Source: Bacteroidota bacterium (GTDB lineage Bacteria; Bacteroidota; Bacteroidia; UKL13-3). From it: a stretch of 64,000 nt of DNA. The notes beneath the pieces were generated by a model. That model ran no database searches and had not been told where the DNA came from. It saw only the letters and a list, made by a program, of their open reading frames with translations. The stretch is from assembly GCA_027488905.1 (NCBI GenBank), contig JAIYAT010000007.1, positions 186,001 to 250,000 on the forward strand. Reading direction: 5' to 3'. Numbering within the stretch: the stretch's first letter is position 1; each line of letters begins with the position of its first letter. A program made the translations under genes and the position numbers. Shown piece after piece: positions 1 to 64,000 of this stretch.

Positions 1-157
1 CAATACGCTTGGTAAAGGATAACACAACTTCGATAAGAGAGATGAATGGTTTAAACATAATTGATTGTCTTAAATGAAAGATATAAATGAGTAAAGGAAA
101 ATTGAACTTAAAATTAATCAATATTGTGAGCGTAAATCAAATTAACGTAATTTAATT

Positions 158-1780
158 ATGGGGCTCCCAATCAATATTGAAGAATTAGTAAACGGCAATA
201 CCATTGAATGGGAGCGGCTAGAGTTCAAGCAAGGCTGGAATCCAGAAGATGTAATTCATTCGATTTGCGCATTTGCCAATGACCTCCACAATTGGGGTGG
301 TGGTTACATTATTATTGGCATTGCTGAGAATGATGGACAACCTCTTTTTCCTCCAGTTGGTTTACAACATGAGCAAGCGGATGCCATTCAAAAGAAAATT
401 ATTGAGCTTGGAAATAAAGTTCAGCCGAACTATTTCCCAATTGCACAACCATATGTGTTACAAGGGCAACAAATATTAATATTGTGGTGTCCTGCTGGAG
501 ATAACCGAATTTATACAGCTCCATCCTCCTTAGGAAGTAATGGCGGCACACGTGAAGCTTATGTACGAGTTGGCTCAAACAGTATAATTGCCAGAGGCGA
601 AATATTAAGGCGCCTACAAGAGCTAACCGCGCGTATCCCTTTTGACGATCGCGTGAATAATCAAGCAAGCATTCAGGATTTAGATTTAGGACTGATTCAA
701 GCGCATCTGCAAGAAGTTAAGAGTGGTTTATATGAAGAAAGTAAATCTATGTCATTTGAAGATTTATGTAGAACTATGTTTATCGCAAAAGGATCAAATG
801 AAAATGTACGTCCAGTAAATGTTGGATTGCTTTTTTTCTGCAAAGAGCCTGAACGTTTTTTTAATAGAGCTTGGATTGAACTGGTTTGGCATAAAGACAA
901 TACAAGCACAAACTACAAAGAATATTATTTTAAAGGGCCTTTGCAAAAGCAATTGCGCGATACTTTATCGTTTTTTCAAACCAATATAATTGCAGAACAA
1001 GTAGTAAAAGTTGCAACCAAAGCGGAAGCCAACAGGTTTTATAATTTCCCTTACTCAGCAGTTGAAGAAGCGCTGTCTAATGCTGTATATCATAAAAGTT
1101 ACGAATTAGGAAGTCCAATTGAAATACAGGTATGGCCCGATAAAATTGAAATATTAAGTTTCCCAGGTCCAGTTCCTCCAGTTAATACCATAGTTTTGAA
1201 AACCCACAGACGAATTGTAGCCAGGGAATATAGAAATAGACGAATTGGTGATTTTCTAAAAGAATTACATTTAACGGAAGGCAGGGGCACTGGATTTCCA
1301 ACTATTTATAAAGCAATGGCTGATAATGGTTCACCTGCACCTACTTTTGACACAGATGAAACCAGCACCTATGTTTTGGCTACTTTGCCTGCTCATGATG
1401 GCATGAGTAACGGAGCTAGTAACGGAGTAAATGTCCCTGTTTTCAAAGACTTAGAGGAGATTTTGACTTTTAGTAACGGAGCTGGTAACGGAGCTAGTAA
1501 TGGAGTTGGAAATTTGGCCATAGAAATAATTAATACAGAAATTCACGACAGGGTTAATGAAATATTAGAAATTCTAACGGTTCGGATGAAAAGAAGTGAA
1601 TTGTTTGAAAAAATGGATTTAAGCAACCAATCAAAAAACAGGGCAAAATATCTTGACCCATTAATTGAAAATGGCTGGATTGAAATGGAGTTTCCAGAAG
1701 AAAGAACGCATCCAAATCAAACGTACCAGATAACTGAGGCTGGAAATAGAATATTAAAATTGTTAAGTAACGGAAGCTAA
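158..1780 (+). CDS. AlbA_2 (Schlafen-type) ATP-binding protein of the RM locus
   Basis: The N-terminal ~150 residues look like the AlbA_2 DNA-binding domain (EFKQGW near the start, GGGYIIIGIAEN at about residue 46-57). The middle carries a GHKL-type ATPase resembling the RecG-like HATPase_c_4 group (residues ~300-410, EEALSNAVYHKSYE then GRGTGFPTIYKAM). A winged-helix-like C-terminus follows. Between them lies a low-complexity linker of repeated Asn-Gly units (SNGASNG, about residues 418-455), a known habit of this family. It lies 13 bp upstream of hsdM and probably shares its transcript. Such proteins often accompany type I RM loci, where a regulatory or accessory defence role is suspected but not settled. 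Confidence 0.8.
   Translation: MGLPINIEELVNGNTIEWERLEFKQGWNPEDVIHSICAFANDLHNWGGGYIIIGIAENDGQPLFPPVGLQHEQADAIQKKIIELGNKVQPNYFPIAQPYVLQGQQILILWCPAGDNRIYTAPSSLGSNGGTREAYVRVGSNSIIARGEILRRLQELTARIPFDDRVNNQASIQDLDLGLIQAHLQEVKSGLYEESKSMSFEDLCRTMFIAKGSNENVRPVNVGLLFFCKEPERFFNRAWIELVWHKDNTSTNYKEYYFKGPLQKQLRDTLSFFQTNIIAEQVVKVATKAEANRFYNFPYSAVEEALSNAVYHKSYELGSPIEIQVWPDKIEILSFPGPVPPVNTIVLKTHRRIVAREYRNRRIGDFLKELHLTEGRGTGFPTIYKAMADNGSPAPTFDTDETSTYVLATLPAHDGMSNGASNGVNVPVFKDLEEILTFSNGAGNGASNGVGNLAIEIINTEIHDRVNEILEILTVRMKRSELFEKMDLSNQSKNRAKYLDPLIENGWIEMEFPEERTHPNQTYQITEAGNRILKLLSNGS
1417..1515 (+). repeat. Degenerate Asn-Gly-encoding repeat
   Basis: Copies of a ~12-nt unit close to agtaacggagct recur at about 1417, 1471 and 1483-1510. 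They encode the SNGASNG/SNGAGNGASNG linker between the ATPase and winged-helix parts of the AlbA_2 protein. An isolated related stretch (agtaacggaagc) forms the extreme C-terminus. Copy number could vary in frame by slippage. Confidence 0.6.
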
Positions 1781-1793
1781 AAAAGTAATAAAC

Positions 1794-3380
1794 ATGTCAG
1801 AAGACCAAAAACGAATACTAGAACAACAGCTATGGAACATTGCCAATACGTTGCGAGGCAAAATGAATGCAGATGAATTCCGTGATTATATTCTAGGGTT
1901 TATTTTCTATAAATATTTGAGTGAAAAGATGGATCTCTTCGCTAATGAAATATTGAAACAAGATAAAATTAAATTTCGTGAAATAACCTCTAAAACCGCA
2001 AATGGAAGTGAGTTTATTGACGCCATTAGAGAAGAAGCACTAGAGAAATTGGGTTATTTTTTAAAGCCTGAAGAATTGTTTTCGGAGGTGGCAAAGCGCG
2101 GTATGGGCGACAATGAGGATGTAGATAAATTTGATGAAACAAAAACCAATTTCATTTTAGAAGACCTACAAAAGATTCTAATCAACATCCAATTGAGTAC
2201 CATGGGTACTGATAGCGAGGAGGATTTTGACAACCTCTTTGAAGATATGGATTTGAACAGTACCAAATTGGGTAAAACCGCGGATGCCCGCAATTTAATT
2301 ATTGCAAAAGTATTAACGCATTTGGATAAAATTGATTTCAAATTAAATCATACCGAATTGGATGTTTTGGGCGATGCATACGAATATCTCATAGGTCAAT
2401 TTGCTAGTGGTGCTGGTAAAAAAGCTGGAGAGTTTTATACGCCACAAGAAGTTTCTAAAATATTGGCAAAGATTGTAACTACAGGTAAACACAAGCTAAA
2501 ATCTGTTTACGACCCTACCTGTGGTTCTGGTTCATTATTGCTTCGTGTAGCAAGAGAAGTAAAAGAAGTAAATACTTTTTACGGGCAAGAAATGAATCGC
2601 ACAACATACAACCTTGCTAGAATGAATATGATTTTGCATGGGGTTCATTACCGCAAATTTGATATTAAGCAGGAAGATACACTAGAACATCCCCAGCATA
2701 TTGACCAGCAATTTGAGGCAATTGTAGCAAATCCTCCTTTTTCGGCTCAATGGAGTGCCAATCCATTATTTACAAGTGACGACCGATTTAGTCAATATGG
2801 AAAACTTGCGCCAGGCAGCAAGGCAGATTACGCTTTTGTGCAGCACATGATACACCATTTGGCCGATAATGGTACTATGGCAATAGTTTTACCACACGGG
2901 GTATTGTTTCGTGGAGGAGCAGAATTGCATATACGTAAATATCTAATTGAAAATAAAAACTTCTTAGATGCTGTTATTGGCTTACCTGCAAATATTTTTT
3001 ATGGCACAAGCATTCCAACTTGCATTTTAGTTTTCAAAAAATGTCGCGAAAATCCTGATGATGTCATGTTTATAGATGCTAGCAATGATTTTGACAAAGT
3101 AAAAACACAAAACATTTTGCGCCCCGAACACATTGATAAGATTGTTGAAACGTATCGTAATAGAACTGTAATTGAAAAATACAGTCATTGCGCTTCTTTG
3201 CAGGAAATTGCGGACAATGAGTATAACCTGAATATTCCTCGATATGTTGATACATTTGAGGAGGAGGAAGAAATAGATATATATGCCGTTATGAAAGAAA
3301 TTAAAACGCTTGAAGCAAAACGATCAGACTTGGATAAACAGATTGATGTGTATTTTAAAGAATTGGGGTTAATTTTTTAA
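1794..3380 (+). CDS. hsdM: Type I restriction-modification system methyltransferase subunit HsdM
   Basis: 528 residues, full length for HsdM. The N-terminal helical HsdM_N domain (LWNIANTLRGKMNADEFRDYILGFIFYKYLSEKM) is followed by the N6-adenine methylase domain, with AdoMet motif I (DPTCGSGSLLLRV, ~residues 240-252) and catalytic motif IV (NPPFS, ~314). Two HsdM and one HsdS form the trimeric methylase that protects host DNA; with HsdR it restricts. It lies 13 bp after the AlbA_2 gene and 48 bp before hsdS, consistent with an operon. All key motifs are intact. Confidence 0.95.
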   Translation: MSEDQKRILEQQLWNIANTLRGKMNADEFRDYILGFIFYKYLSEKMDLFANEILKQDKIKFREITSKTANGSEFIDAIREEALEKLGYFLKPEELFSEVAKRGMGDNEDVDKFDETKTNFILEDLQKILINIQLSTMGTDSEEDFDNLFEDMDLNSTKLGKTADARNLIIAKVLTHLDKIDFKLNHTELDVLGDAYEYLIGQFASGAGKKAGEFYTPQEVSKILAKIVTTGKHKLKSVYDPTCGSGSLLLRVAREVKEVNTFYGQEMNRTTYNLARMNMILHGVHYRKFDIKQEDTLEHPQHIDQQFEAIVANPPFSAQWSANPLFTSDDRFSQYGKLAPGSKADYAFVQHMIHHLADNGTMAIVLPHGVLFRGGAELHIRKYLIENKNFLDAVIGLPANIFYGTSIPTCILVFKKCRENPDDVMFIDASNDFDKVKTQNILRPEHIDKIVETYRNRTVIEKYSHCASLQEIADNEYNLNIPRYVDTFEEEEEIDIYAVMKEIKTLEAKRSDLDKQIDVYFKELGLIF

Positions 3381-3428
3381 TTCCATTCAATCCTTAATGT
3401 TTATACGAGTAGCAAAATAATATTCAAG

Positions 3429-4715
3429 ATGACGACTAAGAAACAGAAAGTAGGTAATGTTCCAAATTTGAGATTCCCTGGGTTTGAAGGAGAATGGAAA
3501 AAGAAGAAATTGGGGGAGGTGGCTGAGTTTAAAGTTACCAATTCATTTTCGAGAGAAAACTTAAATTATGAAAATGGAAGTGTAAAGAATATTCATTATG
3601 GCGACATCCATACCAAGTTTCAAACCCTATTTGATATTTCAAAGGAAAGAGTGCCATACATAAATGAGGAAATTTCAATAAATAGAATTTCGGAAGATTT
3701 TTATTGTAAGGATGGAGATATTGTTTTTGCCGATGCTTCGGAGGATTTGAATGACATTGGCAAGAGTATAGAGATTTTAAATATTGCAAACCAAAAACTT
3801 TTAGCAGGATTACACACATTGCTTGGAAGGCCTAAACCCAATGAGTTTTATCCAGGTTTTGCAGGTTATCTTTTTCTCTCAAAATCAGTTAGAACACAAA
3901 TTCAACGAGAGGCACAAGGTGCAAAGGTTTTGGGTATTAGCGTTGGTAGAATCTCAAAAGTTAACTTAACTTATCCTTCCCTTGATGAACAGAGGCAAAT
4001 TAGCCGCCTACTTTCAATAATTGATGAAAGAATCCAAACTCAAAGCAAAATAATTGAAGAGTTAAAATTACTAAAGAGTACGCTTTGTAAAAAGATATTT
4101 TCTAAGCTGCTAAGGTTTAAAGATGATAGCGGCAAAGGTTTTCCTGATTGGCAGTTGAAAAGGTTGGGGGACGTTTTTTATTCCGAAAAAGGGAAAGGAA
4201 TTTCTAAAAATAAAGTCATTGAAAATGGAAAATTCGAATGTGTATTGTATGGAGAGCTATACACAAAATACAAAGAGGTGATTTTTGATGTTGTAAGTAA
4301 AACCGATGAAAATGATGGCCTAAAATCTCAAGTAGGTGATTTGTTATTACCAAGTTCGACCACCACAACCGGGATTGATTTGGCTAAAGTAACTGCAATT
4401 AATAAAGAAAATGTCTTATTAGGAGGTGATATTACAGTTTTACGAACTAAAGGGGAAATCAATAATGTTTTTTATGCTTATTATTTATCAAACCAGAAAA
4501 AAGTTGAAATAGCGAGTTACGCGCAGGGGAGCACTATTGTTCATTTGTATTACAATCACATAAAAGGAATGATAATTGAAATGCCTTCACTAAATGAACA
4601 AAATAAGATTGTCAAATCATTTTCGATTATTGATGAGAAAATTGAAACAGAAATAAAGCTCCTACAAAAATTACTAAATCAGAAAAAGTATCTGTTGGCA
4701 AATCTATTTATATAA
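3429..4715 (+). CDS. hsdS: Type I restriction system specificity subunit HsdS (expressed copy)
   Basis: 428 residues with the two-TRD layout: TRD1 at ~15-200, a conserved central helix (LDEQRQISRLLSIIDERIQTQSKIIEELKLL), TRD2 at ~240-400 opened by KGFPDW, and a distal helix ending LLANLFI. HsdS sets the recognition sequence by binding one half-site with each TRD. This is the only hsdS piece in the locus that has an ATG and lies directly behind hsdM, so it should be the active allele. Its 5' end (3456-3490) and centre (4076-4174) recur in inverse orientation downstream, so its TRDs are exchangeable. Confidence 0.93.
   Translation: MTTKKQKVGNVPNLRFPGFEGEWKKKKLGEVAEFKVTNSFSRENLNYENGSVKNIHYGDIHTKFQTLFDISKERVPYINEEISINRISEDFYCKDGDIVFADASEDLNDIGKSIEILNIANQKLLAGLHTLLGRPKPNEFYPGFAGYLFLSKSVRTQIQREAQGAKVLGISVGRISKVNLTYPSLDEQRQISRLLSIIDERIQTQSKIIEELKLLKSTLCKKIFSKLLRFKDDSGKGFPDWQLKRLGDVFYSEKGKGISKNKVIENGKFECVLYGELYTKYKEVIFDVVSKTDENDGLKSQVGDLLLPSSTTTTGIDLAKVTAINKENVLLGGDITVLRTKGEINNVFYAYYLSNQKKVEIASYAQGSTIVHLYYNHIKGMIIEMPSLNEQNKIVKSFSIIDEKIETEIKLLQKLLNQKKYLLANLFI
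3456..3490 (+). repeat. hsdS inverted repeat IR1, left copy
   Basis: This 5' coding stretch of hsdS (encoding NVPNLRFPGFE) matches the reverse complement of 7082-7115 at all but about two positions. Recombination between the copies would flip the 3.6-kb block and join the active start to the minus-strand allele. Confidence 0.85.
4076..4174 (+). repeat. hsdS inverted repeat IR2, left copy
   Basis: The central segment of hsdS, from STLCKKIF through the KGFPDW entry to TRD2, matches the reverse complement of 5266-5362 with scattered differences. Exchange here would replace only TRD2 of the active gene. Confidence 0.85.
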
Positions 4716-5379
4716 ATAAGTTGGCCAATAACCATTGCTTTTGTTTCATTAATAATGAATGAATATTCTCGTTTGTGTTTATTTTCTCATCAACATCTGA
4801 GAAAAAAGTAGCGATTTTTATTTGCTCCTCGAGTAAAGGGAGGCGTATTGCTAATTTCATTAGTTGAATTTTAGACATATTATACCTTGTACTTCCTTGT
4901 GCCAGCTTCATTATTTGGTTTCTAACATCCTCACTTCGAAATAAGAATTGGGCGAATTCGGGATTTAATGTTTTGTGAGAATTCGGTCGATATCCAAAGC
5001 AGAAACTATTCAAATACAAATCCTCTACATCTTCAAGTAAAACAGATGACATTCCCACTTCATCAGGAGTTTCCGAGGATGTAGTAAATAAAACATCTCC
5101 ATATTTCACTTTGTTTTTACTTTCATTCTTTTCAATTTCAACAAATTCAAATCTTGATGTATCAATTTTGGAGTTATCAAATACCTGCTTGTATTGAATA
5201 TATGGTCTGCCTTGGCCAAAATCTTTTTTTGTTTTAGCTGTTAAGCCATTATATATTTCACCAACCTCCCCCAACTTCCTTACATCCCAATCAGGGAAAA
5301 CTTTTCCGCTATCATTTTTAAACCGTAATAGTTGGGCAAATATTTTCTTACTAAGCGTACTCCCTAAGGAAATTAAATC
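4708..5379 (-). CDS. Silent hsdS half-gene cassette (TRD2 type)
   Basis: The reading frame opens after an in-frame TAG (5380-5382) and has no ATG near its 5' end, so it is a donor cassette rather than an independently translated gene. It starts with the central conserved HsdS segment (STLSKKIFAQLLRFKNDSG, then FPDW), continues through one TRD, and ends in the helix and LLANLFI tail shared with the active hsdS. It converges on hsdS, and the two stop regions overlap by 8 bp around tatttatataaata. Inversion through IR2 would graft this TRD onto the active gene. An annotation pipeline might call a shorter restriction endonuclease subunit S from the TTG at 5274. Confidence 0.85.
   Translation of the reverse strand, partial: DLISLGSTLSKKIFAQLLRFKNDSGKVFPDWDVRKLGEVGEIYNGLTAKTKKDFGQGRPYIQYKQVFDNSKIDTSRFEFVEIEKNESKNKVKYGDVLFTTSSETPDEVGMSSVLLEDVEDLYLNSFCFGYRPNSHKTLNPEFAQFLFRSEDVRNQIMKLAQGSTRYNMSKIQLMKLAIRLPLLEEQIKIATFFSDVDEKINTNENIHSLLMKQKQWLLANLFI
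5266..5362 (-). repeat. hsdS inverted repeat IR2, right copy
   Basis: Reverse-complement partner of 4076-4174, containing the STLSKKIF and VFPDWD coding region at the head of the silent TRD cassette. Confidence 0.85.
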
Positions 5380-5383
5380 CTAA

Positions 5384-6013
5384 ATTAAAGCAATAAAGGA
5401 AGAATTGTTTACCAAACAATTAAGGTTTAAAAATAATATTGGTAGAAATTTTCCTGATTGGGAAACAAAGAAATTGGGAGAGGTTTTACTGAAAAATTCA
5501 AATAAAAATAAGGGACAAAAGTGTTCTGTTGTTCAAAGTGTCAGTAACAAACACGGTTTTATAAATCAAGAAGAAATGTTTGAAGACAGGAGAGTTGCAA
5601 GTAAAGACACTTCAAATTATTATGTAATTGAAAAGGGCCATTTTGCGTATAATCCATCAAGAATTGATGTTGGTTCTTTAGCATATAAATTTGATGAGAA
5701 AAGTTCTGTAATTAGTCCATTGTATATTTCATTTAAGGCAAATAACAACTTTCTTAAAGATGGTTATCTTTTGAACTGGTTTTCAACTTGGCAGTTTTTA
5801 GTGCAAATGAATAGTTCATTTGAAGGTAGTGTGAGAAATACCCTAAGTTATGAATCATTGGTTCGGATGAAAATTTCAACACCTTCAATTGAAGAACAAA
5901 CTCACATAGCCGATTTCTTGTGTACCATAGAGGAAAAAATCGAGAATGAAAAAGCCACAATAGAACAATTTGAAACTCAGAAAGTGTATTTGTTACAACA
6001 GATGTTTATATGA
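5384..6013 (+). CDS. Silent hsdS half-gene cassette (one TRD)
   Basis: The frame opens after an in-frame TAA (5381-5383) without a convincing start; the only early candidate is TTG at 5405. It encodes the central HsdS segment (EELFTKQLRFKN, NFPDWE), one TRD, the conserved helix (IEEQTHIADFLCTIEEKIE) and the terminal LLQQMFI. It resembles the TRD2 half of hsdS in the same orientation and converges with the next cassette at a 46-bp palindrome. It probably acts as another TRD donor. A degraded duplicate is the alternative. Confidence 0.8.
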   Translation: MKAIKEELFTKQLRFKNNIGRNFPDWETKKLGEVLLKNSNKNKGQKCSVVQSVSNKHGFINQEEMFEDRRVASKDTSNYYVIEKGHFAYNPSRIDVGSLAYKFDEKSSVISPLYISFKANNNFLKDGYLLNWFSTWQFLVQMNSSFEGSVRNTLSYESLVRMKISTPSIEEQTHIADFLCTIEEKIENEKATIEQFETQKVYLLQQMFI

Positions 6014-6032
6014 ACATCTGTTGTAACAAATA
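5987..6032. repeat. 46-bp near-perfect palindrome at convergent hsdS ends
   Basis: Two perfect 20-bp arms (5987-6006 and 6013-6032) surround a 6-bp AT centre. Each arm encodes the same C-terminal LLQQMFI of the two convergent hsdS cassettes, whose stop codons overlap here. It is another potential crossover site of the shufflon and could also fold as a bidirectional terminator-like hairpin. Confidence 0.85.
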
Positions 6033-7121
6033 TTGTTTTTGTATCGTTAAATTCGAGGCAATGAGTTGTTCTATTTCAAGTTTATCCTCGAGAAAATTCA
6101 ATCCACTAACAATTTTCAACTGGTTGTTGTAGCTCGGATAGACAATCTCAAAATCTTCTATATCCTTTTTCTGAATATTGGGTAAACCTGAACCAATGCG
6201 AAGTGCCATTATTTTTTGCTCCGAGAACTTTAAAAAATAGTATAAATATTTATTTGAAATACTAGAATCAACATTAATCAAGGTATAACAATGGCCACCG
6301 CTCCAAAATTCTTCCTTATTAAACTGAACATAACCACAAGAGTTCCCTCCTTCACTAATTGAAATAGTATCAGCTTCAGAATTCTGTTTTGAATGATAGC
6401 CTGATGGGGAAATTCCTCCGTTCATTACTCTGAAAGTTCCAGTTTCAGATAATTCAGAACCATTTATTTGCTCCCCCTTTTTTACTTTGCATATTGATCC
6501 TAACGATGTTTTGGAAAACTGGTATTTATTGCCGTTAAAAGTATTTTGTCCAAGTGCTTTAATTAAGGTTTTAAGTTGCTCAATTATTTTGTTTTGGGTG
6601 CTAATGCGGTCATCAATTAGAGTAAGTAAAGTGGCTATTTTTTTTTGTTCTTGGGGTGAACAAATAGAAATGGGTATTTCCATTAACCCACTACTTGAAA
6701 TAGCTGGATAGCTAGTGCCTGTACACCTTAGCATCACTTCTTTGTTAAAATTAGGCATATTCAATAAGTGGTAAATAAATGAAGAGTTATGCAAAGTTCT
6801 TATTTGAGCATAACCAGTAGATGCTACCCACTGTCTATCATCAGTCGTTCTATACAATAAATTGTTAAGTTGATATGGTCGAACGCATTGAAATAAAATA
6901 TCGTTTTCATTTAAAACTCTTTGTGCTCTGCTCGGAGCATCTGACTTTTCAACAACTACTTCCTTTACAAGCTCACCCTTGACTACCGACTCAAGGTCAA
7001 TGTAGACGAACTCCTCACTCAAAGGTTCTGTTTTAGGATTTACTACGCATTCATTACCTAAAATAGTTTGTTCCCAGTCATCCTCAAACCCTGGGAATCT
7101 CAAATTTGGAACATTGGATAC
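6006..7121 (-). CDS. Silent two-TRD hsdS allele, inverted
   Basis: The frame is open from just after an in-frame TAA near 7122 and encodes an almost complete HsdS: VSNVPNLRFPGFEDDW at the start, TRD1, central helix (PQEQKKIATLLTLIDDRISTQNKIIEQLKTL), a second TRD (from about KVKKGEQINGSE) and the LLQQMFI tail. It lacks the ATG and the first codons that the active hsdS has. Its 5' part is IR1. Inversion across IR1 would place this whole allele behind hsdM and silence the current one. The recombinase gene starts about 60 bp beyond its head, the usual place for a shufflon recombinase. Confidence 0.85.
   Translation of the reverse strand, partial: VSNVPNLRFPGFEDDWEQTILGNECVVNPKTEPLSEEFVYIDLESVVKGELVKEVVVEKSDAPSRAQRVLNENDILFQCVRPYQLNNLLYRTTDDRQWVASTGYAQIRTLHNSSFIYHLLNMPNFNKEVMLRCTGTSYPAISSSGLMEIPISICSPQEQKKIATLLTLIDDRISTQNKIIEQLKTLIKALGQNTFNGNKYQFSKTSLGSICKVKKGEQINGSELSETGTFRVMNGGISPSGYHSKQNSEADTISISEGGNSCGYVQFNKEEFWSGGHCYTLINVDSSISNKYLYYFLKFSEQKIMALRIGSGLPNIQKKDIEDFEIVYPSYNNQLKIVSGLNFLEDKLEIEQLIASNLTIQKQYLLQQMFI
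7082..7115 (-). repeat. hsdS inverted repeat IR1, right copy
   Basis: Reverse-complement partner of 3456-3490, located at the 5' end of the silent two-TRD allele. Confidence 0.85.
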
Positions 7122-7181
7122 TTAGCGGTTTCAAATGCTTAAATGGTACATTTTGAGTTTTCACCAACTAATTCAAAAAAC

Positions 7182-8108
7182 ATGAACCAACAAAAAACAA
7201 TTTCAGAAATCATTAACCTATGGAAAACAGACAAAAAGCAATACGTTAAAAAGTCGAGCTTCTCGGCTTATGTGCTTTTAGTTGAAAATCATTTGTTACC
7301 AGTATTTGGCAATAAATACAACCTTGAAGATTCGGACGTTCAAGATTTTGTATTCCGAAAACTGGAGCAAGGACTAAGCCAAAAAACAATTAAAGATATT
7401 TTAATTGTTTTGAAAATGGTGTTTAAATTCGGAGCAAAAAACAAGTGGATTGAGCACAAACAGTTCGATGTTCAATTCCCTACAGAAAGAGAAAAACACT
7501 CCATTGAAGTATTAAGCCGTACCAATCAAAAAAGAGTGATGAATTACATACAAGAGCACTTCACCTTTAGAAATTTAGGCGTTTACATTTGTTTAAGTGC
7601 AGGAATTAGAATTGGTGAAATTTGCGCATTAACTTGGGAGGACATTAACACTGATACTGAAATAATTAGTATCAGAAGAACTATTCAACGAATTTATATG
7701 GTTGAGGATGGAAGTCGAAAAACAGAATTGGTATTGGACACTCCAAAAACGAAGAATTCAATAAGGGAAATACCAATGAGTAGAGATTTGCTAAAAATGT
7801 TAAAGCCAATGAAAAAAATTGTAAATAATTCCTTTTATGTGTTAACCAACGATGCAAAACCCACTGAACCTAGAACTTACAGAAGTTACTACAAAATTTT
7901 AATGGAAGAATTAGGAATGCCCGCATTAAAATTCCATGGCCTTAGACACAGTTTTGCTACAAGATGTATTGAAAGTAATTGCGATTATAAAACTGTAAGT
8001 GTTTTATTAGGACATTCCAATATTAGTACCACTTTAAACCTCTATGTACATCCTAATTTTGAGCAAAAGAAAAAATGCATCAATCAAATGCTCAAAGGAT
8101 TGAATTAG
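7182..8108 (+). CDS. Tyrosine recombinase, probable hsdS shufflon invertase
   Basis: From the ATG at 7182 (preferred over 7143 because MNQQKTIS begins the core-binding domain directly) it encodes 308 residues. An N-terminal SAM-like DNA-binding domain precedes the catalytic domain, with the Arg of SAGIRIGEI, HGLRHSFATR (HxxR), and LLGHSNISTTLNLY (His and catalytic Tyr). All catalytic residues are present. It stands between the inverted hsdS pieces and hsdR, as in known phase-variable type I systems, so it most likely inverts the hsdS repeats. An integrase role for a wider element is the alternative. Confidence 0.85.
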   Translation: MNQQKTISEIINLWKTDKKQYVKKSSFSAYVLLVENHLLPVFGNKYNLEDSDVQDFVFRKLEQGLSQKTIKDILIVLKMVFKFGAKNKWIEHKQFDVQFPTEREKHSIEVLSRTNQKRVMNYIQEHFTFRNLGVYICLSAGIRIGEICALTWEDINTDTEIISIRRTIQRIYMVEDGSRKTELVLDTPKTKNSIREIPMSRDLLKMLKPMKKIVNNSFYVLTNDAKPTEPRTYRSYYKILMEELGMPALKFHGLRHSFATRCIESNCDYKTVSVLLGHSNISTTLNLYVHPNFEQKKKCINQMLKGLN

Positions 8109-8131
8109 ATTGACCCCGACAAAAATTAAGG

Positions 8132-8206
8132 TTAGGAAATTGCAAAACAAATTAGTCTCACAAAAATTGACCATATTTGAAAAACAAACATTTTGCAATT
8201 TTCTAA
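8132..8206. repeat. Long stem-loop between recombinase and hsdR
   Basis: Inverted arms at 8132-8147 and 8191-8206 (ttttgcaatt core) match at 15 of 16 positions around a 43-nt loop. They fill most of the 136-bp gap before hsdR. This could be a recombinase binding or crossover site, or a terminator/attenuator that limits HsdR synthesis. Confidence 0.6.
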
Positions 8207-8244
8207 TCCCTGATTTTGCAGAACAATAAACTGAAAGAGAATTT

Positions 8245-11154
8245 ATGTCGAAACAGTCTGAACAAATATTAGAAGAACAACTCATTACCCTTTTGCAAAA
8301 GCTTGGCTATACCTATGTGTCTGTTTCAGATGAAAAAGGGATGTTGACTAACCTTAAGGCGCAATTAGAAAAGCACAATAGCATTGTTTTCTCCATCCGT
8401 GAATTTGAAAAGGTTATTAATATTCTAAATAAAGGTTCGGTATTTGAAAAAAGTAAAATATTGCGCCAAAAACAGCATATAGTTAGAGATAATGGAGATA
8501 ATCTTTATTTTGAATTCCTGAATACCGAACACTGGTGCCAAAATCAGTATCAGGTAACCAACCAAGTAAGCCAAGAAGGAAAATACAAAAACCGATATGA
8601 TATAACAATACTGATTAATGGCGTGCCATTGGTTCAAATAGAACTCAAACGGAGAGGCTTAGAGCTAAAGGAGGCTTTCAACCAAATTAATCGTTATCAA
8701 CGACATTCATTTGGAGCCAATTCTGCATTATATCAGTATGTTCAAATTTTCATCATTAGCAATGGAGTAAACACAAAGTATTACGCCAATAATAGAACAC
8801 AGAGTTTCAAGCAAACATTTTATTGGACAGATATTGAAAACAAAAGACTTTCAAATATTCTAAATGGCTTTACAGATGCCTTTTTAGAACCTTGCCATAT
8901 AAGTAAAATGATATGTAAATACATTGTTTTAAATGAAGCCTATAAAATTCCAATGGTGCTTCGTCCTTATCAATTTTATGCAGTTGAGGCATTAATTGAA
9001 AGGGTGAAAAACTCTACAAAGAATGGTTACATTTGGCATACCACAGGTTCAGGCAAAACTTTAACAAGTTTTAAAGCGAGTCAAGTTTTAATGAATTTAC
9101 CACAAATACACAAGGTTGTTTTTGTGGTAGACAGAAAAGACTTGGATTTTCAAACAACTAAAGAATTTAACAGTTTTCAAGAAGGTTGTATTGATGGTAC
9201 CGACAATACTAGCAACTTAGTAAAACAGTTTATTGGAACTTATGTAGATAAAAAAGGAGAAGCCAAGAATTCTAAATTAATTGTAACCACAATTCAAAAG
9301 CTAAACACAGCGATCAGCAAATTGAAGTATGAGGCAAAAATGGCTGATTTGAAAGATAAGCGTATTATTTTCATTTTTGATGAATGCCACAGAAGTCAAT
9401 TTGGAGAAACGCATAAACGTATCAAAGAGTTTTTTAATAACAGTCAAATGTTTGGCTTTACAGGTACTCCAATATTTGCCGATAATGCTGCAAAGAATGA
9501 ACATGGCAAACGAACTACTAAAGATTTATTTGAAGACTGTTTGCACAAGTATGTTATAACAGATGCCATCAAAGACGAAAATGTCTTGAAGTTTTCTGTG
9601 GAATACGTTGGCAGATATAAACACAAAGACGGGAGAGAATCAAATATTGATATTGAAGTAGAAGATATTGATACCAAGGAGCTGATGGAAGATGATACCC
9701 GATTAGAAAAAATTACAGACTATATAATCGCGCATCACAACCGTAAAACTCATAGCCGAGTATTTACTGCAATGTTTTGTATTAATAATGTTCCAACTTT
9801 AATTAAGTACGTTGATTTATTCAAAAGAAAAAAGGCACTAGGGCTGCATAATTTAAATGTTGCAACCATTTTCAGTTACGGTACAAATGAGGATGATGCG
9901 GATGCCAATGGCTTTATAAACTTTGAGAGAGATTTTGACAATGTAGAATTAAACGCTGTAGCTGAGGATAAGTCAAGTTATGGGGTTAATGTACATACTA
10001 GAGAAAAATTAGAGGAGTTCATCGGCGATTACAATAAATTGTTTGGCGATAATTTTACAACAAAGGATAGCCAAAGTTTTTACAACTATTACAATGATAT
10101 ATCAAAGAAAGTAAAGGAACGTAAAATTGATATTTTATTAGTAGTTAATATGTTTTTGACTGGATTTGATAGCCCAACATTGAATACCATGTATGTTGAT
10201 AAAAATCTAAAATATCATGGACTTATTCAAGCTTATAGTAGAACAAACAGAATATTAAACGAACAAAAAAGTCAAGGAAATATTGTTGCATTCCGTAACT
10301 TAAAAAATCGCACTGATGAGGCAATTACTTTGTTTAGTAACAAAGAAGCAATTGAGGTAATCATCATGAAACCCTATGAGGACTATATCGGGAAGTTTAA
10401 TGAAGCGGTTGATGTTCTTTTAGAAATAACACCAACAACAAATAGTGTTGATGATTTAGTTACGGAAGAAGATGAGTTAAATTTCATAAAGGCATTTAGG
10501 GATTTAATGAGAGTAAAAAATATTCTCAGTGCATTTGCCGATTTTAAATGGGAAGACTTAAAAATGAGTGAACAGCTTTTTAATGATTTCCAAAGTAAGT
10601 ATTTGGATTTATGGCAAAAAGTTAAATCGGATCATCAAAAAGAGAAAGTTTCCATTTTAGAAGATGTTGATTTTGAATTAGAGCTGATTCATCGTGACGA
10701 GATAAATGTCGCCTATATAATTCAACTCCTAATCAAGTTAAAATCGCAAGCACAGAAAGATACAACTAAAGTGGAACAAGAAATTTTCAACCTGTTAAGT
10801 ACAGAAACAACATTGCGTAGCAAACGGGAACTAATTGAAAAATTCATACAGGAGAATTTGCCAGTAATAATAGATACGGACGAAATTGAACCTGAGTTTG
10901 ATAAATTCTGGAGCAAGGAGCAACAACAAGCATTTACAAAATTAGTTTCTGATGAGAATTTATCGGCTGAAAAAACTGAAAAATTAATTGAGGATTATTT
11001 ATTCGCGGAACGTCAGCCCATGCGTGATGAGGTGTTGGAGCTTGTAAATGGAGAAAAGCCAAGTTTGTTGCACCGCAAAAAAATTGGTGATAGAATTCTA
11101 AAGAGAATTATTGATTTTGTTGAAACCTTTATTAATGGCATGAATACAGGTTGA
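8245..11154 (+). CDS. hsdR: Type I restriction enzyme endonuclease/translocase subunit HsdR
   Basis: 969 residues, a normal HsdR length. The N-terminal endonuclease domain (residues ~90-200) shows YDITILINGVPLVQIELKRRG, the D...ExK nuclease core. The SF2 translocase follows with HTTGSGKTLTSF (Walker A, ~272), FIFDECHRSQFGE (DECH motif, ~377), FTGTPIF (motif III), and motif VI around LIQAYSRTNRIL. A helical HsdM-binding C-terminus completes it. It cuts unmethylated DNA after ATP-driven translocation, with HsdM and HsdS. It is separated from hsdM by the shufflon, so it may have its own promoter. Confidence 0.95.
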   Translation: MSKQSEQILEEQLITLLQKLGYTYVSVSDEKGMLTNLKAQLEKHNSIVFSIREFEKVINILNKGSVFEKSKILRQKQHIVRDNGDNLYFEFLNTEHWCQNQYQVTNQVSQEGKYKNRYDITILINGVPLVQIELKRRGLELKEAFNQINRYQRHSFGANSALYQYVQIFIISNGVNTKYYANNRTQSFKQTFYWTDIENKRLSNILNGFTDAFLEPCHISKMICKYIVLNEAYKIPMVLRPYQFYAVEALIERVKNSTKNGYIWHTTGSGKTLTSFKASQVLMNLPQIHKVVFVVDRKDLDFQTTKEFNSFQEGCIDGTDNTSNLVKQFIGTYVDKKGEAKNSKLIVTTIQKLNTAISKLKYEAKMADLKDKRIIFIFDECHRSQFGETHKRIKEFFNNSQMFGFTGTPIFADNAAKNEHGKRTTKDLFEDCLHKYVITDAIKDENVLKFSVEYVGRYKHKDGRESNIDIEVEDIDTKELMEDDTRLEKITDYIIAHHNRKTHSRVFTAMFCINNVPTLIKYVDLFKRKKALGLHNLNVATIFSYGTNEDDADANGFINFERDFDNVELNAVAEDKSSYGVNVHTREKLEEFIGDYNKLFGDNFTTKDSQSFYNYYNDISKKVKERKIDILLVVNMFLTGFDSPTLNTMYVDKNLKYHGLIQAYSRTNRILNEQKSQGNIVAFRNLKNRTDEAITLFSNKEAIEVIIMKPYEDYIGKFNEAVDVLLEITPTTNSVDDLVTEEDELNFIKAFRDLMRVKNILSAFADFKWEDLKMSEQLFNDFQSKYLDLWQKVKSDHQKEKVSILEDVDFELELIHRDEINVAYIIQLLIKLKSQAQKDTTKVEQEIFNLLSTETTLRSKRELIEKFIQENLPVIIDTDEIEPEFDKFWSKEQQQAFTKLVSDENLSAEKTEKLIEDYLFAERQPMRDEVLELVNGEKPSLLHRKKIGDRILKRIIDFVETFINGMNTG

Positions 11155-11208
11155 TTCATAAAAGCGTCTTTTTATAATCACCCATTTCTAAAATAGTTAA
11201 AAGCAAAT

Positions 11209-11826
11209 ATGGAAGGAATCATTTATTTACTATCAAACCCCGCAATGCCGGGAATTATAAAGATTGGCAAAACAATTCATGAAGATGTGAAAGTTAGAAT
11301 GGCACAATTGTATTCGACAGGAGTACCAGTGCCATTTGAGTGCTTGTATGCGGCAAAAGTTGCGAATATTGATGATGTTGAAAAAGCATTTCACACCGCC
11401 TTTGGTCCAAATAGGTTAAACCCTAGAAGGGAATTTTTTGAAATTGAATCGGGTCAAGCAATTGCAATTTTAAAATTATTAGAATTAGAAAATGTAAGTC
11501 CACTAGTAGAACAAGAAGTTAATGTAGTTGACCCCATTGAAATTGAAGCAGGCAAAGCCTTTGCTCAAAAACGCCCAAGGCTAAACTTTGTAGAAATGGG
11601 TATTCCAATTGGATCAGAGTTGGTTTTTAATAACAATGGAGAAATTGCAACAGTTATTTCAGAGCGAAATGTTAGGTTTCGAAATGAGGAAACAAGCCTA
11701 ACTAATGCCACAAGGCAGGCCTTAGGCGAAGGATATGCCTATAATGTTGCTCCTGGTCCATATTGGAGGTTTAATGGAAGAAAACTTCGGGATATTTATA
11801 ATGAGACTTATCAGAGTATAGAGTAG
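11209..11826 (+). CDS. GIY-YIG nuclease family protein
   Basis: 205 residues. The N-terminal ~90 residues match the T5orf172/MUG113-like GIY-YIG fold: GIIYLLSNP followed by IIKIGKT, with the downstream RMAQL and the FHTAFGPNRLNPRREFFEI segment carrying conserved Arg and Glu. The C-terminal ~90 residues (IPIGSELVFNNNGEIATVIS...) look like a small domain found behind restriction-type nucleases. It lies 54 bp after hsdR on the same strand, so it probably belongs to the same defence block. Substrate and target are unknown. Confidence 0.75.
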   Translation: MEGIIYLLSNPAMPGIIKIGKTIHEDVKVRMAQLYSTGVPVPFECLYAAKVANIDDVEKAFHTAFGPNRLNPRREFFEIESGQAIAILKLLELENVSPLVEQEVNVVDPIEIEAGKAFAQKRPRLNFVEMGIPIGSELVFNNNGEIATVISERNVRFRNEETSLTNATRQALGEGYAYNVAPGPYWRFNGRKLRDIYNETYQSIE

Positions 11827-11847
11827 TTGTTCAAATTGATTTAACGT

Positions 11848-12666
11848 ATGGAAAATGAAAATGAAGAAATTAGTGTTTTAGATGAACTATTCATCAATAG
11901 CGAACATTATCATTCAAGTGTTGAGTACTTTAATTTATTGAAATTTATAAGAAAATTTCCTTCAATTTCTCCTTTCAATGCGTTTCTAATTCAAATGCAA
12001 AACAATGGAGCAAAATTTGTCTTAACACCAAAAGGTTGGAGATTTTATAAAAGAACAGTAAAACGAAATGCTAGACCAATGGTAATACTAATACCTTTTG
12101 GACCAGTTTCATTTGTATATGATGTTGAAGATACAATTGGTCCTCCTCTGCCCGACGAGGTAATACATCCATTTAAAACAACTGGCAATATTGATATTAA
12201 AGTATACAACAACACGATTTCAAATATGTCAAAAGAAGGTATAAATTATTTCGAAGAAAAAATGCATAAAAACTCAGCTGGTTATGCTTCTTTAGTGGAT
12301 GGAAAATTGCGTGTAACTATAAATTCAGAATATGGTTTAAATGAACGATATTCAACCCTTGTTCATGAACTAGCGCATGTTTTTTGTGGACATTTGGGCA
12401 TAAACAATGGTTCTTGGTGGACTTCTCGAATTGGATTTAATACTGACCTAATTGAAATAGAAGCAGAATCCGTGTCGTATTTGGTTTGTAAAAGATTGGG
12501 CGTTAAAACCACTTCAAGTTCATATTTGGCAAATTATATAAGGAAGGATAAGGAAATGCCTAAAATAAGTTTAAATACAATTCTTACCGTAAGCAATTAC
12601 ATTGAACAAATGGGTAAGGCTAACTTTAAATCAAAATCAAAAAAAACTATTTCAATTAGTATTTAA
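11848..12666 (+). CDS. ImmA/IrrE family metallopeptidase
   Basis: 272 residues. The zinc-protease signature HELAH occurs in LVHELAHVFCGHLG (~residues 174-187), followed by ELIEIEAESVSYLVCKRLG-like residues that supply the third ligand. The N-terminal FNAFLIQMQNNGAKFVLTPKGW resembles the ssDNA-binding ArdC-like N-terminal domain. ImmA/IrrE peptidases typically cleave repressors or act in mobile-element and anti-restriction contexts. It lies 21 bp after the GIY-YIG gene. The protease assignment is firm; target and biological role are inferred only by family. Confidence 0.8.
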   Translation: MENENEEISVLDELFINSEHYHSSVEYFNLLKFIRKFPSISPFNAFLIQMQNNGAKFVLTPKGWRFYKRTVKRNARPMVILIPFGPVSFVYDVEDTIGPPLPDEVIHPFKTTGNIDIKVYNNTISNMSKEGINYFEEKMHKNSAGYASLVDGKLRVTINSEYGLNERYSTLVHELAHVFCGHLGINNGSWWTSRIGFNTDLIEIEAESVSYLVCKRLGVKTTSSSYLANYIRKDKEMPKISLNTILTVSNYIEQMGKANFKSKSKKTISISI

Positions 12667-12763
12667 ATAATTATTTAAGTTTCTTGAAGTTTAAAGATTC
12701 ATTGCTAGAGTGTTTTTTTTAATAATGTTGAAAACTAATAATATATTGCGCTAAATTGCTTTT

Positions 12764-13381
12764 ATGGAACTTTCAGCTAATCAAAATGTTATTGTAATTG
12801 CAGGCGCTTGGAACCCTGCGATTTTCTCAAAAGAATGGGTTGAGAATTACCTTTTTGACAGCCAATTGGTCGAAGGACCTCCTAATTTTCTTAATTTGCC
12901 TGGTAATCCTAAATTGATTTTTGAGGGGATGGTATTTAAATTGAATGGCGTTGGGATATCTTGTAAACAAGGAATGTTGACAATATTGGTAGATTCAATG
13001 GATTCGGACCACTTTGTAAAGGCTGAGGAACTTGCTTATAAATTAGTTGAATTTTTACCACATACTCCAGTGAATGCATTTGGTATTAATTTTCAATTTT
13101 CAGAACCTAATGACCAAATACCCAATAATTTAAGCGAAATAAATTATAATTCAAAAGTTTTCGGAAACGAAACGAATGAAAACAACATTCATTTAACAAA
13201 TGATAAGTATTGTTTTGAAAATGGCGAAATAAACATTGCCACTCATATTTCTAATAAAACAAAAAAAGTTGACATTAATTTTCATTTTCCAATAAATAAT
13301 TTTATTGAATTAAAGGCGAGATTAACTCCTAATAAAATTTCTGAACTCCTACCTATAGCGAATCAAATTGTAAACCAATAG
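12764..13381 (+). CDS. Uncharacterised protein in defence cluster
   Basis: 205 residues, not recognised. The first ~115 residues (VIVIAGAWNPAIFSKEWVENYLF ... EGMVFKLNGVGISCKQGMLTILVD) look like an alpha/beta domain. An Asn-rich linker (~120-150) leads to a C-terminal beta-rich part. There are no membrane segments or signal peptide. It precedes the Panacea-domain gene by 8 bp on the same strand, so the two are likely co-expressed, possibly as part of a multi-gene toxin-antitoxin or defence unit. Confidence 0.7.
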   Translation: MELSANQNVIVIAGAWNPAIFSKEWVENYLFDSQLVEGPPNFLNLPGNPKLIFEGMVFKLNGVGISCKQGMLTILVDSMDSDHFVKAEELAYKLVEFLPHTPVNAFGINFQFSEPNDQIPNNLSEINYNSKVFGNETNENNIHLTNDKYCFENGEINIATHISNKTKKVDINFHFPINNFIELKARLTPNKISELLPIANQIVNQ

Positions 13382-13389
13382 ATATTTTT

Positions 13390-14022
13390 ATGGAACCCCA
13401 AAAGACAAGTACAATTTTTATTAGTCAGGATGAAGTTTCTACAAAAACTAAAGATTTTGAATTTTTATCTTTTATTAATATCCCTGAAACTGAAAATGAG
13501 TTAAACGCTGATACTAATCTAAGCAAAACACAAATTTTCAATAATTTGGAATCCAAAGAATTGAAATACAAGAAGGTTAATTTGGAAACTAATGTTTTTG
13601 ATGTGTCAGCATTAATTATAAAAATATTAGGTCCAATTTCTGCACTTAAGCTGCAAAAACTTGTTTATTATTGTCAAGCTTGGTCGTTAGTTTGGGATGA
13701 TAAGCCAATTTTCAAGGAGCGAATTGAGGCTTGGGCAAATGGTCCTGTGGTGCCAGAACTTTATGCATTTCATAGAGGCCAATATGAGGTGAGTTCGGTT
13801 CAAGTAGGTAATTTCAGGAAACTTTCGCAAACACAAACAGAGACAGTGCAATCTGTAGTTAGTTTTTATGGAAATAAATCTGGAAAATTTTTAATTGATT
13901 TGACCCATTCTGAAGCTCCATGGATTGAATCAAGGTCTGGATTAGGACCAATGGAAAGAGGAAATAGAGAGATTTTATTGTCAACAATTGCAGAATATTA
14001 TGGCTCCCTCAAAGAAGAATAA
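13390..14022 (+). CDS. Panacea-domain (DUF4065/SocA-like) antitoxin
   Basis: 210 residues. After a ~65-residue variable N-terminus, the C-terminal domain carries the Panacea hallmarks LKLQKLVYYCQAWSLVW (~95-111), EAWANGPVVPELY, and LTHSEAPW near 178-185. Panacea proteins neutralise a wide range of toxins through a shared fold with variable extra regions. The next gene starts inside its last codons (overlap 13 or more bp), the usual antitoxin-toxin arrangement. The unusually long N-terminal extension may be the toxin-specific part. Confidence 0.8.
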   Translation: MEPQKTSTIFISQDEVSTKTKDFEFLSFINIPETENELNADTNLSKTQIFNNLESKELKYKKVNLETNVFDVSALIIKILGPISALKLQKLVYYCQAWSLVWDDKPIFKERIEAWANGPVVPELYAFHRGQYEVSSVQVGNFRKLSQTQTETVQSVVSFYGNKSGKFLIDLTHSEAPWIESRSGLGPMERGNREILLSTIAEYYGSLKEE

Positions 14023-14674
14023 ACAGCCTTTTTCAATTCAACAGCCGCAAATTAAAAAACAACCAATTATTGAACAAAAATCTCCTGCAAATTACAAAGA
14101 CCATTTAACGTCTTGGCAATTGTCCAAAATTGATTGGGAAATTGAAAATGAAGGGATTCCAAAAGCCGATATTAGAAAAAAATTTCTGTTTGCATTTTCA
14201 GAGGACACACCTTTAGCTTTAGAAATTGTTGAATTTGATACTGAACTTTTAGACACCTTAAATAAATTTAACGATAGGACATTTAATGGATATGGTGATT
14301 TTTTTGATTGTCTTTCACTAAATTATTCAAAACCAATACCTTCAAGTATAATTAGTAGGTTATCGATGTGTTTAAAAAACCATCTTTTGTTTGAAACTGT
14401 ATTGGGATTTTTCAAAGAGTATGAGAAAAAGACTTGGTTGGAAATTGAATCAGAAAAGGCCAGCGGAGGTAGAACTAAACATCATGATATTGAAATCGGT
14501 AAGTTAGGTAAAGTAGCACAAAGGAGGTTAAGTCAATTAGAGTTGGATGATGCAGAATACTTATTCTCTATAAGAATTACTAAAATGTTTCGAATGTGGG
14601 GCTTTAGGATTTTTGGACATTTTCAAATACTATGGTTTGACCCTGAGCATAAAATTTATCCAATTGAGAATTAA
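14000..14674 (+). CDS. Putative toxin partner of the Panacea antitoxin
   Basis: 225 codons from the ATG at 14000; an upstream in-frame ATG at 13988 is possible. The N-terminal ~40 residues are Lys/Gln-rich and likely disordered. The C-terminus (RITKMFRMWGFRIFGHFQILWFDPEHKIYP) has the WFDPxHxIYP ending seen in several small uncharacterised toxins. It overlaps the Panacea gene by 23 bp, implying translational coupling. Toxin function is inferred from position only; no catalytic motif was identified. Confidence 0.65.
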   Translation: MAPSKKNKQPFSIQQPQIKKQPIIEQKSPANYKDHLTSWQLSKIDWEIENEGIPKADIRKKFLFAFSEDTPLALEIVEFDTELLDTLNKFNDRTFNGYGDFFDCLSLNYSKPIPSSIISRLSMCLKNHLLFETVLGFFKEYEKKTWLEIESEKASGGRTKHHDIEIGKLGKVAQRRLSQLELDDAEYLFSIRITKMFRMWGFRIFGHFQILWFDPEHKIYPIEN

Positions 14675-14707
14675 TTATTTTCGATTGTTTTTTTCGATTA
14701 ATCAAAA

Positions 14708-16318
14708 TCACATCTCCAACCTCCCCCCAGTACTAAACCTACCAGTAGAACTAGCTACCCCTTTATCAACCTGAATAATCACATCTACTTCATGGGCATG
14801 TGAGTTCACCCCTTTAAACTTTCCTTCTTTGGTAGTATGGTAGATAAATATAAATGAAACTTCAGGGAAGGATTTGTGCAGGCGGTCAATTTCGGTAATA
14901 TCAATACCTGCTTTTGAAACAGAATCAATAAACACAAATTGATAATCTCCTAGATTTTCTGGAACGCGGTCGGTTAGGAACAAGTTGGGATGGTCGGCTT
15001 TGAGGCGCTCTATTTTTTCTTTGAGGGTATAGCCAAAACCTTCTTCTATGGCGCAAAACAGCACCTTGCCATGGTGAGCTGCCAGGTAATTGGCAAAGTC
15101 CAAACAAAGAGTTGATTTACCACTTTTCGGAAGGCCATAAACCATGGCTGTAAAACCTACACTTGGATCGCCAATGAGCTGGCGGTATTTTCCCTGAAGA
15201 CCGATGGTCTGGAATTCCATTTTAAGCAGGTCTTCTGAGTTTACCACTATTCCAGTTTCTTCATCGGTTCCGTTTAAACTTTTTTTTTGTGCAAATAAAT
15301 TCTCACCTACTATTCCCATTAGGCCATTGAGCTGTGCTTTTGCAATGGAAAGCGTTTTAGATTCTCCTTCAATAAAGGATTTAAGGGTAACAAATGCCTC
15401 GTTTAGCTTATCTGCGTATTTGTCCTGGCGTGTTATTTTACCTTGGTCAACTGATTTTTTAATCCGGGCAAAAAGCTTCTCTGATTTTTCTTTTACTCCC
15501 GCTTTACCATTAAGGGCAACAAATGCTTTAAGCAAGGCAATAGATAACATCCCTTCCTGAGTATTAGCAATCTCCAAATACCTTTTGAGGTTTTTGGAAT
15601 CAATTTTAATTTCTGCCATTTCACCCATTTTCTCATAACAGGTTATTAGCTGCTTTTGCATCAGCTCAATTTCCTTGGCATAGGCCGAATCTTTGCCAAT
15701 ACGTTTTTCTAATATGGCTTTTTGCAGGCTATGAATAAGGGTAAGAACTTGGGCTTGGGATTTCACCTTACCGTGCATGGCTGCATAGCGCTTGATAAAT
15801 GCTACATCTGAATCAATCAATTCTACTTGCTCTGCATCAGCCGATTCTACTTCTTCATTTGCTTTGATGCTGACCAGGATCATTTCGTTTTCCTCAATAA
15901 AACTCTTTGCCTGAGAAACGCTATCAAACTTTTCATTTGCAAAAATCTGGTCGGTAGCCACATCCCAAACAATAAACTTTTTAGAGCCAGCCGAAGCTTT
16001 GCGAATTTCAACTCGAAGCCCTTTGTAATTTAGAATCTTACCCTTTGATGGCGATGGATTTGGAGCCACCTTTGTCTTTTGTGCTGCCTTTTCTTTGGTT
16101 GGCTTTGATTTAGCGGTAGAACTGTTTGCTGCCAAATATCCACTGAGCTTTTCAAAATAAGCGTCTATAACACGTTTAATATTCTCATTGGTGTGATACA
16201 TTGCCCAATTGTTTTGCGATGCTCCTAGGGCTAAATTATGGCCTTTAGCGAGTGCTTCTTGCATAGTGGTCCAATTGATTGAACTCACTTGAGATTGGTA
16301 GTTATTTATGTTAATCAT
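14708..16318 (-). CDS. RecA/RadA-like ATPase of the virus-like element
   Basis: 536 residues. A long N-terminal region (1-360), with a basic linker (residues ~70-95) and helical segments, precedes a RecA-fold ATPase: Walker A GLPKSGKST (~395-403) and Walker B FVFIDS (~460), then IFIYHTTKEGKFKG. The C-terminus ends GRFSTGGRLEM. It is the last gene of the minus-strand run and starts 4 nt after the helicase stop. It could act in replication or recombination. It is not a recognisable packaging ATPase (no FtsK/HerA or terminase motifs seen). Confidence 0.7.
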   Translation of the reverse strand: MININNYQSQVSSINWTTMQEALAKGHNLALGASQNNWAMYHTNENIKRVIDAYFEKLSGYLAANSSTAKSKPTKEKAAQKTKVAPNPSPSKGKILNYKGLRVEIRKASAGSKKFIVWDVATDQIFANEKFDSVSQAKSFIEENEMILVSIKANEEVESADAEQVELIDSDVAFIKRYAAMHGKVKSQAQVLTLIHSLQKAILEKRIGKDSAYAKEIELMQKQLITCYEKMGEMAEIKIDSKNLKRYLEIANTQEGMLSIALLKAFVALNGKAGVKEKSEKLFARIKKSVDQGKITRQDKYADKLNEAFVTLKSFIEGESKTLSIAKAQLNGLMGIVGENLFAQKKSLNGTDEETGIVVNSEDLLKMEFQTIGLQGKYRQLIGDPSVGFTAMVYGLPKSGKSTLCLDFANYLAAHHGKVLFCAIEEGFGYTLKEKIERLKADHPNLFLTDRVPENLGDYQFVFIDSVSKAGIDITEIDRLHKSFPEVSFIFIYHTTKEGKFKGVNSHAHEVDVIIQVDKGVASSTGRFSTGGRLEM

Positions 16319-16321
16319 GAT

Positions 16322-19300
16322 TTAAAAGGTTAATAGTTCTAATTCAAGTTCTAAGGCCAGGGCTTCTAGCTCCAGCTCACTAATGTTTTGTCCTGGCAAT
16401 GGGGTAATTACTCCAGTAGCAGCTCTAAACTCCAAAAGGTAGTTCAGTCGGTTAAACTCCTCCGCACGACTTACCGCAGAGCGACCTTCAACCTGAAGAG
16501 CAGATTTCTTTTGCACAATCATGGCCCGCAGCTCTGCCCATTTAGGAGAGTTTCCATCCCCTTTGAAATGTTCTGCTTGCTCTATGATAGATACTTTCTC
16601 GGCTTCGTATTGCGCAATTACTGGAGCTAAGTCACTATTTAGCGAATATCCTTTTGGCTTAAGCAAGGTGCGCTCAGTTTTACGAACCTTGCTGACATAC
16701 TCTTTAAAATAATTTAGGTAATAGCGGTTCGAAAAATAGATACCCAATAGCGCATAAGAGGTTTCGATCTTTCTTCCAATGGAAAGGATATCTTTATCTT
16801 GTTGGTCTGTGCTATTGATAACTGCCTCAATATCTTCTTTGAGCTCTTTAGCTTTTTTGAATTGCTTATTGCTGGCCTCAGATTCATCAGCTACTTTGGG
16901 CAATTGCTCTAAAAAGCGCGAGGCAAGTAAAGTGGTATAAAAGCCTTGAATAGTTGTAAGTGAATCTTTTCGGTACTGATTATAATCTTCAATATCGCGT
17001 TTTACTTCAGCTAGGGTTTCAATTGCAGAGGTGACTTTTCTAAACTCACGGTTGAGCTCTTCTTTAGCCTGGTCAAAAAACATTTTTACCAATCGGTCTA
17101 CATCTGTAATCAAAGCCAGTTTAATTTCTTCTGGATCCATGCTTTCTAAATCCAGCACATTTCCTCTATCACCCCTAAACCAAATATCATTGATACGCGA
17201 TGTCTTTTCTTCTAGCTTTTGGAACACAAAAACATCCATACTGTCTTGCACCAAAGGCATTACAATGCGCACGTAGCTAAACTGATTTCCTTGTCTCCAA
17301 ATCCTTCCTTCAAGTTGGCGAATATCGGTAGGGTTCCACTCGGGATAACAGTTGTAAATAACTGTTCCGCGCTTTTGAAGGTCAATCCCCTCGCGAATAG
17401 TAGCTGTACCAATAATGATTTTAACTACGCCATCTAAGAATGCTTCTTTGATTGTTTCTTTCCGTGTATCGTTGATTTCAGAAGAAATAATTTCAACTTC
17501 ATCAACCTTTACCTTATCATACATTACCCCACGCTGATAGCCAATTTCAGTTTCTAGATACTCTTTTATCAAAGGGAAAAAGAGCTTACCTCGGTTCATA
17601 TAAATCACCTGACCACTGGCAGTTTCTCCATGGGTTTCATGCCATGCTTTAACAGAGCGAATGCATTCCATCACATAGGCAATCTTGGGCGATTGGTCTA
17701 CAAAATCTTTAGCACTTTCAGGGGTGCCTTTTAACAAATATGGCGAAAGCGCATTATCCAAACTATATGCCAAGGCACGAAACAAATTACCCATATCAAG
17801 CTTTCCCTTGGTAGCGGTTTTTGCCATGGAAACTATGCCATTTTGGTTTTCTCGCTGGCGAGGGGTCATGTTGATATAGGTGAGCACTTGCTTGTCTTGT
17901 GGCAAGCGCTCCTTAGTATTTTCAAAATTATAAATCAGTGGCAGGTTAATTTTCTTTGGCCGAATAACACCAGCTTCCTCGCCTGTTTTATACAGGATAT
18001 GATTATAAATTAGCTTTTGTAAAATCCTGCGATTGGTAAAGGATTTAATCACTTCCTTTTCTACAATCTCTTCCTTGTAATTAGCGGTCCACTCAACAGT
18101 TGGCAGCACAAATAAATCAAAGAAGGTATCTAGGTTCACTATGCCATTATCACGCAAGGAATCATAGGCCACAAGCGAGAGCATGGAGTATATTTCAAGT
18201 GGTGAATTTGAAAATGGAGTGGCTGTTAGAAGCATAGTATTTCTGCCAAACTTGCGCTGGATAAAAGATAGAATCAAAAAGGCCTTTTGACCAGTTTCCG
18301 AAACAGCCGATTGAATATTGTAGCGCTTGTTTCCATCTTCATCACTCTTTACCTGGCTAAATACATTTTTACATCTGTGCGCCTCATCCACCACAGCATA
18401 ATCAAAACCAAGGATGTCAATATCAGCAATAGAGTTTTTCTGACCTACACCAATCATTTCACGAAACTTCTGATACTCGATTTCTTTATCACGTGAGGTT
18501 TTCTCGCGGCTCTGGCCTAGGATGTTTACTAGCTCGGTAAAGAGTTCATCCGAGACAGACTCACCGAAGCCAAGGCGTTTAAACCCTTCATAAGTTACCA
18601 TGGTAATGGAGCGTTCTGGTACGGCCTGATCCAAACGGATTTTTCCGACTATATCAGTTCCTAGGTTATACCAATCGTTTAAAGTAATACCAGTGTGTGA
18701 TAATACACCTGATACAAACTCTCCTGATTTCTTGTCGGTAAAGCCAATGATTTCATTCATCCACTTTTTGTAAGTGGGTTTAGGAACAACAATAATGGGG
18801 CGCTTGCACTTGCCAGAATATAGGTTATGAGCAAGGTTCACAATAGCAGTCATGGTCTTACCAACACCTACATCAAAAGCGTTTATGCCTGAACCCATTG
18901 CCTCCATAAAAGCTACCCCTTCACGTTGTATGTCGGTTATTTGCAAAATGCCTGATTTAAAACGGGTGGAGCACTCAAAGCCAATAGGCACTTTAGAGTA
19001 ATTAATATCGGATTGACCGTTGTACATTCTATTCCAAGATAGGTCCAATTTGAGCTGGTCCTCGTGGGTTGGCACTTCATGCAAAAAGCGAGAGAATAAA
19101 CTCTCACCTTCAATGCGTGCATTTGCTCTTAGCTCTGCTTTTTCTTCTTTGCTTAGCTTATCATCACGCAAAGGGCGATTAGCCAAATAGTAATCTGCTA
19201 TGTCAATAGCTGAACTCTTTTCAAAGTCGGTTTCTGAGTTAAGGGTATAGAGCCATTTTACAAATACTTGTTGGAGTGTAAAGCGTGTTTCAGAATCAAA

Positions 19301-19993
19301 TCGGATATTGATTTTCTCCCGCTCTTTTTTGCGCTCAATTTTTCCATTTACTTTTTTGAGTTCTTCGGCATTCTCTAGGTCCATAAACTCCTCACGAACC
19401 GAGCAGACATAAAACAAGTTTACATCTACTGCAAAATCTGAAATGGCTGTTATAATAGGTCTTTCCTTTGGGTCAGGATTAGAAACAGATAAGAGTTCAG
19501 GCTTTGCTTTTTCAAGAATTGTTTGATGGATTTCAAAAACCTCTTCTCCAAATAGCCTTACTATTTCGGCCTTGTATTGTTGTAATTGACTGAGCCTATC
19601 ATAGATGTTTCCATAGGTATAAATAGGAAAAGGCATTAGCTCGCTGGCATGGTAGAACAATGCTCCAGCGCGAACTAAATCAAATAGCTCAATTTCTAAT
19701 TGCTTGCCAGTTGATTTGATATAAAACGTTTGCCAGCCACTCATGGGAACGCCAAGCTTTCGCTTATACCATACCCATGCACGAATTTCATCTTCTGTAA
19801 TCCCTTTATTGTATTTAGCTACAACCTCATCAAATGACAAGGTTTTACCCTCGGCATCACCAAGGCCAGATAGCTCCTTGGACTGAGAAAGTACCCTTCG
19901 AATTACATCGGATTGGGTATTAATGTTGTTTGTGGTATAAGCGCTCAATGCGCCTAAACCAGTAATGGTATCTATTCCTTGTAAATAGCTCAT
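16322..19993 (-). CDS. Snf2/SF2-type DNA helicase (polyvalent mobile-element type)
   Basis: 1223 residues. The motor has the motif I region (GINAFDVGVGKTMTAIVNLAHN, ~365), motif II (YAVVDEAHRCKN, ~525), motif III (MLLTATPFSNSPLE, ~580), and C-terminal helicase motifs V/VI (GTATIREGIDLQKRG, ~855; QLEGRIWRQGN, ~885). A helical tail follows. It belongs with the large helicases carried by Bacteroidota phages and plasmids, often fused or adjacent to methylase and JAB domains as here. Its stop codon overlaps the neighbours (ATGA at 19990-19993). Its last ~18 residues (ELEALALELELEL) resemble those of the upstream gene product. Confidence 0.85.
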   Translation of the reverse strand: MSYLQGIDTITGLGALSAYTTNNINTQSDVIRRVLSQSKELSGLGDAEGKTLSFDEVVAKYNKGITEDEIRAWVWYKRKLGVPMSGWQTFYIKSTGKQLEIELFDLVRAGALFYHASELMPFPIYTYGNIYDRLSQLQQYKAEIVRLFGEEVFEIHQTILEKAKPELLSVSNPDPKERPIITAISDFAVDVNLFYVCSVREEFMDLENAEELKKVNGKIERKKEREKINIRFDSETRFTLQQVFVKWLYTLNSETDFEKSSAIDIADYYLANRPLRDDKLSKEEKAELRANARIEGESLFSRFLHEVPTHEDQLKLDLSWNRMYNGQSDINYSKVPIGFECSTRFKSGILQITDIQREGVAFMEAMGSGINAFDVGVGKTMTAIVNLAHNLYSGKCKRPIIVVPKPTYKKWMNEIIGFTDKKSGEFVSGVLSHTGITLNDWYNLGTDIVGKIRLDQAVPERSITMVTYEGFKRLGFGESVSDELFTELVNILGQSREKTSRDKEIEYQKFREMIGVGQKNSIADIDILGFDYAVVDEAHRCKNVFSQVKSDEDGNKRYNIQSAVSETGQKAFLILSFIQRKFGRNTMLLTATPFSNSPLEIYSMLSLVAYDSLRDNGIVNLDTFFDLFVLPTVEWTANYKEEIVEKEVIKSFTNRRILQKLIYNHILYKTGEEAGVIRPKKINLPLIYNFENTKERLPQDKQVLTYINMTPRQRENQNGIVSMAKTATKGKLDMGNLFRALAYSLDNALSPYLLKGTPESAKDFVDQSPKIAYVMECIRSVKAWHETHGETASGQVIYMNRGKLFFPLIKEYLETEIGYQRGVMYDKVKVDEVEIISSEINDTRKETIKEAFLDGVVKIIIGTATIREGIDLQKRGTVIYNCYPEWNPTDIRQLEGRIWRQGNQFSYVRIVMPLVQDSMDVFVFQKLEEKTSRINDIWFRGDRGNVLDLESMDPEEIKLALITDVDRLVKMFFDQAKEELNREFRKVTSAIETLAEVKRDIEDYNQYRKDSLTTIQGFYTTLLASRFLEQLPKVADESEASNKQFKKAKELKEDIEAVINSTDQQDKDILSIGRKIETSYALLGIYFSNRYYLNYFKEYVSKVRKTERTLLKPKGYSLNSDLAPVIAQYEAEKVSIIEQAEHFKGDGNSPKWAELRAMIVQKKSALQVEGRSAVSRAEEFNRLNYLLEFRAATGVITPLPGQNISELELEALALELELELLTF

Positions 19994-20640
19994 AATTCTT
20001 TTAATTGAAATTCAACTTCTAAAGCCAATGCTTCCATTTCTAAAATGGATTCAGGGTTATGGGGTTTAAGATGCGCTTGCATAAAGCTTAAAATATGCTT
20101 GTTGGCATCTTCAATAAGCAGGTAATTAATATTGTCTAGAATAAAATCACCTTTATGGATTTGCAAGTTGTAATCTGCACCTTGTGAGTATAGGGTAATA
20201 TGAAAATCTTCATATCTATAAATGACTAAAAATTCCTGATCGCTTGGGTCAAAGTAATCTATAAACCACTGGCCAGGTAAATCTAAAATTAGCTTACCAT
20301 CTCCAAGGGCTTTGCCAATTGTGCTTTCAACCAACTTTCTATCACCTTCTATCGTTATTGGAAACTCTCGAGACGTTGAAAGTTTCTCAATGCCACATAT
20401 TTTTTCAGGATACATCGAAAACCAAGTGTTAAAGGTACACAGCTCGGTAAATGTTAGCGGCTCTTTTGGAAACTCCCTATCTTTTAAATACACTTCCACC
20501 ATGGCTTTCTCATCCCTGTCGGGAGGGAAAACACCTGAGCGCATCAAAGCAACGTGCCCAGCTTTTGGGTCGACTTTTGATAGAATATCCCGCAGCATAA
20601 ATACGCGAGCTCTTTGGTATCTTGGCTCTTGCTTATCCAT
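19990..20640 (-). CDS. Uncharacterised protein between JAB and helicase genes
   Basis: 216 residues, no recognised domain. The first ~85 residues (RDILSKVDPKAGHVALMRSGVFPPDRDEKAMVEVYL) are helical; the middle is beta-rich (EFLVIYRYEDFHITLYSQGADYNLQIHKGDFIL). The end, EMEALALEVEFQLKEL, closely resembles the C-terminus of the helicase encoded next. It overlaps both neighbours (1 bp with the JAB gene, 4 bp with the helicase), so the three are translationally coupled and may form a complex. Confidence 0.7.
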   Translation of the reverse strand: MDKQEPRYQRARVFMLRDILSKVDPKAGHVALMRSGVFPPDRDEKAMVEVYLKDREFPKEPLTFTELCTFNTWFSMYPEKICGIEKLSTSREFPITIEGDRKLVESTIGKALGDGKLILDLPGQWFIDYFDPSDQEFLVIYRYEDFHITLYSQGADYNLQIHKGDFILDNINYLLIEDANKHILSFMQAHLKPHNPESILEMEALALEVEFQLKEL

Positions 20641-21398
20641 TAGAGCATGTCTAAATCCGATTCAATCATTGGTATAATTGCAGCTGGCACCAATTGGGAA
20701 TGTAGCACTCGGTCTATAACCATTTTTTCAACTTGGGCATACCCATTACTTGAGTGCATCATTTCATGCAGATTGGGAGAATTAACCGCAGTAACTTTTT
20801 TTAGCTGAAGTAATATTTCCTGACGCAATTCATCTACCAAAGTATCTGGCTCATCTTGCACCCCGCGTAAAGAACTCTCTTGCTTTTCAGCAAAGGAGTA
20901 ATAGCCATTTTGTGTAATAACAAGATGGTCTAATAGGGCAATATCAAATAGTTTAAGGGCTTCCTTGATTCTGCGCGTAAGAACGCGGTCGGCTTCTGAT
21001 GGGAAAAGGTTTCCACTTGGATGATTATGAGAAATCACCACAGATTTAGCCAAAGTTTTTAAGGCAACAGCTGCCACAATTTCAACATCTACCAAGGTGG
21101 CATTAATAGCTCCAGTAGAGTGATGGTAATAACCAATGATTTTATTGGCTTGGTTTACATACAGGGCAATAAAATGCTCTTGCACTTCAATGCCAGATAG
21201 AATGCGGTCTTTGATAAATTGATAGACATCAAACGAACTAGTTATCTGGCCAAAGAAATACGCATCTTGGTTAAAGGTAACTTGAATCTCACGTACTTTA
21301 AACTCTGCATCCAACTCATCAATTTTTGATTGAAGGTCTGATAAGTCATGCTTATCAAATACAATTTGAGGCTTAATGGAATTTTCAGGATATTTCAT
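20640..21398 (-). CDS. RadC-like JAB/MPN-domain metalloprotein
   Basis: 252 residues. The JAMM signature is clear: SHNHPSGNLFPSEAD (~residues 134-148), then RRIKEALKLFDIALLDHLVITQNGYYSF, the RadC-type ending, with the upstream FIALYVNQANKIIGYYHHSTG strand pair. Such JAB proteins occur beside methylase and Snf2 genes in phages and conjugative elements; their biochemical role is unsettled (isopeptidase- or nuclease-like proposals). A C-terminal ~65 residue helical extension is present. It is coupled to the neighbouring genes by overlap. Confidence 0.85.
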   Translation of the reverse strand: MKYPENSIKPQIVFDKHDLSDLQSKIDELDAEFKVREIQVTFNQDAYFFGQITSSFDVYQFIKDRILSGIEVQEHFIALYVNQANKIIGYYHHSTGAINATLVDVEIVAAVALKTLAKSVVISHNHPSGNLFPSEADRVLTRRIKEALKLFDIALLDHLVITQNGYYSFAEKQESSLRGVQDEPDTLVDELRQEILLQLKKVTAVNSPNLHEMMHSSNGYAQVEKMVIDRVLHSQLVPAAIIPMIESDLDML

Positions 21399-21400
21399 TG

Positions 21401-22159
21401 CTACTTTCTTTTAAAAATTAAAATATCGGTTGGAACCGAGGTTGACTTAAACACAGGAGGCAAGCGGTATGCATCTAATAGGTCACATATTTTTTCTAGC
21501 TCTGCTTTTTCACTTTGATAGGAGATGCCATTGCGCATAAAATTTGAACCTGTGATATACACAAGAAGCCCACCAGAGCGAAGCATTTGAAGGCCTTGGT
21601 AAATAAAAAACAATTCCATTTGGTGCATCTTAGGCCGAGTAAAATAGCTGGAGTATTTGTTCTTGTACTTGCCATATGGAGGATTGCCAATCACCAGCGA
21701 AAAGGGATAACCTATAAGCCAAGAAACTTTGCCTTTAAGCCTAGAAGTAAAACGTGGTGGCTCTAAAAAAGCGGATTCAAAATAGCCTTCATACAGCGTT
21801 GCTTCGGGGTAAAGTATTTGTGCGATACGTTTGGCAATAGGATTAATTTCAAAGCCGGTACATTTACTTTTATCTGGCGCAAATTGAAGCATTTTACCAT
21901 TTCCCATGGCAGGCTCAAGAACGGTTCCAGATGGTTTGAACCCATAGCGGTAAGCAAGTTTCCACATAAGTTCGCATACAAAATCTGGGGTATAAAACTC
22001 ATATAAAACTCCTTCGCCTGTTGCACCCTTGGAGCCTTGTCCACCCGAACCTTCATACTGGGCAATAAGTTTTTTATCAGCATCTGAATAGGGCTTGCCT
22101 GCCTTGTCTTTTTCAAGAATAAGACTTTGTATTTGCTGATTTAATTTAAGCTGGCTCAA
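21401..22159 (-). CDS. N6-adenine DNA methyltransferase
   Basis: 252 residues. Motif I VLEPAMGNGKML (~residues 80-91) binds AdoMet and motif IV NPPYG (~158) is the N6-adenine catalytic motif. The TRD seems minimal. Together with the JAB and Snf2 genes downstream it forms the methylase-JAB-helicase set commonly fused in polyvalent proteins of mobile elements. Probable role: modifying element DNA against host restriction, which would matter in an island that also carries a type I system. The gene spans the island's only exact GGTTTGAACC (21943-21952). Confidence 0.88.
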   Translation of the reverse strand: MSQLKLNQQIQSLILEKDKAGKPYSDADKKLIAQYEGSGGQGSKGATGEGVLYEFYTPDFVCELMWKLAYRYGFKPSGTVLEPAMGNGKMLQFAPDKSKCTGFEINPIAKRIAQILYPEATLYEGYFESAFLEPPRFTSRLKGKVSWLIGYPFSLVIGNPPYGKYKNKYSSYFTRPKMHQMELFFIYQGLQMLRSGGLLVYITGSNFMRNGISYQSEKAELEKICDLLDAYRLPPVFKSTSVPTDILIFKRK

Positions 22160-22174
22160 AGCGATTTGATACTA

Positions 22175-22783
22175 TTATTTAGCTTGAATGTCGATTGTTT
22201 GTTGATAGAAAATATTGGAATATGGACTTGCTAGTTGAGCTCTTTGTTGCAGCTTTCGGGGAGAGAATATCCAAAGCCATGGATTGGCTCGCTCACCTTT
22301 AAACACGACTTGAACAAGGGTGTCAGATAATCTTACTCTGACCTTTTGAGTATCGCCTATCGCAATTCCATCAAGCTGTAGCCAAGGATCGGAATAATGA
22401 AAAACGCGAACCTGAATGGTATCTAAAATGATACTGTCCTTAATAATAGTTAGAATAGTTTTTTGCGAGACCATGCCCACAGTGCTTACTTGCCTTGCTC
22501 TTGAGGGTTTTACCTGGAGTGATTTTATGGCCTGCAAATTTTCTGGAAACAGGCTCTTAATTTCTGCAAGGCGTAGTGATAGCAAATCGGTTTGAGCAAT
22601 GAGTTTGCCATTTTCTCCTTTTAGGTAAGTAATGGTTCCTCCAAGGTTTTGAATAGAGTGAATTAGCCTTGAATTTTCAGCGCGAAGGTGCTTATTGCTT
22701 TTCCAATATATCCATAGGGCTAGGATAAGAACTGCCATTGCGAGAATTCTTAGCAGGTTTAGTCGGCTCATTATGTTTTTCAT
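22175..22783 (-). CDS. Single-span coiled-coil protein, spanin-like
   Basis: 202 residues. An N-terminal membrane helix (LLRILAMAVLILALWIYW, residues ~8-26) is followed by a coiled coil (HLRAENSRLIHSIQNLGGTITYLKGENGKLIAQ) and a beta-rich periplasmic domain. Its 5' end overlaps the 3' end of the two-helix membrane protein gene by 80-92 bp in another frame, as in holin/spanin lysis cassettes. The start could be Met1 (22783) or Met5 (22771). The role is inferred from topology and position, not sequence similarity. Confidence 0.6.
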   Translation of the reverse strand: MKNIMSRLNLLRILAMAVLILALWIYWKSNKHLRAENSRLIHSIQNLGGTITYLKGENGKLIAQTDLLSLRLAEIKSLFPENLQAIKSLQVKPSRARQVSTVGMVSQKTILTIIKDSIILDTIQVRVFHYSDPWLQLDGIAIGDTQKVRVRLSDTLVQVVFKGERANPWLWIFSPRKLQQRAQLASPYSNIFYQQTIDIQAK

Positions 22784-22961
22784 GGTAAGGGTTGGTTGGA
22801 CGTGTAGTTTGAGACCAGATATAAGTTGATAGAACTGTCATGATACCAGCAATTCCAGCCGTGGCCACTGCTTCCATTTTCAAGAAAATGGAAAGCAGTG
22901 TTACCACAGCAAGGAACACAGCGGCAGCAAGCGTAAGTCGGTAGCGGGTATGGCTAGTCAT
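22692..22961 (-). CDS. Holin-like small membrane protein
   Basis: 89 residues with two membrane helices (LTLAAAVFLAVVTLLSIFL, ~10-28; AVATAGIAGIMTVLSTYIW, ~31-50) and a charged, Pro/Lys-rich cytoplasmic tail. This is the size and topology of class II holins. It overlaps the spanin-like gene and sits near the glucosaminidase, giving a complete lysis set. Holin activity is an inference from these features. Confidence 0.6.
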   Translation of the reverse strand: MTSHTRYRLTLAAAVFLAVVTLLSIFLKMEAVATAGIAGIMTVLSTYIWSQTTRPTNPYHEKHNEPTKPAKNSRNGSSYPSPMDILEKQ

Positions 22962-22964
22962 GTG

Positions 22965-23255
22965 TTAAACTAAATCATTTGGGTTTCGTTCTCTCCAACT
23001 TCCTCCATTGAATTCTTGAAGTGTTGGACAGCTAAAATTGACGCTAGGTCCAATTCTCATATCACCTTCAGTTTCAAATTTGGTTAGGTCTTTTAACCAA
23101 TACAGGTAAAGACCTTCTATTCTCATACATTCAAATTGATTGGGTTCACTTGGAAAAAAGTTCACAGGTGAGGTAAAGTATTTTACCCCTGCTATTACCT
23201 GGTCGGTTGAATTGTCAACTGCCCCTTCCACTTGCTTAGCTGTTATGGTTTCCAT
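22965..23255 (-). CDS. Small fibre/virion-associated protein
   Basis: 96 residues. The N-terminal TDQVIAGVKYFTSPVNF matches the repeat style of phage tail-fibre and baseplate-associated proteins ("DQxIxGxKxFTSPV"). The rest is short and ends in FNGGSWRERNPNDLV. It lies 3 bp from the holin-like gene and 11 bp from the long fibre gene, supporting a host-attachment or fibre-tip role. Weakly supported beyond that. Confidence 0.55.
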   Translation of the reverse strand: METITAKQVEGAVDNSTDQVIAGVKYFTSPVNFFPSEPNQFECMRIEGLYLYWLKDLTKFETEGDMRIGPSVNFSCPTLQEFNGGSWRERNPNDLV

Positions 23256-23266
23256 GAATCGCTCAA

Positions 23267-24184
23267 TTAATAAGTATAGGTTACCATAATGTCATCTGAA
23301 TTCTCAAGGATATAAGGAACTTGAAAACTGATGGAATTTGAGCCATCAACTGTTGTGATGGTTTTAACACGTAAACCATTTATAAAAACCATAGTTGCAA
23401 ATCCAGCCTTAATTCCATGGGCTAGGGTTAATGGAATATCAGTACTAGCTCCACCATTTAAGCCTGTAAAGCTTTCTGTGGTTTGAGTAAAAGCATCTTC
23501 CTTGGCATTTGCAGTAGCTTGTGCTGTTGCGGATGCAGTTAAGGCGCTATTGGCTGTGCCTTGTGCTGCCGCCGCAGCGGTATTGGCATTGTTTGCAGAT
23601 GTCTGCGCCGCACCTGCCGCAGTATTAGCAGTATTCGCAGTTGTTTGTGCCGCAGCTGCATTTGCAAGTGCATTACTCGCATTGGTTTTTACTGAGTCAA
23701 TATCAATGTTAGTGGCAATGGTAATTTTGTCCAACTTGCCTTTGTAAACACCGTTGAAAGCATAGGTATCTGCATTGCTTTCATAAGACGCCTTAACAGC
23801 CGAAGCGCTCAAGGCATTGGTAAACAAATCCTCATCTGCTAGCTTTTTAAAGGTTGAGGTAGCACCTGTACCTGTTGTTACAGCGGTAACAATATACAAG
23901 GCCCATTTGGTGTCACCATCATCATTTACAAAAACTCGGTCAGTAACCTTAAGTCCAGTTAGGGCCGATTTAGCAGCATTGTCGGCTACGTTAAAGGCGT
24001 TTTTAGCGCCCAAAACCAAGGTATCAACCTCTGTTTTTGAATACAAATTCAGGTTGGTTCGAGCCGTTGTTGCATTAACATCAGAAAGGTTATTGGCCTT
24101 TTTAACTACATCTGCATCTAGTGCTTTTAGTGCCAGTGTTTGGGTTAACTGGTCTACTTGTTTAATTTTTAATAATTCACTCAT
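23267..24184 (-). CDS. Fibre-like protein with alanine-rich coiled coil
   Basis: 305 residues. The N-terminus has the phage-fibre signature KKANNLSDVNATTARTNLNLYSKTEVD-like stretch (residues ~28-55). Residues ~165-235 are a trimeric-coiled-coil type Ala/Thr/Asn repeat (ANAAAAQTTANTANTAAG...), coded by GC-richer repetitive DNA. The C-terminal ~65 residues (HGIKAGFATMVFINGLRV ... DIMVTYTY) form a beta-rich head. This is a receptor-binding fibre in the virus-like block, although no tail genes are evident. Confidence 0.75.
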   Translation of the reverse strand: MSELLKIKQVDQLTQTLALKALDADVVKKANNLSDVNATTARTNLNLYSKTEVDTLVLGAKNAFNVADNAAKSALTGLKVTDRVFVNDDGDTKWALYIVTAVTTGTGATSTFKKLADEDLFTNALSASAVKASYESNADTYAFNGVYKGKLDKITIATNIDIDSVKTNASNALANAAAAQTTANTANTAAGAAQTSANNANTAAAAAQGTANSALTASATAQATANAKEDAFTQTTESFTGLNGGASTDIPLTLAHGIKAGFATMVFINGLRVKTITTVDGSNSISFQVPYILENSDDIMVTYTY

Positions 24185-24192
24185 GATAAGTT

Positions 24193-24612
24193 TTAATTAT
24201 GGGTTAGGGTTAGGTATTTAACATATACCACATCGGTGGTTTCGAGATTGAATCTTCCATGCCAATGAAGCAAAGAGTCCTGGACATGAAATGCACTGTG
24301 AGAACCGTGGTCGAACATGGCTCCATTGACTACTAAAAACAGTCCTTCAGGGTCGGTTATATTTGGCTCAAATGGAAAATCTACTTGGCCGCTAGTAGTA
24401 ACTAATAAATTAATTTTAATCCATTCTGGTCTCCAAATAAGGCTTCCAGAAGGTTCGCTATCAGAGCCTATTTCTTGCAATGAACTGATGCGGTAAATCT
24501 CTTTGCCAAAGCGAATTTGGTCATTAACGCGATCACCCATCAAACTCAAAAGGTCTTTAGTTGAAAAGGTCTTTTGGATGCGGTTGCGAATATTGGTTAG
24601 TTTAAAAAGCAT
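24193..24612 (-). CDS. Uncharacterised beta-rich virion candidate
   Basis: 139 residues. The C-terminal half (GLFLVVNGAMFDHGSHSAFHVQDSLLHWHGRF ... DVVYVKYLTLTHN) resembles the head domain of the neighbouring fibre in pattern (an NG turn, then a final D-V-VYVxY strand), suggesting a related fold. Its ATG directly abuts the TAA of the alternative reading frame that extends the upstream glucosaminidase gene. The function is unknown; a fibre or spike component is the best guess. Confidence 0.55.
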   Translation of the reverse strand: MLFKLTNIRNRIQKTFSTKDLLSLMGDRVNDQIRFGKEIYRISSLQEIGSDSEPSGSLIWRPEWIKINLLVTTSGQVDFPFEPNITDPEGLFLVVNGAMFDHGSHSAFHVQDSLLHWHGRFNLETTDVVYVKYLTLTHN

Positions 24613-24717
24613 TTAGTTTTGTTTGAATAGTTTGATGTATAGATACCTTCCGCCTAGCAGTAATAGCAGGGCGCTTCCTATGCCAATGGTGGATTTTGTG
24701 AGAAGACTTTTTTTTTA
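24613..24717 (-). other. Alternative -1 frame extension of glucosaminidase
   Basis: From the A9 slippery run, the -1 frame runs ~34 codons: a short polar start (KSLLTKST), a hydrophobic helix (IGIGSALLLLLGG) and a basic end (RYLYIKLFKQN), stopping at TAA 24613-24615. That stop touches the ATG (24610-24612) of the next gene. Both the membrane-anchor pattern and the exact stop/start junction suggest this is real coding sequence reached by slippage, or by an ancestral frame now broken. Confidence 0.55.
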
Positions 24718-25166
24718 GCAATGGATAAAATGCTCTCATAAATGGATATAATTCCATTCATGTAAGCTTTCCTATCGTCCCCGTTTTTTTCAGAGATATA
24801 AGCGCTCTGAGATATGCGCTGGGCATAGAGTTTATAATCTGACCCTGCGGCCTTGGCTGGTTTATAGCTAGTAGAAATAAGCCTTGCAAAGTCATTAAAG
24901 CTATCTTGTGGAGTAGCGTAAACTCTGAATACCAAATTGTATTTTGGATTGGCTTTTACGGAATCTCCCTTCCAAAATTCATTGGTTTTACCAGAAGCTG
25001 TTATACCAAAAAAATTACGGTGCTTTTGAGAAAGCGTAGATGTTCCCCATGCGCTTTCAAATGCTCCTTGAGCAAGGATAACTAAAGGGTCAAGACCATA
25101 TCGCTCACCTGCATTTTTAGCAAGCTGATAGTGATTAATTACATACTGTTCTGTTTTGGTGCTCAT
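24678..25166 (-). CDS. Glucosaminidase (peptidoglycan hydrolase) with potential frameshifted membrane tail
   Basis: 162 residues in the standard frame. The glucosaminidase core is plain: LAQGAFESAWGTSTLSQKHRNFFGI (~31-55, catalytic Glu in ESAWG), then FRVYATPQDSFNDFARLI and the terminal helix. It should cleave host peptidoglycan during entry or lysis. No signal peptide is present. Near the 3' end, an A9 run (24709-24717 on the minus strand) precedes the stop. Reading -1 there continues the frame to 24613, adding a hydrophobic helix and basic tail. The gene overlaps the upstream membrane protein by ATGA. Confidence 0.85.
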   Translation of the reverse strand: MSTKTEQYVINHYQLAKNAGERYGLDPLVILAQGAFESAWGTSTLSQKHRNFFGITASGKTNEFWKGDSVKANPKYNLVFRVYATPQDSFNDFARLISTSYKPAKAAGSDYKLYAQRISQSAYISEKNGDDRKAYMNGIISIYESILSIAKKKVFSQNPPLA

Positions 25167-26215
25167 GATTCTTGCAGGGTTTTAACAGATTGTTTATCTA
25201 CCCATCTTAGGTTATTATCTATGGTTCTGAACTGAATAAACTGCCCATGTTGGGTATCTAAACTCATCATTGGCTCGCCTAGCAGAGTATTAGCTCCAGC
25301 ATGATTGATGGGAATGAGTTGCTCGTTTAAAATAATGGCTTTGGTAAGGGTCAATAAAATGGGTGATGGCAAACCTTTAAGCGTAAAAAAGTCTTGAGGC
25401 TTCATCCATGCTGTTAGGGGAGTAGTTGCTGGGTAGGCATCATACATGTTTTTGTAAAAAGGGAAAATATCTACATAATCACTTGAGCTCGATACCCAAA
25501 GGCTCACACGCATTTTGTTTTTATCCTTCAAGGCTGATGGCGCCTTGGCTGCATTAATCACATAAGCCACTTCGATAAATTTCACATTGTTCTTTTGGTC
25601 GTATTGCTGGCGTCCTGTGGCATATCCTAAAAACTCTCCAGGCTTTGCTGTGCGAATAACGTTCTTATCTGAAAACTGCTCATAAATAGCTCCATGATTT
25701 GAAGCATCTGGAGTTGTTCTTAAGGTGACTTCCTTTTTAGCAACCACAAGGCTACTGGCTTTAGCATACTCAACCGCTGGAGCACTGCCACCACCTGTTT
25801 GCTTTTTGGGATTAGAGGCTATAATGGACAGGAATTTTTGATACTCCGATGCACTTAATTCACCTTGCAAATCATCTAATAAATTATCACCAAACAAATT
25901 GGAGTAATCCTTCATTACTTGATCTAAACTGGTAATGGTTTTAGCTGTTTCTAAGACAACAGATACATTGGTTGTATCAAAGCTTTTAAACCATGAAATT
26001 CCCGAAGGGTTAATAGCAGAGCGAAGTCCAATTGCCTGCCTTGTGGATGGGCTATCATCAACTTGGGATTGAGTACCTGATTTTTTGAGTTCAAATAGTA
26101 GCTTTTGGGCTAACTTATAAGAAATATATACTCCACCAACCAATAGGATTCCATTAACAATCTTTGCAGGATTGAGGCCAATGTGTTGCTCTAATGTAGA
26201 AGGATTGGTAGGCAT
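25163..26215 (-). CDS. Single-pass membrane protein of the virus-like element
   Basis: 350 residues. One N-terminal membrane helix (VNGILLVGGVYISYKLAQKLLF, ~20-41), then a large soluble domain that includes an SH3-like or beta-rich portion (SLVVAKKEVTLRTTPDASNH ... FLGYATGRQ). It is coupled to the glucosaminidase by an ATGA overlap. No family recognised. Possible roles are a virion membrane protein or an entry-complex component. Confidence 0.6.
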   Translation of the reverse strand: MPTNPSTLEQHIGLNPAKIVNGILLVGGVYISYKLAQKLLFELKKSGTQSQVDDSPSTRQAIGLRSAINPSGISWFKSFDTTNVSVVLETAKTITSLDQVMKDYSNLFGDNLLDDLQGELSASEYQKFLSIIASNPKKQTGGGSAPAVEYAKASSLVVAKKEVTLRTTPDASNHGAIYEQFSDKNVIRTAKPGEFLGYATGRQQYDQKNNVKFIEVAYVINAAKAPSALKDKNKMRVSLWVSSSSDYVDIFPFYKNMYDAYPATTPLTAWMKPQDFFTLKGLPSPILLTLTKAIILNEQLIPINHAGANTLLGEPMMSLDTQHGQFIQFRTIDNNLRWVDKQSVKTLQES

Positions 26216-26224
26216 AAGTTGGAC

Positions 26225-26437
26225 TTATTTAACAGTAAGGTAGGCGCGGATTTTTAGACGCATATCAAAGGATTCGAGCTTTTTAACCATTAATTGAAGC
26301 TCGGTGGCATTAAACTCATCCGCAATTTTTTGGAGCGATTCAGTGATGATTCGCTCTTCGATATTGTCTTTTGGACGTATTTTGAGTTGAACCGTTTTTG
26401 GTTCAGCTTTTTTACCTGGGCGTAATGATGGAAACAT
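26225..26437 (-). CDS. Small basic protein of the virus-like element
   Basis: 70 residues, Lys/Arg-rich N-terminus (MFPSLRPGKKAEPKTVQLKI) followed by a helical segment. Unrecognised. It is packed 9 bp from one neighbour and 4 bp from the other, so it is probably a genuine gene of the operon. Confidence 0.55.
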   Translation of the reverse strand: MFPSLRPGKKAEPKTVQLKIRPKDNIEERIITESLQKIADEFNATELQLMVKKLESFDMRLKIRAYLTVK

Positions 26438-26441
26438 GATT

Positions 26442-27236
26442 TTAAGATTGTGGTGTGGTGGTGTTTTGTGTAATTAGTTCAAGAATGGTTTTAAGGGTGC
26501 TCTTATCCTTTTCAATCTCACTTAGGAGTAAATACATCGTTCCTAATTCTTGGTTGCTTAAACCCTCGCAAAAGGTCTGAATCAAATCAAGAATTACTTC
26601 TCTTTGATTTGGGTCTTTGTCCTTTGCTTGGTCAATTTGATTCGACGTTTCTTCCGTGCCAGATAAAAAGTTAATAGCACTTCCAACTGGCGTTCCAGTG
26701 AAGAATTTTGCTAATCCTGGCAGAGCCATTCCAATAACTGAGGAGTAATATTCAATTTGCTTTTTAGCATCCAAACTGGCTTGCATGTCTGAGACCTGAT
26801 ATTGCAGCTCTTCATTTATGGCAATTGCATTGGTTAGCTCAGCACTTAATCTTTCAAGCTCTTTGCTCCGCTCCATTTCTGAGAACTTGCGCTGAACCAA
26901 ATCGTTTACTTCTGCTTCGCCAAGGCCAGCATAGCCCGATAGGGATTTAGGAATATCTTCAAGTGAATCATTCAACTCATAGACCTTTGACCAAATAAGC
27001 ACATTGTCCTGGGCCGTTTTAAACTCCACTTTTACCTTGTCAGGATTTTCGGCTTGATTATAACTCAATATTAGGCTGGAGTAGTTGGCAATGGCAGCAT
27101 TTTCAATGCTGTTTAGCTTTTTGCCATTGCGAGAAAACATGGCATTAAACACCACATTGGTATACCCTTGCTTTTCAAAGGTTTTTTCCATCCTTTTTCC
27201 CGTCTGGGATACGTTATATATTTTTGGCTTGCCCAC
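26442..27236 (-). CDS. Coiled-coil protein of the virus-like element
   Basis: 264 residues. An alpha/beta N-terminus (~1-100) leads into a coiled coil (~115-165: SEMERSKELERLSAELTNAIAINEELQYQVSDMQ), a hydrophobic patch (YYSSVIGMALPGLAKFF) and a helical C-terminus. Unknown function. It overlaps the next gene by 1 bp. A structural or scaffolding role is possible. Confidence 0.6.
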   Translation of the reverse strand: MGKPKIYNVSQTGKRMEKTFEKQGYTNVVFNAMFSRNGKKLNSIENAAIANYSSLILSYNQAENPDKVKVEFKTAQDNVLIWSKVYELNDSLEDIPKSLSGYAGLGEAEVNDLVQRKFSEMERSKELERLSAELTNAIAINEELQYQVSDMQASLDAKKQIEYYSSVIGMALPGLAKFFTGTPVGSAINFLSGTEETSNQIDQAKDKDPNQREVILDLIQTFCEGLSNQELGTMYLLLSEIEKDKSTLKTILELITQNTTTPQS

Positions 27237-27556
27237 TAGATTAGGATTTGTATAAACTCAATGACTGGATAGTCTGTAACATGAGCTGGAATAACTATTA
27301 CCACCAAACCTGAAAACTCTTCTAAGCCTTCTGAAAAGGCATGTTCTGGGCCAATTTCAACAATATTGGTATCGGATATTATCCTTGTTCCAATGGGTAA
27401 CCTTTCGGCGTTGGTCAGAAACAAAAGCTCGTTGTAGGCTTGGAATTCATATCGGTTCAAGCCAACATGTGTGACAATCTTTTTAAAGCGATGTAGCTCA
27501 ATTGAAATTTCTCTTTGAGCCAATTGCTCTTTGATGTAGGTTATAGGGTCTAGCAT
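27236..27556 (-). CDS. Uncharacterised small protein
   Basis: 106 residues with an N-terminal helix and a beta-rich end (SGLVVIVIPAHVTDYPVIEFIQILI). No family recognised. It is packed by overlap on both sides (1 bp and 7 bp) in the virion-gene part of the operon. Confidence 0.55.
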   Translation of the reverse strand: MLDPITYIKEQLAQREISIELHRFKKIVTHVGLNRYEFQAYNELLFLTNAERLPIGTRIISDTNIVEIGPEHAFSEGLEEFSGLVVIVIPAHVTDYPVIEFIQILI

Positions 27557-28020
27557 AGCTTATCCTCCTGATAAAAACTATCGGCATATTCTTGGCTTGG
27601 ATTAACTGATGGCTTGGGATCGGTGTTGATAGTACTTTTTTCTAGTGCACTGCACTTAAAGTAGACACTGATGCTGTAAGGAGAAAAACTGGTTATAGGG
27701 GTGGTATCTGTATAAATACCACTGACCAGTGCGCCAGATTTTAGAGTTATTTCCAGGGCTTGAAAATCATACTTATCATCAACCTCGTCTAAAGCTGGAC
27801 AAGCAACTACGGCTGCGATAGCATTTTCTTTTAGGTTGTTAAATTGCAGGTTTAACCAACCTATTTCAGAAAGATACTTATCGGAGCGAAGCCCCTTAGT
27901 GTGCTTGACTAAAAACCCTGTGCATCTTTTTAGGTATGCAGGAATTTTGTGATTGATGTGTATGGTTTGACCACTGGACTCAACCTGAAATCGCAAGATA
28001 TTATAGCGTATAAATGCCAT
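27550..28020 (-). CDS. Beta-rich virion protein candidate
   Basis: The start is taken at the ATG 28018-28020 (MAFIRYNILRFQVESSG), because the longer frame would overlap the upstream gene by 68 bp. The 156 residues alternate hydrophobic strands in a way compatible with a single jelly roll (RFQVESSGQTIHI ... FQALEITLKSGALVSG ... SISVYFKCSA), ending in a disordered acidic tail. It lies next to two similar beta-rich genes. The structural assignment is a guess from pattern. Confidence 0.5.
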   Translation of the reverse strand: MAFIRYNILRFQVESSGQTIHINHKIPAYLKRCTGFLVKHTKGLRSDKYLSEIGWLNLQFNNLKENAIAAVVACPALDEVDDKYDFQALEITLKSGALVSGIYTDTTPITSFSPYSISVYFKCSALEKSTINTDPKPSVNPSQEYADSFYQEDKLC

Positions 28021-28024
28021 TATC

Positions 28025-28423
28025 TCAATTCTCGTTGGTAAGCCACAAATAAATTTTTGCCTCATATGGATAGCCCTCAGTTGGGAGGTCACCTGCTGCT
28101 ATTTCCGCAGTAGCTCCATCTGTAAGACGTCCTTCAATAGAGCTTCCTCCAGCGTCTAAATGCTCTTCAAACAAGAAGAACTTTTGGTTGGGGGCAACCT
28201 GATTGCCGCTGGTTAGAAGCTTTACTTCATGAAGTTCTTCAAAGACTTCTTGATTGTTCACCTTTAGTCCAAGCATAGTTCCAGCAATCAGATTTTCCTG
28301 AGGAAGCGAAACGTATATACCTCTTATCCGAGCATATTGCTTGTCGGTTTGCGCAGATAGTCTTAATGATTCTCCAGGACTGTTAACAGTAACTCTGATT
28401 TGCTGAAACTTGTGCTTTTTCAT
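28025..28423 (-). CDS. Beta-rich virion protein candidate (small, jelly-roll-like pattern)
   Basis: 132 residues: FQQIRVTVNSPGESLRLSA, then IRGIYVSL, GTMLGLKVNNQEVF, FFLFEEHL, and a final YEAKIYLWLTNE strand. The strand pattern and small size suit a single jelly-roll capsid or spike protein. It is followed immediately by the other beta-rich gene (4-bp gap). No sequence family is recognised. Confidence 0.5.
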   Translation of the reverse strand: MKKHKFQQIRVTVNSPGESLRLSAQTDKQYARIRGIYVSLPQENLIAGTMLGLKVNNQEVFEELHEVKLLTSGNQVAPNQKFFLFEEHLDAGGSSIEGRLTDGATAEIAAGDLPTEGYPYEAKIYLWLTNEN

Positions 28424-28445
28424 GGGTGGTGGATAGGATTATGGT

Positions 28446-29150
28446 TTATGCTTTGATAACAGCTGTGCCTCTTAAAATTACTTTCAAGAAGGAGTTTTCT
28501 GGAGCATTGGCAGACCATTCAAGGTTGCACTCAATGGATTGTTGGTCGCGGATGATTTTTGGGTTATCTAGTACAAACAGCCCTTTGAAATTATCTTTAC
28601 CTTCTGTTTGGAATACCTCACAAGACGTGTTTGGTACAAGCACAGTTCCGTTGGCTTTGAACTCAAACTCACCATTGCGCACGTAATCTGGGATGATATC
28701 ATAGTTTACTGTACCAGGGTTGTCTGTACCTTCACCGACAGCACCTAGTAAGGTGATACCATACAAAAGGAAATAGTTTCCTTTTTCTAATTTACCGCTA
28801 GAGATGTTTGACTGGCCAACCACTTTGTTGTCATCGTCCTTGAACATCTTTATTACTTTAGAGCCACCAATGGCGCGAGCCACATAGTAGGCTGTATCCA
28901 CCGCTTGCAAGCTTTGGTTAGCTAAACCTTGCTGAATTTCTTTTGGTAGCATAGCAATGCGCTTTTCAAACTCAGCGCGAGAGCGTGAGCTAGTAGCTGA
29001 GGTGGTGGCTTTGGATTGGGTCTGAATCTTACGAAACAGCTTTTTCTTGTCGGCTGGACCGCTCAAATTAAGAGCTTCCAAGAAATCGTCTTCCGACATT
29101 GCGCCAAGCAAATTGTATTCGCTGGCTTCAATTTGTCCGAGAGTTGGCAT
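28446..29150 (-). CDS. Candidate major virion/capsid protein
   Basis: 234 residues. The first ~95 residues are helical and charged (MSEDDFLEALNLSGPADKKKLFRKI ... RSRAEFEKRIAMLPKEIQQGL), the remaining ~140 are beta-rich with many short strands, ending SFLKVILRGTAVIKA. It is centrally placed in the virion-like half of the operon. A helical arm plus jelly roll would suit a capsid protein. This is inference; no known capsid family was recognised by eye. Confidence 0.45.
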   Translation of the reverse strand: MPTLGQIEASEYNLLGAMSEDDFLEALNLSGPADKKKLFRKIQTQSKATTSATSSRSRAEFEKRIAMLPKEIQQGLANQSLQAVDTAYYVARAIGGSKVIKMFKDDDNKVVGQSNISSGKLEKGNYFLLYGITLLGAVGEGTDNPGTVNYDIIPDYVRNGEFEFKANGTVLVPNTSCEVFQTEGKDNFKGLFVLDNPKIIRDQQSIECNLEWSANAPENSFLKVILRGTAVIKA

Positions 29151-29173
29151 AATTTATGGGATTAGGGATGTGA

Positions 29174-29695
29174 TTAAATGATTTCAAAAAATACAGGGCT
29201 TCCTTCCAAGGCGTATTCACCTGATTCATCTCTTGAAGGAAATTCTTTACTGGAAGAAAGAGCTGGCAAATCTGGATTGTAGCGATCAACAGAAAGATTC
29301 ACTGGTTCACGGTAAACGGTAGGTTCACCCAAAAATCCACTGATGCCATTGAAAGTGAAATTATCAAGGCCAGCAAGTAGGTCTTTTTTAAGCACCACTT
29401 TCACGCCCGATAAAACCCCTGATGCGCCAATACCTGTGGCGATTAATTTCATGTTAGGGTCTTTAAGGAAAATGTTACCAGCTGCGCCTGCTCCAATTAA
29501 AGCCGCTGGGCGCACAAATGCTTTTACATTGAGCCCTGTTATGGTTGGGTCAACTTTGAGTATCTTGTCAATCATTTTGCCGCTAATAGAGCCAATTACG
29601 ACCCCACCTGTGAGCAATGCCAAGGATTTGATTTCATCCATGACAGCTTGGCCACTGACTTTGGTTTTGGATTTGGTTTTTGTTTTGGTTGCCAT
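29174..29695 (-). CDS. Membrane protein of the virus-like element
   Basis: 173 residues. A basic start (KTKTKSKTKVSG) precedes three moderately hydrophobic Gly-rich segments (LALLTGGVVIGSISGKMI, ~29-46; AALIGAGAAGNIFL, ~67-80; MKLIATGIGASGVLSGV, ~85-101), then a polar C-terminus with an acidic end. The segments look like membrane helices of a small virion or envelope protein. Unrecognised family. Confidence 0.55.
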   Translation of the reverse strand: MATKTKTKSKTKVSGQAVMDEIKSLALLTGGVVIGSISGKMIDKILKVDPTITGLNVKAFVRPAALIGAGAAGNIFLKDPNMKLIATGIGASGVLSGVKVVLKKDLLAGLDNFTFNGISGFLGEPTVYREPVNLSVDRYNPDLPALSSSKEFPSRDESGEYALEGSPVFFEII

Positions 29696-29714
29696 ATCGT
29701 TGGTTATTTATGGG

Positions 29715-31580
29715 TTAGAATAATCTGACTGCTTTAATCTTTGATTTTTTGGTTTGCTTTGGCTTCCCGCTGTTTTTGCCATGCTTGGTTCTTTTAATTC
29801 CCGTGCCTGATAAGCCTGATTTTTTCGCAGTCTTTTTAGGTGCCATGGCTTTATAAATGCCATATCCTATAATGGCTCCACCAATGGCTACAGGAATTGG
29901 ATTTTGTTTGATGAAGTTTAAAATTCCTCCTGTGCTTGGTGCTGCCGCGCTTGATTGCTCCATGGCAACAGGATATACTTCTGAGTAATTGCCACCTGGA
30001 TTAGCAGGTGCAACTAAAACAGGTGTCATGGGTTGCACAACAGCTGGAGCATTTTCGTTTGCTTGAATCTGAGCTGCAATTGTGGCAGAAGTTGGATCAG
30101 CTGCGGCCTCACTTTGCATTTTTGAAACATCCACATTTTCATTTTTGCCCATCAAACCTGTTTCTTTTAAAATGTTGATGGTAGCAATAATTACAGGTGT
30201 AGCCGCGGCAATAGCTGTAGCAGTTACAGGATCGCCCAATTGGCCTAATTGACCTAAGGCGTATCCATCCACATAGCCAGATAGATTTCCTGCTTTGCCG
30301 TTTAGAATGGCATTTTTTAAGGCAGTTCTATCGCCTTGGAGTTTATCTGCAAAAAGCGCTTCAACTTTTACCAAAGCGTTCTTACTTTTTTGCCAAGTGT
30401 CTGCACTCACATTTTTTGCAGCTGCTTGCTCTTTTGTGGCATAAGCCCATTTAAGTTTTGAACCTATTCCGCCAAGGTTGAGTTTTAATGCCAGCAAAAA
30501 GCCACCCCTTGCAGCAAGAGAAAGTGGGTTGAATTTAACTACTGCTTTTACAGCCGATTTAGCTACTTCTGCAACCTTGTTTCCTACCTTATTGGCAACT
30601 GTGGTAACCGCTGTTTTTACATTGGTAAAAAAGCCTTTGATGTTAAGTCCGCTTAAGGCTAAATCATCTGGGTCTAGCTCAATTCCATTTACTGTTTGAA
30701 GCCCATTTTTCAAGTTGAGCTGTTGCTCGTTTTTAGCTAAGATATCCAAAGCCTCCACGCGCTTGTTGGTATACCAATATTGAATAGCATAGTCAAGCAT
30801 CTTTAGCAATGCTTGGGGATCATCCACTGTGGAAACCAACCCAGGGTTTTGAGCCACTGCGTTTCTAGTGGCAACCAAGTTTTGGTAGAGCTTATCTAGG
30901 TCGTCTTGGCTGGAAGTATCTCCCAAACCAAAGCCATTAAGTGAGGTAGCCATGACTGCATCGTGAAAGTCATTGCCTGAAATGCCGCTGAGTACAGCTA
31001 CATTGATTCCTTTTAAATTCATAGCATAATCCATTTTGTCGGTGAAGGTTTTTTCGTAATTGAATTGCGATATCACGCTATCAATCACACAATACTTTTT
31101 TGAATCGCTCAGTGGTACTATCACATAAACATGTTGCCATGTATCACCTGAGTATTTAGTGATACGAAAGCTATGAGGGATTTGTAGGTTGGTAAGAATA
31201 GATGAAGCAAAAATGCTCATGCAATCGCAGTCAACGCCAGTTGAACGTTCTGCCCATGTGCGAGCTGGCCTTCGTAATTGTTCAAGGCCTCGCTTGTCGA
31301 GCTTGTATTGAATGTAGGAATAGACAAACTCCCAGATTGCTTTACAAGTTTCAATAGTAGATGCCCGCTTGAGCAATGGAGCTAGTCGCCTGGTGTCGTC
31401 AAGGTATTTCCAAACAACTTTCTCCATTAACTCTACGGTATCGGTCACCTCACCATCATCGATGATAATGCGATCGCGTTCCTCTGGCGGAGGAAAATAA
31501 GCGTTAAAGCGACTTCCATCCTGGATAGAACGGTAGCCACTGGTAACAGCTATATTAGGATTGTCACAGCACTTTTTCAT
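29715..31580 (-). CDS. Transglutaminase-like protein with C-terminal membrane anchor
   Basis: 621 residues. The N-terminal domain (~60-175) carries a transglutaminase-type triad: Cys118 in TGVDCDCMSIF, His150 in TWQHVYV, and Asp167 in YCVIDS. Middle regions include Ala/Lys-rich helices (~320-350). A membrane helix lies near the C-terminus (IPVAIGGAIIGYGIYKAM), followed by a ~45-residue very basic tail. Transglutaminase-fold proteins act as proteases or crosslinkers; here a virion-maturation or entry role is plausible. It overlaps the next upstream gene by ATGA (31577-31580). Confidence 0.75.
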   Translation of the reverse strand: MKKCCDNPNIAVTSGYRSIQDGSRFNAYFPPPEERDRIIIDDGEVTDTVELMEKVVWKYLDDTRRLAPLLKRASTIETCKAIWEFVYSYIQYKLDKRGLEQLRRPARTWAERSTGVDCDCMSIFASSILTNLQIPHSFRITKYSGDTWQHVYVIVPLSDSKKYCVIDSVISQFNYEKTFTDKMDYAMNLKGINVAVLSGISGNDFHDAVMATSLNGFGLGDTSSQDDLDKLYQNLVATRNAVAQNPGLVSTVDDPQALLKMLDYAIQYWYTNKRVEALDILAKNEQQLNLKNGLQTVNGIELDPDDLALSGLNIKGFFTNVKTAVTTVANKVGNKVAEVAKSAVKAVVKFNPLSLAARGGFLLALKLNLGGIGSKLKWAYATKEQAAAKNVSADTWQKSKNALVKVEALFADKLQGDRTALKNAILNGKAGNLSGYVDGYALGQLGQLGDPVTATAIAAATPVIIATINILKETGLMGKNENVDVSKMQSEAAADPTSATIAAQIQANENAPAVVQPMTPVLVAPANPGGNYSEVYPVAMEQSSAAAPSTGGILNFIKQNPIPVAIGGAIIGYGIYKAMAPKKTAKKSGLSGTGIKRTKHGKNSGKPKQTKKSKIKAVRLF

Positions 31581-32080
31581 CCTTGAAATTTTTGAGGAGG
31601 TGATTGATGAAAAATGCCGTTAACGTATGTCGTAAAAGACATTTCTAGCGGTAGGTTCAAAGATGCTAGTACATTGGAAAGCTTCTTAGTTTTAAAGGCA
31701 CTAATGAGTGCAGGGATTTGAGTAATAATTCCACTAATGACACTTGAAAGGGAAGTCCAAGGCACTATCAATTCAATTGTATCAATATTAGATACCGAAA
31801 GGGGCTTAATTTGAATAGTTTTATTTTCAGCAATGGATTGGGTCAATACCTTACCATTTGACCAGAGAGAAACCACTGGTTTAGTCATATTCAAACTATC
31901 TTTGGTAGGGTTGTTTACAGCTATTTCGGTTCTAAATGAAATGCCACCCAGATTTACATCATGAATCCTTGGGTTGGCTAATTTAAACGTAGAATTATCC
32001 GACACGTTTTGTGCCTTTACCATACGAAGGAAAAACAATCCCACAGCTCCGAATATACCTATGCCAATGAGTTTATTCAT
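31577..32080 (-). CDS. LEA2-like membrane-anchored protein
   Basis: From ATG 32078-32080 (MNKLIGIGIFG), preferred over 32104, which would deepen the overlap with the upstream gene. 167 residues: N-terminal membrane helix (LIGIGIFGAVGLFFLRMV), then a water-stress/LEA type 2 beta-sandwich pattern (GGISFRTEIAVNNPTKDSLNMTKPVVSLW ... IQIKPLSVSNIDTIELIVPW). LEA2 domains are extracytoplasmic; here it may be a periplasmic or virion-membrane component. Confidence 0.65.
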   Translation of the reverse strand: MNKLIGIGIFGAVGLFFLRMVKAQNVSDNSTFKLANPRIHDVNLGGISFRTEIAVNNPTKDSLNMTKPVVSLWSNGKVLTQSIAENKTIQIKPLSVSNIDTIELIVPWTSLSSVISGIITQIPALISAFKTKKLSNVLASLNLPLEMSFTTYVNGIFHQSPPQKFQG

Positions 32081-32312
32081 TGTCATTAGATTTACGGTTC
32101 TCATAATATTCTGAAACTTCTTTGGAGAGTTTATCTAGCAGCTTTTTTACAACATATCCAGCGGCAGCAGAAGCAGCAGCATAAATAACCACTGTGCTTA
32201 AACCACCAAAAGTGATTGCAAGCAAAAGCGGTTTCGCGCTAACGGCTTTAGTGATTCCGCCTATTACACCAGATAGGGTGGTAAAGATTACTGTATGGGC
32301 TTCTTGTGACAT
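32073..32312 (-). CDS. Small membrane protein, first gene of the virus-like operon
   Basis: 79 residues with two hydrophobic stretches (TVIFTTLSGVIGGIT, and LLLAITFGGLSTVVIYAAASAAAGYVV) and a basic/acidic tail (KKLLDKLSKEVSEYYENRKS). Unrecognised. It starts the long minus-strand run; the promoter must lie in the 330-bp gap upstream. A short hairpin abuts its start codon. It overlaps the following gene by 8 bp. Confidence 0.6.
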   Translation of the reverse strand: MSQEAHTVIFTTLSGVIGGITKAVSAKPLLLAITFGGLSTVVIYAAASAAAGYVVKKLLDKLSKEVSEYYENRKSNDNE

Positions 32313-32340
32313 GAAGTTTGACTTTGTGAGAACAAACTTC
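32313..32340 (-). promoter_or_regulatory. Hairpin abutting the first start codon of the virus-like operon
   Basis: Arms gaagtttg (32313-32320) and caaacttc (32333-32340) are perfectly complementary with a 12-nt spacer. They end directly at the ATG of the first gene. This would be a 5' UTR hairpin or an operator. Confidence 0.5.
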
Positions 32341-32361
32341 GAAAATGTTTAAATGGCCAAA

Positions 32362-32407
32362 GGGCGTAAAAGGGTGTGTTAAGGCCTAAGGGGGTGTAAA
32401 AGGGTGT
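32362..32407. repeat. Two direct repeats 30 bp apart upstream of the virus-like operon
   Basis: The 16-mer gggYgtaaaagggtgt occurs at 32362-32377 and 32392-32407, starting exactly 30 bp apart (about three helical turns), with an aggcct core between. The position, 50-95 bp upstream of the first gene, suits a repressor/activator operator or an iteron. The rest of the gap (32408-32644) shows no gene. Confidence 0.65.
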
Positions 32408-32632
32408 AGTATGAATCTTGCTTTTAAAAAGCGGACAATTTGCTGTAAACTGACACAGACCAGCATACCTTTTGCTGACACTCAAACCGACCCTTCTGTA
32501 TTTTTTATTTTTCCCCACCACATTTTTTTAATTCAATTTTTTAGCCGACTCGCATTGCACACATTTGCAAGTCACACAAGCCGACACACAACAAAAGCTT
32601 GCATAAGAGTAGAATTTATCCAACGCTTTTAC

Positions 32633-32640
32633 TAAATTTG
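32633..32640 (+). promoter_or_regulatory. Bacteroidota -7 element (TAnnTTTG)
   Basis: taaatttg matches the TAnnTTTG -7 consensus and lies 4 bp before the GTG start at 32645. The transcript from it would be leaderless or the start codon lies further in. No convincing -33 TTG at the right distance was found. Confidence 0.4.
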
Positions 32641-32644
32641 CACC

Positions 32645-32956
32645 GTGAAATCAATATCCTTCATAATAGCTGCTTATGTGTTGCTCTTGGCGACAGTTCC
32701 CTGCTATTTGGATGACAAATGCCTAAACCAATCTAATCACACTGAACAATCACAAGGCGACCAGGACGAACAAGGTTGTAGCGACTGTTGTTCGCCATTT
32801 TTAAGTTGTAGAACTTGCAGCGGCTTTACCTTTTCTCTTTTATCATTCTCTTTAAAAGCCTGTATTGTTATTTCCGAAAAAAAGATTTCTGTTCAAGACC
32901 AGAATTTTATTTCGGAGTTTCATTCTTCTATTTGGCAACCGCCCAAAATAAGTTAA
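32645..32956 (+). CDS. Cys/His-rich secreted protein (DUF6660-like)
   Basis: 103 residues with a GTG start. A signal peptide (SISFIIAAYVLLLATVPC) is followed by a metal-binding-like stretch (CLNQSNHTEQSQGDQDEQGCSDCCSPFLSCRTCSGF, ~27-65). Small proteins of this type (DUF6660-like) commonly precede TonB receptor and cation-efflux genes in Bacteroidota, as here. It probably binds or senses metal ions in the periplasm. Confidence 0.7.
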   Translation: MKSISFIIAAYVLLLATVPCYLDDKCLNQSNHTEQSQGDQDEQGCSDCCSPFLSCRTCSGFTFSLLSFSLKACIVISEKKISVQDQNFISEFHSSIWQPPKIS

Positions 32957-32962
32957 TGTTTA

Positions 32963-33005
32963 TTGTGGCGAAGCCACAAATTATTTTATTCGGTGCTTCG
33001 CACCG
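32963..33005 (+). repeat. Two tandem short hairpins
   Basis: ttgtggc-gaa-gccacaa (32963-32979) and cggtgc-ttc-gcaccg (32991-33005) are two perfect stems with complementary 3-nt loops, 11 bp apart in the leader of the TonB receptor gene. They could form an RNA regulatory element or a transcription attenuator between the Cys-rich gene and the receptor. Confidence 0.6.
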
Positions 33006-33041
33006 CTAATCATCATTTTACAAATATTAATATTATTCAAA

Positions 33042-35219
33042 ATGAAACTAAAAATCATTTTGCTACTTCTTGTAGCATTAAACATAAATGCTGTATTTGC
33101 ACAGAATACATTTAAGGTTATTCTCAAAGACAGCGAAACAAAGGAACCGTTAATTGGTGCTACCGCCATTTTAGACGGCACAACAAACGGTGCAACTGCC
33201 GATAATAACGGACTTGTAACTCTGACTAACATTCCAAACGGGAAACAGGTAATTGAATTTCGTTATATTGGTTATCAAGAGAGAAAAGATACATTCGACT
33301 TTCCTGTGACAAATTCCGAACCCATTGAAATACTATTGAAATCCGAAGCAGATGAAATAGGGGAAGTGGTTATTTCTTCAACAAGAAGCACACGGACAAT
33401 TAAAGATATTCCTACGAGAGTTGAATTTATTGCAGGAGAAGAATTAGAAGAAAAAGGAAATATGAAATCGGGCGATATTAGAATGTTGCTAAACGAAAGC
33501 ACAGGTATTCAAACGCAACAGACATCAGCAACAAGTGGAAATGCAAGTATAAGAATTCAAGGACTTGACGGACGTTACACGCAAATTTTAAAAGACGGTT
33601 TCCCTTTGTTTTCTGGCGCTGCAAGTGGCTTGGGTTTGCTTCAAACCCCGCCTTTAGACTTAAAGCAAGTGGAATTAATAAAAGGTTCGGCTTCTACTTT
33701 ATATGGTGGTGGAGCAATTGCGGGACTGGTAAATTTAATTTCCAAAACTCCAACCAACGAAAGGGAATTGAAATTTCATCTCAATGGAAGTTCGGGAAAA
33801 GGATTTGATTTAAACGGTTTTTACGGACAGCGTTTCAAAAAAGTGGGCACAACTATTTTTGCTTCTCATAATCGTAACTGGGCTTACGACCCTGCAAATA
33901 TTGACCTTACTGCCATTCCTAAATTTGAACGCTATGTTTTTAATCCTAAGCTATTCTTATATTTTACTGAAAAGTCAAAATTAAATTTTGGTATTAATTC
34001 AACAATTGAAAATCGTCTTGGCGGGGACATTCGTTACATTGAGGGCAATGGCGACAGCCTACACAGTTACTTTGAAGAAAACAAAACTCAACGCTATTCA
34101 ACGCAATTGACTTTTGACCACAATTTCAACGATAGTAACCGTTTTAGTTTTAAAAACAGTGTTAGTTATTTCAACCGTAAAATTAGTATTCCCCAATATA
34201 GCTTTGACGGAACACAATTAGCGTCATTCAGCGAAGCCACTTATTCCAGTAGCAAGGAAAAATCTGAATGGATTGTAGGTTTAAATCTATGGACTGATAA
34301 TTTCCAAGAAAAACAAATTGACACTTTGCCACTTCGTAATTACCAGCTAATAACTACGGGTGCATTTATTCAAAATATTTGGAAGGCAACTAAATGGCTG
34401 AATCTTGAAACAGGTTTTAGAACGGACTATGTTGTTGATTATGGCTTTGCTTTTCTTCCCCGAATTTCTGCTTTATTCAAAATTACTCCCAAACTGACTT
34501 CAAGAATTGGTGGTGGTTTCGGTTATAAATCACCGACCATATTTACAGAGGAAAGCGAAAGAATTCAATATCGAAATGTATTGGCAATTAACAGCAACAC
34601 TAATAAATTAGAAAAAAGTTACGGAGGAAATATTGATTTTAATTATCGAACGTCATTTGCAGATAACAAAATTACTTTCAGTATCAATCAGCTTTTCTTT
34701 TACACTTATTTAGATAAACCGTTACTGCTTCAACCACAAACAAATGGTTTGTATCAATTTATAAATGCCAATGGAAATATTGACACCAAAGGAACAGAAA
34801 CAAACATTAAAATCGGTTATGAAGATTTCAAGTTGTTTATAGGCTATACATATACCGACATAAGACTACATCAAAACGGGACAGCTATTGAAAATCCATT
34901 AACACCCAAACACCGCCTGAACTCAATCTTGATGTATGAAGTAGAAGAAAAATGGAAAGTAGGATTAGAAGCATATTATTTCAGTCCTCAAAAATTAAGT
35001 GACGGAACAACAGGAAAACAATATGTGATTTGCGGTTTTATGGTTGAAAAATTTTGGGAGAAGCTTTCTCTTTACATCAATTTTGAAAACTTTTTAGATG
35101 TAAGACAAACTCGCTTTGACAGCATTTATACAGGAACAGTAACTAATCCTGTTTTCAAAGACATTTACGCACCACTTGATGGTTTTCTAATTAACGGAGG
35201 AATAAAATTTAGACTATAA
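33042..35219 (+). CDS. TonB-dependent outer-membrane receptor
   Basis: 725 residues. Signal peptide (KIILLLLVALNINAVFAQ), then a CarboxypepD_reg-like domain (~22-105: FKVILKDSETKEPLIGATAILDGT), the plug (~120-235, with VRMLLNESTGIQTQQTSATSGNASIRIQGLDGRYTQIL-type residues) and a beta-barrel ending GFLINGGIKFRL. It imports or exports substrate across the outer membrane using TonB energy. Coupling to a Cys-rich secreted protein and a cation transporter suggests a metal or metal-chelate substrate. Full length, no disruption. Confidence 0.9.
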   Translation: MKLKIILLLLVALNINAVFAQNTFKVILKDSETKEPLIGATAILDGTTNGATADNNGLVTLTNIPNGKQVIEFRYIGYQERKDTFDFPVTNSEPIEILLKSEADEIGEVVISSTRSTRTIKDIPTRVEFIAGEELEEKGNMKSGDIRMLLNESTGIQTQQTSATSGNASIRIQGLDGRYTQILKDGFPLFSGAASGLGLLQTPPLDLKQVELIKGSASTLYGGGAIAGLVNLISKTPTNERELKFHLNGSSGKGFDLNGFYGQRFKKVGTTIFASHNRNWAYDPANIDLTAIPKFERYVFNPKLFLYFTEKSKLNFGINSTIENRLGGDIRYIEGNGDSLHSYFEENKTQRYSTQLTFDHNFNDSNRFSFKNSVSYFNRKISIPQYSFDGTQLASFSEATYSSSKEKSEWIVGLNLWTDNFQEKQIDTLPLRNYQLITTGAFIQNIWKATKWLNLETGFRTDYVVDYGFAFLPRISALFKITPKLTSRIGGGFGYKSPTIFTEESERIQYRNVLAINSNTNKLEKSYGGNIDFNYRTSFADNKITFSINQLFFYTYLDKPLLLQPQTNGLYQFINANGNIDTKGTETNIKIGYEDFKLFIGYTYTDIRLHQNGTAIENPLTPKHRLNSILMYEVEEKWKVGLEAYYFSPQKLSDGTTGKQYVICGFMVEKFWEKLSLYINFENFLDVRQTRFDSIYTGTVTNPVFKDIYAPLDGFLINGGIKFRL

Positions 35220-35223
35220 AATT

Positions 35224-36018
35224 ATGGAAATGCAAAAAACGACATTCAATATTTCCAAAATGGACTGTCCATCGGAAGAAAATCTTATCCGTTTAAGATT
35301 GGAAGAACTTTCAAATATAAAATCATTGCAGTTTGACATTGCAAACCGCAAACTTGAAGTTTATCATACTGACAGCTATCACTCAATATTATCTGCACTT
35401 GACAGTTTAAAGCTCGATACCAAGTTTGTTGACAATGTTTCGGCAGCCAGTTTTGAGCCAACTGACTCGCAAGACCGAAAACTTCTATGGTTAGTTTTAT
35501 CAATTAATTTTTTCTTTTTTATTCTTGAAATGTTGACAGGATTTTTGAGCCATTCAATGGGTCTTGTCGCTGACAGTCTTGATATGCTTGCCGACAGTAT
35601 AGTTTATGGACTTGCTCTTTTTGCGGTTGGCGGGACTATTCTACGTAAAAAGAAAATTGCAAAAATTGGTGGTTACTTTCAAATGACACTCGCTGTATTT
35701 GGTTTAGGAGAAGTAATCAGACGGTTTCTTGGGCTGGAAGAAGTTCCCGTTTTTCAGACAATGATAATTATTTCTTCACTTGCATTAATCGGTAATGCGA
35801 CAAGTTTATATCTATTGCAAAGAAGTAAAAACCGAGAAGCACATATGCAGGCAAGTATGATTTTTACTTCTAATGATGTAATTGCAAACATAGGCGTAAT
35901 CATTGCAGGCGGACTGGTTTACTTTACAAATTCAAAATATCCCGACTTAATAATCGGAACTATTGTTTTTATTCTCGTTGGACGAGGAGCATTCCGAATA
36001 TTAAAATTATCGAAATAG
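35224..36018 (+). CDS. HMA-fused cation diffusion facilitator-like transporter
   Basis: 264 residues. The N-terminal ~75 residues form a heavy-metal-associated-like domain (FNISKMDCPSEENLIRLRLEEL; the CxxC is reduced to a single Cys in MDCPSEE). The rest is a CDF membrane region (LSINFFFFILEMLTGFLSHSMGLVADSLDMLADSIVYGLALF), with the metal-binding Asp pattern ADSLDMLAD, and about five to six helices. It probably exports divalent metals. It starts 4 bp after the receptor gene, forming one operon. Confidence 0.85.
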   Translation: MEMQKTTFNISKMDCPSEENLIRLRLEELSNIKSLQFDIANRKLEVYHTDSYHSILSALDSLKLDTKFVDNVSAASFEPTDSQDRKLLWLVLSINFFFFILEMLTGFLSHSMGLVADSLDMLADSIVYGLALFAVGGTILRKKKIAKIGGYFQMTLAVFGLGEVIRRFLGLEEVPVFQTMIIISSLALIGNATSLYLLQRSKNREAHMQASMIFTSNDVIANIGVIIAGGLVYFTNSKYPDLIIGTIVFILVGRGAFRILKLSK

Positions 36019-36249
36019 GCAGACACACAAAAGCACATACATTTGCAAACCGCTCAAATCAACCCTCTGACCAAAGTTTGCAAATAAGTGTGCTTTTCCC
36101 TGCCCGAATAAAATTGAATTAAAAAATTCCTTCACTTCTAAAAAATACTCAACCAACAACCGACACAAAAGCAACTCGACAGGACGGCATAAATCAAAAG
36201 CGACAAAGGTCTACAGCGACACGGTGAACATAACGCCAGCGGGTAACAG

Positions 36250-36555
36250 CTAAGGTTTTGTTGCGTGAAAAGGGCGGTAGCATAGAACTAACTTGCCATT
36301 CTTTAGCCTTTCTGGATTTGAAATATTGCCAATACAATACCAGGCCTTATAACAGCATGGCTTATTGTATTCTGAACAAATATTAGGCTTTGTAAAGGTT
36401 GGATTAAGGAGTAGTCCTTGACTAAATAAGGGATTATAACTAAAAATAAGTAATAGAAATACTAGCACTTTAAGCAGATTCGAGTTTTTACACCTATAAT
36501 TTAAAAATTTAAACGTGGTTTCATTGACAATATTAATAATGAATAAATATTCCAA
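36250..36555 (-). pseudogene. Possible truncated secreted-protein gene remnant
   Basis: 101 codons. An internal hydrophobic signal-like stretch (LLKVLVFLLLIFSYNPLFSQ) leads into GLLLNPTFTKPNICSEYN ... CYKAW, which resembles the start of secreted Bacteroidota surface proteins (NLVPNPSFE...CPxxxxxxxxxxxW type). It then stops early. The remaining part is missing, so this may be a gene fragment left by the island insertion. Weak evidence. Confidence 0.35.
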
Positions 36556-36585
36556 AACCTTCTTTAATTATTAAGTTTTATTGAA

Positions 36586-36810
36586 CTACGGTTCCCCAAA
36601 TTCATCAATAATAATCTTTACATTAGCTGGAGTTAATAACCTATTACCGGGTTTGTATCCTGCTTTTTCTAATTTTTTAATTAGTGTATTGGGATTTGAA
36701 ATCCACTTACGTAACTGCGCACTGGCACTTTTCTGAGTAATATTAGGAAAATATAGTTGTGCGAGCTCACCAAATCCGTAAGCTCGCACTTTAAAAGTTT
36801 CTTCATTCAT
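36586..36810 (-). CDS. DUF4248-family protein
   Basis: 74 residues. The pattern RAYGFGELAQLYFPNITQKSASAQLRKWI ... GYKPGNRLLTPANVKIIIDEFGEP matches the small DUF4248 proteins that travel with Bacteroidota tyrosine integrases, probably winged-helix-like DNA-binding proteins (regulators or excision factors). It lies downstream of the integrase on the same strand, 93 bp away. Confidence 0.8.
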   Translation of the reverse strand: MNEETFKVRAYGFGELAQLYFPNITQKSASAQLRKWISNPNTLIKKLEKAGYKPGNRLLTPANVKIIIDEFGEP

Positions 36811-36903
36811 GGTGTTATTTTTTTAAGTTTTAACACCCCCATTTTTTGAATTTTGATACTTGGTATGTTTTTGCTCTTTTGGGTGAGCCTTCCATTAATA
36901 AAA

Positions 36904-38166
36904 TTAACTTACGTGGCTTTGCATGGCTGGAGATAAGGTTAACCTGGCTCCGATTTTACTTGCCAATTCAGTCATATCATTTCCAATTTTGGCATCCACT
37001 ATTCTGGCGTAATGCTGCGTGGTTCTGATGCTTTTATGTCCCATCATTCTGGCAACAGATTCGATAGGAACTCCATTCATCATAGTTACCGTAGTTGCAA
37101 ACGTATGTCGTGCTACATGGAAGGTTAGCGTTTTTTCTATCCTAGCGAGCGTTTGAATCTCTTTTAGGTATGCGTTGAGCTTCTGGTTGCTAATTACTGG
37201 CAAAACCTTGTCCTCGGCTCTTAAAATGCTTAAATCGCAGTATTTTTCGATAATGAAGGTTGGTACATGCAACAATGGAACCTGTGACTTAGCTTTTGTT
37301 TTCTGTCTCCTAGTTTTTATCCATAAAACGCCTTTGTTATCCAGCTCTAGTTCTGATCCCTTCAATTTGAAAAGGTCGGCATACGAAAGGCCGCTAAAAC
37401 TAGAGAAAACAAATAAGTCTCTAACCAACTCTAACCTGGGCATCAAAATTTCCAAATCCATAACTGATTGCAATTCTGTTTCAGTAAGGTAAGGCCTATC
37501 CACCTCACGAAGCGATAATTTGAAATCGGCAAAGGGATTAATTTGTAACCAACCATTTTGCAATCCTATGCGAACGATGCGTTTGAAATTTTGCAAGTAT
37601 TTCATGGAGGTATTGTGACAGCACATTTTTTTTGTGCGTAGGAACAAATCAAATTTTACCACCATTTGGCGATTAACTAATTTAATGGGAACATCTGGCA
37701 CATTCAATTCTTCCATTAAAAATTGGCGCATGTAACGTAAAGCGGTTTTGTACTTGTGGTAATTTCCATAGGAGGTCTCTTTACCAATCATAAGTTTAAG
37801 GTCGGCCAAATGGTCATCCCAGATAATGCAGAGGCTTCTGCTTTTGGAGGTGTTTACGCATAATATAGCATCACGTAATAATTCTGGAGTACAATGGTCA
37901 TACAATCCATTAAGTGATGAATATTTGTGGTAAGCATTTGATTTAAAATCTTCCAAGTAGCGATTTACATCCATCGCTATGTTCGATTTACCTCGACATA
38001 CACCAACCTTTCCATCCCATAAATCTGGATGAACATTGAGTTTGGTGAAAATTGCAAGCGATTTACCATTTATGGTAACACGCATGTTAATTGGGCACTC
38101 GCCATTTCTTGTTGGGCGAGAGCGATTGATGTAAAACATCAATCTGAAAGTTGTTCTTGACGACAT
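36904..38166 (-). CDS. Bacteroidota-type tyrosine integrase of the island
   Basis: 420 residues from the ATG at 38164-38166 (MSSRTTFRLMFYINRS), where the arm-binding domain starts; 38217 is the longer alternative. Arm domain ~1-90, SAM-like core-binding domain ~100-210, catalytic domain with TFHVARHTFATTV (HxxR) and MMGHKSIRTTQHYARI (His and Tyr). The usual first Arg is a Ser in FSGLSYADL, as in IntDOT-type integrases. Its 5' end faces the tmRNA 3' end (gap ~270 bp), suggesting it inserted the whole left region into ssrA. Confidence 0.9.
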   Translation of the reverse strand: MSSRTTFRLMFYINRSRPTRNGECPINMRVTINGKSLAIFTKLNVHPDLWDGKVGVCRGKSNIAMDVNRYLEDFKSNAYHKYSSLNGLYDHCTPELLRDAILCVNTSKSRSLCIIWDDHLADLKLMIGKETSYGNYHKYKTALRYMRQFLMEELNVPDVPIKLVNRQMVVKFDLFLRTKKMCCHNTSMKYLQNFKRIVRIGLQNGWLQINPFADFKLSLREVDRPYLTETELQSVMDLEILMPRLELVRDLFVFSSFSGLSYADLFKLKGSELELDNKGVLWIKTRRQKTKAKSQVPLLHVPTFIIEKYCDLSILRAEDKVLPVISNQKLNAYLKEIQTLARIEKTLTFHVARHTFATTVTMMNGVPIESVARMMGHKSIRTTQHYARIVDAKIGNDMTELASKIGARLTLSPAMQSHVS

Positions 38167-38370
38167 CTTTAAGTTTTTTAAAATGGCCCCCCATTTTTGG
38201 GTCAATAATGGTGACATTTTTCCGAGTTGTCAAGCGACAAAACGGGACAGAACGCGACATTGAGCGACAACCTGTGACGTTTTTTGTGTTTTTACAAATC
38301 ACGTCACAAGTTGCAAAATGAAATTGTCGTTTTATGGCGTTTTAAGTCGTATCAAATGACCCAAAAAACC

Positions 38371-38408
38371 AAAAAAAAATCCCAATTATCAATGATAATC
38401 AGGATTTT
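38371..38408 (-). terminator. Rho-independent terminator of tmRNA
   Basis: On the minus strand, AAAATCC, an internal CA/CA mismatch and ATTATC pair with GATAAT and GGATTTT around an ATT loop, followed by a run of nine T. It lies ~25 bp downstream of the tmRNA 3' end. Confidence 0.7.
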
Positions 38409-38433
38409 AAGTGAAATTCCTTACGGAAATCAG

Positions 38434-38798
38434 TGGAGCTGCAGGGAGTCGAACCCTGGTCCGGAGGTGCAATGGTCACGCTTTCTACACGTTTAGCGCA
38501 ACATTGTTTTCGGCTTGGGCAGGTTGTTGTGCTTACCAACCCAAACTATATTTACTAAATACTCTTTACAGCCAGTAACCACACTGCAAAAAGACCTTGT
38601 CTGATGACGGTTCTATTGGCAATACGACAAGACAAGTACTACCGAACCGAAGGCATCGCGTAATCTTCCTGATTAGGCAGCCATTGCGAATTGAGTTTCG
38701 CCAACTATGGTTTTGGAAATTGATATTATAGTGCCAACTGTCCAATGCACTACATGCTTACATGCCAATCAATCACCCCGTCAATACCGGTCAGCCCC
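38434..38798 (-). ncRNA. ssrA: tmRNA (transfer-messenger RNA)
   Basis: 365 nt. The 5' end (GGGGCTGACC) pairs over 7 bp with the 3' end (CAGCTCC plus discriminator A), including a single G-U. The T-arm GGTTCGACTCCC is present. The tag reading frame sits at about 38672-38698: GGC GAA ACT CAA TTC GCA ATG GCT GCC TAA, giving tag (A)GETQFAMAA after a TAGTT signal. The CCA end is not encoded. tmRNA rescues stalled ribosomes. Its 3' end is a common integrase target and abuts the integrase gene. Confidence 0.95.
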
Positions 38799-38832
38799 AG
38801 AATTAAAGAACTAGCCTACAAAGATACACGCT

Positions 38833-40161
38833 CTACTCGCATTTCAACAAACATTTTTCTTTGTTAGCATACGCTTGGCACCATTGTATTAATGTTAAAC
38901 TGTCTCTGGCATTTACATTAATCACTCTATATCCTCCTTCGGCATCTAAGCGCCATGCCCACTCACTGTTGGTTTGCCTTTGCCCATTGTCATACCACCA
39001 AGCGGTATATTGCTTTTGTCCTTCTTTCTCTAAACAACCCATCATTACTGGCAAGCTCCCAATGTTTGTGGCTTTAAATTCTTTTAAACTAAATCCCGAG
39101 GCACGCCAGCATATCTGTGGCGGATGTCCTCCTTCAAAAGGTCGCATCTTTGGTTTAAGATATATCAACACGCTGTCATTACTTAACTGCACCACACCTT
39201 CTGCTTGCATTTTTTTTATATATCCCTTCACATGTAATTCCTCCAAAGCTTGGTCTTGCCTAAACATGGCTATCGATATCCAACCAATACTTATCATTAC
39301 CGCTAATAAAAAAGATAGTACCAAAGCATATTTACTAGAATTCACCGTCACTTCCATTGCTGGATTATGCGCCTTTGGTTCAAACCGCAAACCAATGAGG
39401 TACATAGGTAAAAAGGTATAAACCATTAAGCTGGCAATGCCAATTAAATCGTGACTGAGGGTTTGTGGCGCCGACTTAAACAGCACCAATGCCATAATTC
39501 GAAATAGGTTGCTCAACAATAATAGAACAACTACCATTAACGCGTAAACAAACAACTGCCAGAAGCTATAAAAAACACCTTTCTTTTGCTCTTGTTGAGC
39601 CAGTATAAACACAGCTCCCAAACATCCAGTGCCTATCATTTTTAGTCCAACGCAAGCCTCGTCTACATAAAAAGAAAAGCCATTGCCAAGCGTAAAATAG
39701 CTTCCTTTGTTTTGAACCAAAATGCCTGCAAAGCTTAATAAGGCTGCACTCCATTCGCTTAACAACAATCGGATAGGAAACGAAAAGATATTCACCACAT
39801 AATACAAAGCAGGCGACATAGCCAACAACAAAGCCAAGGGCAGATACCCCATAAATCCAAAGCTTAAAGACAAAACCCATAGCAACAAACAACCCGAAGC
39901 CAAATAGGCAAATACCTGCAGTTTTAGTAAGCCCAATAAAGTAGTAAAAAGCAAGGTAAGCCACAAGTAGTGTTTGCTTTTTTGGGTGTTTGGTTCAAAC
40001 CGAAAAATAAACGGTGCCACCAATAGAGCAGCCATCACCTGAAAGCTTAATAATAAATAATGAGCATTTACCATTACCGCAAATGCCAAGGCCAACAAAG
40101 GTGGTAGCCACTTTTTTAAATTAAGCGATAGGTGCACTTTGGCGTTTTCTCCAATATACAA
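38833..40161 (-). CDS. xrtN: Exosortase N (XrtN-type transpeptidase)
   Basis: 442 residues. About eight membrane helices cover the N-terminal two-thirds. Catalytic residues are visible: Cys in YVDEACVGLKMIGTGC, Arg in LLLSNLFRIMALVL and His in LSHDLIGIASLM. A C-terminal extracytoplasmic domain (~320-442, with WRASGFSLKEF and AWWYDNGQRQ) is attached, as in XrtN. Exosortases cut and process PEP-CTERM-like C-terminal signals. It overlaps the VIT-protein gene by 41 bp, whose C-terminus has the matching signal, so that protein is the likely sole substrate. Two GGTTTGAACC words lie inside. Confidence 0.88.
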   Translation of the reverse strand: MYIGENAKVHLSLNLKKWLPPLLALAFAVMVNAHYLLLSFQVMAALLVAPFIFRFEPNTQKSKHYLWLTLLFTTLLGLLKLQVFAYLASGCLLLWVLSLSFGFMGYLPLALLLAMSPALYYVVNIFSFPIRLLLSEWSAALLSFAGILVQNKGSYFTLGNGFSFYVDEACVGLKMIGTGCLGAVFILAQQEQKKGVFYSFWQLFVYALMVVVLLLLSNLFRIMALVLFKSAPQTLSHDLIGIASLMVYTFLPMYLIGLRFEPKAHNPAMEVTVNSSKYALVLSFLLAVMISIGWISIAMFRQDQALEELHVKGYIKKMQAEGVVQLSNDSVLIYLKPKMRPFEGGHPPQICWRASGFSLKEFKATNIGSLPVMMGCLEKEGQKQYTAWWYDNGQRQTNSEWAWRLDAEGGYRVINVNARDSLTLIQWCQAYANKEKCLLKCE

Positions 40162-42664
40162 ACAACAAAAATAGTAAGGCTCCTATTAAGGCCCACTCGT
40201 GCGGCTCGGGAACAGCGCCACCTTCCAAGAAATCGGCATTGCCCAGCGAGTTTTGGTTCTTTTTAATTCCAAAACGCTCATAGTCGGCTTCAGATTCTAG
40301 CACTAACAAGCTACTAACCGGACTTAACACATAGGCCGCTTCTGCCATACCCAATAAGGCGGTTTCATACTTTTGTTTTTCGAAATAATGACTACCCAAA
40401 GTTCGCATGAGTTGCGAGTAATTATACAAACGCATGAGATGGTCGGGTGCAGATGCATTTGAAACATTTGCGCTTCTTAATTCATTGTTTGGCAGCTGGC
40501 TTGCTGTAATAAACAAACCACTTTCTTTGATATAAATTAAGGAATCGGTCTCGGGCATCGAAGGCCATGAGTTCTGGTTCAAGTAAGCCTTCACAAAGTT
40601 TAAGTCCATGGCTTGATACTGAATGCACCTTAGCTCATTGAGGGTTTTATAGAAAGGCGAAAAGGATTCGCCTATATTCACAACTCTTAACTTGCCATGA
40701 TGTTGTTGCAACCAAGTTTGCAGGTATTGGGCATAATCGTATCCTTTGAGGTCGTCTAATACTGGACTTCTGTGAGAGGTTTTGGTAATAAGGACACTTT
40801 GTTGTGGGTTTTTAATTTGGAATAAACAAGGCAATCCAAATTGGTAGTTTTTATACTTCTTAAAAATGCGTTCTACTTGGTCGGGGGCAATGGCTTCTTT
40901 TTGATGGGTTAGGGCATACACCTGCTTTCCTTTAAGCATATCGAGTGTAGCTTTAAACTCTTCTAAGGTCCAATGAGCATTTAGGTCTATATACACATCT
41001 TTAGCAATAAAGGGTGCTAATTTTGCTGTTGCAGGAGCCATCTGGTAGCGTATGTTGCCAAAGGTAAAAGGGGTGGTGCTAAGTGGTACCTCATTTAACT
41101 GCAAGCTCCAGTTTGGTAAATAATCTCCAGCATAGCTAATGGTTTGATCCGACTCTTGCTGCCATGCATCGGGCATATTTGATATAACCGCAGGCGTCAT
41201 GAGTTGAATGGTTAGCGCTTCGCGTGCATGTTTGGCAAGTGGTCCTTCGAACCAAACATTCTCTAACAAAAGCTTGCCAGGTTGGTATTTTAGCGGGGAG
41301 GTAAATCCAATTTTAAACACGCGGTCTTCTTTGCTTGTGCAAGGAAACACAGATACGGTTACCCTATTTCCTTCGCGCCAATGGGCAATGGCAGGGTCTC
41401 TGCGTTCAACCCCTACAATGGTATTAAAAGCAGAGTCGGCACGCTGACGTGTGGTAAGCCTAGATTTTTCTTCTTTGCCATTTACCCATAAAGATAGGGA
41501 GGTAACAATGGAACCTTCGGGTAGGTGAAAGGTATAATAGGCTTGTTGGGTTTCGGTAACAAACAACACATCTTGCGAGGTTTTGCCTTGGTTTTTGATG
41601 GTAAGAATTTTCTCTTGGTAGGCCAATCTATGTTCTGGATACACTTTTATTTGGGTGCTCACACTTTGGGTAATAAGGCTATTGCCGCTCCACAGGCGTT
41701 CGTCTGTTTTATGGCGTTGGTCGCGGCGAATATTTATTAGTGCCAAAGCTGTTTGTTGATCGAGGGAAGGGCTTCCAAAAAAAGCATTGCCAATAATTGC
41801 CAAAGGGTTATGGTATTTGCGATCGCCATTGGCATTTACCCCAAAACCGTCTTCAAAAAACCGTTGAGAGATGTGCGAAGACAAGGCAATTTCGTCGGCA
41901 ATAGGATGGGAACTTAATTGCTGCGCCAAGGCAATGTGCAAGGGCAATTGTGCTTGGCTACTGAGGTAATTTTTTGCGCTAATGTCTTTTATTTCGGTTT
42001 GAACCGAATGCCATTGATACAGCCAAAAGCTTAGGATAAGTAGCGGCGTAACCAAACCAATGAGGTAGGGTTTCCAAAGAAATTGTTGGTCTTTGCGGAT
42101 GGCGCTTATTAAGAGTAAGCCCCAGAACAAGGGTACAAAAGTATGGGTAGATATTAGGAAAAAGAAGCTACCCAAAAGGCCAAAAGGCATTAATGGAAGC
42201 AGGTATAGATTAAGGTAAATGGTAAGCACTGTAGCACTTCCTGCTAGGACGTAAAATAAGGCGCGCATTCGCGCGCCTAACATCTGCAAATACGGAAAGC
42301 TCAACAAAAACGCCGCACTGGCAAAAACATATAAACTTAACCACCATGGAAACCTTGCAAAAACAGGAATAAGCGTATTTAAAGAAAAAGCACTGATGGT
42401 AAACAACAATACAAAATTAACCCAGCAGGCATACGGAATGGCAATGCGCTTGCCCGTTTCGGGATGGCGATGAACAGCAAAGCCAAACCAAATGTGCAAA
42501 AGGTAGATTAGACTCATTAAGTCATTAAACAAAAAGCAAATAAAAACAGTGTCGCTAGACTTGGGAGTGAATTGCTGTAATATGTAAATCAAGAACGAAG
42601 CTGCAATAAGTATCAATCCTAATATATAGGAGTTTTTGTAAGGGGTTTTTATGGGCGGTTGCAT
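40121..42664 (-). CDS. XrtN system VIT-domain protein
   Basis: 847 residues. Around six N-terminal helices (~1-225) are followed by a VIT domain (~320-460, with SVSTQIKVYPEHRLAYQEKILTIKNQ and RADSAFNTIVGVERRDPAIAHW). A long extracytoplasmic region leads to a C-terminal VPEPHEW motif, a hydrophobic helix (ALIGALLFLLFVYW) and basic KRQS tail: a PEP-CTERM-type sorting signal. The family is known from exosortase N loci. Its function beyond being processed by XrtN is unknown. Confidence 0.88.
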   Translation of the reverse strand: MQPPIKTPYKNSYILGLILIAASFLIYILQQFTPKSSDTVFICFLFNDLMSLIYLLHIWFGFAVHRHPETGKRIAIPYACWVNFVLLFTISAFSLNTLIPVFARFPWWLSLYVFASAAFLLSFPYLQMLGARMRALFYVLAGSATVLTIYLNLYLLPLMPFGLLGSFFFLISTHTFVPLFWGLLLISAIRKDQQFLWKPYLIGLVTPLLILSFWLYQWHSVQTEIKDISAKNYLSSQAQLPLHIALAQQLSSHPIADEIALSSHISQRFFEDGFGVNANGDRKYHNPLAIIGNAFFGSPSLDQQTALALINIRRDQRHKTDERLWSGNSLITQSVSTQIKVYPEHRLAYQEKILTIKNQGKTSQDVLFVTETQQAYYTFHLPEGSIVTSLSLWVNGKEEKSRLTTRQRADSAFNTIVGVERRDPAIAHWREGNRVTVSVFPCTSKEDRVFKIGFTSPLKYQPGKLLLENVWFEGPLAKHAREALTIQLMTPAVISNMPDAWQQESDQTISYAGDYLPNWSLQLNEVPLSTTPFTFGNIRYQMAPATAKLAPFIAKDVYIDLNAHWTLEEFKATLDMLKGKQVYALTHQKEAIAPDQVERIFKKYKNYQFGLPCLFQIKNPQQSVLITKTSHRSPVLDDLKGYDYAQYLQTWLQQHHGKLRVVNIGESFSPFYKTLNELRCIQYQAMDLNFVKAYLNQNSWPSMPETDSLIYIKESGLFITASQLPNNELRSANVSNASAPDHLMRLYNYSQLMRTLGSHYFEKQKYETALLGMAEAAYVLSPVSSLLVLESEADYERFGIKKNQNSLGNADFLEGGAVPEPHEWALIGALLFLLFVYWRKRQSAPIA

Positions 42665-42733
42665 GTAATTAAATTTCAGGTTACAACGAAACTACACCAT
42701 CTAAGGTATGAAAAGTAAAACTTTTACGCTTTA

Positions 42734-43501
42734 TTGTTTTTCTTTGCCCTATTGAAATCAATAACAACCCTATTTCTGCTCTTCATACTTGGTTTTGGTT
42801 CAGCCCAAACCCAAGCCCAACAAGTGCCTACTGGCTTTTTGCTACGTGGCTACATTCTAGGTGCCGATACCACCAACACCATTCCTTTGGCCAATATTCT
42901 TAAAAAACCTTCTGGGGAGCGCTACATTAGCAATAGGTTTGGCGCTTTTGGTATTCGTGTGCAAGAAGATGATACACTTGTATTTTCTGTGATTGGCTAC
43001 CAAAATTACATATTGCCTGTGAAGAAATATGTGGTTAATAACCTCACAGACCCCATTCGCGTGCGCATGAAATCTACGGTGTACAAACTCAAAGAAGCCG
43101 AGGTAAACTATAACCAAAAGAAAAGAGACAGTGTGGCTCGTGCTGCCGCAAAAATCTTAAAAACCAGTCCAGTTTTAAATGATTATAACCACCAGCGCTC
43201 TTGGATTCTTGGGTATACCGGTGCACCCCTCAGCGATTTGCTCTCGCAAGGCAGTTCGAGGTTAGCCCAATATCAAAAAATTGAGCGCTTGCGTGCCTTG
43301 TATTATGAACAAGAAATGGTTGACCATAAATACACCGATGATTTGGTGATAAGAGCCACGGGTATTCAAGCCAAACGGGTGGCCGAGTTCAAGAAGTTTT
43401 GCAACCTGCCGCATTATTTTATCCTCAATTCTAATGATTATGATTTGGTGTTAGCTATTAGGAACTGTTACGAAGACTTCAAAAAAACAGTTCCAAAGTA
43501 A
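42734..43501 (+). CDS. Secreted CarboxypepD_reg-like protein
   Basis: About 255 residues. The signal peptide (SITTLFLLFILGFGSAQTQAQ) and the beta-sandwich (~30-110: GFLLRGYILGADTTNTIPLANILKKPSG ... DDTLVFSVIGYQNYILPV) match carboxypeptidase-regulatory-like secreted proteins of Bacteroidota. A helical C-terminus follows. No ATG lies in frame; the TTG at 42734 is the earliest start. An ATG at 42709 is in another frame and stops quickly, so the 5' end may contain a frame problem. It is divergent from the VIT gene. Confidence 0.7.
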   Translation: MFFFALLKSITTLFLLFILGFGSAQTQAQQVPTGFLLRGYILGADTTNTIPLANILKKPSGERYISNRFGAFGIRVQEDDTLVFSVIGYQNYILPVKKYVVNNLTDPIRVRMKSTVYKLKEAEVNYNQKKRDSVARAAAKILKTSPVLNDYNHQRSWILGYTGAPLSDLLSQGSSRLAQYQKIERLRALYYEQEMVDHKYTDDLVIRATGIQAKRVAEFKKFCNLPHYFILNSNDYDLVLAIRNCYEDFKKTVPK

Positions 43502-43575
43502 AATTTAAACATTTGTTAACCAAATAGTTCTTGTATTTTAATTTTGAGTTCGTAGCTTTATAAAAACAAAAAGCA

Positions 43576-44049
43576 ATGGACTGGAGAAAATTCAACGGAG
43601 AAAAAATCAAACAGGAAATAGACCTGGAGGTTGAGCAAATTATCCTCAAAGAAAAAGAAGCTGGCCATAAGTTAAAAGTTTGTATTGGCACAGATTCACA
43701 AGTAACAGGAGGGGTAACCGAGTATGCTACAGTAATTGTTTTTGTGCGTCCAAAGCATGGCGGTTTTATGCTTATATCAAGCGAAAGAACCAAACAAAAA
43801 TATACCCTCAAAGAAAGAATGATTGAAGAGGTAAGCAGGTCAATTCAAATTGCGTATAGAATTTGTCCTTTGCTAGATAAGCATGAGGTAGATTTAGAAG
43901 TTCATGCCGATATTAATACCAATCCACAATTTAAATCTAACTCTGCTTTGAGCGATGCCATGGGTTATATTTTGGGAATGGGATTTGTGTTCAAGGCCAA
44001 GCCAGATGCCTTTGCCAGCAGTTATTGTGCGAATAAAATTGTGCATTAA
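43576..44049 (+). CDS. YkuK/DUF458 RNase H-like protein
   Basis: 157 residues. KVCIGTDSQVTGGVTEYATVIVFVRPKHGG (~38-67), VDLEVHADINTNPQFKSNSALSDAMGYILGMGF (~115-147) and the final FASSYCANKIV match the YkuK/DUF458 family, which adopts an RNase H-like fold with conserved Asp residues. Its substrate is unknown. Full length. Confidence 0.85.
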   Translation: MDWRKFNGEKIKQEIDLEVEQIILKEKEAGHKLKVCIGTDSQVTGGVTEYATVIVFVRPKHGGFMLISSERTKQKYTLKERMIEEVSRSIQIAYRICPLLDKHEVDLEVHADINTNPQFKSNSALSDAMGYILGMGFVFKAKPDAFASSYCANKIVH

Positions 44050-44061
44050 TAGGTTTGAACC

Positions 44062-44069
44062 TACCTTTG
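44062..44069 (+). promoter_or_regulatory. Bacteroidota -7 element (TAnnTTTG)
   Basis: tacctttg lies 7 bp before the ATG at 44077, implying a leaderless or very short 5' UTR. It follows directly after a GGTTTGAACC word (44052-44061). Confidence 0.55.
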
Positions 44070-44076
44070 CAATTGC

Positions 44077-44481
44077 ATGTTAAAAGATATTAAGCAAGAA
44101 AGTTATGAAGGCGTAGCGGTTGCAGTGGTGCACGAGCTAAACGATGAAATGGAAATGGTTTGGAATGTATATGCCATTAATTATACCCAGCACCTAATGT
44201 ATGGCGTTTTGGTAAGTAGCAAAGGATATGGCATTATTGATGGAGAAGAAAAGAAGACTAGCGCACTTAGGCATTTTTTAGATGAAATTCCAGCGTTGAG
44301 TTATGTCAAAATAGAGCCAATTCAAGCAGAGTTGTTTTTGATAAGCAATGAGTATTGGATGAGTTATTATATTCAAGATAAAATCTATGAACGCAAATAT
44401 GTGTTCGAGCCCAATAGCATTGCCGAAGAGAACTTAGAAACAGTTAGTTTGCTTAACAAGCCAGGGATATTGCTTTTGTAG
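44077..44481 (+). CDS. Conserved Bacteroidota hypothetical protein
   Basis: 134 residues. VAVAVVHELNDEMEMVWNVYAINYTQHLMYGVLVSSKGYG (~13-52) and FLDEIPALSYVKIEPIQAELFLISNEYWMSYYI (~67-99) form an alpha/beta domain of a conserved but uncharacterised family, sometimes labelled by proximity to tRNA-synthetase genes. It has a TAnnTTTG element directly upstream. The end overlaps the 3' end of the convergent DUF5329 gene by 29 bp. Confidence 0.7.
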   Translation: MLKDIKQESYEGVAVAVVHELNDEMEMVWNVYAINYTQHLMYGVLVSSKGYGIIDGEEKKTSALRHFLDEIPALSYVKIEPIQAELFLISNEYWMSYYIQDKIYERKYVFEPNSIAEENLETVSLLNKPGILLL

Positions 44482-44908
44482 GGTTAAGCAGATAATTCGG
44501 TTTGAACCCAACTTTGCCTGATTCAAGTTTTTTAAGCTCATAATAGAGTACATCTCTAACAGGCATAATCATTCCATTAGGAAACTTTATCTTATAAGCT
44601 TCACCGCTCATGCTACTTTTGGAGGCGATATAATCTATAAATTCTTTAGCTGTTTTAACTCGCTTTCCTGCCTTTTCGCGCTTCATGCGAAGGTGCTTGG
44701 CGGCATCTATGGCATTGTATTCAGAACCATTTCTAATGAATATTACATTAGATTTTTCAATGTATTGAATCAAATGATTTATTTTTTGTTCTTCAGTTAG
44801 CGTTGTACTTTGACGTGGACCACCAATGCCAAAACCATATAAAGAATGTGTTAAAAGTAATAAAACAATTCCTATTTGGGTCTTCAAATATTTAGTTGTT
44901 AAAGCCAT
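44453..44908 (-). CDS. DUF5329-family secreted protein
   Basis: 151 residues with a signal peptide (TQIGIVLLLLTHSLYGFG). The core IEKSNVIFIRNGSEYNAIDAAKHLRMKREKAGKRVKTAKEFIDYIASKSSMSGEAYKIKFPNG matches DUF5329 (FIRNG, AA.H...K, AFI.Y.A.KSS.SG). Function unknown; likely periplasmic. It is convergent with the preceding gene. Confidence 0.82.
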   Translation of the reverse strand: MALTTKYLKTQIGIVLLLLTHSLYGFGIGGPRQSTTLTEEQKINHLIQYIEKSNVIFIRNGSEYNAIDAAKHLRMKREKAGKRVKTAKEFIDYIASKSSMSGEAYKIKFPNGMIMPVRDVLYYELKKLESGKVGFKPNYLLNPTKAISLAC

Positions 44909-45123
44909 GTCTTATTTAGATGAGTTATATTCCAAAGCAAGATATTCATTTATGTTGAACCTAAATTAAGTTGCCAAGAAATACATGGTATTACAAGTCG
45001 GTTTAAGATAGTGTTTGGGTATATTTTAAACTCAAATTAGCACTATCTATGTTTTATTATTTCATTTTATTTTTTAAGAGTCGTTTTTTTAATTTATTGA
45101 AAAACAAATTAATATGTTTTTAT
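44909..45123. other. Non-coding stretch before the palindrome-flanked ATPase gene
   Basis: No gene seen. It contains an 8-bp inverted repeat (agatagtg 45006-45013, cactatct 45041-45048), with further inner pairing, that could fold as a hairpin. Function unknown. Confidence 0.4.
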
Positions 45124-45164
45124 TTTTTGACAAATACGGAATCTGATTCCGTATTTGTCAAAAA
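45124..45164. repeat. 41-bp perfect palindrome, left of DUF4143 gene
   Basis: Two 20-bp complementary arms (from tttttgacaaatacggaatc) around a single T. The central 37 bp recur identically at 46358-46394. It ends 4 bp before the -7 element of the downstream gene, so it overlaps the -33 region. Confidence 0.9.
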
Positions 45165-45168
45165 TATA

Positions 45169-45176
45169 TAACTTTG
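45169..45176 (+). promoter_or_regulatory. Bacteroidota -7 element (TAnnTTTG)
   Basis: taactttg, 4 bp before the ATG (45181) of the DUF4143 ATPase. The long palindrome directly upstream would act as an operator over this promoter. Confidence 0.55.
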
Positions 45177-45180
45177 TATT

Positions 45181-46341
45181 ATGATAGTAAGAGTTGCTTC
45201 AAGTAAAATAAAATACCTAGCGAAAAAGTTTCCAGCAGTTGGTTTATTAGGTCCAAGGCAATCTGGTAAAACTACCTTAGCTAGGGAATTATTTCCTAAG
45301 AAACCCTATATAAGCTTCGAAAATCAGGATAATATTTTATTAGCTACAAAAGATCCAAGGGCATTTTTGAACCAATATAAAACAGGGGCAATTTTTGATG
45401 AAATACAACGTGTTCCGCAGCTCCTATCTTATATGCAAGGCGTAATAGATGATCAGCCAAATAAAGTAGGATTATTCATTATCACAGGTTCACAAAATTT
45501 ATTATTACTAGAAAGTGTGTCTCAAACCTTGGCAGGTAGGATTGCTTTTATTCATTTATTGCCGTTTAGTTTTACAGAATTAGAAGCAAGTAAGTATGGC
45601 CCAATTTCATTAAACAAATTGATTCTAAATGGTGGTTACCCGCGCTTATATGATAAGAAAATTAAGCCAGTAGATTATTATCCAAATTATCTTTTAACCT
45701 ATGTAGAAAGAGACGTTAGGCAAATTAAAAATATTACTAACCTAGCGATGTTTCAAAGGTTTTTAAAAGTTTGTGCTTCGCGAGTGGGCCAGGAAGTAAA
45801 CTACACCTCCATTGGAAATGATACAGGAGTTGACCAAAAAACAATCCTAAGTTGGTTTGGAATTTTGGAAGCCAGCTTTATTGCCTTTCGTTTACAACCA
45901 TTTTATAATAACCTTGGTAAGCGATTGACACAAATGCCAAAGCTTTATTTTTACGATACTGGATTGTGTTGCTCCTTGTTAGAGTTTGAAACAGAATCGC
46001 ATGTTAATACACATCCATTGAGAGGAGCTTTGTTCGAAAATTTGATTATTCTGGAGTTACTTAAGACTAGGTTCAACAATGGTCAACGTAGTAACTTGTT
46101 TTATTGGAGAGACCGCACAGGTAACGAAATAGACGTATTATTAGATCAGTCTGGGCAGGTAGTACCAATTGAAATAAAAACAGCTGCCACTTTTACCACC
46201 GACTTTGTAAAGGGGATTAACTACTGGAAAAAAATTAATCCGGAAGTTAGAAATGCTTATGTGGTCTACACGGGCAAAAACAATGCTTTAGAGAATACCC
46301 AAATTTTAAATTGGAAGGATATCGATGCAATTAAGAATTAG
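45181..46341 (+). CDS. AAA_14/DUF4143 ATPase
   Basis: 386 residues. Walker A LGPRQSGKTTLAREL (~23-37), Walker B-like GAIFDEIQRVP (~69-80), sensor GSQNLLLLE, then the DUF4143 C-terminal domain with RDRTGNEIDVLLDQ and VPIEIKTA (~320-355, a PD-(D/E)xK-like DxD...ExK pattern). These proteins are widespread in Bacteroidota; their role is unresolved (defence, regulation or mobile cassette have been considered). This copy is bounded by two identical palindromes. Confidence 0.85.
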   Translation: MIVRVASSKIKYLAKKFPAVGLLGPRQSGKTTLARELFPKKPYISFENQDNILLATKDPRAFLNQYKTGAIFDEIQRVPQLLSYMQGVIDDQPNKVGLFIITGSQNLLLLESVSQTLAGRIAFIHLLPFSFTELEASKYGPISLNKLILNGGYPRLYDKKIKPVDYYPNYLLTYVERDVRQIKNITNLAMFQRFLKVCASRVGQEVNYTSIGNDTGVDQKTILSWFGILEASFIAFRLQPFYNNLGKRLTQMPKLYFYDTGLCCSLLEFETESHVNTHPLRGALFENLIILELLKTRFNNGQRSNLFYWRDRTGNEIDVLLDQSGQVVPIEIKTAATFTTDFVKGINYWKKINPEVRNAYVVYTGKNNALENTQILNWKDIDAIKN

Positions 46342-46355
46342 TGTTTAGATATTGT

Positions 46356-46396
46356 TATTTGACAAATACGGAATCTGATTCCGTATTTGTCAAATA
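46356..46396. repeat. 41-bp perfect palindrome, right of DUF4143 gene
   Basis: Same 37-bp centre as the left copy, with the two outermost base pairs differing (at instead of tt). It starts 15 bp after the ATPase stop codon. Together the two copies delimit a cassette of 1273 bp. Confidence 0.9.
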
Positions 46397-46492
46397 GGCT
46401 TAAATAATCATCCGAGTTGATACTTATCATTTAGTATCGACTAAACTTGATTCCAAAGAATTCTTTCGAAATCTTTCCAGCTTGGTTCAAGC

Positions 46493-46530
46493 CAAAAAAA
46501 AGAGACTCTCCGATTGGAAAGTCTCTTTTT
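46493..46530. terminator. Terminator downstream of rpsU (bidirectional)
   Basis: agagact (46501-46507) pairs with agtctct (46520-46526), with A-run on one side and T-run on the other. It serves rpsU on the minus strand and could also stop plus-strand transcription. Confidence 0.85.
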
Positions 46531-46550
46531 ATAATTAAAACCAAAAGCAA

Positions 46551-46745
46551 TTAAGCTTGTGATTGTTGTTGCATTTTAAGCTTGTAGGCGGCACGGATCT
46601 TTTGCTGACGCATGGCAATACAGCCTTTTGTAAATGCTTGACGCGCGCGAAGTTCTTTAACTACGCCCGTTTTCTCGAATTTCTTTTTGAATTTCTTCAA
46701 AGCTCTATCGAGTGATTCATTTTCTTTAACGCTAATATGGATCAT
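46551..46745 (-). CDS. rpsU: 30S ribosomal protein bS21
   Basis: 64 residues: MIHISVKENESLDRALKKFKKKFEKTGVV then RARQAFTKGCIAMRQQKIRAAYKLK, the typical bS21 with a basic tail. It sits near the anti-Shine-Dalgarno end of 16S rRNA. The upstream minus-strand AAAGGAGGTG (46753-46762) is a ten-base match to the anti-SD, seven bases from the ATG. In Bacteroidota the anti-SD is masked with bS21's help, and rpsU keeping a strong SD fits autoregulation by bS21. Confidence 0.95.
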   Translation of the reverse strand: MIHISVKENESLDRALKKFKKKFEKTGVVKELRARQAFTKGCIAMRQQKIRAAYKLKMQQQSQA

Positions 46746-46752
46746 AATTGTG

Positions 46753-46762
46753 CACCTCCTTT
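46753..46762 (-). promoter_or_regulatory. Strong Shine-Dalgarno of rpsU
   Basis: AAAGGAGGTG on the minus strand is fully complementary to the 16S 3' end. Such sequences are rare upstream of other genes in this window, so it decides the start and probably regulates bS21 production. Confidence 0.9.
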
Positions 46763-46841
46763 CCTTCAGATTTTCCTTTTTAAGGACTGCAAAAGTAGCT
46801 TATTTTGACTCTAAAGCAAATATTTCTAAATCTAAACAATA

Positions 46842-47864
46842 TTAAATTGAGGATTCTTCGATTTCATTTGACACCAAAACCACCTCGCCATACACCACTG
46901 GCTTATAAACCATGGCCGTTTTTCCTACCACATATCCGCCAATTTTGCTCATGGCCCATGGGTAGTAAAAGCCAATTGTAACTACAATCAATAGCATTTG
47001 TACCAAATAAAAAACATAATCCTTTTGGTGGTTTGCTTCATACTCAAATGTGTAAATGCCTGTGGCACTGTCTGCAAGGGTTTCATTGATAAAGCGTTCA
47101 GCCATTTTGCTAAATGCCATCGGAAAATAAAAGCCCAAAGTAATTAGGGTTAAAAACAACTGGATAGCAATAAACTTTACTGAAGGCCAAAATTCAGATT
47201 TAACTTCAAAATCATAATAGCCATATACTACATCAGCACGCCACTTGTAAGAAAAATAAAAGAAAGGGATGAAAAGGAAATAAGTTATGATTTGTATAAA
47301 TACTTGCAAAACTATAATCGCTGAGCCTCCATTTGCCAGATTAGTTTCAAATAAATCGGCCATTAAAAAGGCTATCAAACCAATTCCAATGGAGGGTAAA
47401 ATCACCCATTTTAAGAAAATAATAAACAAGGCACCACCAGTTCCTTTAAAATCAAAGTTTTGCCCCTTATAACTGGTTCCGTTTGTAAAATAACTCATAA
47501 GTAACTGTATAAACCAAGGAACATAAATACCTATACTCATAACTGAAAAGACGATTCCCAAAATAACCACTCCTAAAAAAGAGCCAAATCGCATTTTTGT
47601 TTTGAGTGATTCTTCTCTAAAGGATAAACCTTGTATGCTCAATTTTATAATTTGAAAATAAAAAAAACAATAACCGATAAACGTTAAAAAGCCTACCCAA
47701 CCTATATGTTGCTGCACAATGCCCAAAATAGAAGTAGGATCTTCAATTTTAAAATATTGTAGAAAAAAACTTAGATAAGGCAAAAGCAGTAAGGCTAAAA
47801 ACAAAAACCAATAGGGCACCAACTTATTCGGGTTCAAATTGTATGATAAATACTCCTTCTGCAT
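46842..47864 (-). CDS. DUF898 (YjgN-like) membrane protein
   Basis: 340 residues with about eight helices. The typical repeated DUF898 signature is seen in NFDFKGTGGALFIIFLKWVILPSIGIG, and the aromatic/Pro strings (YFPMAFSKMAERFINETL, YYPWAMSKIGGYVVG) at the helix ends. Function unknown; an inner-membrane transporter-like role has been suggested for the family. It is the last gene of a seven-gene minus-strand operon (spacing 1-16 bp or overlaps). Confidence 0.82.
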   Translation of the reverse strand: MQKEYLSYNLNPNKLVPYWFLFLALLLLPYLSFFLQYFKIEDPTSILGIVQQHIGWVGFLTFIGYCFFYFQIIKLSIQGLSFREESLKTKMRFGSFLGVVILGIVFSVMSIGIYVPWFIQLLMSYFTNGTSYKGQNFDFKGTGGALFIIFLKWVILPSIGIGLIAFLMADLFETNLANGGSAIIVLQVFIQIITYFLFIPFFYFSYKWRADVVYGYYDFEVKSEFWPSVKFIAIQLFLTLITLGFYFPMAFSKMAERFINETLADSATGIYTFEYEANHQKDYVFYLVQMLLIVVTIGFYYPWAMSKIGGYVVGKTAMVYKPVVYGEVVLVSNEIEESSI

Positions 47865-47871
47865 AGCTAAA

Positions 47872-48996
47872 TTATATTTCTAATAAGGTTTTAAGTAAGT
47901 AATCCCAAGTGAATTTTTGCTTTTCATCTGCCACTCCTTTTGCAAAATCTTCCTCTCGTTTATGCTCATAAAAATCAACTAAAGCCGCTGCTATTTCTGC
48001 TTCATTTTGCTCGCATACGTAACCCACTTTTTTCGCTGGCACAAGCTCTGCCAAACCACCAACATTAGTAACTAACATAGGTTTATCATAGAAATAAGCA
48101 ATTTGTGTTACCCCGCTTTGGGTAGCACTGGTATAGGTTTGAACCACCATATCGGCAGCCGAAAAGTATTTTCCAACTTCATTATTGGGTATAAAGTCAG
48201 TGCGTAATTCTATGGAATCCTCCAAATGTAATTCCTTTATTTGATCATGGTAGGGCTTAGCATCTTCATAAAATTCACCTGCAATAATAAGTTTTACATT
48301 GTATTTTTTCGGGTTGAACCGATGTAGGCTATTCAGTAATAATTGCAAGCCTTTGTATTTTCTAATGAACCCAAAAAAGAGCAAGTAATTGACATCTTCC
48401 TCTAAACCTAGTTCTTTTTTTGCTAAGTGTTTTTCCTCTTTTGGCCCAAACATGTCATACATAGGGTGTGGCACGTAAGCCACCTTTTTGTTTGGCTGTA
48501 AAGCTTTGGCTTGTTGTTGCACTTCTTTAGACATGGCTAGAAAGCCATTGCAACTATTTAAAAAATAATTGGTAAAGGGTTTATCAAAAAAACGCTTTTC
48601 GTGCGGAACAATATTATCTGTAATCGCAATCACTCTTGCGCCTGAACTTGCTATTTTTCTGGCTATAAAACCAAAGCTTGGCGCCATAAAACTCATCCAA
48701 TACCTAAACACCACCAAATCATATTTTTTTTTGGATAAGGCATTTCCTACGAGCCACCAATTCAGAGGATTTATGGAATTTATGCGCGAATGGATTAGGA
48801 TATCAATTGGTTGTGGGTCGCTAGAGAACTGCGTTTTGCCAGGAAACAAAATCTTGGGATACTGCAATGAAAAACTCAATATTTCACAGTCGAATCCGCT
48901 GTTGTTAAATTCTCTGCACAAGCGTTCATTATAGGTAGCTAAACCACCTCGCAAGGGCCAAGCCGGACCAACAATTAGTACTTTTTTTTTAGTCAT
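47872..48996 (-). CDS. Glycosyltransferase family 4
   Basis: 374 residues, GT-B type. The N-terminus has GPAWPLRGGLATYNERLCREF (the GG acceptor loop), the C-terminal Rossmann domain LLFFGFIRKYKGLQLLLNSL and the donor-site TYTSATQSGVTQIAYFYDKPMLVTNVGGLAELV. It transfers a sugar from a nucleotide donor, probably for a surface polysaccharide or glycolipid. It overlaps the following GT2 gene by 8 bp, so the two likely work in one pathway. Confidence 0.85.
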   Translation of the reverse strand: MTKKKVLIVGPAWPLRGGLATYNERLCREFNNSGFDCEILSFSLQYPKILFPGKTQFSSDPQPIDILIHSRINSINPLNWWLVGNALSKKKYDLVVFRYWMSFMAPSFGFIARKIASSGARVIAITDNIVPHEKRFFDKPFTNYFLNSCNGFLAMSKEVQQQAKALQPNKKVAYVPHPMYDMFGPKEEKHLAKKELGLEEDVNYLLFFGFIRKYKGLQLLLNSLHRFNPKKYNVKLIIAGEFYEDAKPYHDQIKELHLEDSIELRTDFIPNNEVGKYFSAADMVVQTYTSATQSGVTQIAYFYDKPMLVTNVGGLAELVPAKKVGYVCEQNEAEIAAALVDFYEHKREEDFAKGVADEKQKFTWDYLLKTLLEI

Positions 48997-49969
48997 TTAA
49001 GCCAATCTTTTTGGTGATACCATAAATGTTTCTTTCTGTTGCATTTCTAGAAATCATTTCACCAATAAAGCCAGCTAAGAACAATTGAACCCCAATAATT
49101 AAGGCCACTAAACAAAGGAAGAAAACGGGTTGCTCCGTAATATTTCTGGGTAAGGTGTCTCCATTATATACATGCACTAATTTGTCTATACCGATGGTTA
49201 AGGCGCCAATAAAACCCAAGATAAACATAATGGTTCCCCAAACACCAAAAAAATGCATGGGTTTTTTGCCAAATTTAGAAACGAAGAAAATGGTTAGTAA
49301 ATCTAAAAATCCATTTATAAACCTAGATATTCCTCCAAACTTGGTAGTTCCGTATTTGCGCGAGCGATGTTGAACTACTTTTTCACCAATTCTCTTAAAG
49401 CCTGCCCATTTTGCAATTACAGGGATATAGCGATGCATCTCGTTATATACTTCTATTGATTTTACTACATCTTGTTTGTAGGCTTTTAAGCCACAGTTAA
49501 AATCATGCAGATGAATGCCACTTATTTTGCGCGTAACATAATTGAAAAACTTGGTAGGAATGGTTTTCGAAATTGGGTCAAACCGTTTCTTTTTCCAGCC
49601 ACTTACTATGTCATAATTTTCTTCGGTGATAAGTCTGTATAACTCAGGAATTTCATCTGGACTATCCTGCATGTCTGCATCCATGGTTATCACAACATCT
49701 CCGCTTACAGCATGAAAACCTACATTTAAAGCTGCACTTTTGCCGTAATTTCTCCTAAACTTTATGGCTTTTATGTTAGGATTTCTTTGACTTTCTAGCT
49801 CAACAATTTTCCAAGAGTTATCTGTGCTGCCATCGTCTACTAAAATAATTTCATAGGTAAAATGGCTAGCAGCCATAACCCTTTCAATCCATTGAATGAG
49901 TTCTGGAATCGACTCATCCTCATTTAAAAAAGGTATAACTACAGATATTTGGTAAGGATTTAAACTCAT
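48989..49969 (-). CDS. Glycosyltransferase family 2 (DPM1/GtrB-like) with two membrane helices
   Basis: 326 residues. VVIPFLNEDESIPELIQWI, ILVDDGSTDNSW, VVITMDADMQDSPDEIPEL (DxD) and FNCGLKAYK identify a polyprenol-phosphate sugar transferase. Two C-terminal helices (~235-255 and ~270-290) anchor it. It probably makes a lipid-linked sugar donor. Tight coupling to the GT4 and DUF4199 genes, a common Bacteroidota arrangement. Confidence 0.9.
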   Translation of the reverse strand: MSLNPYQISVVIPFLNEDESIPELIQWIERVMAASHFTYEIILVDDGSTDNSWKIVELESQRNPNIKAIKFRRNYGKSAALNVGFHAVSGDVVITMDADMQDSPDEIPELYRLITEENYDIVSGWKKKRFDPISKTIPTKFFNYVTRKISGIHLHDFNCGLKAYKQDVVKSIEVYNEMHRYIPVIAKWAGFKRIGEKVVQHRSRKYGTTKFGGISRFINGFLDLLTIFFVSKFGKKPMHFFGVWGTIMFILGFIGALTIGIDKLVHVYNGDTLPRNITEQPVFFLCLVALIIGVQLFLAGFIGEMISRNATERNIYGITKKIGLND

Positions 49970-49971
49970 TC

Positions 49972-50514
49972 TTATAAATTTTTGTAAGCCGAATCAGGGT
50001 CTTCTTTTTTTGTAAATGCAGCAATAATTAAAGAAGCTATCAATCCAAAAATAAAACTACCTGCAATTCCACCCAATACAATATAAATAGGCTCACTCAT
50101 TTTCTTAAACATACTCAATGTACGTTCAATGTCTTCTTCTGATGAATTAGCTTCTATCATTTGTCTTTTAGCTTCATTCATTAAATTAGTAGCCATTTCT
50201 GGCGCTATATACAAATTAAAAATCAATTGATACAAGGCTAGAATAATGCCAGCTATTAATGAAATTAGCAATCCAATTCCCAAACCTTGGCCATAAGTGA
50301 TAAAGCCATTTAAATTTTGATTCCTATGCGCAAGTATGCCATAATTAATTGAACCAAATAAAGCCAACAAGCTTACTAATCCGCTTGCCCAGCCAGCTTT
50401 CATGGTAAGGTTAAAAATGTATAGGATCAATCCAAATCCTATTACTATGAGTGAGTAAACAATAGCAAACTTGGTTACAATTTGCCATTTGTTGGTTTTA
50501 AATTGTGGTTCCAT
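49972..50514 (-). CDS. DUF4199-family membrane protein
   Basis: 180 residues with four helices (about 15-33, 36-53, 73-93, 147-167). The segment FITYGQGLGIGLLISLIAGIILALYQLIFNLYIAPEM is the DUF4199 core. Function unknown; often next to GT2 genes in Bacteroidota. 2 bp from the GT2 gene, 1-bp overlap with its other neighbour. Confidence 0.85.
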   Translation of the reverse strand: MEPQFKTNKWQIVTKFAIVYSLIVIGFGLILYIFNLTMKAGWASGLVSLLALFGSINYGILAHRNQNLNGFITYGQGLGIGLLISLIAGIILALYQLIFNLYIAPEMATNLMNEAKRQMIEANSSEEDIERTLSMFKKMSEPIYIVLGGIAGSFIFGLIASLIIAAFTKKEDPDSAYKNL

Positions 50515-51182
50515 TAAGGTTTATAAAATGAAATTAATGAATGATAAATTGAAGTTTCAAATGCATCCAAACCTTGGCTTAAAGTTTCTACTTGAGAGGC
50601 ATCTTCAAGGTATTGGAAAAATAAAACAATAGGTACAAAATATTCTTTTAGACCAGTATCTTCTTTCACACTATCTTTTAGATTCCTTATACTGCTTAAA
50701 TCTGCATCCATTAAATCTTGATTCACAATTAAGCTTTCATAAATGCGGTATTCATTTTGAAACTCATCTTCTTCTACCAATAAAAACTCTGTTAAGAAAT
50801 CTTCTAAACCAATTTCAACTTCATTCTCATTTGCTTCTCCTATGTATAAAAATAGGTTTAGCATTTCTGAGCCCATGTCTAATGTCTTTTGCTCGATATG
50901 CTCCCATTCTGGAGAATCAAAATAATCTTCTATATGGGATTCTGCCGAAAGAAAATGCACCAAAAGTAAATCAAATAAAACATCTGCTAAGGGTTCAAAA
51001 CTTGCATTAGATGCTACCCAATTTTCTATCAATTTGGCTCGAACCAAAAAGTTTTCATCGTAATCTGCAATGATAGAAGTGATTTCTTTTTCTGCCGCCG
51101 CAGCTTTTTCAGAATTATAATTGCTAAGCAGAGATTTTAAGCTAGCAAGTACTGCCATTTGGTTGGGTTGGTGAATATTCAT
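50514..51182 (-). CDS. Uncharacterised acidic helical protein
   Basis: 222 residues, strongly acidic and helical (NEVEIGLEDFLTEFLLVEEDEFQ). No signal peptide or membrane segment. Position in the operon next to the dihydroorotase-like gene is the only clue. Unrecognised family. Confidence 0.65.
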   Translation of the reverse strand: MNIHQPNQMAVLASLKSLLSNYNSEKAAAAEKEITSIIADYDENFLVRAKLIENWVASNASFEPLADVLFDLLLVHFLSAESHIEDYFDSPEWEHIEQKTLDMGSEMLNLFLYIGEANENEVEIGLEDFLTEFLLVEEDEFQNEYRIYESLIVNQDLMDADLSSIRNLKDSVKEDTGLKEYFVPIVLFFQYLEDASQVETLSQGLDAFETSIYHSLISFYKP

Positions 51183-51183
51183 T

Positions 51184-52485
51184 TTATGCCTGTGTGTAAA
51201 TTTGATTGTTATGGATTACCCATTCGATTTTGGTATTTACTTCTTTACCTATCAATGGGCTATTTGCAGATTTTGAACCTGTATTTAATATTGTATTGGA
51301 GTTATTTAGTTGGTAGCAAACCAAGGAGGCTTTAGCGCCTACTTCTATTTTAAATGAAGGTAAGTTTAATATTTTCCTAGGTTGGCAGCTCAAAGCATTT
51401 ATAATTTGAACCAGCTCAACATTTGTTGGTTTTGCTTCTATCAGCATTTGAAAAGTGTGGGATAAGGTTGCCATACCCGGAAATGCATATTCAAATTCTA
51501 CTGCTTTGTTTTCGATTCTTTGGGGTTGGTGATTACTACAAATGGCATCAATTGTACCGTCTGAAATTCCCTCCCAAAGTGCTTTTTGGTCTTGTTTACT
51601 GCGCAAAGGGGGAACAACTTTAAAGTTTGAATCATAGTTGATTAGGGCTTCCTCTGTAAAGCATAAATTGGCCGCAGCTACATCACAAGTTACTTGTAAT
51701 CCTTGGCGTTTAGCCTTTCTGATAATTTCAACCGCACCTTTGGTACTGATGCAAGAAAAATGAATTTTGCCTTCTGCATATTTCAATAATTCCAGATCTC
51801 TACTGATTACAGTTTCCTCCGCAATGGCTGGAATTCCTTTTAGTCCAAGTAAGGTACTTACTTTTCCTTCGTGCATTTGTCCGCCAGCACTTAGGTTTAA
51901 GTCGTTAGGCAAAACCAGCAAAAGCCCATCAAATATTTTGTTGTATTGCAAAATTCGAAGTAGCAAACCGGCATCACTAATTGCACGATTTCCATCCGTA
52001 AACCCAATAGCGCCCGCCAATTTCATGTCGTACAATTCGGCCATTTCTTTGCCTTCTCTACCTTGTGTTGCTGCGCCATAAGGGTGAACTTGAATTGGAA
52101 CTTGGGTAGATTTTCCAGTAATATAAGCCACAGCAGATTTATTATCTCGGGTAGGTAGGGTAGAGGGTAAAATTGCTACCTCTGTAAAACCTCCAAGTAA
52201 GGCTGCCCTGCTTCCACTTTCAATGGTTTCGTTGTATTCGAATCCTGGATCAGAAAAATCTGCACGCAAATCTGCGAAGGATGGCGAAAGCACCTTTCCT
52301 TTTAAAGAAAGTACTTTATAACCTTTCGGCGTTTCTATAATTTCGGAAGCACTAGGCTCAATAGCCTGAATGATGCCACCTTCTAGTAAAAGGTCACATA
52401 CTTTTCCATTAAAACCGGATGCGGGATCACAAATGAGAACCTGACTTAATCTTAATTTCATTGCCATCAATGACTGATTTGACAA
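51184..52485 (-). CDS. Dihydroorotase-like protein lacking metal-binding residues
   Basis: 433 residues (Met9 at 52461 is a shorter start option). The amidohydrolase fold is clear (LSPSFADLRADFSDPGFEYNETIESGSRAALLGGFTEV), but the metal ligands are gone: HxH is R74-A-D76, the His of HVSTK is Cys (FSCISTK), the CEVTPHH segment is CDVAAAN, and TDHAPH is SNHQPQ (Asp to Asn). It therefore cannot bind zinc like active PyrC. It may be a structural or regulatory partner of aspartate carbamoyltransferase, as in known pseudo-dihydroorotases. Length and fold are otherwise normal. Confidence 0.85.
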   Translation of the reverse strand: MSNQSLMAMKLRLSQVLICDPASGFNGKVCDLLLEGGIIQAIEPSASEIIETPKGYKVLSLKGKVLSPSFADLRADFSDPGFEYNETIESGSRAALLGGFTEVAILPSTLPTRDNKSAVAYITGKSTQVPIQVHPYGAATQGREGKEMAELYDMKLAGAIGFTDGNRAISDAGLLLRILQYNKIFDGLLLVLPNDLNLSAGGQMHEGKVSTLLGLKGIPAIAEETVISRDLELLKYAEGKIHFSCISTKGAVEIIRKAKRQGLQVTCDVAAANLCFTEEALINYDSNFKVVPPLRSKQDQKALWEGISDGTIDAICSNHQPQRIENKAVEFEYAFPGMATLSHTFQMLIEAKPTNVELVQIINALSCQPRKILNLPSFKIEVGAKASLVCYQLNNSNTILNTGSKSANSPLIGKEVNTKIEWVIHNNQIYTQA

Positions 52486-52501
52486 ATATAGCGATTATTC
52501 G

Positions 52502-54496
52502 CTATTTCCATAGCCGCAACAACAATACCTCAATAAGAATCATTAGCAGGGCCAAAAGTAAGAAGTAACGCCACAAAGCCTTTCCTTGCCCAGTAGCCGA
52601 AATAGTATTTCTATAGGCATCAATGGTTTGAACCAACAACGGCTCACCTAATTTTGCCTCAATTTCTTCATTGGCATAAAACTTCATATTAGACTCTTGC
52701 CGCGGGAAGTTAAAGGCCACTTTTGTAATTTCGTTGCCATCGGCTAGAACCCTGTAAATGCCTGCCTTAGGAGAAATTCCATTTAATGTAGCAAAAACTT
52801 GATTGTTAAGTAACCTCGTTTCTACCCTGTAATCGGCTAACTCATTTTTGATTTGAACAACTTTTCCAGCAGCTTCCGATGGCAGTGGGAAATTTATTTG
52901 TTTGCCAATTGAAAAAGAGGCTGGTGCAGCTTGAATGGCTTGAATTGGTAGGTTTAACATCACCGGAACAAACAAGGCATTTTGCACAAAATTTCCACTT
53001 TCTAGATTTAGGTTTGACCCCATCAAATAAACACTACCTTTTCCTAAGCCGACCTCGCTTAGCCATTCTTGTCCGTTTTCTAAACTAATAATGGTTTTAT
53101 GACTCTTGTTAAGGGTGAAATTATACCATGAATTAACAGTTGGCATGGCTGCCAAATCTGGAAGTTTGCTAAACACATTAGCCATTAATGGGTGTCTTTG
53201 ACTTGGTTTCTCAAACACCTGTTTTGAGTTTTGAGCTTGGTTCAAACCGAACCCAACTTTTTGCAAAAAGGTTTGAAATGAATTTCCCATTTTTACACCA
53301 GGAACTGCTAACAAAACACCTCCTGAGCGCACAAATTTCTCAAGTTCTTGGTAAACTGTTGCGCTCATTTCCTGCGGTGATTGTAATATGATGAGCTGCT
53401 GGTCAGCAAACAATTCACTTTTTAGGTTTCCAATTGGCATATCGCTAAATGCATACAAAGAATCTAGGCTAAACACTGTTTCTAGGTGTTTATTGCCTTC
53501 GCCGTTGTGTATTAGCAATACATTTAAGATTTTTTTTGCAGCAGCGCTTAGGTAATATACATCATCAAAAACAATTGGAAAATCGGTGAGTAAGAGTTCA
53601 AATCCATGCGGGCTATAGTCACTTAGGCTAAAATTAATTTCTGCTGTTTCAGAGCTTCCAGCATTACAAGTAAGGTTTACCAAAGCCTTTTGAATGCCAT
53701 CGATTTTTAAAACCAGCGGTTGGTTTTCCCAAGGACTGGTTCCTCCATTTTTTATACGTACTTTTATTTTATTGTTTGAACCTAAATGTAACACAGGTTG
53801 AGGAAACCAAGCAGAATCTATCCAAATGTTTTGTGCCTGATTTGCTTCTAAAATAAAGGGTTTTGGAAGGAAAGTGCTATCAAAAGTTACACTTCCATCC
53901 AATTTAAGATTTTGCTGAAAATCACTAAGCCAAAAGTTATAGCCATTTGCTTGCCCTGTAAAAAGTGATTGCTGCCTAAGCTGAATTTCAGCAGCATTTC
54001 TAAAGGTTTGTGAAGGACTTACCAATTCTATTTCTTTAAGTATATCTTTCTTTTTGAGCCAACGTTGGTGCTTACCTTCAAAATCGTTGGTAAGCAAGTT
54101 AAATTCATCTTTGTCGGGAAAGGCTTTTACAAGTTTTAGTGCCTCCTCTTTCGCTGTGTTTAGCAAAGAACCCTTTTCGGCAATGGCTTCCATGCTTGGA
54201 CTATTATCTATATAAATGCTAATTTTGTTTGATAAAGTGCTTGATTGTAGTTGATTAGAAGGAATAAAAGGTTGCGCAAATGCAAAAACCAATGCTGTAA
54301 TGGCCAAAGTTCTTGCCAATAAAACAAGTATATGCTTGAGTGTTTGTTGTTTTTTATTTTGTTCTGTAAATTCTTTTAAAAAACGGATATCACTAAAAAC
54401 GATTTTTTTATAACGTCTAAAGTTAAACAAGTGAATTAGCACAGGAATAGAAACAAGTCCTAAAGCATATAAAAATCCAGGATACAAAAACTGCAT
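52502..54496 (-). CDS. BatA-domain (aerotolerance N-terminal) membrane protein
   Basis: 664 residues from ATG 54494-54496 (MQFLYPGFLYALGLVSIPVLIHLFNFRRY, the conserved BatA start). A longer frame to 54712 would run into the divergent H-NOX gene and is rejected. Two N-terminal helices, a vWA-like domain with SIYIDNSPSM (~residues 95-110), a GATase-like region and a C-terminal helix (ALWRYFLLLALLMILIEVLLLRL) are seen. This is the standard Bacteroidota BatA/vWA layout. It is probably involved in envelope integrity. Confidence 0.82.
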   Translation of the reverse strand: MQFLYPGFLYALGLVSIPVLIHLFNFRRYKKIVFSDIRFLKEFTEQNKKQQTLKHILVLLARTLAITALVFAFAQPFIPSNQLQSSTLSNKISIYIDNSPSMEAIAEKGSLLNTAKEEALKLVKAFPDKDEFNLLTNDFEGKHQRWLKKKDILKEIELVSPSQTFRNAAEIQLRQQSLFTGQANGYNFWLSDFQQNLKLDGSVTFDSTFLPKPFILEANQAQNIWIDSAWFPQPVLHLGSNNKIKVRIKNGGTSPWENQPLVLKIDGIQKALVNLTCNAGSSETAEINFSLSDYSPHGFELLLTDFPIVFDDVYYLSAAAKKILNVLLIHNGEGNKHLETVFSLDSLYAFSDMPIGNLKSELFADQQLIILQSPQEMSATVYQELEKFVRSGGVLLAVPGVKMGNSFQTFLQKVGFGLNQAQNSKQVFEKPSQRHPLMANVFSKLPDLAAMPTVNSWYNFTLNKSHKTIISLENGQEWLSEVGLGKGSVYLMGSNLNLESGNFVQNALFVPVMLNLPIQAIQAAPASFSIGKQINFPLPSEAAGKVVQIKNELADYRVETRLLNNQVFATLNGISPKAGIYRVLADGNEITKVAFNFPRQESNMKFYANEEIEAKLGEPLLVQTIDAYRNTISATGQGKALWRYFLLLALLMILIEVLLLRLWK

Positions 54497-54587
54497 GGCG
54501 CAAAATAATTGATAAATATGGTATGTAAGGAGTATTTTACATACTATTTTCAAAAAATAAATTATTTTAGCAACAATTAATAAGCAT

Positions 54588-55127
54588 ATGAAAGGGATAA
54601 TATTTACCGAATTTCTTACCATGGTGGAAAAGAAATTTAACATGGATATGGTGGATGAAATTATTGAAAGCGAAAACCTTTCCAGTGGTGGTGCATATAC
54701 TGCAGTTGGCACTTACGACCATAAAGAAATGAATATGTTGGTTGGAAAGCTTAGCGAAAAAACTGGCATTCCTTTGCCAGATTTACTGCAAGCATTTGGT
54801 GAATATTTGTTCACAACTTTAGCAACATCTTACCCTAAATTTTTGCAAAGTGCCAATGGACTTATCGATTTTTTAATGAGCATTGAGAATTACATTCACA
54901 TTGAAGTACTTAAGCTATACCCTGATGCTGAATTGCCTAAGTTTCAATCTGTGTTGTTAGATGAAAATACGTTGGAGTTATATTACCAAAGTGAGCGCCA
55001 TTATGGCGATTTGGCACATGGGTTAATTTTAGGTGCAATTACCTATTACCAATCAGGGGAAATTATGAGTAAAGAACAATTACCAGATAAAAGAGTTAAA
55101 TTTACCATTAGAACAAATGGAAAATAA
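54588..55127 (+). CDS. H-NOX heme sensor domain protein
   Basis: 179 residues, a stand-alone H-NOX. Heme-ligand His104 in NYIHIEV, Pro117 in ELPKF, and the YxSxR motif as Y133-QSER137 (propionate contact) are all present. It senses NO (or O2 in some lineages). The histidine kinase gene overlaps by 11 bp, so the pair is a classic H-NOX-gated two-component system. Divergent from the BatA gene. Confidence 0.92.
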
Positions 55128-56865
55128 CTTAGTAGAAGGTAAATGGGAACGTCGGATTTTTAGAGAGCGAAATGCCCGAATTCAGGCAGAGAAACTTTTA
55201 GAAGAGAAAAGTCTTGCGCTTTATGAACAAAATGAAAGGCTTAAAATCCTTACAGAAAACCTTGAGAAACTTGTTAAACAAAGGACTTTAGAATTAGAAG
55301 AGGCGCTTGAAGTGGCGCAGCAAGCCAATATAGCCAAACGCGAATTTTTTGCCAATATAAGTCACGAACTTAGAACCCCTTTAAATGGTATCATTGGAAT
55401 GATAAATTTACTCAATGATACCAATCTCAACAATATCCAGAAGGAATTCTCAAATACTATTTTAGTAAGTAGTGAGATATTGTTGAACCTAATCAATGAC
55501 ATCTTAGATTTTTCAAAAATTGAGGCAGGTAAATTAGAGTTAGAACAAATTGATTTTAACTTGCATCAAGCTATTTTTGAGGTGCTGGATATTTTATCAG
55601 CTAGGGTAAACGAGAAACACTTAAATTTTTATTTTACTGAAGCTGAACACCTACCCAATAGCTTAATTGGAGACCCAAATAAACTCAAACAAATTCTGAT
55701 TAATTTGGCTAGCAATGCCATTAAATTCACAGAAAAGGGAGAAGTTAAAATTCACATTAGTGTATTGCGTGAGAGTGAAATTTCTTGTTTACTTAAATTT
55801 GAGGTAATTGACAGTGGTATTGGCATTCCAGATGAAAAGTTAAAAAAACTTTTTTCTCCGTTTACGCAAGCCGATGCTAGCACGAGCAGGCGTTTTGGTG
55901 GAACAGGTTTGGGTTTATCTATTAGTAAAAAACTAACCGAAATGATGCAAGGGGAGGTGGGGGTTTATAGTAAACCTGGACAAGGCAGTACATTTTGGTT
56001 TACAGCACAATTTCTTAAACAAAAGGAACAAATTAAAGAAGTTTGGCAAAGCACCACTTTATTAAGTGGTTATGAAGTTTTTCTATTTGAGGAATGCATG
56101 GGATTGCAAAAATCGCTCACTGAAACTATGATTAATTGGGGGATAGATGTGAATATATTAAGAGACCTCAATGAAGTTAACATTACTAAGAAAAAAGAAA
56201 ATAGCATATTGCTTTTGGGGCCAGTTAATGAAGAGCATCTTTTGAGCGAACATAACCTTCTGCAGTTAACAGATAAGTTTGCTTATAATATGCTTTTAAG
56301 CAAAGAGAAAAAAAGTAGTGTTACCGCGAAGGTTAAAGCCGCTGGATTTGATGCAATAGTCTTTAAGCCTCTAAAGTTTTCGTATTTATTTCAGGAGCTT
56401 TGCGCTGTACTTAATATTACTCCAATTTCTGATAAACCTTCAGATACCTCCTTGGTTCAAACCGAACCTGAAAATTTAGAAAGCCTAAGAATATTAATTG
56501 TTGAAGACAATATTATCAACCAAAAAGTGGCTTCTGCTATGCTACTTAAACTTGGCTATACCGCTAAGTTGGCCGGAAATGGAATTATTGCCTTACAAAT
56601 GATGCAAGAAGAAGCATTTGATTTGCTATTTATGGATTTTCAAATGCCAGAATTGGATGGCTATGAAACCACCTTGCGCATAAGAAGTGGACAATATGGA
56701 CTATGCTCACCAGATATTCCAATTATTGCCATGACGGCCAATGCAATGAAAGGCGATCAGGAGAAATGTTTTGAAGCGGGTATGAATGATTTTCTATCCA
56801 AACCGCTCATTCAAAAGGACCTGCAAGACAAGATGAGCTTTTGGAGAACTAAAATTCAAAAATAA
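55117..56865 (+). CDS. Hybrid histidine kinase paired with H-NOX
   Basis: 582 residues. A coiled-coil N-terminus (~1-65) without its own sensor, HisKA with [14 protein letters not shown] (~83-96), HATPase with [15 protein letters not shown] and [13 protein letters not shown], a degenerate receiver-like region (~305-430, lacking the phosphoacceptor Asp), and a genuine receiver ([14 protein letters not shown] to [13 protein letters not shown], ~455-575). The H-NOX protein supplies the input. Output may be through a separate regulator or phosphodiesterase. Confidence 0.92.
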
Positions 56866-56878
56866 GCCTAAAGGCGAC

Positions 56879-56886
56879 TAGATTTG
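56879..56886 (+). promoter_or_regulatory. Bacteroidota -7 element (TAnnTTTG)
   Basis: tagatttg, 4 bp before the ATG at 56891 of the SDR gene, suggesting an own, near-leaderless transcript. Confidence 0.5.
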
Positions 56887-56890
56887 CGTT

Positions 56891-57679
56891 ATGAAAATTG
56901 ACTTAAAAGGGAAAAACGCCTTGGTTTGTGGTAGCACCAAAGGAATTGGATTGGCCATTGCCAAGCAGTTTGCTGCTTTAGGAGCAAATGTTACCATGAT
57001 GAGCAGAAATGGCGCTTTGTTAGAAAGAATGGTGAGAGATTTGCCTTGTGAAGATGGACAGAAACATGATATTTTAGTGGCTGATTTCTCTAAACCAGAA
57101 CAAGTTAAACAAGCTATTGAAGAAAAAATTCAAGCACACTATAGTTATCAAATTTTAGTGAATAATAGCGGTGGTCCAAGTCCTGGCCCAGTTTTGAACG
57201 CAAAGGAAGAAGAATTTTTAGGCGCATTCAATGCGCACTTACTCAGCAGTCACTTTTTGGTTCAAGGCGTTGTTAATGGCATGAAGCAAAGTGGTTATGG
57301 TAGAATCATTAACATCATTTCTACAAGTGTTAAAATTCCTTTAAAAGGTTTAGGAGTAAGTAATACCATTAGAGGAGCAGTAGCCAGTTGGAGCAAAACC
57401 ATGGCTACAGAACTTGCACCAATGGGTATAACCGTAAACAATATTTTACCAGGTGCAACCTCAACAGATAGATTAAAACAAATTATTGAAGGCAAAGCTT
57501 TGAAGCAAAATGAAGAAGTAGAAGCAGTGAATCAAGAAATGCTTTCAGAAATTCCTATGAATAGGTTTGCAAGGCCTGAAGAAATTGCCTTTACAGCAGC
57601 CTTTTTGGCAAGCGAATATGCAGCTTACATTTCAGGTATCAACGTTCCTGTTGATGGCGGTAGAACGGGTAGTTTGTAA
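56891..57679 (+). CDS. Short-chain dehydrogenase/reductase
   Basis: 262 residues. The cofactor loop VCGSTKGIGLAIAKQFA (~12-28), NNSGG (~92), catalytic Ser-x(n)-K region IISTSVKIPLKGLGVSNTIRGAVASWSKTMA and the closing YISGINVPVDGGRTGSL fit the FabG-like classical SDR group. Position 158 (usual catalytic Tyr) appears as Asn in VSNTIRG, so the typical YxxxK is not seen and activity may be altered. Substrate unknown. Confidence 0.85.
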   Translation: MKIDLKGKNALVCGSTKGIGLAIAKQFAALGANVTMMSRNGALLERMVRDLPCEDGQKHDILVADFSKPEQVKQAIEEKIQAHYSYQILVNNSGGPSPGPVLNAKEEEFLGAFNAHLLSSHFLVQGVVNGMKQSGYGRIINIISTSVKIPLKGLGVSNTIRGAVASWSKTMATELAPMGITVNNILPGATSTDRLKQIIEGKALKQNEEVEAVNQEMLSEIPMNRFARPEEIAFTAAFLASEYAAYISGINVPVDGGRTGSL

Positions 57680-57682
57680 CAA

Positions 57683-58294
57683 CTAAAACAAGCCGTTAAC
57701 CTCGGCTTGTATTCTATTAATGATTGAACCTAAGTGTTCTGAGTTTTCTGCAAAATTTAATTCATCTACTTCAATGATGAGGTGTTTGTGTTTGTAAGAG
57801 CTAATCCATGCCTCATAGCGCTCGTTAAGTCTGCGCAGGTAATCTAAACGAATACTGTCTTCATATTCTCTTCCACGCTTCTGAATATTATTTACCAACG
57901 AAGGAATTGAAGCCCTAAGATAAACCAATAAATCTGGCGCTTTGATGGTTTGGTTAAGCGACTCAAATAACTTTTGATAGGTTTCAAAATCACGGGTACT
58001 CATTAAACCCATGCTATGCAAATTGGGTGCAAAAATGTGAGCGTCTTCGTAGATGGTTCTGTCTTGAATAATGTTCTTCTTTGCTTTTTGCAAATGCAAT
58101 AAAGTATTGTAACGTTCATTCAAAAAGAAAATTTGGAGATTGAAACTCCAGCGTTGCATATCTTCATAGAAATCACTGATGTAAGGATTGTCCTCAACAT
58201 TCTCGTAATGTGGCTCAAACTTATAATGCTTTGAAAGCAATGTTGTCAATGTGGTTTTGCCCGACCCAATATTTCCTGCGATAGCTAAATGCAT
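57683..58294 (-). CDS. Deoxynucleoside kinase
   Basis: 203 residues from ATG 58292-58294 (MHLAIAGNIGSGKTTL), preferred over 58330 because the P-loop starts the fold. Walker A GNIGSGKT, DRTIYEDAHIFA and IQKRGREYEDSI (lid region) are typical dNK features. It phosphorylates deoxynucleosides in salvage. The end of the gene contains the stem of a terminator. Confidence 0.9.
   Translation of the reverse strand: MHLAIAGNIGSGKTTLTTLLSKHYKFEPHYENVEDNPYISDFYEDMQRWSFNLQIFFLNERYNTLLHLQKAKKNIIQDRTIYEDAHIFAPNLHSMGLMSTRDFETYQKLFESLNQTIKAPDLLVYLRASIPSLVNNIQKRGREYEDSIRLDYLRRLNERYEAWISSYKHKHLIIEVDELNFAENSEHLGSIINRIQAEVNGLF
57688..57710. terminator. Bidirectional terminator-like hairpin
   Basis: acaagccg (57688-57695) and cggcttgt (57703-57710) form a perfect 8-bp stem with a 7-nt loop between the convergent SDR and kinase genes. 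It overlaps the kinase's last codons, and a T-rich stretch follows on each strand. Confidence 0.65.
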
Positions 58295-58397
58295 ATTCTC
58301 CTCTCTAAATATCATGTAAAAAAACAACATTAAACCGACACCAACAAATGAGAATTATAATTTTTGATTAAACCATAAATATTTTCCATCTTGCTGC

Positions 58398-59807
58398 ATG
58401 CAAATTCAATTTTTTGGCGCTGCCCAAATGGTTACTGGTAGCAAACATTTGATTACTACTCCTAAAGGAACCAAAATTTTATTAGATTGTGGTTTGGTTC
58501 AAGGCTACATTCAAAATAGAGAAGATTTAAATAGAAAGTTTGGGTTTGAACCTAGTGAAATAGACTTCCTTATTCTTTCACATGCGCATATAGACCACAG
58601 CGGCCTTATTCCGCGATTGGTGCGAGAAGGTTTCAATGGTATTATTTTTTGCACTCCAGCAACCAAAACTCTGTGCGAAATTATGTTGGCAGACAGCGCA
58701 CACATTCAAACTGCTGATTTAAAATGGGTCAATAAACGCAGGAAAAATAAAGGCATAGATTTAATTGAACCCTTATATGAATTAGAAGACGTAGAGGCAG
58801 CCTTAAAACTAATGAATGAATTAGACTACAATCAAACCCTTAAAATTGACAATGAAATTAGCCTTCACTTTACAGATGCTGGACATTTGTTGGGCAGTGC
58901 AGCAGTTCATTTGGATATTAAGTCTGGCGCAGGACAAAAAACTAAAATAACCTTTAGTGGAGATATTGGCCGTTATAATGACCCCATTTTACGCGACCCT
59001 CAGCCTTTTAGACAATGTGATTATTTGATTTGTGAAAGCACCTATGGTAATAAAAAGCACCAATTGGTTGAGGATGCTGAGGCTGAATTGTTGGATATTA
59101 TCCATGATACCTGTATTGATAAAAAAGGGAAACTCATCATTCCAGCTTTTAGTGTAGATCGCACCCAAGAAATAATTTATATTTTAGACAAAGCCGTAAA
59201 CGAAGGCAGAATGCCCGATGTGAAGGTGTATGTAGATAGTCCGCTTTCTGTAAAAGCTACCCAAGCCATGCGTATTCATGCCGAATGTTACCGCGAGGAG
59301 TTTGTGGCCTATACACACCATGACCCAGAACCTTTTGGGTTCAAAAACCTAAAATACATTGCCGATGTGGAAGCAAGTAAAGCTTTAAACAGCAGCAAAG
59401 AACCTTGTATTATCATTAGTGCCAGTGGTATGGCCGAGGCCGGAAGGGTAAAGCACCATATTGCCAACAATATCGAAAACCCGAAAAATACCATTTTGTT
59501 GGTTGGCTATTGCACGCCAGAAAGCTTGGGAGGAAGGTTAAAAGCAGGGGAGAAGATGGTTAGAATTTTTGGCGAAGAGTATGGGGTAAATGCACAAGTA
59601 AGGTCATTGGAATATTATTCTGCCCATGCAGATTATGACGAGATATTTGAATGGTTGAAATGTCAAAACAAGAAAAAGATTAAAACCATCTTTTTGGTTC
59701 ATGGCGAAACCACTGCCTTAGATGCTATGAAACAAAAATTTGCTAAGAAAGGATTTGGCAAAGTGAGGATACCCTATATGAAGGAGAAGTTTGATTTGGC
59801 GGTTTAG
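58398..59807 (+). CDS. MBL-fold beta-CASP RNase-like protein
   Basis: 469 residues. Metallo-beta-lactamase motif HAHIDHSG (~residues 56-63), GHLLGSA, the beta-CASP insert with GKLIIPAFSVDRTQEI, and the RNA-specificity part (ISASGMAEAGRVKHHI, ~340-355; YYSAHADYDE, ~405-415). Predicted metal-dependent RNase of the CPSF-like/YsH1 group. All main ligands are intact. A GGTTTGAACC word encodes GFEP at 58543. Confidence 0.9.
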   Translation: MQIQFFGAAQMVTGSKHLITTPKGTKILLDCGLVQGYIQNREDLNRKFGFEPSEIDFLILSHAHIDHSGLIPRLVREGFNGIIFCTPATKTLCEIMLADSAHIQTADLKWVNKRRKNKGIDLIEPLYELEDVEAALKLMNELDYNQTLKIDNEISLHFTDAGHLLGSAAVHLDIKSGAGQKTKITFSGDIGRYNDPILRDPQPFRQCDYLICESTYGNKKHQLVEDAEAELLDIIHDTCIDKKGKLIIPAFSVDRTQEIIYILDKAVNEGRMPDVKVYVDSPLSVKATQAMRIHAECYREEFVAYTHHDPEPFGFKNLKYIADVEASKALNSSKEPCIIISASGMAEAGRVKHHIANNIENPKNTILLVGYCTPESLGGRLKAGEKMVRIFGEEYGVNAQVRSLEYYSAHADYDEIFEWLKCQNKKKIKTIFLVHGETTALDAMKQKFAKKGFGKVRIPYMKEKFDLAV

Positions 59808-59910
59808 CCAATACGAGCTGTAACACTAAAATTTCAAAATATATTTTAAGTTGTATTACACAAAAAAATAAACGAGTCTTTCTTTGAAAAATGTCATTAT
59901 GGAGAGTCCC

Positions 59911-61053
59911 CTACATAATTTCTCCCGCCCAAAGCCTTTCTAAAAAAATCTTCCAAGGCAAGATCAGAACTCCTTCTGCAAGCCTTGGTAAAGGCTCATG
60001 ACAGATTAAAATCAATTGTTTAGTGGCATATTCTTCCGAGAAACTTTTTAATCCTTTGAGATGCCTCACATTTACAGTAGAAGATGATTTAACTTCAATA
60101 GCCACTTCATTTTCGCCTAAGATAAAATCTACTTCAAGTTGAGAAGTAGTTCTCCAATAATGAATGGGATATCCTTTACCTGAATAACTGCTATGCGCAT
60201 ATATTTCTTGATAAATAAAATGCTCAAAAGCATTTCCATAAACTTCGCTTCCTTGTTGAATTTCGCCTCGCTTGAGCAGGTAATTAACAATGCCCAAATC
60301 AAAGAAGTAAAACTTTGGTGCAGCTATTACCCGCCGCTTTGGCTTTTTCTGGTAAGAAGGAACAAACCTACCTATAAGCGTATCTTCCAAAATCTGGAAA
60401 TACTCCTTAACAGTAGGCGCAGAAACACCGCAATCGGTGGCAATGTTGGTGTAATTCACCATTTCTCCATTGCTAAATGCCGCAGCTTCTAAAAACCTTG
60501 CAAACAACTGTATATTCCTAATTTTTGCTTCGGCGGCAATTTCATCTTTCAAGTAATTGCCAATATAAGAAGAGATTAGTTTTTTGGCGTTGTTTGCCAA
60601 ATAATGCCTAGGTAGTAAACCATTGTTCAATGCCTTGGATAAATCAAATTCGGGAATTTCGCTACTTACCAAGGGGTAAAGCTCGCAGCGCAAAGCCCTA
60701 CCACCTAAGAGATTTGCGCCGCCTCGTATGATTTTACGCGGACTAGAACCACTAAGGATAAACTGAACTTTATGGTTTGCAATCAACCAATGTACTTCAT
60801 TGAGCAATGTTGGGATTCTTTGAATTTCATCTATTATAACTACGCGATTTTCAGCATTGGCTAAAATGGTTTCCCTTAGTATGGAAGGTTGTTTGGATAA
60901 CCTTTCATACACATCAGAAAGCAATAAATCAAACCACAAAGCCTTTGGGAATAACTGTTTAAGCAAGGTGCTTTTACCTGTTTGACGAGCGCCCCACAAA
61001 AACACGCTTTCACTTTCAGCATCAATTAATATTTGCCTTCTATTAAAATCCAT
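59911..61053 (-). CDS. AAA_14/DUF4143 ATPase (second copy)
   Basis: 380 residues. Walker A WGARQTGKSTLLKQL (~19-33), VVIIDEIQRIP (Walker B, ~71), LSGSSPRK, and a DUF4143 C-terminal domain with WRTTSQLEVDFILGENEVAIEVKSSS (DxxxxxxxxxIEVKS, PD-(D/E)xK-like). It is only distantly like the copy at 45181. Its upstream region holds a 31-bp-spaced palindromic array. Confidence 0.85.
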   Translation of the reverse strand: MDFNRRQILIDAESESVFLWGARQTGKSTLLKQLFPKALWFDLLLSDVYERLSKQPSILRETILANAENRVVIIDEIQRIPTLLNEVHWLIANHKVQFILSGSSPRKIIRGGANLLGGRALRCELYPLVSSEIPEFDLSKALNNGLLPRHYLANNAKKLISSYIGNYLKDEIAAEAKIRNIQLFARFLEAAAFSNGEMVNYTNIATDCGVSAPTVKEYFQILEDTLIGRFVPSYQKKPKRRVIAAPKFYFFDLGIVNYLLKRGEIQQGSEVYGNAFEHFIYQEIYAHSSYSGKGYPIHYWRTTSQLEVDFILGENEVAIEVKSSSTVNVRHLKGLKSFSEEYATKQLILICHEPLPRLAEGVLILPWKIFLERLWAGEIM

Positions 61054-61320
61054 GTGCCAAAATTACTTTAATTTATCATGATATTCAAATATGTTACTTT
61101 GTATTATCATTATAATTAAAAGTATAACTTTATTTTATCATGATAATCTAAAGTTGTTATGTTGTAATATATTGATTTTTAATTATATATAAAATTATGT
61201 ATTTATTATTACAATTTTACTATTTATTATTTAAGTTGAATAACATTTCAACTACCTACTGGTAATTGGTAAAAGCCAACATGCAACCCAATCTTTCTTT
61301 TGCATTGTCTTTAGAACAAA
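61054..61320. other. Divergent intergenic region
   Basis: Contains the 31-bp operator-like array near the ATPase gene. The rest, 61167-61320, is AT-rich with no gene recognised; it should hold the promoter of the large surface protein. Confidence 0.4.
61074..61145. repeat. Three operator-like palindromes at exact 31-bp spacing
   Basis: tatcatgata at 61074, tatcattata at 61105 and tatcatgata at 61136. Within each 31-bp unit an acttt/ACTTTG piece recurs at the same phase. The array lies 20-90 bp upstream of the DUF4143 start codon and suits cooperative repressor binding on one helix face. Confidence 0.8.
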
Positions 61321-64000
61321 ATGAAAAATATCAGCCCCTATCATTTATTGTCTTTGCTTTGTGGAATTATATTTTCTGCAAGTGTTTTTGCAGTCAAAAT
61401 TATTGGCGCAGAAATAAGCTATGAAATCATAGGCAAGGATTTTTATCGATTGCAATTAAGTGTTTACAGAGAGTGCGGAGGTCCTTTACTTTGCCCCAAT
61501 TGTCCAAATTCAACATCTTTTAAATGTCCCGTTCAAATAAACATTCGAGGAGTTGAAGTACCTGCTGAGGCAAACATTCCTCCAAATCCTTATGCAGGGC
61601 AAAGTTTTGGTTCGCAAAACATTCATGTCATTCCTTTCATCAGTGGTTTAGAGGCAATACAACTTTGCAATCTAGTTAGCTCCATTTGCACCAATTGTGG
61701 TCAGCGAGCTCCAGGCACCTTTTCGCCTGGGATAGAAATTTACAAATTTGAAGGTACAATAGATTTAAGGAGCTTACCAGATAGTTGTTGCTTGGTAAAC
61801 CTATGCTTTGATACTTGCTGCAGAAATAACAACATCGGTACCCTAACCCAAAGCAACCCACAAAATTTTTATATCCAAACTACTATTAATCGATGCTTGA
61901 GTTACGGTAATTCATCGCCCATTTTTACCAATGCTCCCGTTTTCTTAGTTTGCGCAGGGCAAGATTTTTCATATAATCTTGGCGCCATTGACCCCAATGG
62001 AGATTCTTTAAGTTATGCCTTGGGCGCCATACGAACCGGACCCTCGCAAGGGGTTACCTATAAGCCTCCCTTTAGCCAAACTGTACCCATGCCTTACCTT
62101 GGATACCCTGCAGTATTTAATGAAAGTCAGAAACCGCTGGGATTTCACCTGAATCCTATTTCTGGCAACATTTGGTTCAAACCGATTGATACTTTTACCA
62201 GTTACCTTTCTATAGATGTTTATGAATGGAGAAAAATTTCTGGCATACCAACGCTCACCGGAATCAGTTCAAGAGAGATTCAGTTTTACAGTAAAAATTG
62301 CACAAGTAATACTGCCCCAAACATCTTAATTTATGATAAGAATGGGGTGCCGAAGACGGATAATACCTTTGAAATTTGCGAAGGAAATGAAATCTGTTTT
62401 ACTTTTACCGCAAAAGATAGCACCGCCGCTTGGGATACCACCTATTTAAGCTTCCCAAGTCATAGAATAAATCCAATACTTCCTACCCTAAAAAAATATT
62501 ATATTGATTCGTTAAGGCAGGGGCAAGGACCTCGACATGACAGCATGCAGTTTTGCTGGACTCCACCTAGAACCATGGCAAGTTTACTACCTCATTACTT
62601 TACAATTTCTGCCAAAGATAATAGCTGCCCCTTTCCTTTACAAAGTAGCAAAACCGTTGCCATTTATGTTAGAGATAAACCAAAAGCTTTCATCAATAAG
62701 ACTAATCGTAATTATGGAAAATATTCTTTTAGCTATATTCAAACCAATCTTTATCCATTAGATACCAACTTCACCCAATATTATATTGAAACAGCTCCTA
62801 AATCTAACACCTATCAATTTTATAGAAACAGCAGGGTAATAAACCATTGCTTTACTCAAGCAGGTTGGCACCGCATTCGTTTAAGTTTAACAGCTATACA
62901 TTTTGATTCAAATGAAGCCTGTGCGAGTGAGGTTTGGGACTCAGTATTTATTTTACCGCGAGTAAAAATCAATCAACTTACTAAAATTTGCCAATCAAAT
63001 GGGGTTAGTATAAAGGTGTCGAGCAGTGGCGGCACCCCTTTAGGCAACACTTATCGCTATACTTTTTATACCGGTAAATTTGGGTCGAACCAAGTGATTA
63101 GGAATTTTGGACCTGATTCTAACTTTTTATTACAGTCCTCCCACTTGCAAAACAGCAAAGACTTTTATGTGGTTATACAAGATCTTTTTGGATGCAAGGA
63201 TTCTGTGGCTTTTGAGATAGATAAAGACGATGTAATCAAGCCTGATGCAATGAAGATTTATGATTTTTGTAACAGCGTCATAGATAGTATTTCAATTAAC
63301 CCCATTGATACCAATATTTACATCATCACATGGACCTACCAAAATCAGGTGATAGACTCGGCTGTAAGTAAAATCATGCCTAGAGGAGCTGGGTATTACT
63401 ATATAAATAAAACTAAACAACAAAGTTGTTGGGTGACAGATACCATAAAGGTTATGCATAGTCCACCCTTTACAAACACCTTAGATAAAATCATTAAGGA
63501 TTCATGTGAAGGAAACATTTCGCTTTCGAGCAAAACTGCCTGGGGGTGGAGTCATCAATGGTTTATAGAATTTGAACCTATTGCCTCAGAAAAACTAGCC
63601 GTATTTTATCCTAAACATTCAGGAACCTATCATGTATTGACGACAGATCGCGGTTTGTGCACACGATCCTCCGATACTGTAACTTTAACAGTTTACCCTA
63701 AGCCTAAATTGATGCCAATATTGGGTTCAACCTATAACTTAGATACTTTGAAAACATTTGAATATGGGGTGCCAAACATTCCCAATTTAAAATATACTTG
63801 GTATTTAACGAATGCAACAGCTTTGAGCAGAATAGATACCAATTCAATTCTTGTAAGGTTTAATAATACTGGTTCTGCTTTATTAGTGGCACAGTATAGC
63901 AATGAGTATGGCTGCTTAAACCAAACTGGTTTGCAATTGTATATAGATGAAAAAACAGTTGGTTTGAACCAAGTATTCAAGGATTCTGATATACTTATTT
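61321..64000 (+). CDS. Large secreted surface protein, probable T9SS cargo (runs off window)
   Basis: ATG at 61321; the frame is open to the window end (about 893 codons, no stop). A signal peptide (LLSLLCGIIFSASVFA) is followed by a Cys-rich first part (YRECGGPLLCPNCPN..., ~51-63; CCLVNLCFDTCCRNN, ~158-172), then PKD/Ig-like repeats (e.g. VCAGQDFSYNLGAIDPNGDSLSYALG, ~213-238). The last visible residues VGLNQVFKDSDILI are the usual entry to a type A T9SS C-terminal sorting domain. The end should be near, some tens of residues past the edge. Adhesion or surface structure is the likely role. Confidence 0.85.
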   Translation, partial: MKNISPYHLLSLLCGIIFSASVFAVKIIGAEISYEIIGKDFYRLQLSVYRECGGPLLCPNCPNSTSFKCPVQINIRGVEVPAEANIPPNPYAGQSFGSQNIHVIPFISGLEAIQLCNLVSSICTNCGQRAPGTFSPGIEIYKFEGTIDLRSLPDSCCLVNLCFDTCCRNNNIGTLTQSNPQNFYIQTTINRCLSYGNSSPIFTNAPVFLVCAGQDFSYNLGAIDPNGDSLSYALGAIRTGPSQGVTYKPPFSQTVPMPYLGYPAVFNESQKPLGFHLNPISGNIWFKPIDTFTSYLSIDVYEWRKISGIPTLTGISSREIQFYSKNCTSNTAPNILIYDKNGVPKTDNTFEICEGNEICFTFTAKDSTAAWDTTYLSFPSHRINPILPTLKKYYIDSLRQGQGPRHDSMQFCWTPPRTMASLLPHYFTISAKDNSCPFPLQSSKTVAIYVRDKPKAFINKTNRNYGKYSFSYIQTNLYPLDTNFTQYYIETAPKSNTYQFYRNSRVINHCFTQAGWHRIRLSLTAIHFDSNEACASEVWDSVFILPRVKINQLTKICQSNGVSIKVSSSGGTPLGNTYRYTFYTGKFGSNQVIRNFGPDSNFLLQSSHLQNSKDFYVVIQDLFGCKDSVAFEIDKDDVIKPDAMKIYDFCNSVIDSISINPIDTNIYIITWTYQNQVIDSAVSKIMPRGAGYYYINKTKQQSCWVTDTIKVMHSPPFTNTLDKIIKDSCEGNISLSSKTAWGWSHQWFIEFEPIASEKLAVFYPKHSGTYHVLTTDRGLCTRSSDTVTLTVYPKPKLMPILGSTYNLDTLKTFEYGVPNIPNLKYTWYLTNATALSRIDTNSILVRFNNTGSALLVAQYSNEYGCLNQTGLQLYIDEKTVGLNQVFKDSDILI

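Follow-up and report, generated by a model that had tools for sequence, protein, structure and literature searches.

The window, meaning the whole stretch of 64,000 nucleotides that was analysed, contains at 1794-11154 a type I restriction-modification locus with its whole gene set present. In order, hsdM is followed by an expressed hsdS (hsdS-E, in short E), three silent hsdS pieces (S1, S2 and S3) in -, +, - orientation, a tyrosine recombinase and hsdR, and the coordinates of all features are compiled in Table 1. That one expressed hsdS precedes three pieces lacking ATG starts in precisely these orientations had been put forward in the original prediction and was confirmed from gene content, Pfam matches and stops. 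All four pieces score above the Pfam cut-off for Methylase_S, and no in-frame ATG was found ahead of the conserved region in S1, S2 or S3. Each silent piece is closed by an in-frame stop, which is a TAG on the minus strand for S1 (5382-5380), a TAA for S2 that overlaps it (common span 5380-5383), and a TAA just outside the site A repeat for S3. S1 and S2 possess one domain (TRD2 only) and E and S3 possess two, the locus holding two TRD1 and four TRD2 modules in total. Over their aligned parts, and leaving aside a common 18-aa motif, these TRDs are mutually only 18-43% identical, hence different DNA targets are expected for them. The assembly documents the locus in a single arrangement only.

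Table 1. Genes, modules and putative recombination sites of the locus (window coordinates).
Feature	Position	Strand	Basis or remark
hsdM, DNA methyltransferase subunit	1794-3380	+	Pfam N6_Mtase 1.5e-113, HsdM_N; NCBIfam TIGR00497 above cut-off
hsdS-E, expressed	3429-4715	+	two Methylase_S stretches; sole hsdS copy with ATG
TRD1a (module of hsdS-E)	3462-4103	+	
TRD2 E2 (module of hsdS-E)	4104-4712	+	
Putative site A, left arm (core of IR1)	3456-3478	+	23 nt identical to 7093-7115 inverted; within-locus homogenisation in relatives
Putative site M, left arm	4038-4058	+	3 mismatches of 21 to family core
Putative site a, left arm (start of IR2)	4076-4085	+	GAGTACGCTT
S1, silent TRD2-only cassette	4708-5362	-	Methylase_S 2.5e-18; without ATG, TAG upstream
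Junction J, between S1 and S2	5353-5392	.	conserved in 6 loci of window layout; inversion breakpoint in relatives
Putative site a, right arm (part of J)	5353-5362		
GGAAATTAAATCC (part of J)	5368-5380		
Putative site b, left arm (part of J)	5383-5392		
S2, silent TRD2-only cassette	~5384-6013	+	Methylase_S 2.1e-9; TAA 5381-5383 upstream
S3, silent two-domain hsdS	6006-7110	-	Methylase_S 1.7e-30, two stretches; without ATG, TAA just upstream
TRD2 S32 (module of S3)	6009-6542	-	
TRD1b (module of S3)	6534-7109	-	
Putative site b, right arm	6555-6564	-	inside 26-nt repeat 6555-6580; breakpoint in relatives
Putative site M, right arm	6579-6599	-	identical to 21-nt family core
Putative site A, right arm	7093-7115	-	inverted match to 3456-3478
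Tyrosine recombinase, proposed invertase	7182-8108	+	Phage_integrase 1.2e-27; active-site motifs conserved in relatives
hsdR, restriction subunit	8245-11154	+	HSDR_N, SWI2_SNF2, EcoR124_C; TIGR00348 above cut-off

A complete tyrosine recombinase had been proposed to precede hsdR and is indeed present, its start requiring revision: the frame possesses an earlier ATG at 7143, and the ATG at 7182 is likelier to be the start because most homologs first match at about residue 10-14. The motifs around R156, K202/K204, H265-R268 and H291-Y301 (numbering from 7143), which we take to be those of catalysis, are 98-100% conserved among 54 aligned sequences, Y301 being the putative catalytic tyrosine as judged from its conserved motif. 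Among proteins of solved structure, the best sequence match is the Int protein 6emy, presumably the Tn1549 integrase. The Tn1549 integrase tolerates mismatched cores, and this provides a lead, though only a lead, as to why imperfect sites within the window could work.

Putative recombination sites and the proposed switch

Four kinds of putative recombination sites were identified, here named A, M, a and b, whereby a and b flank junction J. The original prediction had named two inverted repeats, IR1 and IR2, corresponding to A and a, both of which were borne out as repeats, and its inventory was incomplete as M and b had been missed. IR1 (3448-3500/7071-7123) comprises 53 nt of 83% identity with a 23-nt exact core, and the 20-nt core of site A occurs at just these two places in the 3.55-Mb genome when 3 mismatches are allowed. 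IR2 (4076-4175/5263-5362) is 78% identical with a longest exact run of 10 nt, and its blastn E value of 2e-18 (within a 3.8-kb region) results partly from protein coding in common; IR2 taken alone was rejected as proof of recombination, much of it being explained by shared protein coding. A third inverted pair (5367-5392/6555-6580; 26 nt, 85%) links S2 to S3, and site M is an inverted pair at mid-gene positions (4038-4058/6579-6599). Both arms of the A core are identical and those of the M core differ at 2 of 20 positions, the A and M sites being located in conserved coding motifs (PNLRFPGF; TQNKIIE). The linkers pair E with S1 and S3 with S2, as is the case in relatives such as the loci of Flavobacteriaceae PS02336 (L031) and Myroides phaeus (L044), and the putative a, b and M repeats are less well preserved in the window than in many relatives.

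We suggest, with a probability of roughly 85%, that the neighbouring recombinase flips the DNA lying between inverted site pairs within the hsdS genes and that the expressed hsdS is reassembled in this way, drawing on two TRD1 and as many as four TRD2. Inversion at site A, at the hsdS 5' end, would swap a TRD1 along with its TRD2. At site a, S1 would trade places with the TRD2 that follows TRD1a, at site b S2 would do so with the TRD2 that follows TRD1b, and site M could allow TRD1a and TRD1b to trade their TRD2 sets. For a full-length S2 product the crossover would have to occur right of 5381-5383, since the S2 stop is located there. In a symbolic model four HsdS are reachable with A, a and b, four with A and M and eight with all four sites, so that four to eight specificities are predicted; the at least four TRD combinations claimed originally are consistent with this given working a and b sites, the number rising to eight with M. 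Junction J, which would serve two TRD2 cassettes in opposite directions, offers a simple account of these four to eight specificities. We infer that switching takes place in this organism and that one recombinase serves all four sites, and methylation and restriction would change as a result of HsdS switching. For the organism this predicts subpopulations differing in their methylome and in phage and plasmid acceptance.

The strongest competing explanation accepts that the family is phase variable and assumes the window copy to be partly decayed, with only site A still working, which would leave two HsdS states, S1 and S2 being relics. The perfect A core next to a site a of 78%, a site b of 85% over 26 nt and an M core that differs at 2 of 20 positions is what this would lead one to expect, as are the stop codons inside J. 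However, S1 and S2 retain open, full TRD2 frames, no translated product includes J, whose stops are therefore harmless given crossover at the shared cores, and relatives with short cores do switch, for which reasons partial decay is regarded as unlikely, while clearly the best placed of the alternatives.

Association of the recombinase with inverted hsdS

A recombinase-based scan of genome contigs yielded 55 loci whose best segments are 62-85% identical, and hence 56 with the window. An hsdS domain lies within the available stretch in 41 of these 56. Directly upstream of the recombinase, 40 of these 41 carry an inverted hsdS, the sole exception (L069) having no inverted hsdS and an hsdS fragment that overlaps the recombinase. 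In 12 of the 56 loci the contig stops no more than 228 nt ahead of the recombinase, before any hsdS, and no hsdS match upstream of the recombinase was obtained in L062, L082 and L083, the latter two being partial recombinase matches. The long layout with two TRD2-only cassettes was identified in six loci (the window, L031, L032, L034, L035 and L044), and junction J is present between S1 and S2 in all six.

For the association between recombinase and inverted hsdS, hsdR homologs were collected from a sample of 395 genomes of the phylum (27 matched, including the window) and from two genomes of the window's genus, whereby the window itself was omitted from the counts and two loci (L190, L197) were not evaluable as their contigs end. 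Where the recombinase lies beside hsdR, inverted hsdS is found in all six evaluable loci (L154, L185, L194, L195, L200 and L204), as compared to none between hsdM and hsdR in the 20 loci where the recombinase is absent (Fisher 4.3e-6, a value that serves as a guide only because these 26 loci lack phylogenetic independence). The two loci from the window's own genus (G001, G006) have an hsdR 76% identical and one hsdS, the recombinase being absent there.

These counts bear on a further explanation, namely that RecA-type homologous recombination carries out the inversion and that the recombinase is a linked mobile-element integrase without part in it. A precedent exists in pneumococcal spnIII recombination, which reportedly requires none of the site-specific recombinases known from the pneumococcus (PMC6620402), and among the repeats of the window are stretches some 50-100 nt long. 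Against this stand the occurrence of inverted hsdS in every evaluable locus with the recombinase and in none without it (six of six as opposed to none of 20), the position of inverted hsdS directly upstream in 40 of 41 evaluable recombinase loci, and the cores themselves, which are short and sharply bounded and would make poor substrates for homologous recombination. Inversion by RecA-type recombination is hence considered improbable, and the locus recombinase is preferred as the putative invertase.

Within the window's genus the recombinase is strongly matched in one of 19 genomes, the matches in the other 18 having E values of 1e-13 or weaker, and at E <= 1e-60 it was found in two of 64 genomes of the family and in 11 of the 395 genomes of the phylum sample. 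Its identity across the family and phylum sample amounts to 62-82% with little regard to kinship, which fits horizontal spread of a recombinase-hsdS module. The locus adds to those of Bacteroidota a clearly bounded invertase-hsdS module that appears to have spread horizontally, and for which A, M, a and b are named as candidate recombination sites.

Site agreement, inversion states and contig breaks in relatives

If inversion swaps the arms of a site, the two arms of one locus are expected to be alike, also where they differ from those of other loci. For site A, 32 of 41 loci were usable, four having been dropped because no A was found at E, where the contig begins in or close to the site, and five lacking both orientations. 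The arms of the 20-nt A core are identical in 22 of these 32 loci, as compared to 7.9% of between-locus comparisons, and 591 of 640 positions match, as against 553 in the highest-scoring of 5000 permutations (0/5000 at the observed value). Likewise, the arms of the M core are identical in 16 of 35 usable loci (of 41) against 13.9% between loci, with 649 of 700 positions matching and a best permuted value of 630 (again 0/5000). Codon usage in common does not explain the agreement at A and M, because the excess ends outside the sites.

Different inversion states were identified among loci of the long layout. Among L031, L034, L035 and L044, identity amounts to 96-99% for the cassettes alpha and beta and to 87-98% for gamma, their places differing between loci, and delta is common to L031 and L044 only (99%), L034 and L035 carrying another cassette there. 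Positions 146-1321 of L031 are inverted in L034, with 97.0% identity along the 1176 nt that extend between site a and J, the recombinase region being collinear. In the comparison of L031 with L044, every 20-nt window of gamma and delta from the b core onward is 18-20/20 identical, and the three windows before it 7-11/20, a drop resulting from the fact that each of the two cassettes follows J in one of the genomes and M in the other. This comparison points clearly to gamma and delta having been exchanged, with the b core as the exact boundary, and the cassette pattern of the relatives matches what inversion at a and b would predict. The same pair had been considered as proof of a site-A inversion, which was withdrawn, since with unrelated TRD1s an A inversion, an M inversion and transfer in either orientation are indistinguishable in it.

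Contig breaks provide a further line of comparison. Upstream of the recombinase 24 contigs end within 9 kb, 12 of them 76-228 nt upstream and thus at or beside site A (binomial 1.4e-13 under uniform ends, a rough yardstick since repeats attract breaks). A search for hsdM in 11 genomes matched in 10 (none in that of L048), those of L046 and L070 holding distant hsdM only (44-47%), and in three of the eight genomes compared the contig with hsdM and the contig with the recombinase terminate at an identical base, which lies within A or immediately past it; within these eight, the hsdM contigs of L043 and L071 are uninformative. The sequence common to both contig ends amounts to 30 nt in Flavobacterium rakeshii and 43 nt in Kaistella yonginensis, and in Epilithonimonas hungarica 95 nt are common to the hsdM and recombinase contigs and run into the same TRD1, as would be expected for mixed orientations or for identical TRD1 copies at both ends. 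In Epilithonimonas JDS the contigs of both flanks stop just short of A. The only other recombinase carrier among the 64 genomes searched in the window's family (G046) has a cassette contig ending exactly at the A core and a recombinase contig beginning in A, with 43 nt shared. In UBA3849 (L074), which like Epilithonimonas JDS and C. limigenitum belongs to the eight genomes compared, the contig breaks inside A on the S3 side, and the contig of C. limigenitum starts in an apparent M core, as judged by eye.

A fixed array, in which the extra hsdS pieces would be leftover duplications and the repeats conserved coding motifs only, would account for some similarity at A and M given the motifs in which both sites reside, but is very improbable in view of within-locus identity far above that between loci, an excess ending at the site borders, and the different inversion states and contig breaks in relatives. 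Inversion in relatives is well supported by these comparisons, and the recombinase-linked inversion originally proposed at IR1 and IR2 gains support from them, as does inversion at the two further sites, M and b.

Known systems and possible exchange of the TRD2 block

Switching hsdS genes of this kind are already known from Bacteroides fragilis and the pneumococcus, and the locus is well supported as a further example. Inverting hsdS are common and occur in Bacteroidetes (PMC7394358, PMC5903667), and the closest known system is shufflon BB of B. fragilis NCTC 9343 (BF1839-1842), which possesses eight possible HsdS and four inverted-repeat sets and whose tyrosine integrase adjoins the last hsdS, a related shufflon being present in strain 638R (PMC3090145). 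The window locus resembles it in that several hsdS reside in a type I locus with a tyrosine integrase directly beside the last of them, and its four candidate pairs, of which a, b and M are imperfect, would give eight products if all work, where shufflon BB has four repeat sets and eight possible HsdS; host and TRDs differ. At the repeat level the likeness concerns the one 38-nt repeat printed in the source, CTTATTGATGAACGTATCGCTACCCAAAACAAAATCAT, which matches the window at 30/38 positions in the middle of S3 and at 28/38 in the middle of E (the M regions), as compared to 23/38 in the remaining window and at most 25 in 20 shuffles, coding conservation adding to the match; for the 638R copy of the repeat a value of 32/38 is given (PMC3090145).

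The cod/ivr locus (SpnIII) of S. pneumoniae with PsrA likewise is described with silent inverted hsdS beside an expressed hsdS, a locus-encoded tyrosine recombinase and multiple specificities; unlike the window locus, it belongs to another phylum and yields six variants from three hsdS genes (PMC4948785, PMC7096588, PMC4190663). In Porphyromonas gingivalis and Tannerella forsythia, as given in a REBASE survey, hsdM, an expressed hsdS and an ATG-less hsdS on the opposite strand form what amounts to a short form of the window layout (PMC7394358). An account of such a locus type in Flavobacterium or Flavobacteriaceae was not found in a limited look at the open-access literature. To our knowledge, a junction such as J for a pair of TRD2 cassettes has no counterpart in the SpnIII locus. 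Recombinase-linked hsdS inversions across many phyla were reportedly described as epigenetic invertons by Huang et al. in Nucleic Acids Res. 2020.

The comparison of L031 with L044 allows one further, tentative suggestion, which we hold to be doubtful: the recombinase may, besides inverting the block from M to M (four TRD2 cassettes and J), exchange it between genomes. If true, species would trade a whole library of half-specificities by means of the M-bounded TRD2 block. The hsdR and recombinase genes of the two loci are only 77% identical at the DNA level and their TRD1s are unrelated (about 50%), the four TRD2 cassettes being 98-99% identical in a different inversion state. The TRD2 block apparently travels from one species to another in one piece, for which ordinary homologous recombination could also be the route. 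The M core is identical in both loci (20/20), and identity drops to 14-16/20 and lower just upstream.

Possible exchange and collapse at related hsdS loci

Between the hsdS loci of Flavobacteriaceae PS02336 (L031) and Myroides phaeus (L044), identity amounts to 98-99% in each of the four TRD2 cassettes, as compared to only 77% in the hsdR and recombinase genes, and the TRD1s of the two loci are unrelated. A TRD2 block seems to have been transferred between species. Within the genus of the window, two genomes were identified to possess the same type I system, with hsdR being 76% identical to that of the window, but with one hsdS each and no recombinase (loci L152, G001:C113, and L153, G006:C233); these loci represent a natural counterpart with fixed specificity. 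The Mucilaginibacter oryzae locus (L069:8798-9837) shows no inverted hsdS and has a fragment of hsdS that overlaps with the match to the recombinase; this locus is possibly a collapsed hsdS array.

Surroundings of the restriction locus

G+C content amounts to 31-36% across the restriction locus and its neighbours (window 1-14000) as compared to mostly 37-43% at 14-32 kb, which is fitting for acquired DNA. The Schlafen-type gene perhaps regulates the hsdM operon, and the genes following hsdR may be additional defence or toxin-antitoxin genes; among the neighbours of the antitoxin-like gene that were scanned, none gave a Pfam match. The subsequent minus-strand run is a candidate defence operon. 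The second tyrosine recombinase is of the type borne by mobile elements and differs from the hsdS-linked recombinase.

Features of the window and of the related TRD2 blocks
Feature	Position	Strand	Remarks
AlbA_2/Schlafen-type gene	158-1780		HATPase_c_4 and winged-helix domains; directly 5' of hsdM
Genes 3' of hsdR	11209-14674		T5orf172 protein, IrrE-like peptidase, SocA/Panacea antitoxin-like gene
SocA/Panacea antitoxin-like gene	13390-14022		
Six-gene run	14708-22783	-	includes SNF2-type helicase and AAA protein
AAA protein	14708-16318	-	
SNF2-type helicase	16322-19993	-	1223 aa
Second tyrosine recombinase	36904-38217	-	Arm-DNA-bind_5 and Phage_int_SAM_5 domains
Exosortase-like membrane protein gene	38833-40161	-	adjoins second recombinase
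TRD2 block	L031:57-2530		
TRD2 block	L044:5981-8454

Follow-up and report, generated by a model that had tools for sequence, protein, structure and literature searches.

What kind of genetic element is encoded at positions 14708-32312 of the 64,000-nucleotide stretch of Bacteroidota DNA that we analysed (the window)? An initial annotation, made from sequence alone, had described about 20 tightly packed minus-strand genes over 17.6 kb, had recognised no terminase, portal, sheath, or tape measure among them, and had suggested an icosahedral membrane-containing virus or a virus-derived particle. The description of the block held: we counted 22 minus-strand ORFs, abutting or overlapping, that run from 32312 down to 14708, and designated them A to V. 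The G+C content of the block is about 0.39 to 0.43, against 0.31 to 0.37 in neighbouring stretches. Searches with Pfam and PHROGs found no terminase, portal, sheath, or tape measure among the 22 ORFs. Indeed, none of the structural genes of the block was convincingly matched by Pfam, PHROGs, or NCBIfam, and the same is true of all genes at 25163-32312, which are as follows:

32073..32312, minus strand: A, first virion-module gene, a 79-aa small membrane protein with one hydrophobic segment (homologues at 66 loci)
31577..32104, minus strand: B, 175 aa, with an N-terminal membrane anchor (homologues at 102 loci)
29715..31580, minus strand: C, a 621-aa membrane-associated transglutaminase-like protein (Pfam DUF553, E 0.001)
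29174..29695, minus strand: D, 173 aa, with a weak hydrophobic segment
28446..29150, minus strand: E, a 234-aa predicted single jelly-roll protein, proposed major capsid protein (AlphaFold2 and VIA-align)
28025..28423, minus strand: F, 132 aa, predicted to fold as a single jelly roll and proposed to be the penton or a second capsid protein (AlphaFold2, pLDDT 91.4)
27550..28092, minus strand: G, 180 aa, paralogous to F and proposed to be a minor capsid protein (profile-profile comparison)
27236..27556, minus strand: H, a 106-aa conserved protein (homologues at 68 loci)
26442..27236, minus strand: I, a 264-aa conserved protein (homologues at 71 loci)
26225..26437, minus strand: J, a 70-aa conserved protein (homologues at 72 loci)
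25163..26215, minus strand: K, 350 aa, with an N-terminal hydrophobic stretch in some homologues

Could such a set of unmatched genes be a chance assembly? Aligned with genome G003, the window shows 84.6% nucleotide identity over 14709-32430, and the two sequences diverge just outside. Between them, dN/dS is 0.02 to 0.28 across all 22 genes, which indicates purifying selection. The initial annotation had called for a search for the same gene order in other Bacteroidota; iterated profiles showed that the A-to-K order does recur across the phylum, being kept in 71 of the 73 usable loci (those with at least 6 kb downstream). Hence, the block is not a chance assembly.

Is it an entire virus? That reading of 14708-32312 was dropped once att sites and an integrase were located outside the block:

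36904..38217, minus strand: tyrosine integrase of the element (Pfam Phage_integrase 3e-16), adjoining the tmRNA gene
38433..38447, plus strand: right att repeat GTGGAGCTGCAGGGA, within the 3' end of the tmRNA
38433..38798, minus strand: tmRNA, the integration target (ARAGORN)

The 15-bp repeat GTGGAGCTGCAGGGA recurs just once elsewhere in the genome, upstream of the window (G000:C37:173472-173486), and the two copies delimit a mobile element of 50,961 bp. The earlier statement that no integrase lies inside the block was thus correct for the block but must be amended, since the element's own integrase sits 4.6 kb upstream. The 17.6-kb unit must be amended too: the element is about 51 kb long and extends beyond the block to take in the integrase, the replication genes, and both att sites. 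Homologues of the integrase are found upstream of the same module in G003, G009, G019, G029, and G139, and those of G003 and G009 also adjoin the tmRNA. In G004 and G005, the sequence found outside the left repeat of the window's element sits directly at the tmRNA, as expected for a junction without this element. We conclude that the element is att-bounded and integrated at the tmRNA, with its own integrase and primase-helicase. It meets the temperate-virus criterion of site-specific integration (integrase and att repeats). It does not meet the criterion for an integrative conjugative element, namely relaxase and type IV secretion genes: a Pfam scan of element ORFs of at least 100 aa revealed no relaxase or conjugation genes, and nothing beyond an RteC-like protein. 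An FtsK-type packaging ATPase was sought in the element (Pfam FtsK and related) and not found; the genome's matches to PF01580 (FtsK-like) are on other contigs, outside the element.

The G003 element measures 47.4 kb between its two repeats. It has in common with the window's element an HTH gene, the primase-helicase, Type I restriction genes, the 17.7-kb module, and the integrase; the remaining content differs, so that the two elements represent the same backbone with different cargo. Because the module is common to both while the rest differs, we regard it as a unit inside a larger cargo-carrying provirus, and most probably as a virion-lysis-early gene module rather than the whole element.

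One related contig, G005:C22 (L104), carries two tmRNA-end att copies, at 9856 and 16314, with 6.4 kb between them. Next to the first of these, the inner end equals the left end of the window's element. The tmRNA site thus seems to take up elements repeatedly, as tandem or remnant integrations.

What would such a module build? The initial annotation had pointed to 27550-29150 as the place to look for jelly rolls, and the outcome was positive: the models predict one single jelly roll for E and another for F, to which G is paralogous. In the AlphaFold2 model of E, residues 80-234 form a beta sandwich, mostly at pLDDT 75 to 90; the N-terminal 57 residues are poorly modelled and the N-terminus is uncertain. 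The top VIA-align match of this model is the SPV1 capsid chain 6oj0_A (Z 9.3 over 143 residues, rmsd 3.5), followed by the giant-virus capsid barrels of EhV-201, PBCV-1, Faustovirus, and SGIV (Z 8.0 to 8.8). The best cellular match, PHM, scores Z 7.7, which is 1.6 below SPV1; Foldseek gave a weak match between E and the FLiP penton 8a06. E also has the lowest dN/dS in the block (0.017, window versus G003) and was recovered at 72 of 73 loci. Its fold, its conservation, and this near-constant occurrence lead us to infer that E is likely the major capsid protein.

F has structural matches to EhV-201 (Z 8.0), HHIV-2 chain b (7.5), and SPV1 (6.6), with cellular jelly rolls intermixed. F and G are linked at a profile-profile probability of 99.9%, and their family has three copies in some lineages; neither has a detectable link to E. 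Sequence-profile searches of E, F, and C against the PDB returned no credible match, and hence the fold claims rest on structure prediction alone. It should be borne in mind that jelly rolls occur in cellular proteins too.

For A, B, C, D, K, P, and Q, membrane segments are predicted in some or most homologues. C, which had been described as a membrane-anchored transglutaminase-like protein, has a hydrophobic C-terminal part, and its C118/H150/D167 set is invariant across 16 homologues. Its assignment is inferred from this Cys-His-Asp set together with the weak Pfam match (0.001), and its activity is likewise an inference.

Downstream of K lie genes for lysis, fibres, and nucleic-acid transactions:

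24678..25166, minus strand: L, glucosaminidase endolysin (Pfam PF01832, E 1.3e-23; PHROG endolysin 1.3e-20)
24193..24612, minus strand: M, 139 aa, possible fibre or spike component
23267..24184, minus strand: N, 305-aa fibre-like protein (PHROG tail fibre 2.7e-33)
22965..23255, minus strand: O, 96-aa protein
22692..22961, minus strand: P, 89-aa small membrane protein, holin candidate (weak PHROG holin match, 0.038)
22175..22783, minus strand: Q, 202-aa DUF6549 protein, spanin candidate (Pfam 8e-53; weak Rz-like match, 0.022)
21401..22159, minus strand: R, DNA methylase of polyvalent type (Eco57I/N6 methylase 3e-11)
20640..21398, minus strand: S, RadC/JAB protein (Pfam PF04002, 1.8e-36)
19990..20640, minus strand: T, 216-aa protein
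16322..19993, minus strand: U, 1223-aa SNF2-type helicase of polyvalent type (PHROG 6.5e-83; Pfam SNF2 3.8e-14)
14708..16318, minus strand: V, RecA/RadA-type ATPase, last module gene (profiles RecA 2e-20, RadA 5.5e-13)

The glucosaminidase, methylase, JAB, Snf2, and RecA assignments of the initial annotation all held, by Pfam, PHROG, or profile matches. Its holin-like and spanin-like genes received weak support (0.04 and 0.02), the spanin candidate being a DUF6549 protein; the membrane segment of P is present in all homologues. The fibre-like claim held only in part, as the PHROG match for N covers low-complexity Ala/Thr sequence. Proteins of the RecA/RadA superfamily type have been noted among the polyvalent proteins of Bacteroidetes elements (PMC5512222).

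How widespread is the module? Of 147 related genomes, 21 encode protein C, some of them in several copies, and by genus it is present in 14 of 82. E occurs in 8 of 395 genomes sampled from the phylum. The GTDB genome collection contains relatives of C at 157 or more places; the 80 loci that we fetched have Bacteroidota titles except for one bin labelled proteobacterium. In the tree of E, host orders are mixed and not congruent with it. Relatives are also borne by the circular Persicobacter plasmids CP012854, CP012856, and AP025302 (47.6, 48.8, and 53.2 kb in all), typed as non-mobilizable, and by a Persicobacter megaplasmid. Isolates that carry such an element include Chitinophagaceae bacterium LGM1, Taibaiella soli, and Persicobacter psychrovividus NBRC 101262. 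The same virion core is found on the complete chromosome CP075895, with a large serine recombinase upstream of it and a transglycosylase instead of the glucosaminidase lysin. An alignment-based search of IMG/VR yielded just 4 contigs with relatives, and five proteins of the window and its relatives had no match in INPHARED (50,697 phage records). The gene order is undescribed in the open-licence literature searched, so the claim that no recognised virus family has it held within INPHARED and that literature. The findings that the initial annotation had said would refute it, a terminase or portal, a match to a known phage, or conjugation genes, did not occur (Pfam/PHROGs, INPHARED, and element ORFs of at least 100 aa, respectively).

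Genome G106 holds at least 5 related copies (contigs C1, C15, C16, C18, and C22). The C15 copy has an XRE/ImmA-like regulator gene upstream of the module, and no integrase like that of the window was present on the fetched stretches. Charybdis elements (PMC12324425), which are 4.6 kb long and have an archaeal host, were examined and set aside.

The best explanation, in our judgement a likely one, is that the element is an integrated provirus whose family, widespread yet undescribed, consists of bacterial viruses that have no tail and probably contain a membrane. The proposed icosahedral membrane-containing virus or derived particle is to that extent supported; the internal membrane, lipid, infectivity, and a real particle remain inferences. 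In favour of the provirus stand the jelly-roll models of E and F, the paralogy of G, the A-K order, the integrase and att sites, and the comparison sites that lack the element. The shared backbone with different cargo in G003, the Persicobacter plasmids, purifying selection strongest on E, the exchange of lysin and recombinase in CP075895, and the incongruence of the E tree with host orders favour it as well. Against it, particle, induction, and virome evidence is lacking, as relatives came from just 4 contigs of IMG/VR and from no cultured phage; the element has no packaging ATPase of the kinds known from viruses; its length of about 51 kb is large by the standards of tailless single-jelly-roll viruses; and, as regards the capsid proteins, the N-terminus of E is poorly modelled, cellular jelly rolls exist, and F matches both viral and cellular folds.

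How might such a virus work? By analogy, we expect it to resemble the portoglobovirus and sphaerolipovirus types. The integrase would insert the genome at the tmRNA, where the provirus would also excise, some relatives persisting as plasmids, and replication would proceed via its own primase-helicase. E would form the main capsomers and F and G the pentons or minor capsomers, in a jelly-roll shell assembled over a protein-rich internal membrane containing A, B, C, D, and K. Through its Cys-His-Asp site, C may cross-link or mature virion or membrane proteins. N and M are putative host-binding fibres, and L (glucosaminidase) would lyse the cell together with P (holin-like) and Q (spanin-like). 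The methylase-RadC-SNF2-RadA set would protect and process the genome, and V may help to pack or anneal DNA, substituting for the absent FtsK-type motor.

Among known viruses, the Portogloboviridae (SPV1) are the closest in kind. They have a single jelly-roll capsid protein, which is E's closest structural match at the level of fold only (Z 9.3), and a second jelly-roll protein, to which the predicted jelly roll F and its paralogue G may correspond, with a penton role that is only inferred. Absence of a packaging ATPase, predicted membrane proteins, and circular forms (here in some relatives) are further likenesses. Their internal lipid layer has as counterpart only predicted membrane proteins, lipid being inferred. 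However, they have circular dsDNA of about 20 kb, as against 50,961 bp for our element, 47.4 kb in G003, and 48-53 kb in the Persicobacter plasmids; their host is Saccharolobus/Sulfolobales (archaea) rather than Bacteroidota; and they are presumably nonlytic, whereas our element has an endolysin and lysis genes. It also differs in tmRNA integration, the transglutaminase-like protein, and the polyvalent genes, and there is no detectable sequence similarity.

The Halopanivirales/Helvetiavirae (SH1, HCIV-1, P23-77) likewise carry at least two adjacent single jelly-roll genes and encode small membrane proteins, and some of them are temperate. Helvetiavirae have two single jelly-roll major capsid proteins; here E and F are the predicted jelly rolls, with inferred capsomer roles. 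Yet these viruses carry an FtsK-like packaging ATPase, which is absent from the element (V is of RecA/RadA type), their fold match is weaker (Z about 7), and F and G are paralogues of each other without a detectable link to E. Sphaerolipoviruses encode a conserved putative ATPase along with their two capsid proteins (PMC12643093), and their genomes are 28-31 kb, compared with about 51 kb here. We therefore file the element under neither the Portogloboviridae, where host and genome size fail, nor the Halopanivirales, where the ATPase features fail. Its RadC, SMS/RadA-type domains, SNF2 helicase, and methylase occur together in polyvalent-protein modules of phages and conjugative elements (PMC5512222), but in the window's lineage they are separate genes, tied to a jelly-roll virion module.

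Single jelly-roll membrane viruses are not known outside archaea and Thermus. It has been argued that viruses of the SPV1 type, which have a single capsid gene and lack a packaging ATPase, preceded the two-capsid helvetiaviruses (PMC8812541). If the provirus reading is true, such a family in a major bacterial phylum, with complete isolate genomes and circular plasmid forms, would make this SPV1-first scenario testable in culture. Viral databases would have missed nearly all of these proviruses: 157 loci in one genome collection stand against 4 IMG/VR contigs and no cultured phage. A bolder reading, which is no more than possible, is a lineage with the rank of a new order or higher that branched off early among the single-jelly-roll viruses and is portoglobovirus-like. 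Its genome would measure about 50 kb, a membrane-anchored transglutaminase would cross-link its virion, and an ATPase of RecA/RadA type would take over packaging from the missing FtsK-type motor.

Perhaps the element is instead a satellite that makes its own coat and lysis proteins and needs another phage for DNA packaging or induction? The lack of an FtsK-type packaging ATPase and the variable, cargo-rich flanks would fit. However, the element has its genes for virion, lysis, integration, and replication in full, which argues against a satellite, and SPV1 and FLiP likewise lack a packaging ATPase (PMC8812541); we consider this unlikely. Similarly improbable is a vesicle-like or gene-transfer-like particle, domesticated or borne on a plasmid, that passes DNA among kin and has lost infectivity. 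The Persicobacter plasmids and megaplasmid, the restriction and transport genes, and the several copies per genome speak for it; the element's own integrase and its att repeats, which are intact, the swapping of recombinase and lysin modules, and an E tree that does not follow host orders speak against it.

Membership of the FLiP/PhiCjT23 group, whose members are phages of Flavobacterium that contain lipid and have a double jelly roll as capsid protein, is very unlikely. These are tailless lipid phages known from the same host phylum (PMC9719478, PMC5894146), FLiP lacks a packaging ATPase as our element does, and its penton 8a06 weakly matches E. However, the capsid protein predicted here is a single barrel of 234 aa, the conserved core offers no obvious double-barrel candidate (D, H, I, and K being without models), the element is 47-51 kb rather than a small circular ssDNA genome like that of FLiP, and no phage-collection sequence matched. 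Finally, it is very unlikely that the block encodes a tailed phage, a tailocin, or an injection machine that has diverged so far that its terminase, portal, and tail genes go unrecognised. A fibre-like protein, a lysis cassette, and polyvalent genes that occur in tailed phages too would fit, but the capsid predictions are jelly rolls, no HK97-fold capsid, portal, or terminase as in Caudoviricetes was detected (Pfam/PHROGs for core genes, the jelly-roll model for E), core structural genes have no PHROG match, and no conserved core protein has the size and soluble character of a terminase, portal, or tape measure.

Under the provirus reading that we prefer, the genes flanking the module are cargo:

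158..11154, strand not assigned: Schlafen/AlbA protein and a Type I restriction system with several HsdS copies
33042..36018, plus strand: genes for a TonB-dependent receptor and for cation efflux, with the virion module on one side and the integrase on the other

The genes at 33042-36018 have no counterpart in the G003 element. The Type I restriction region at 1794-11154 includes one methylase and a tyrosine recombinase at 7143-8108, and HsdS genes or pieces lie on both strands (3429-4715, 4708-5274, 5405-6013, and 6006-7103). It resembles a phase-variable specificity shuffle, and may possibly be one that is carried as provirus cargo. The left arm of the element (L108:11459-12331 and L108:10481-11335) encodes a separate zinc-ribbon/transglutaminase-core protein and a trypsin-like protein; the latter matches the PADLOC candidate PDC-S45 (6.5e-112). 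Lastly, a 1.27-kb insertion-sequence-like unit with inverted ends lies at 45127-46396 of the window, and a 79% identical copy of it is found in G004 (L106:13371-14641).
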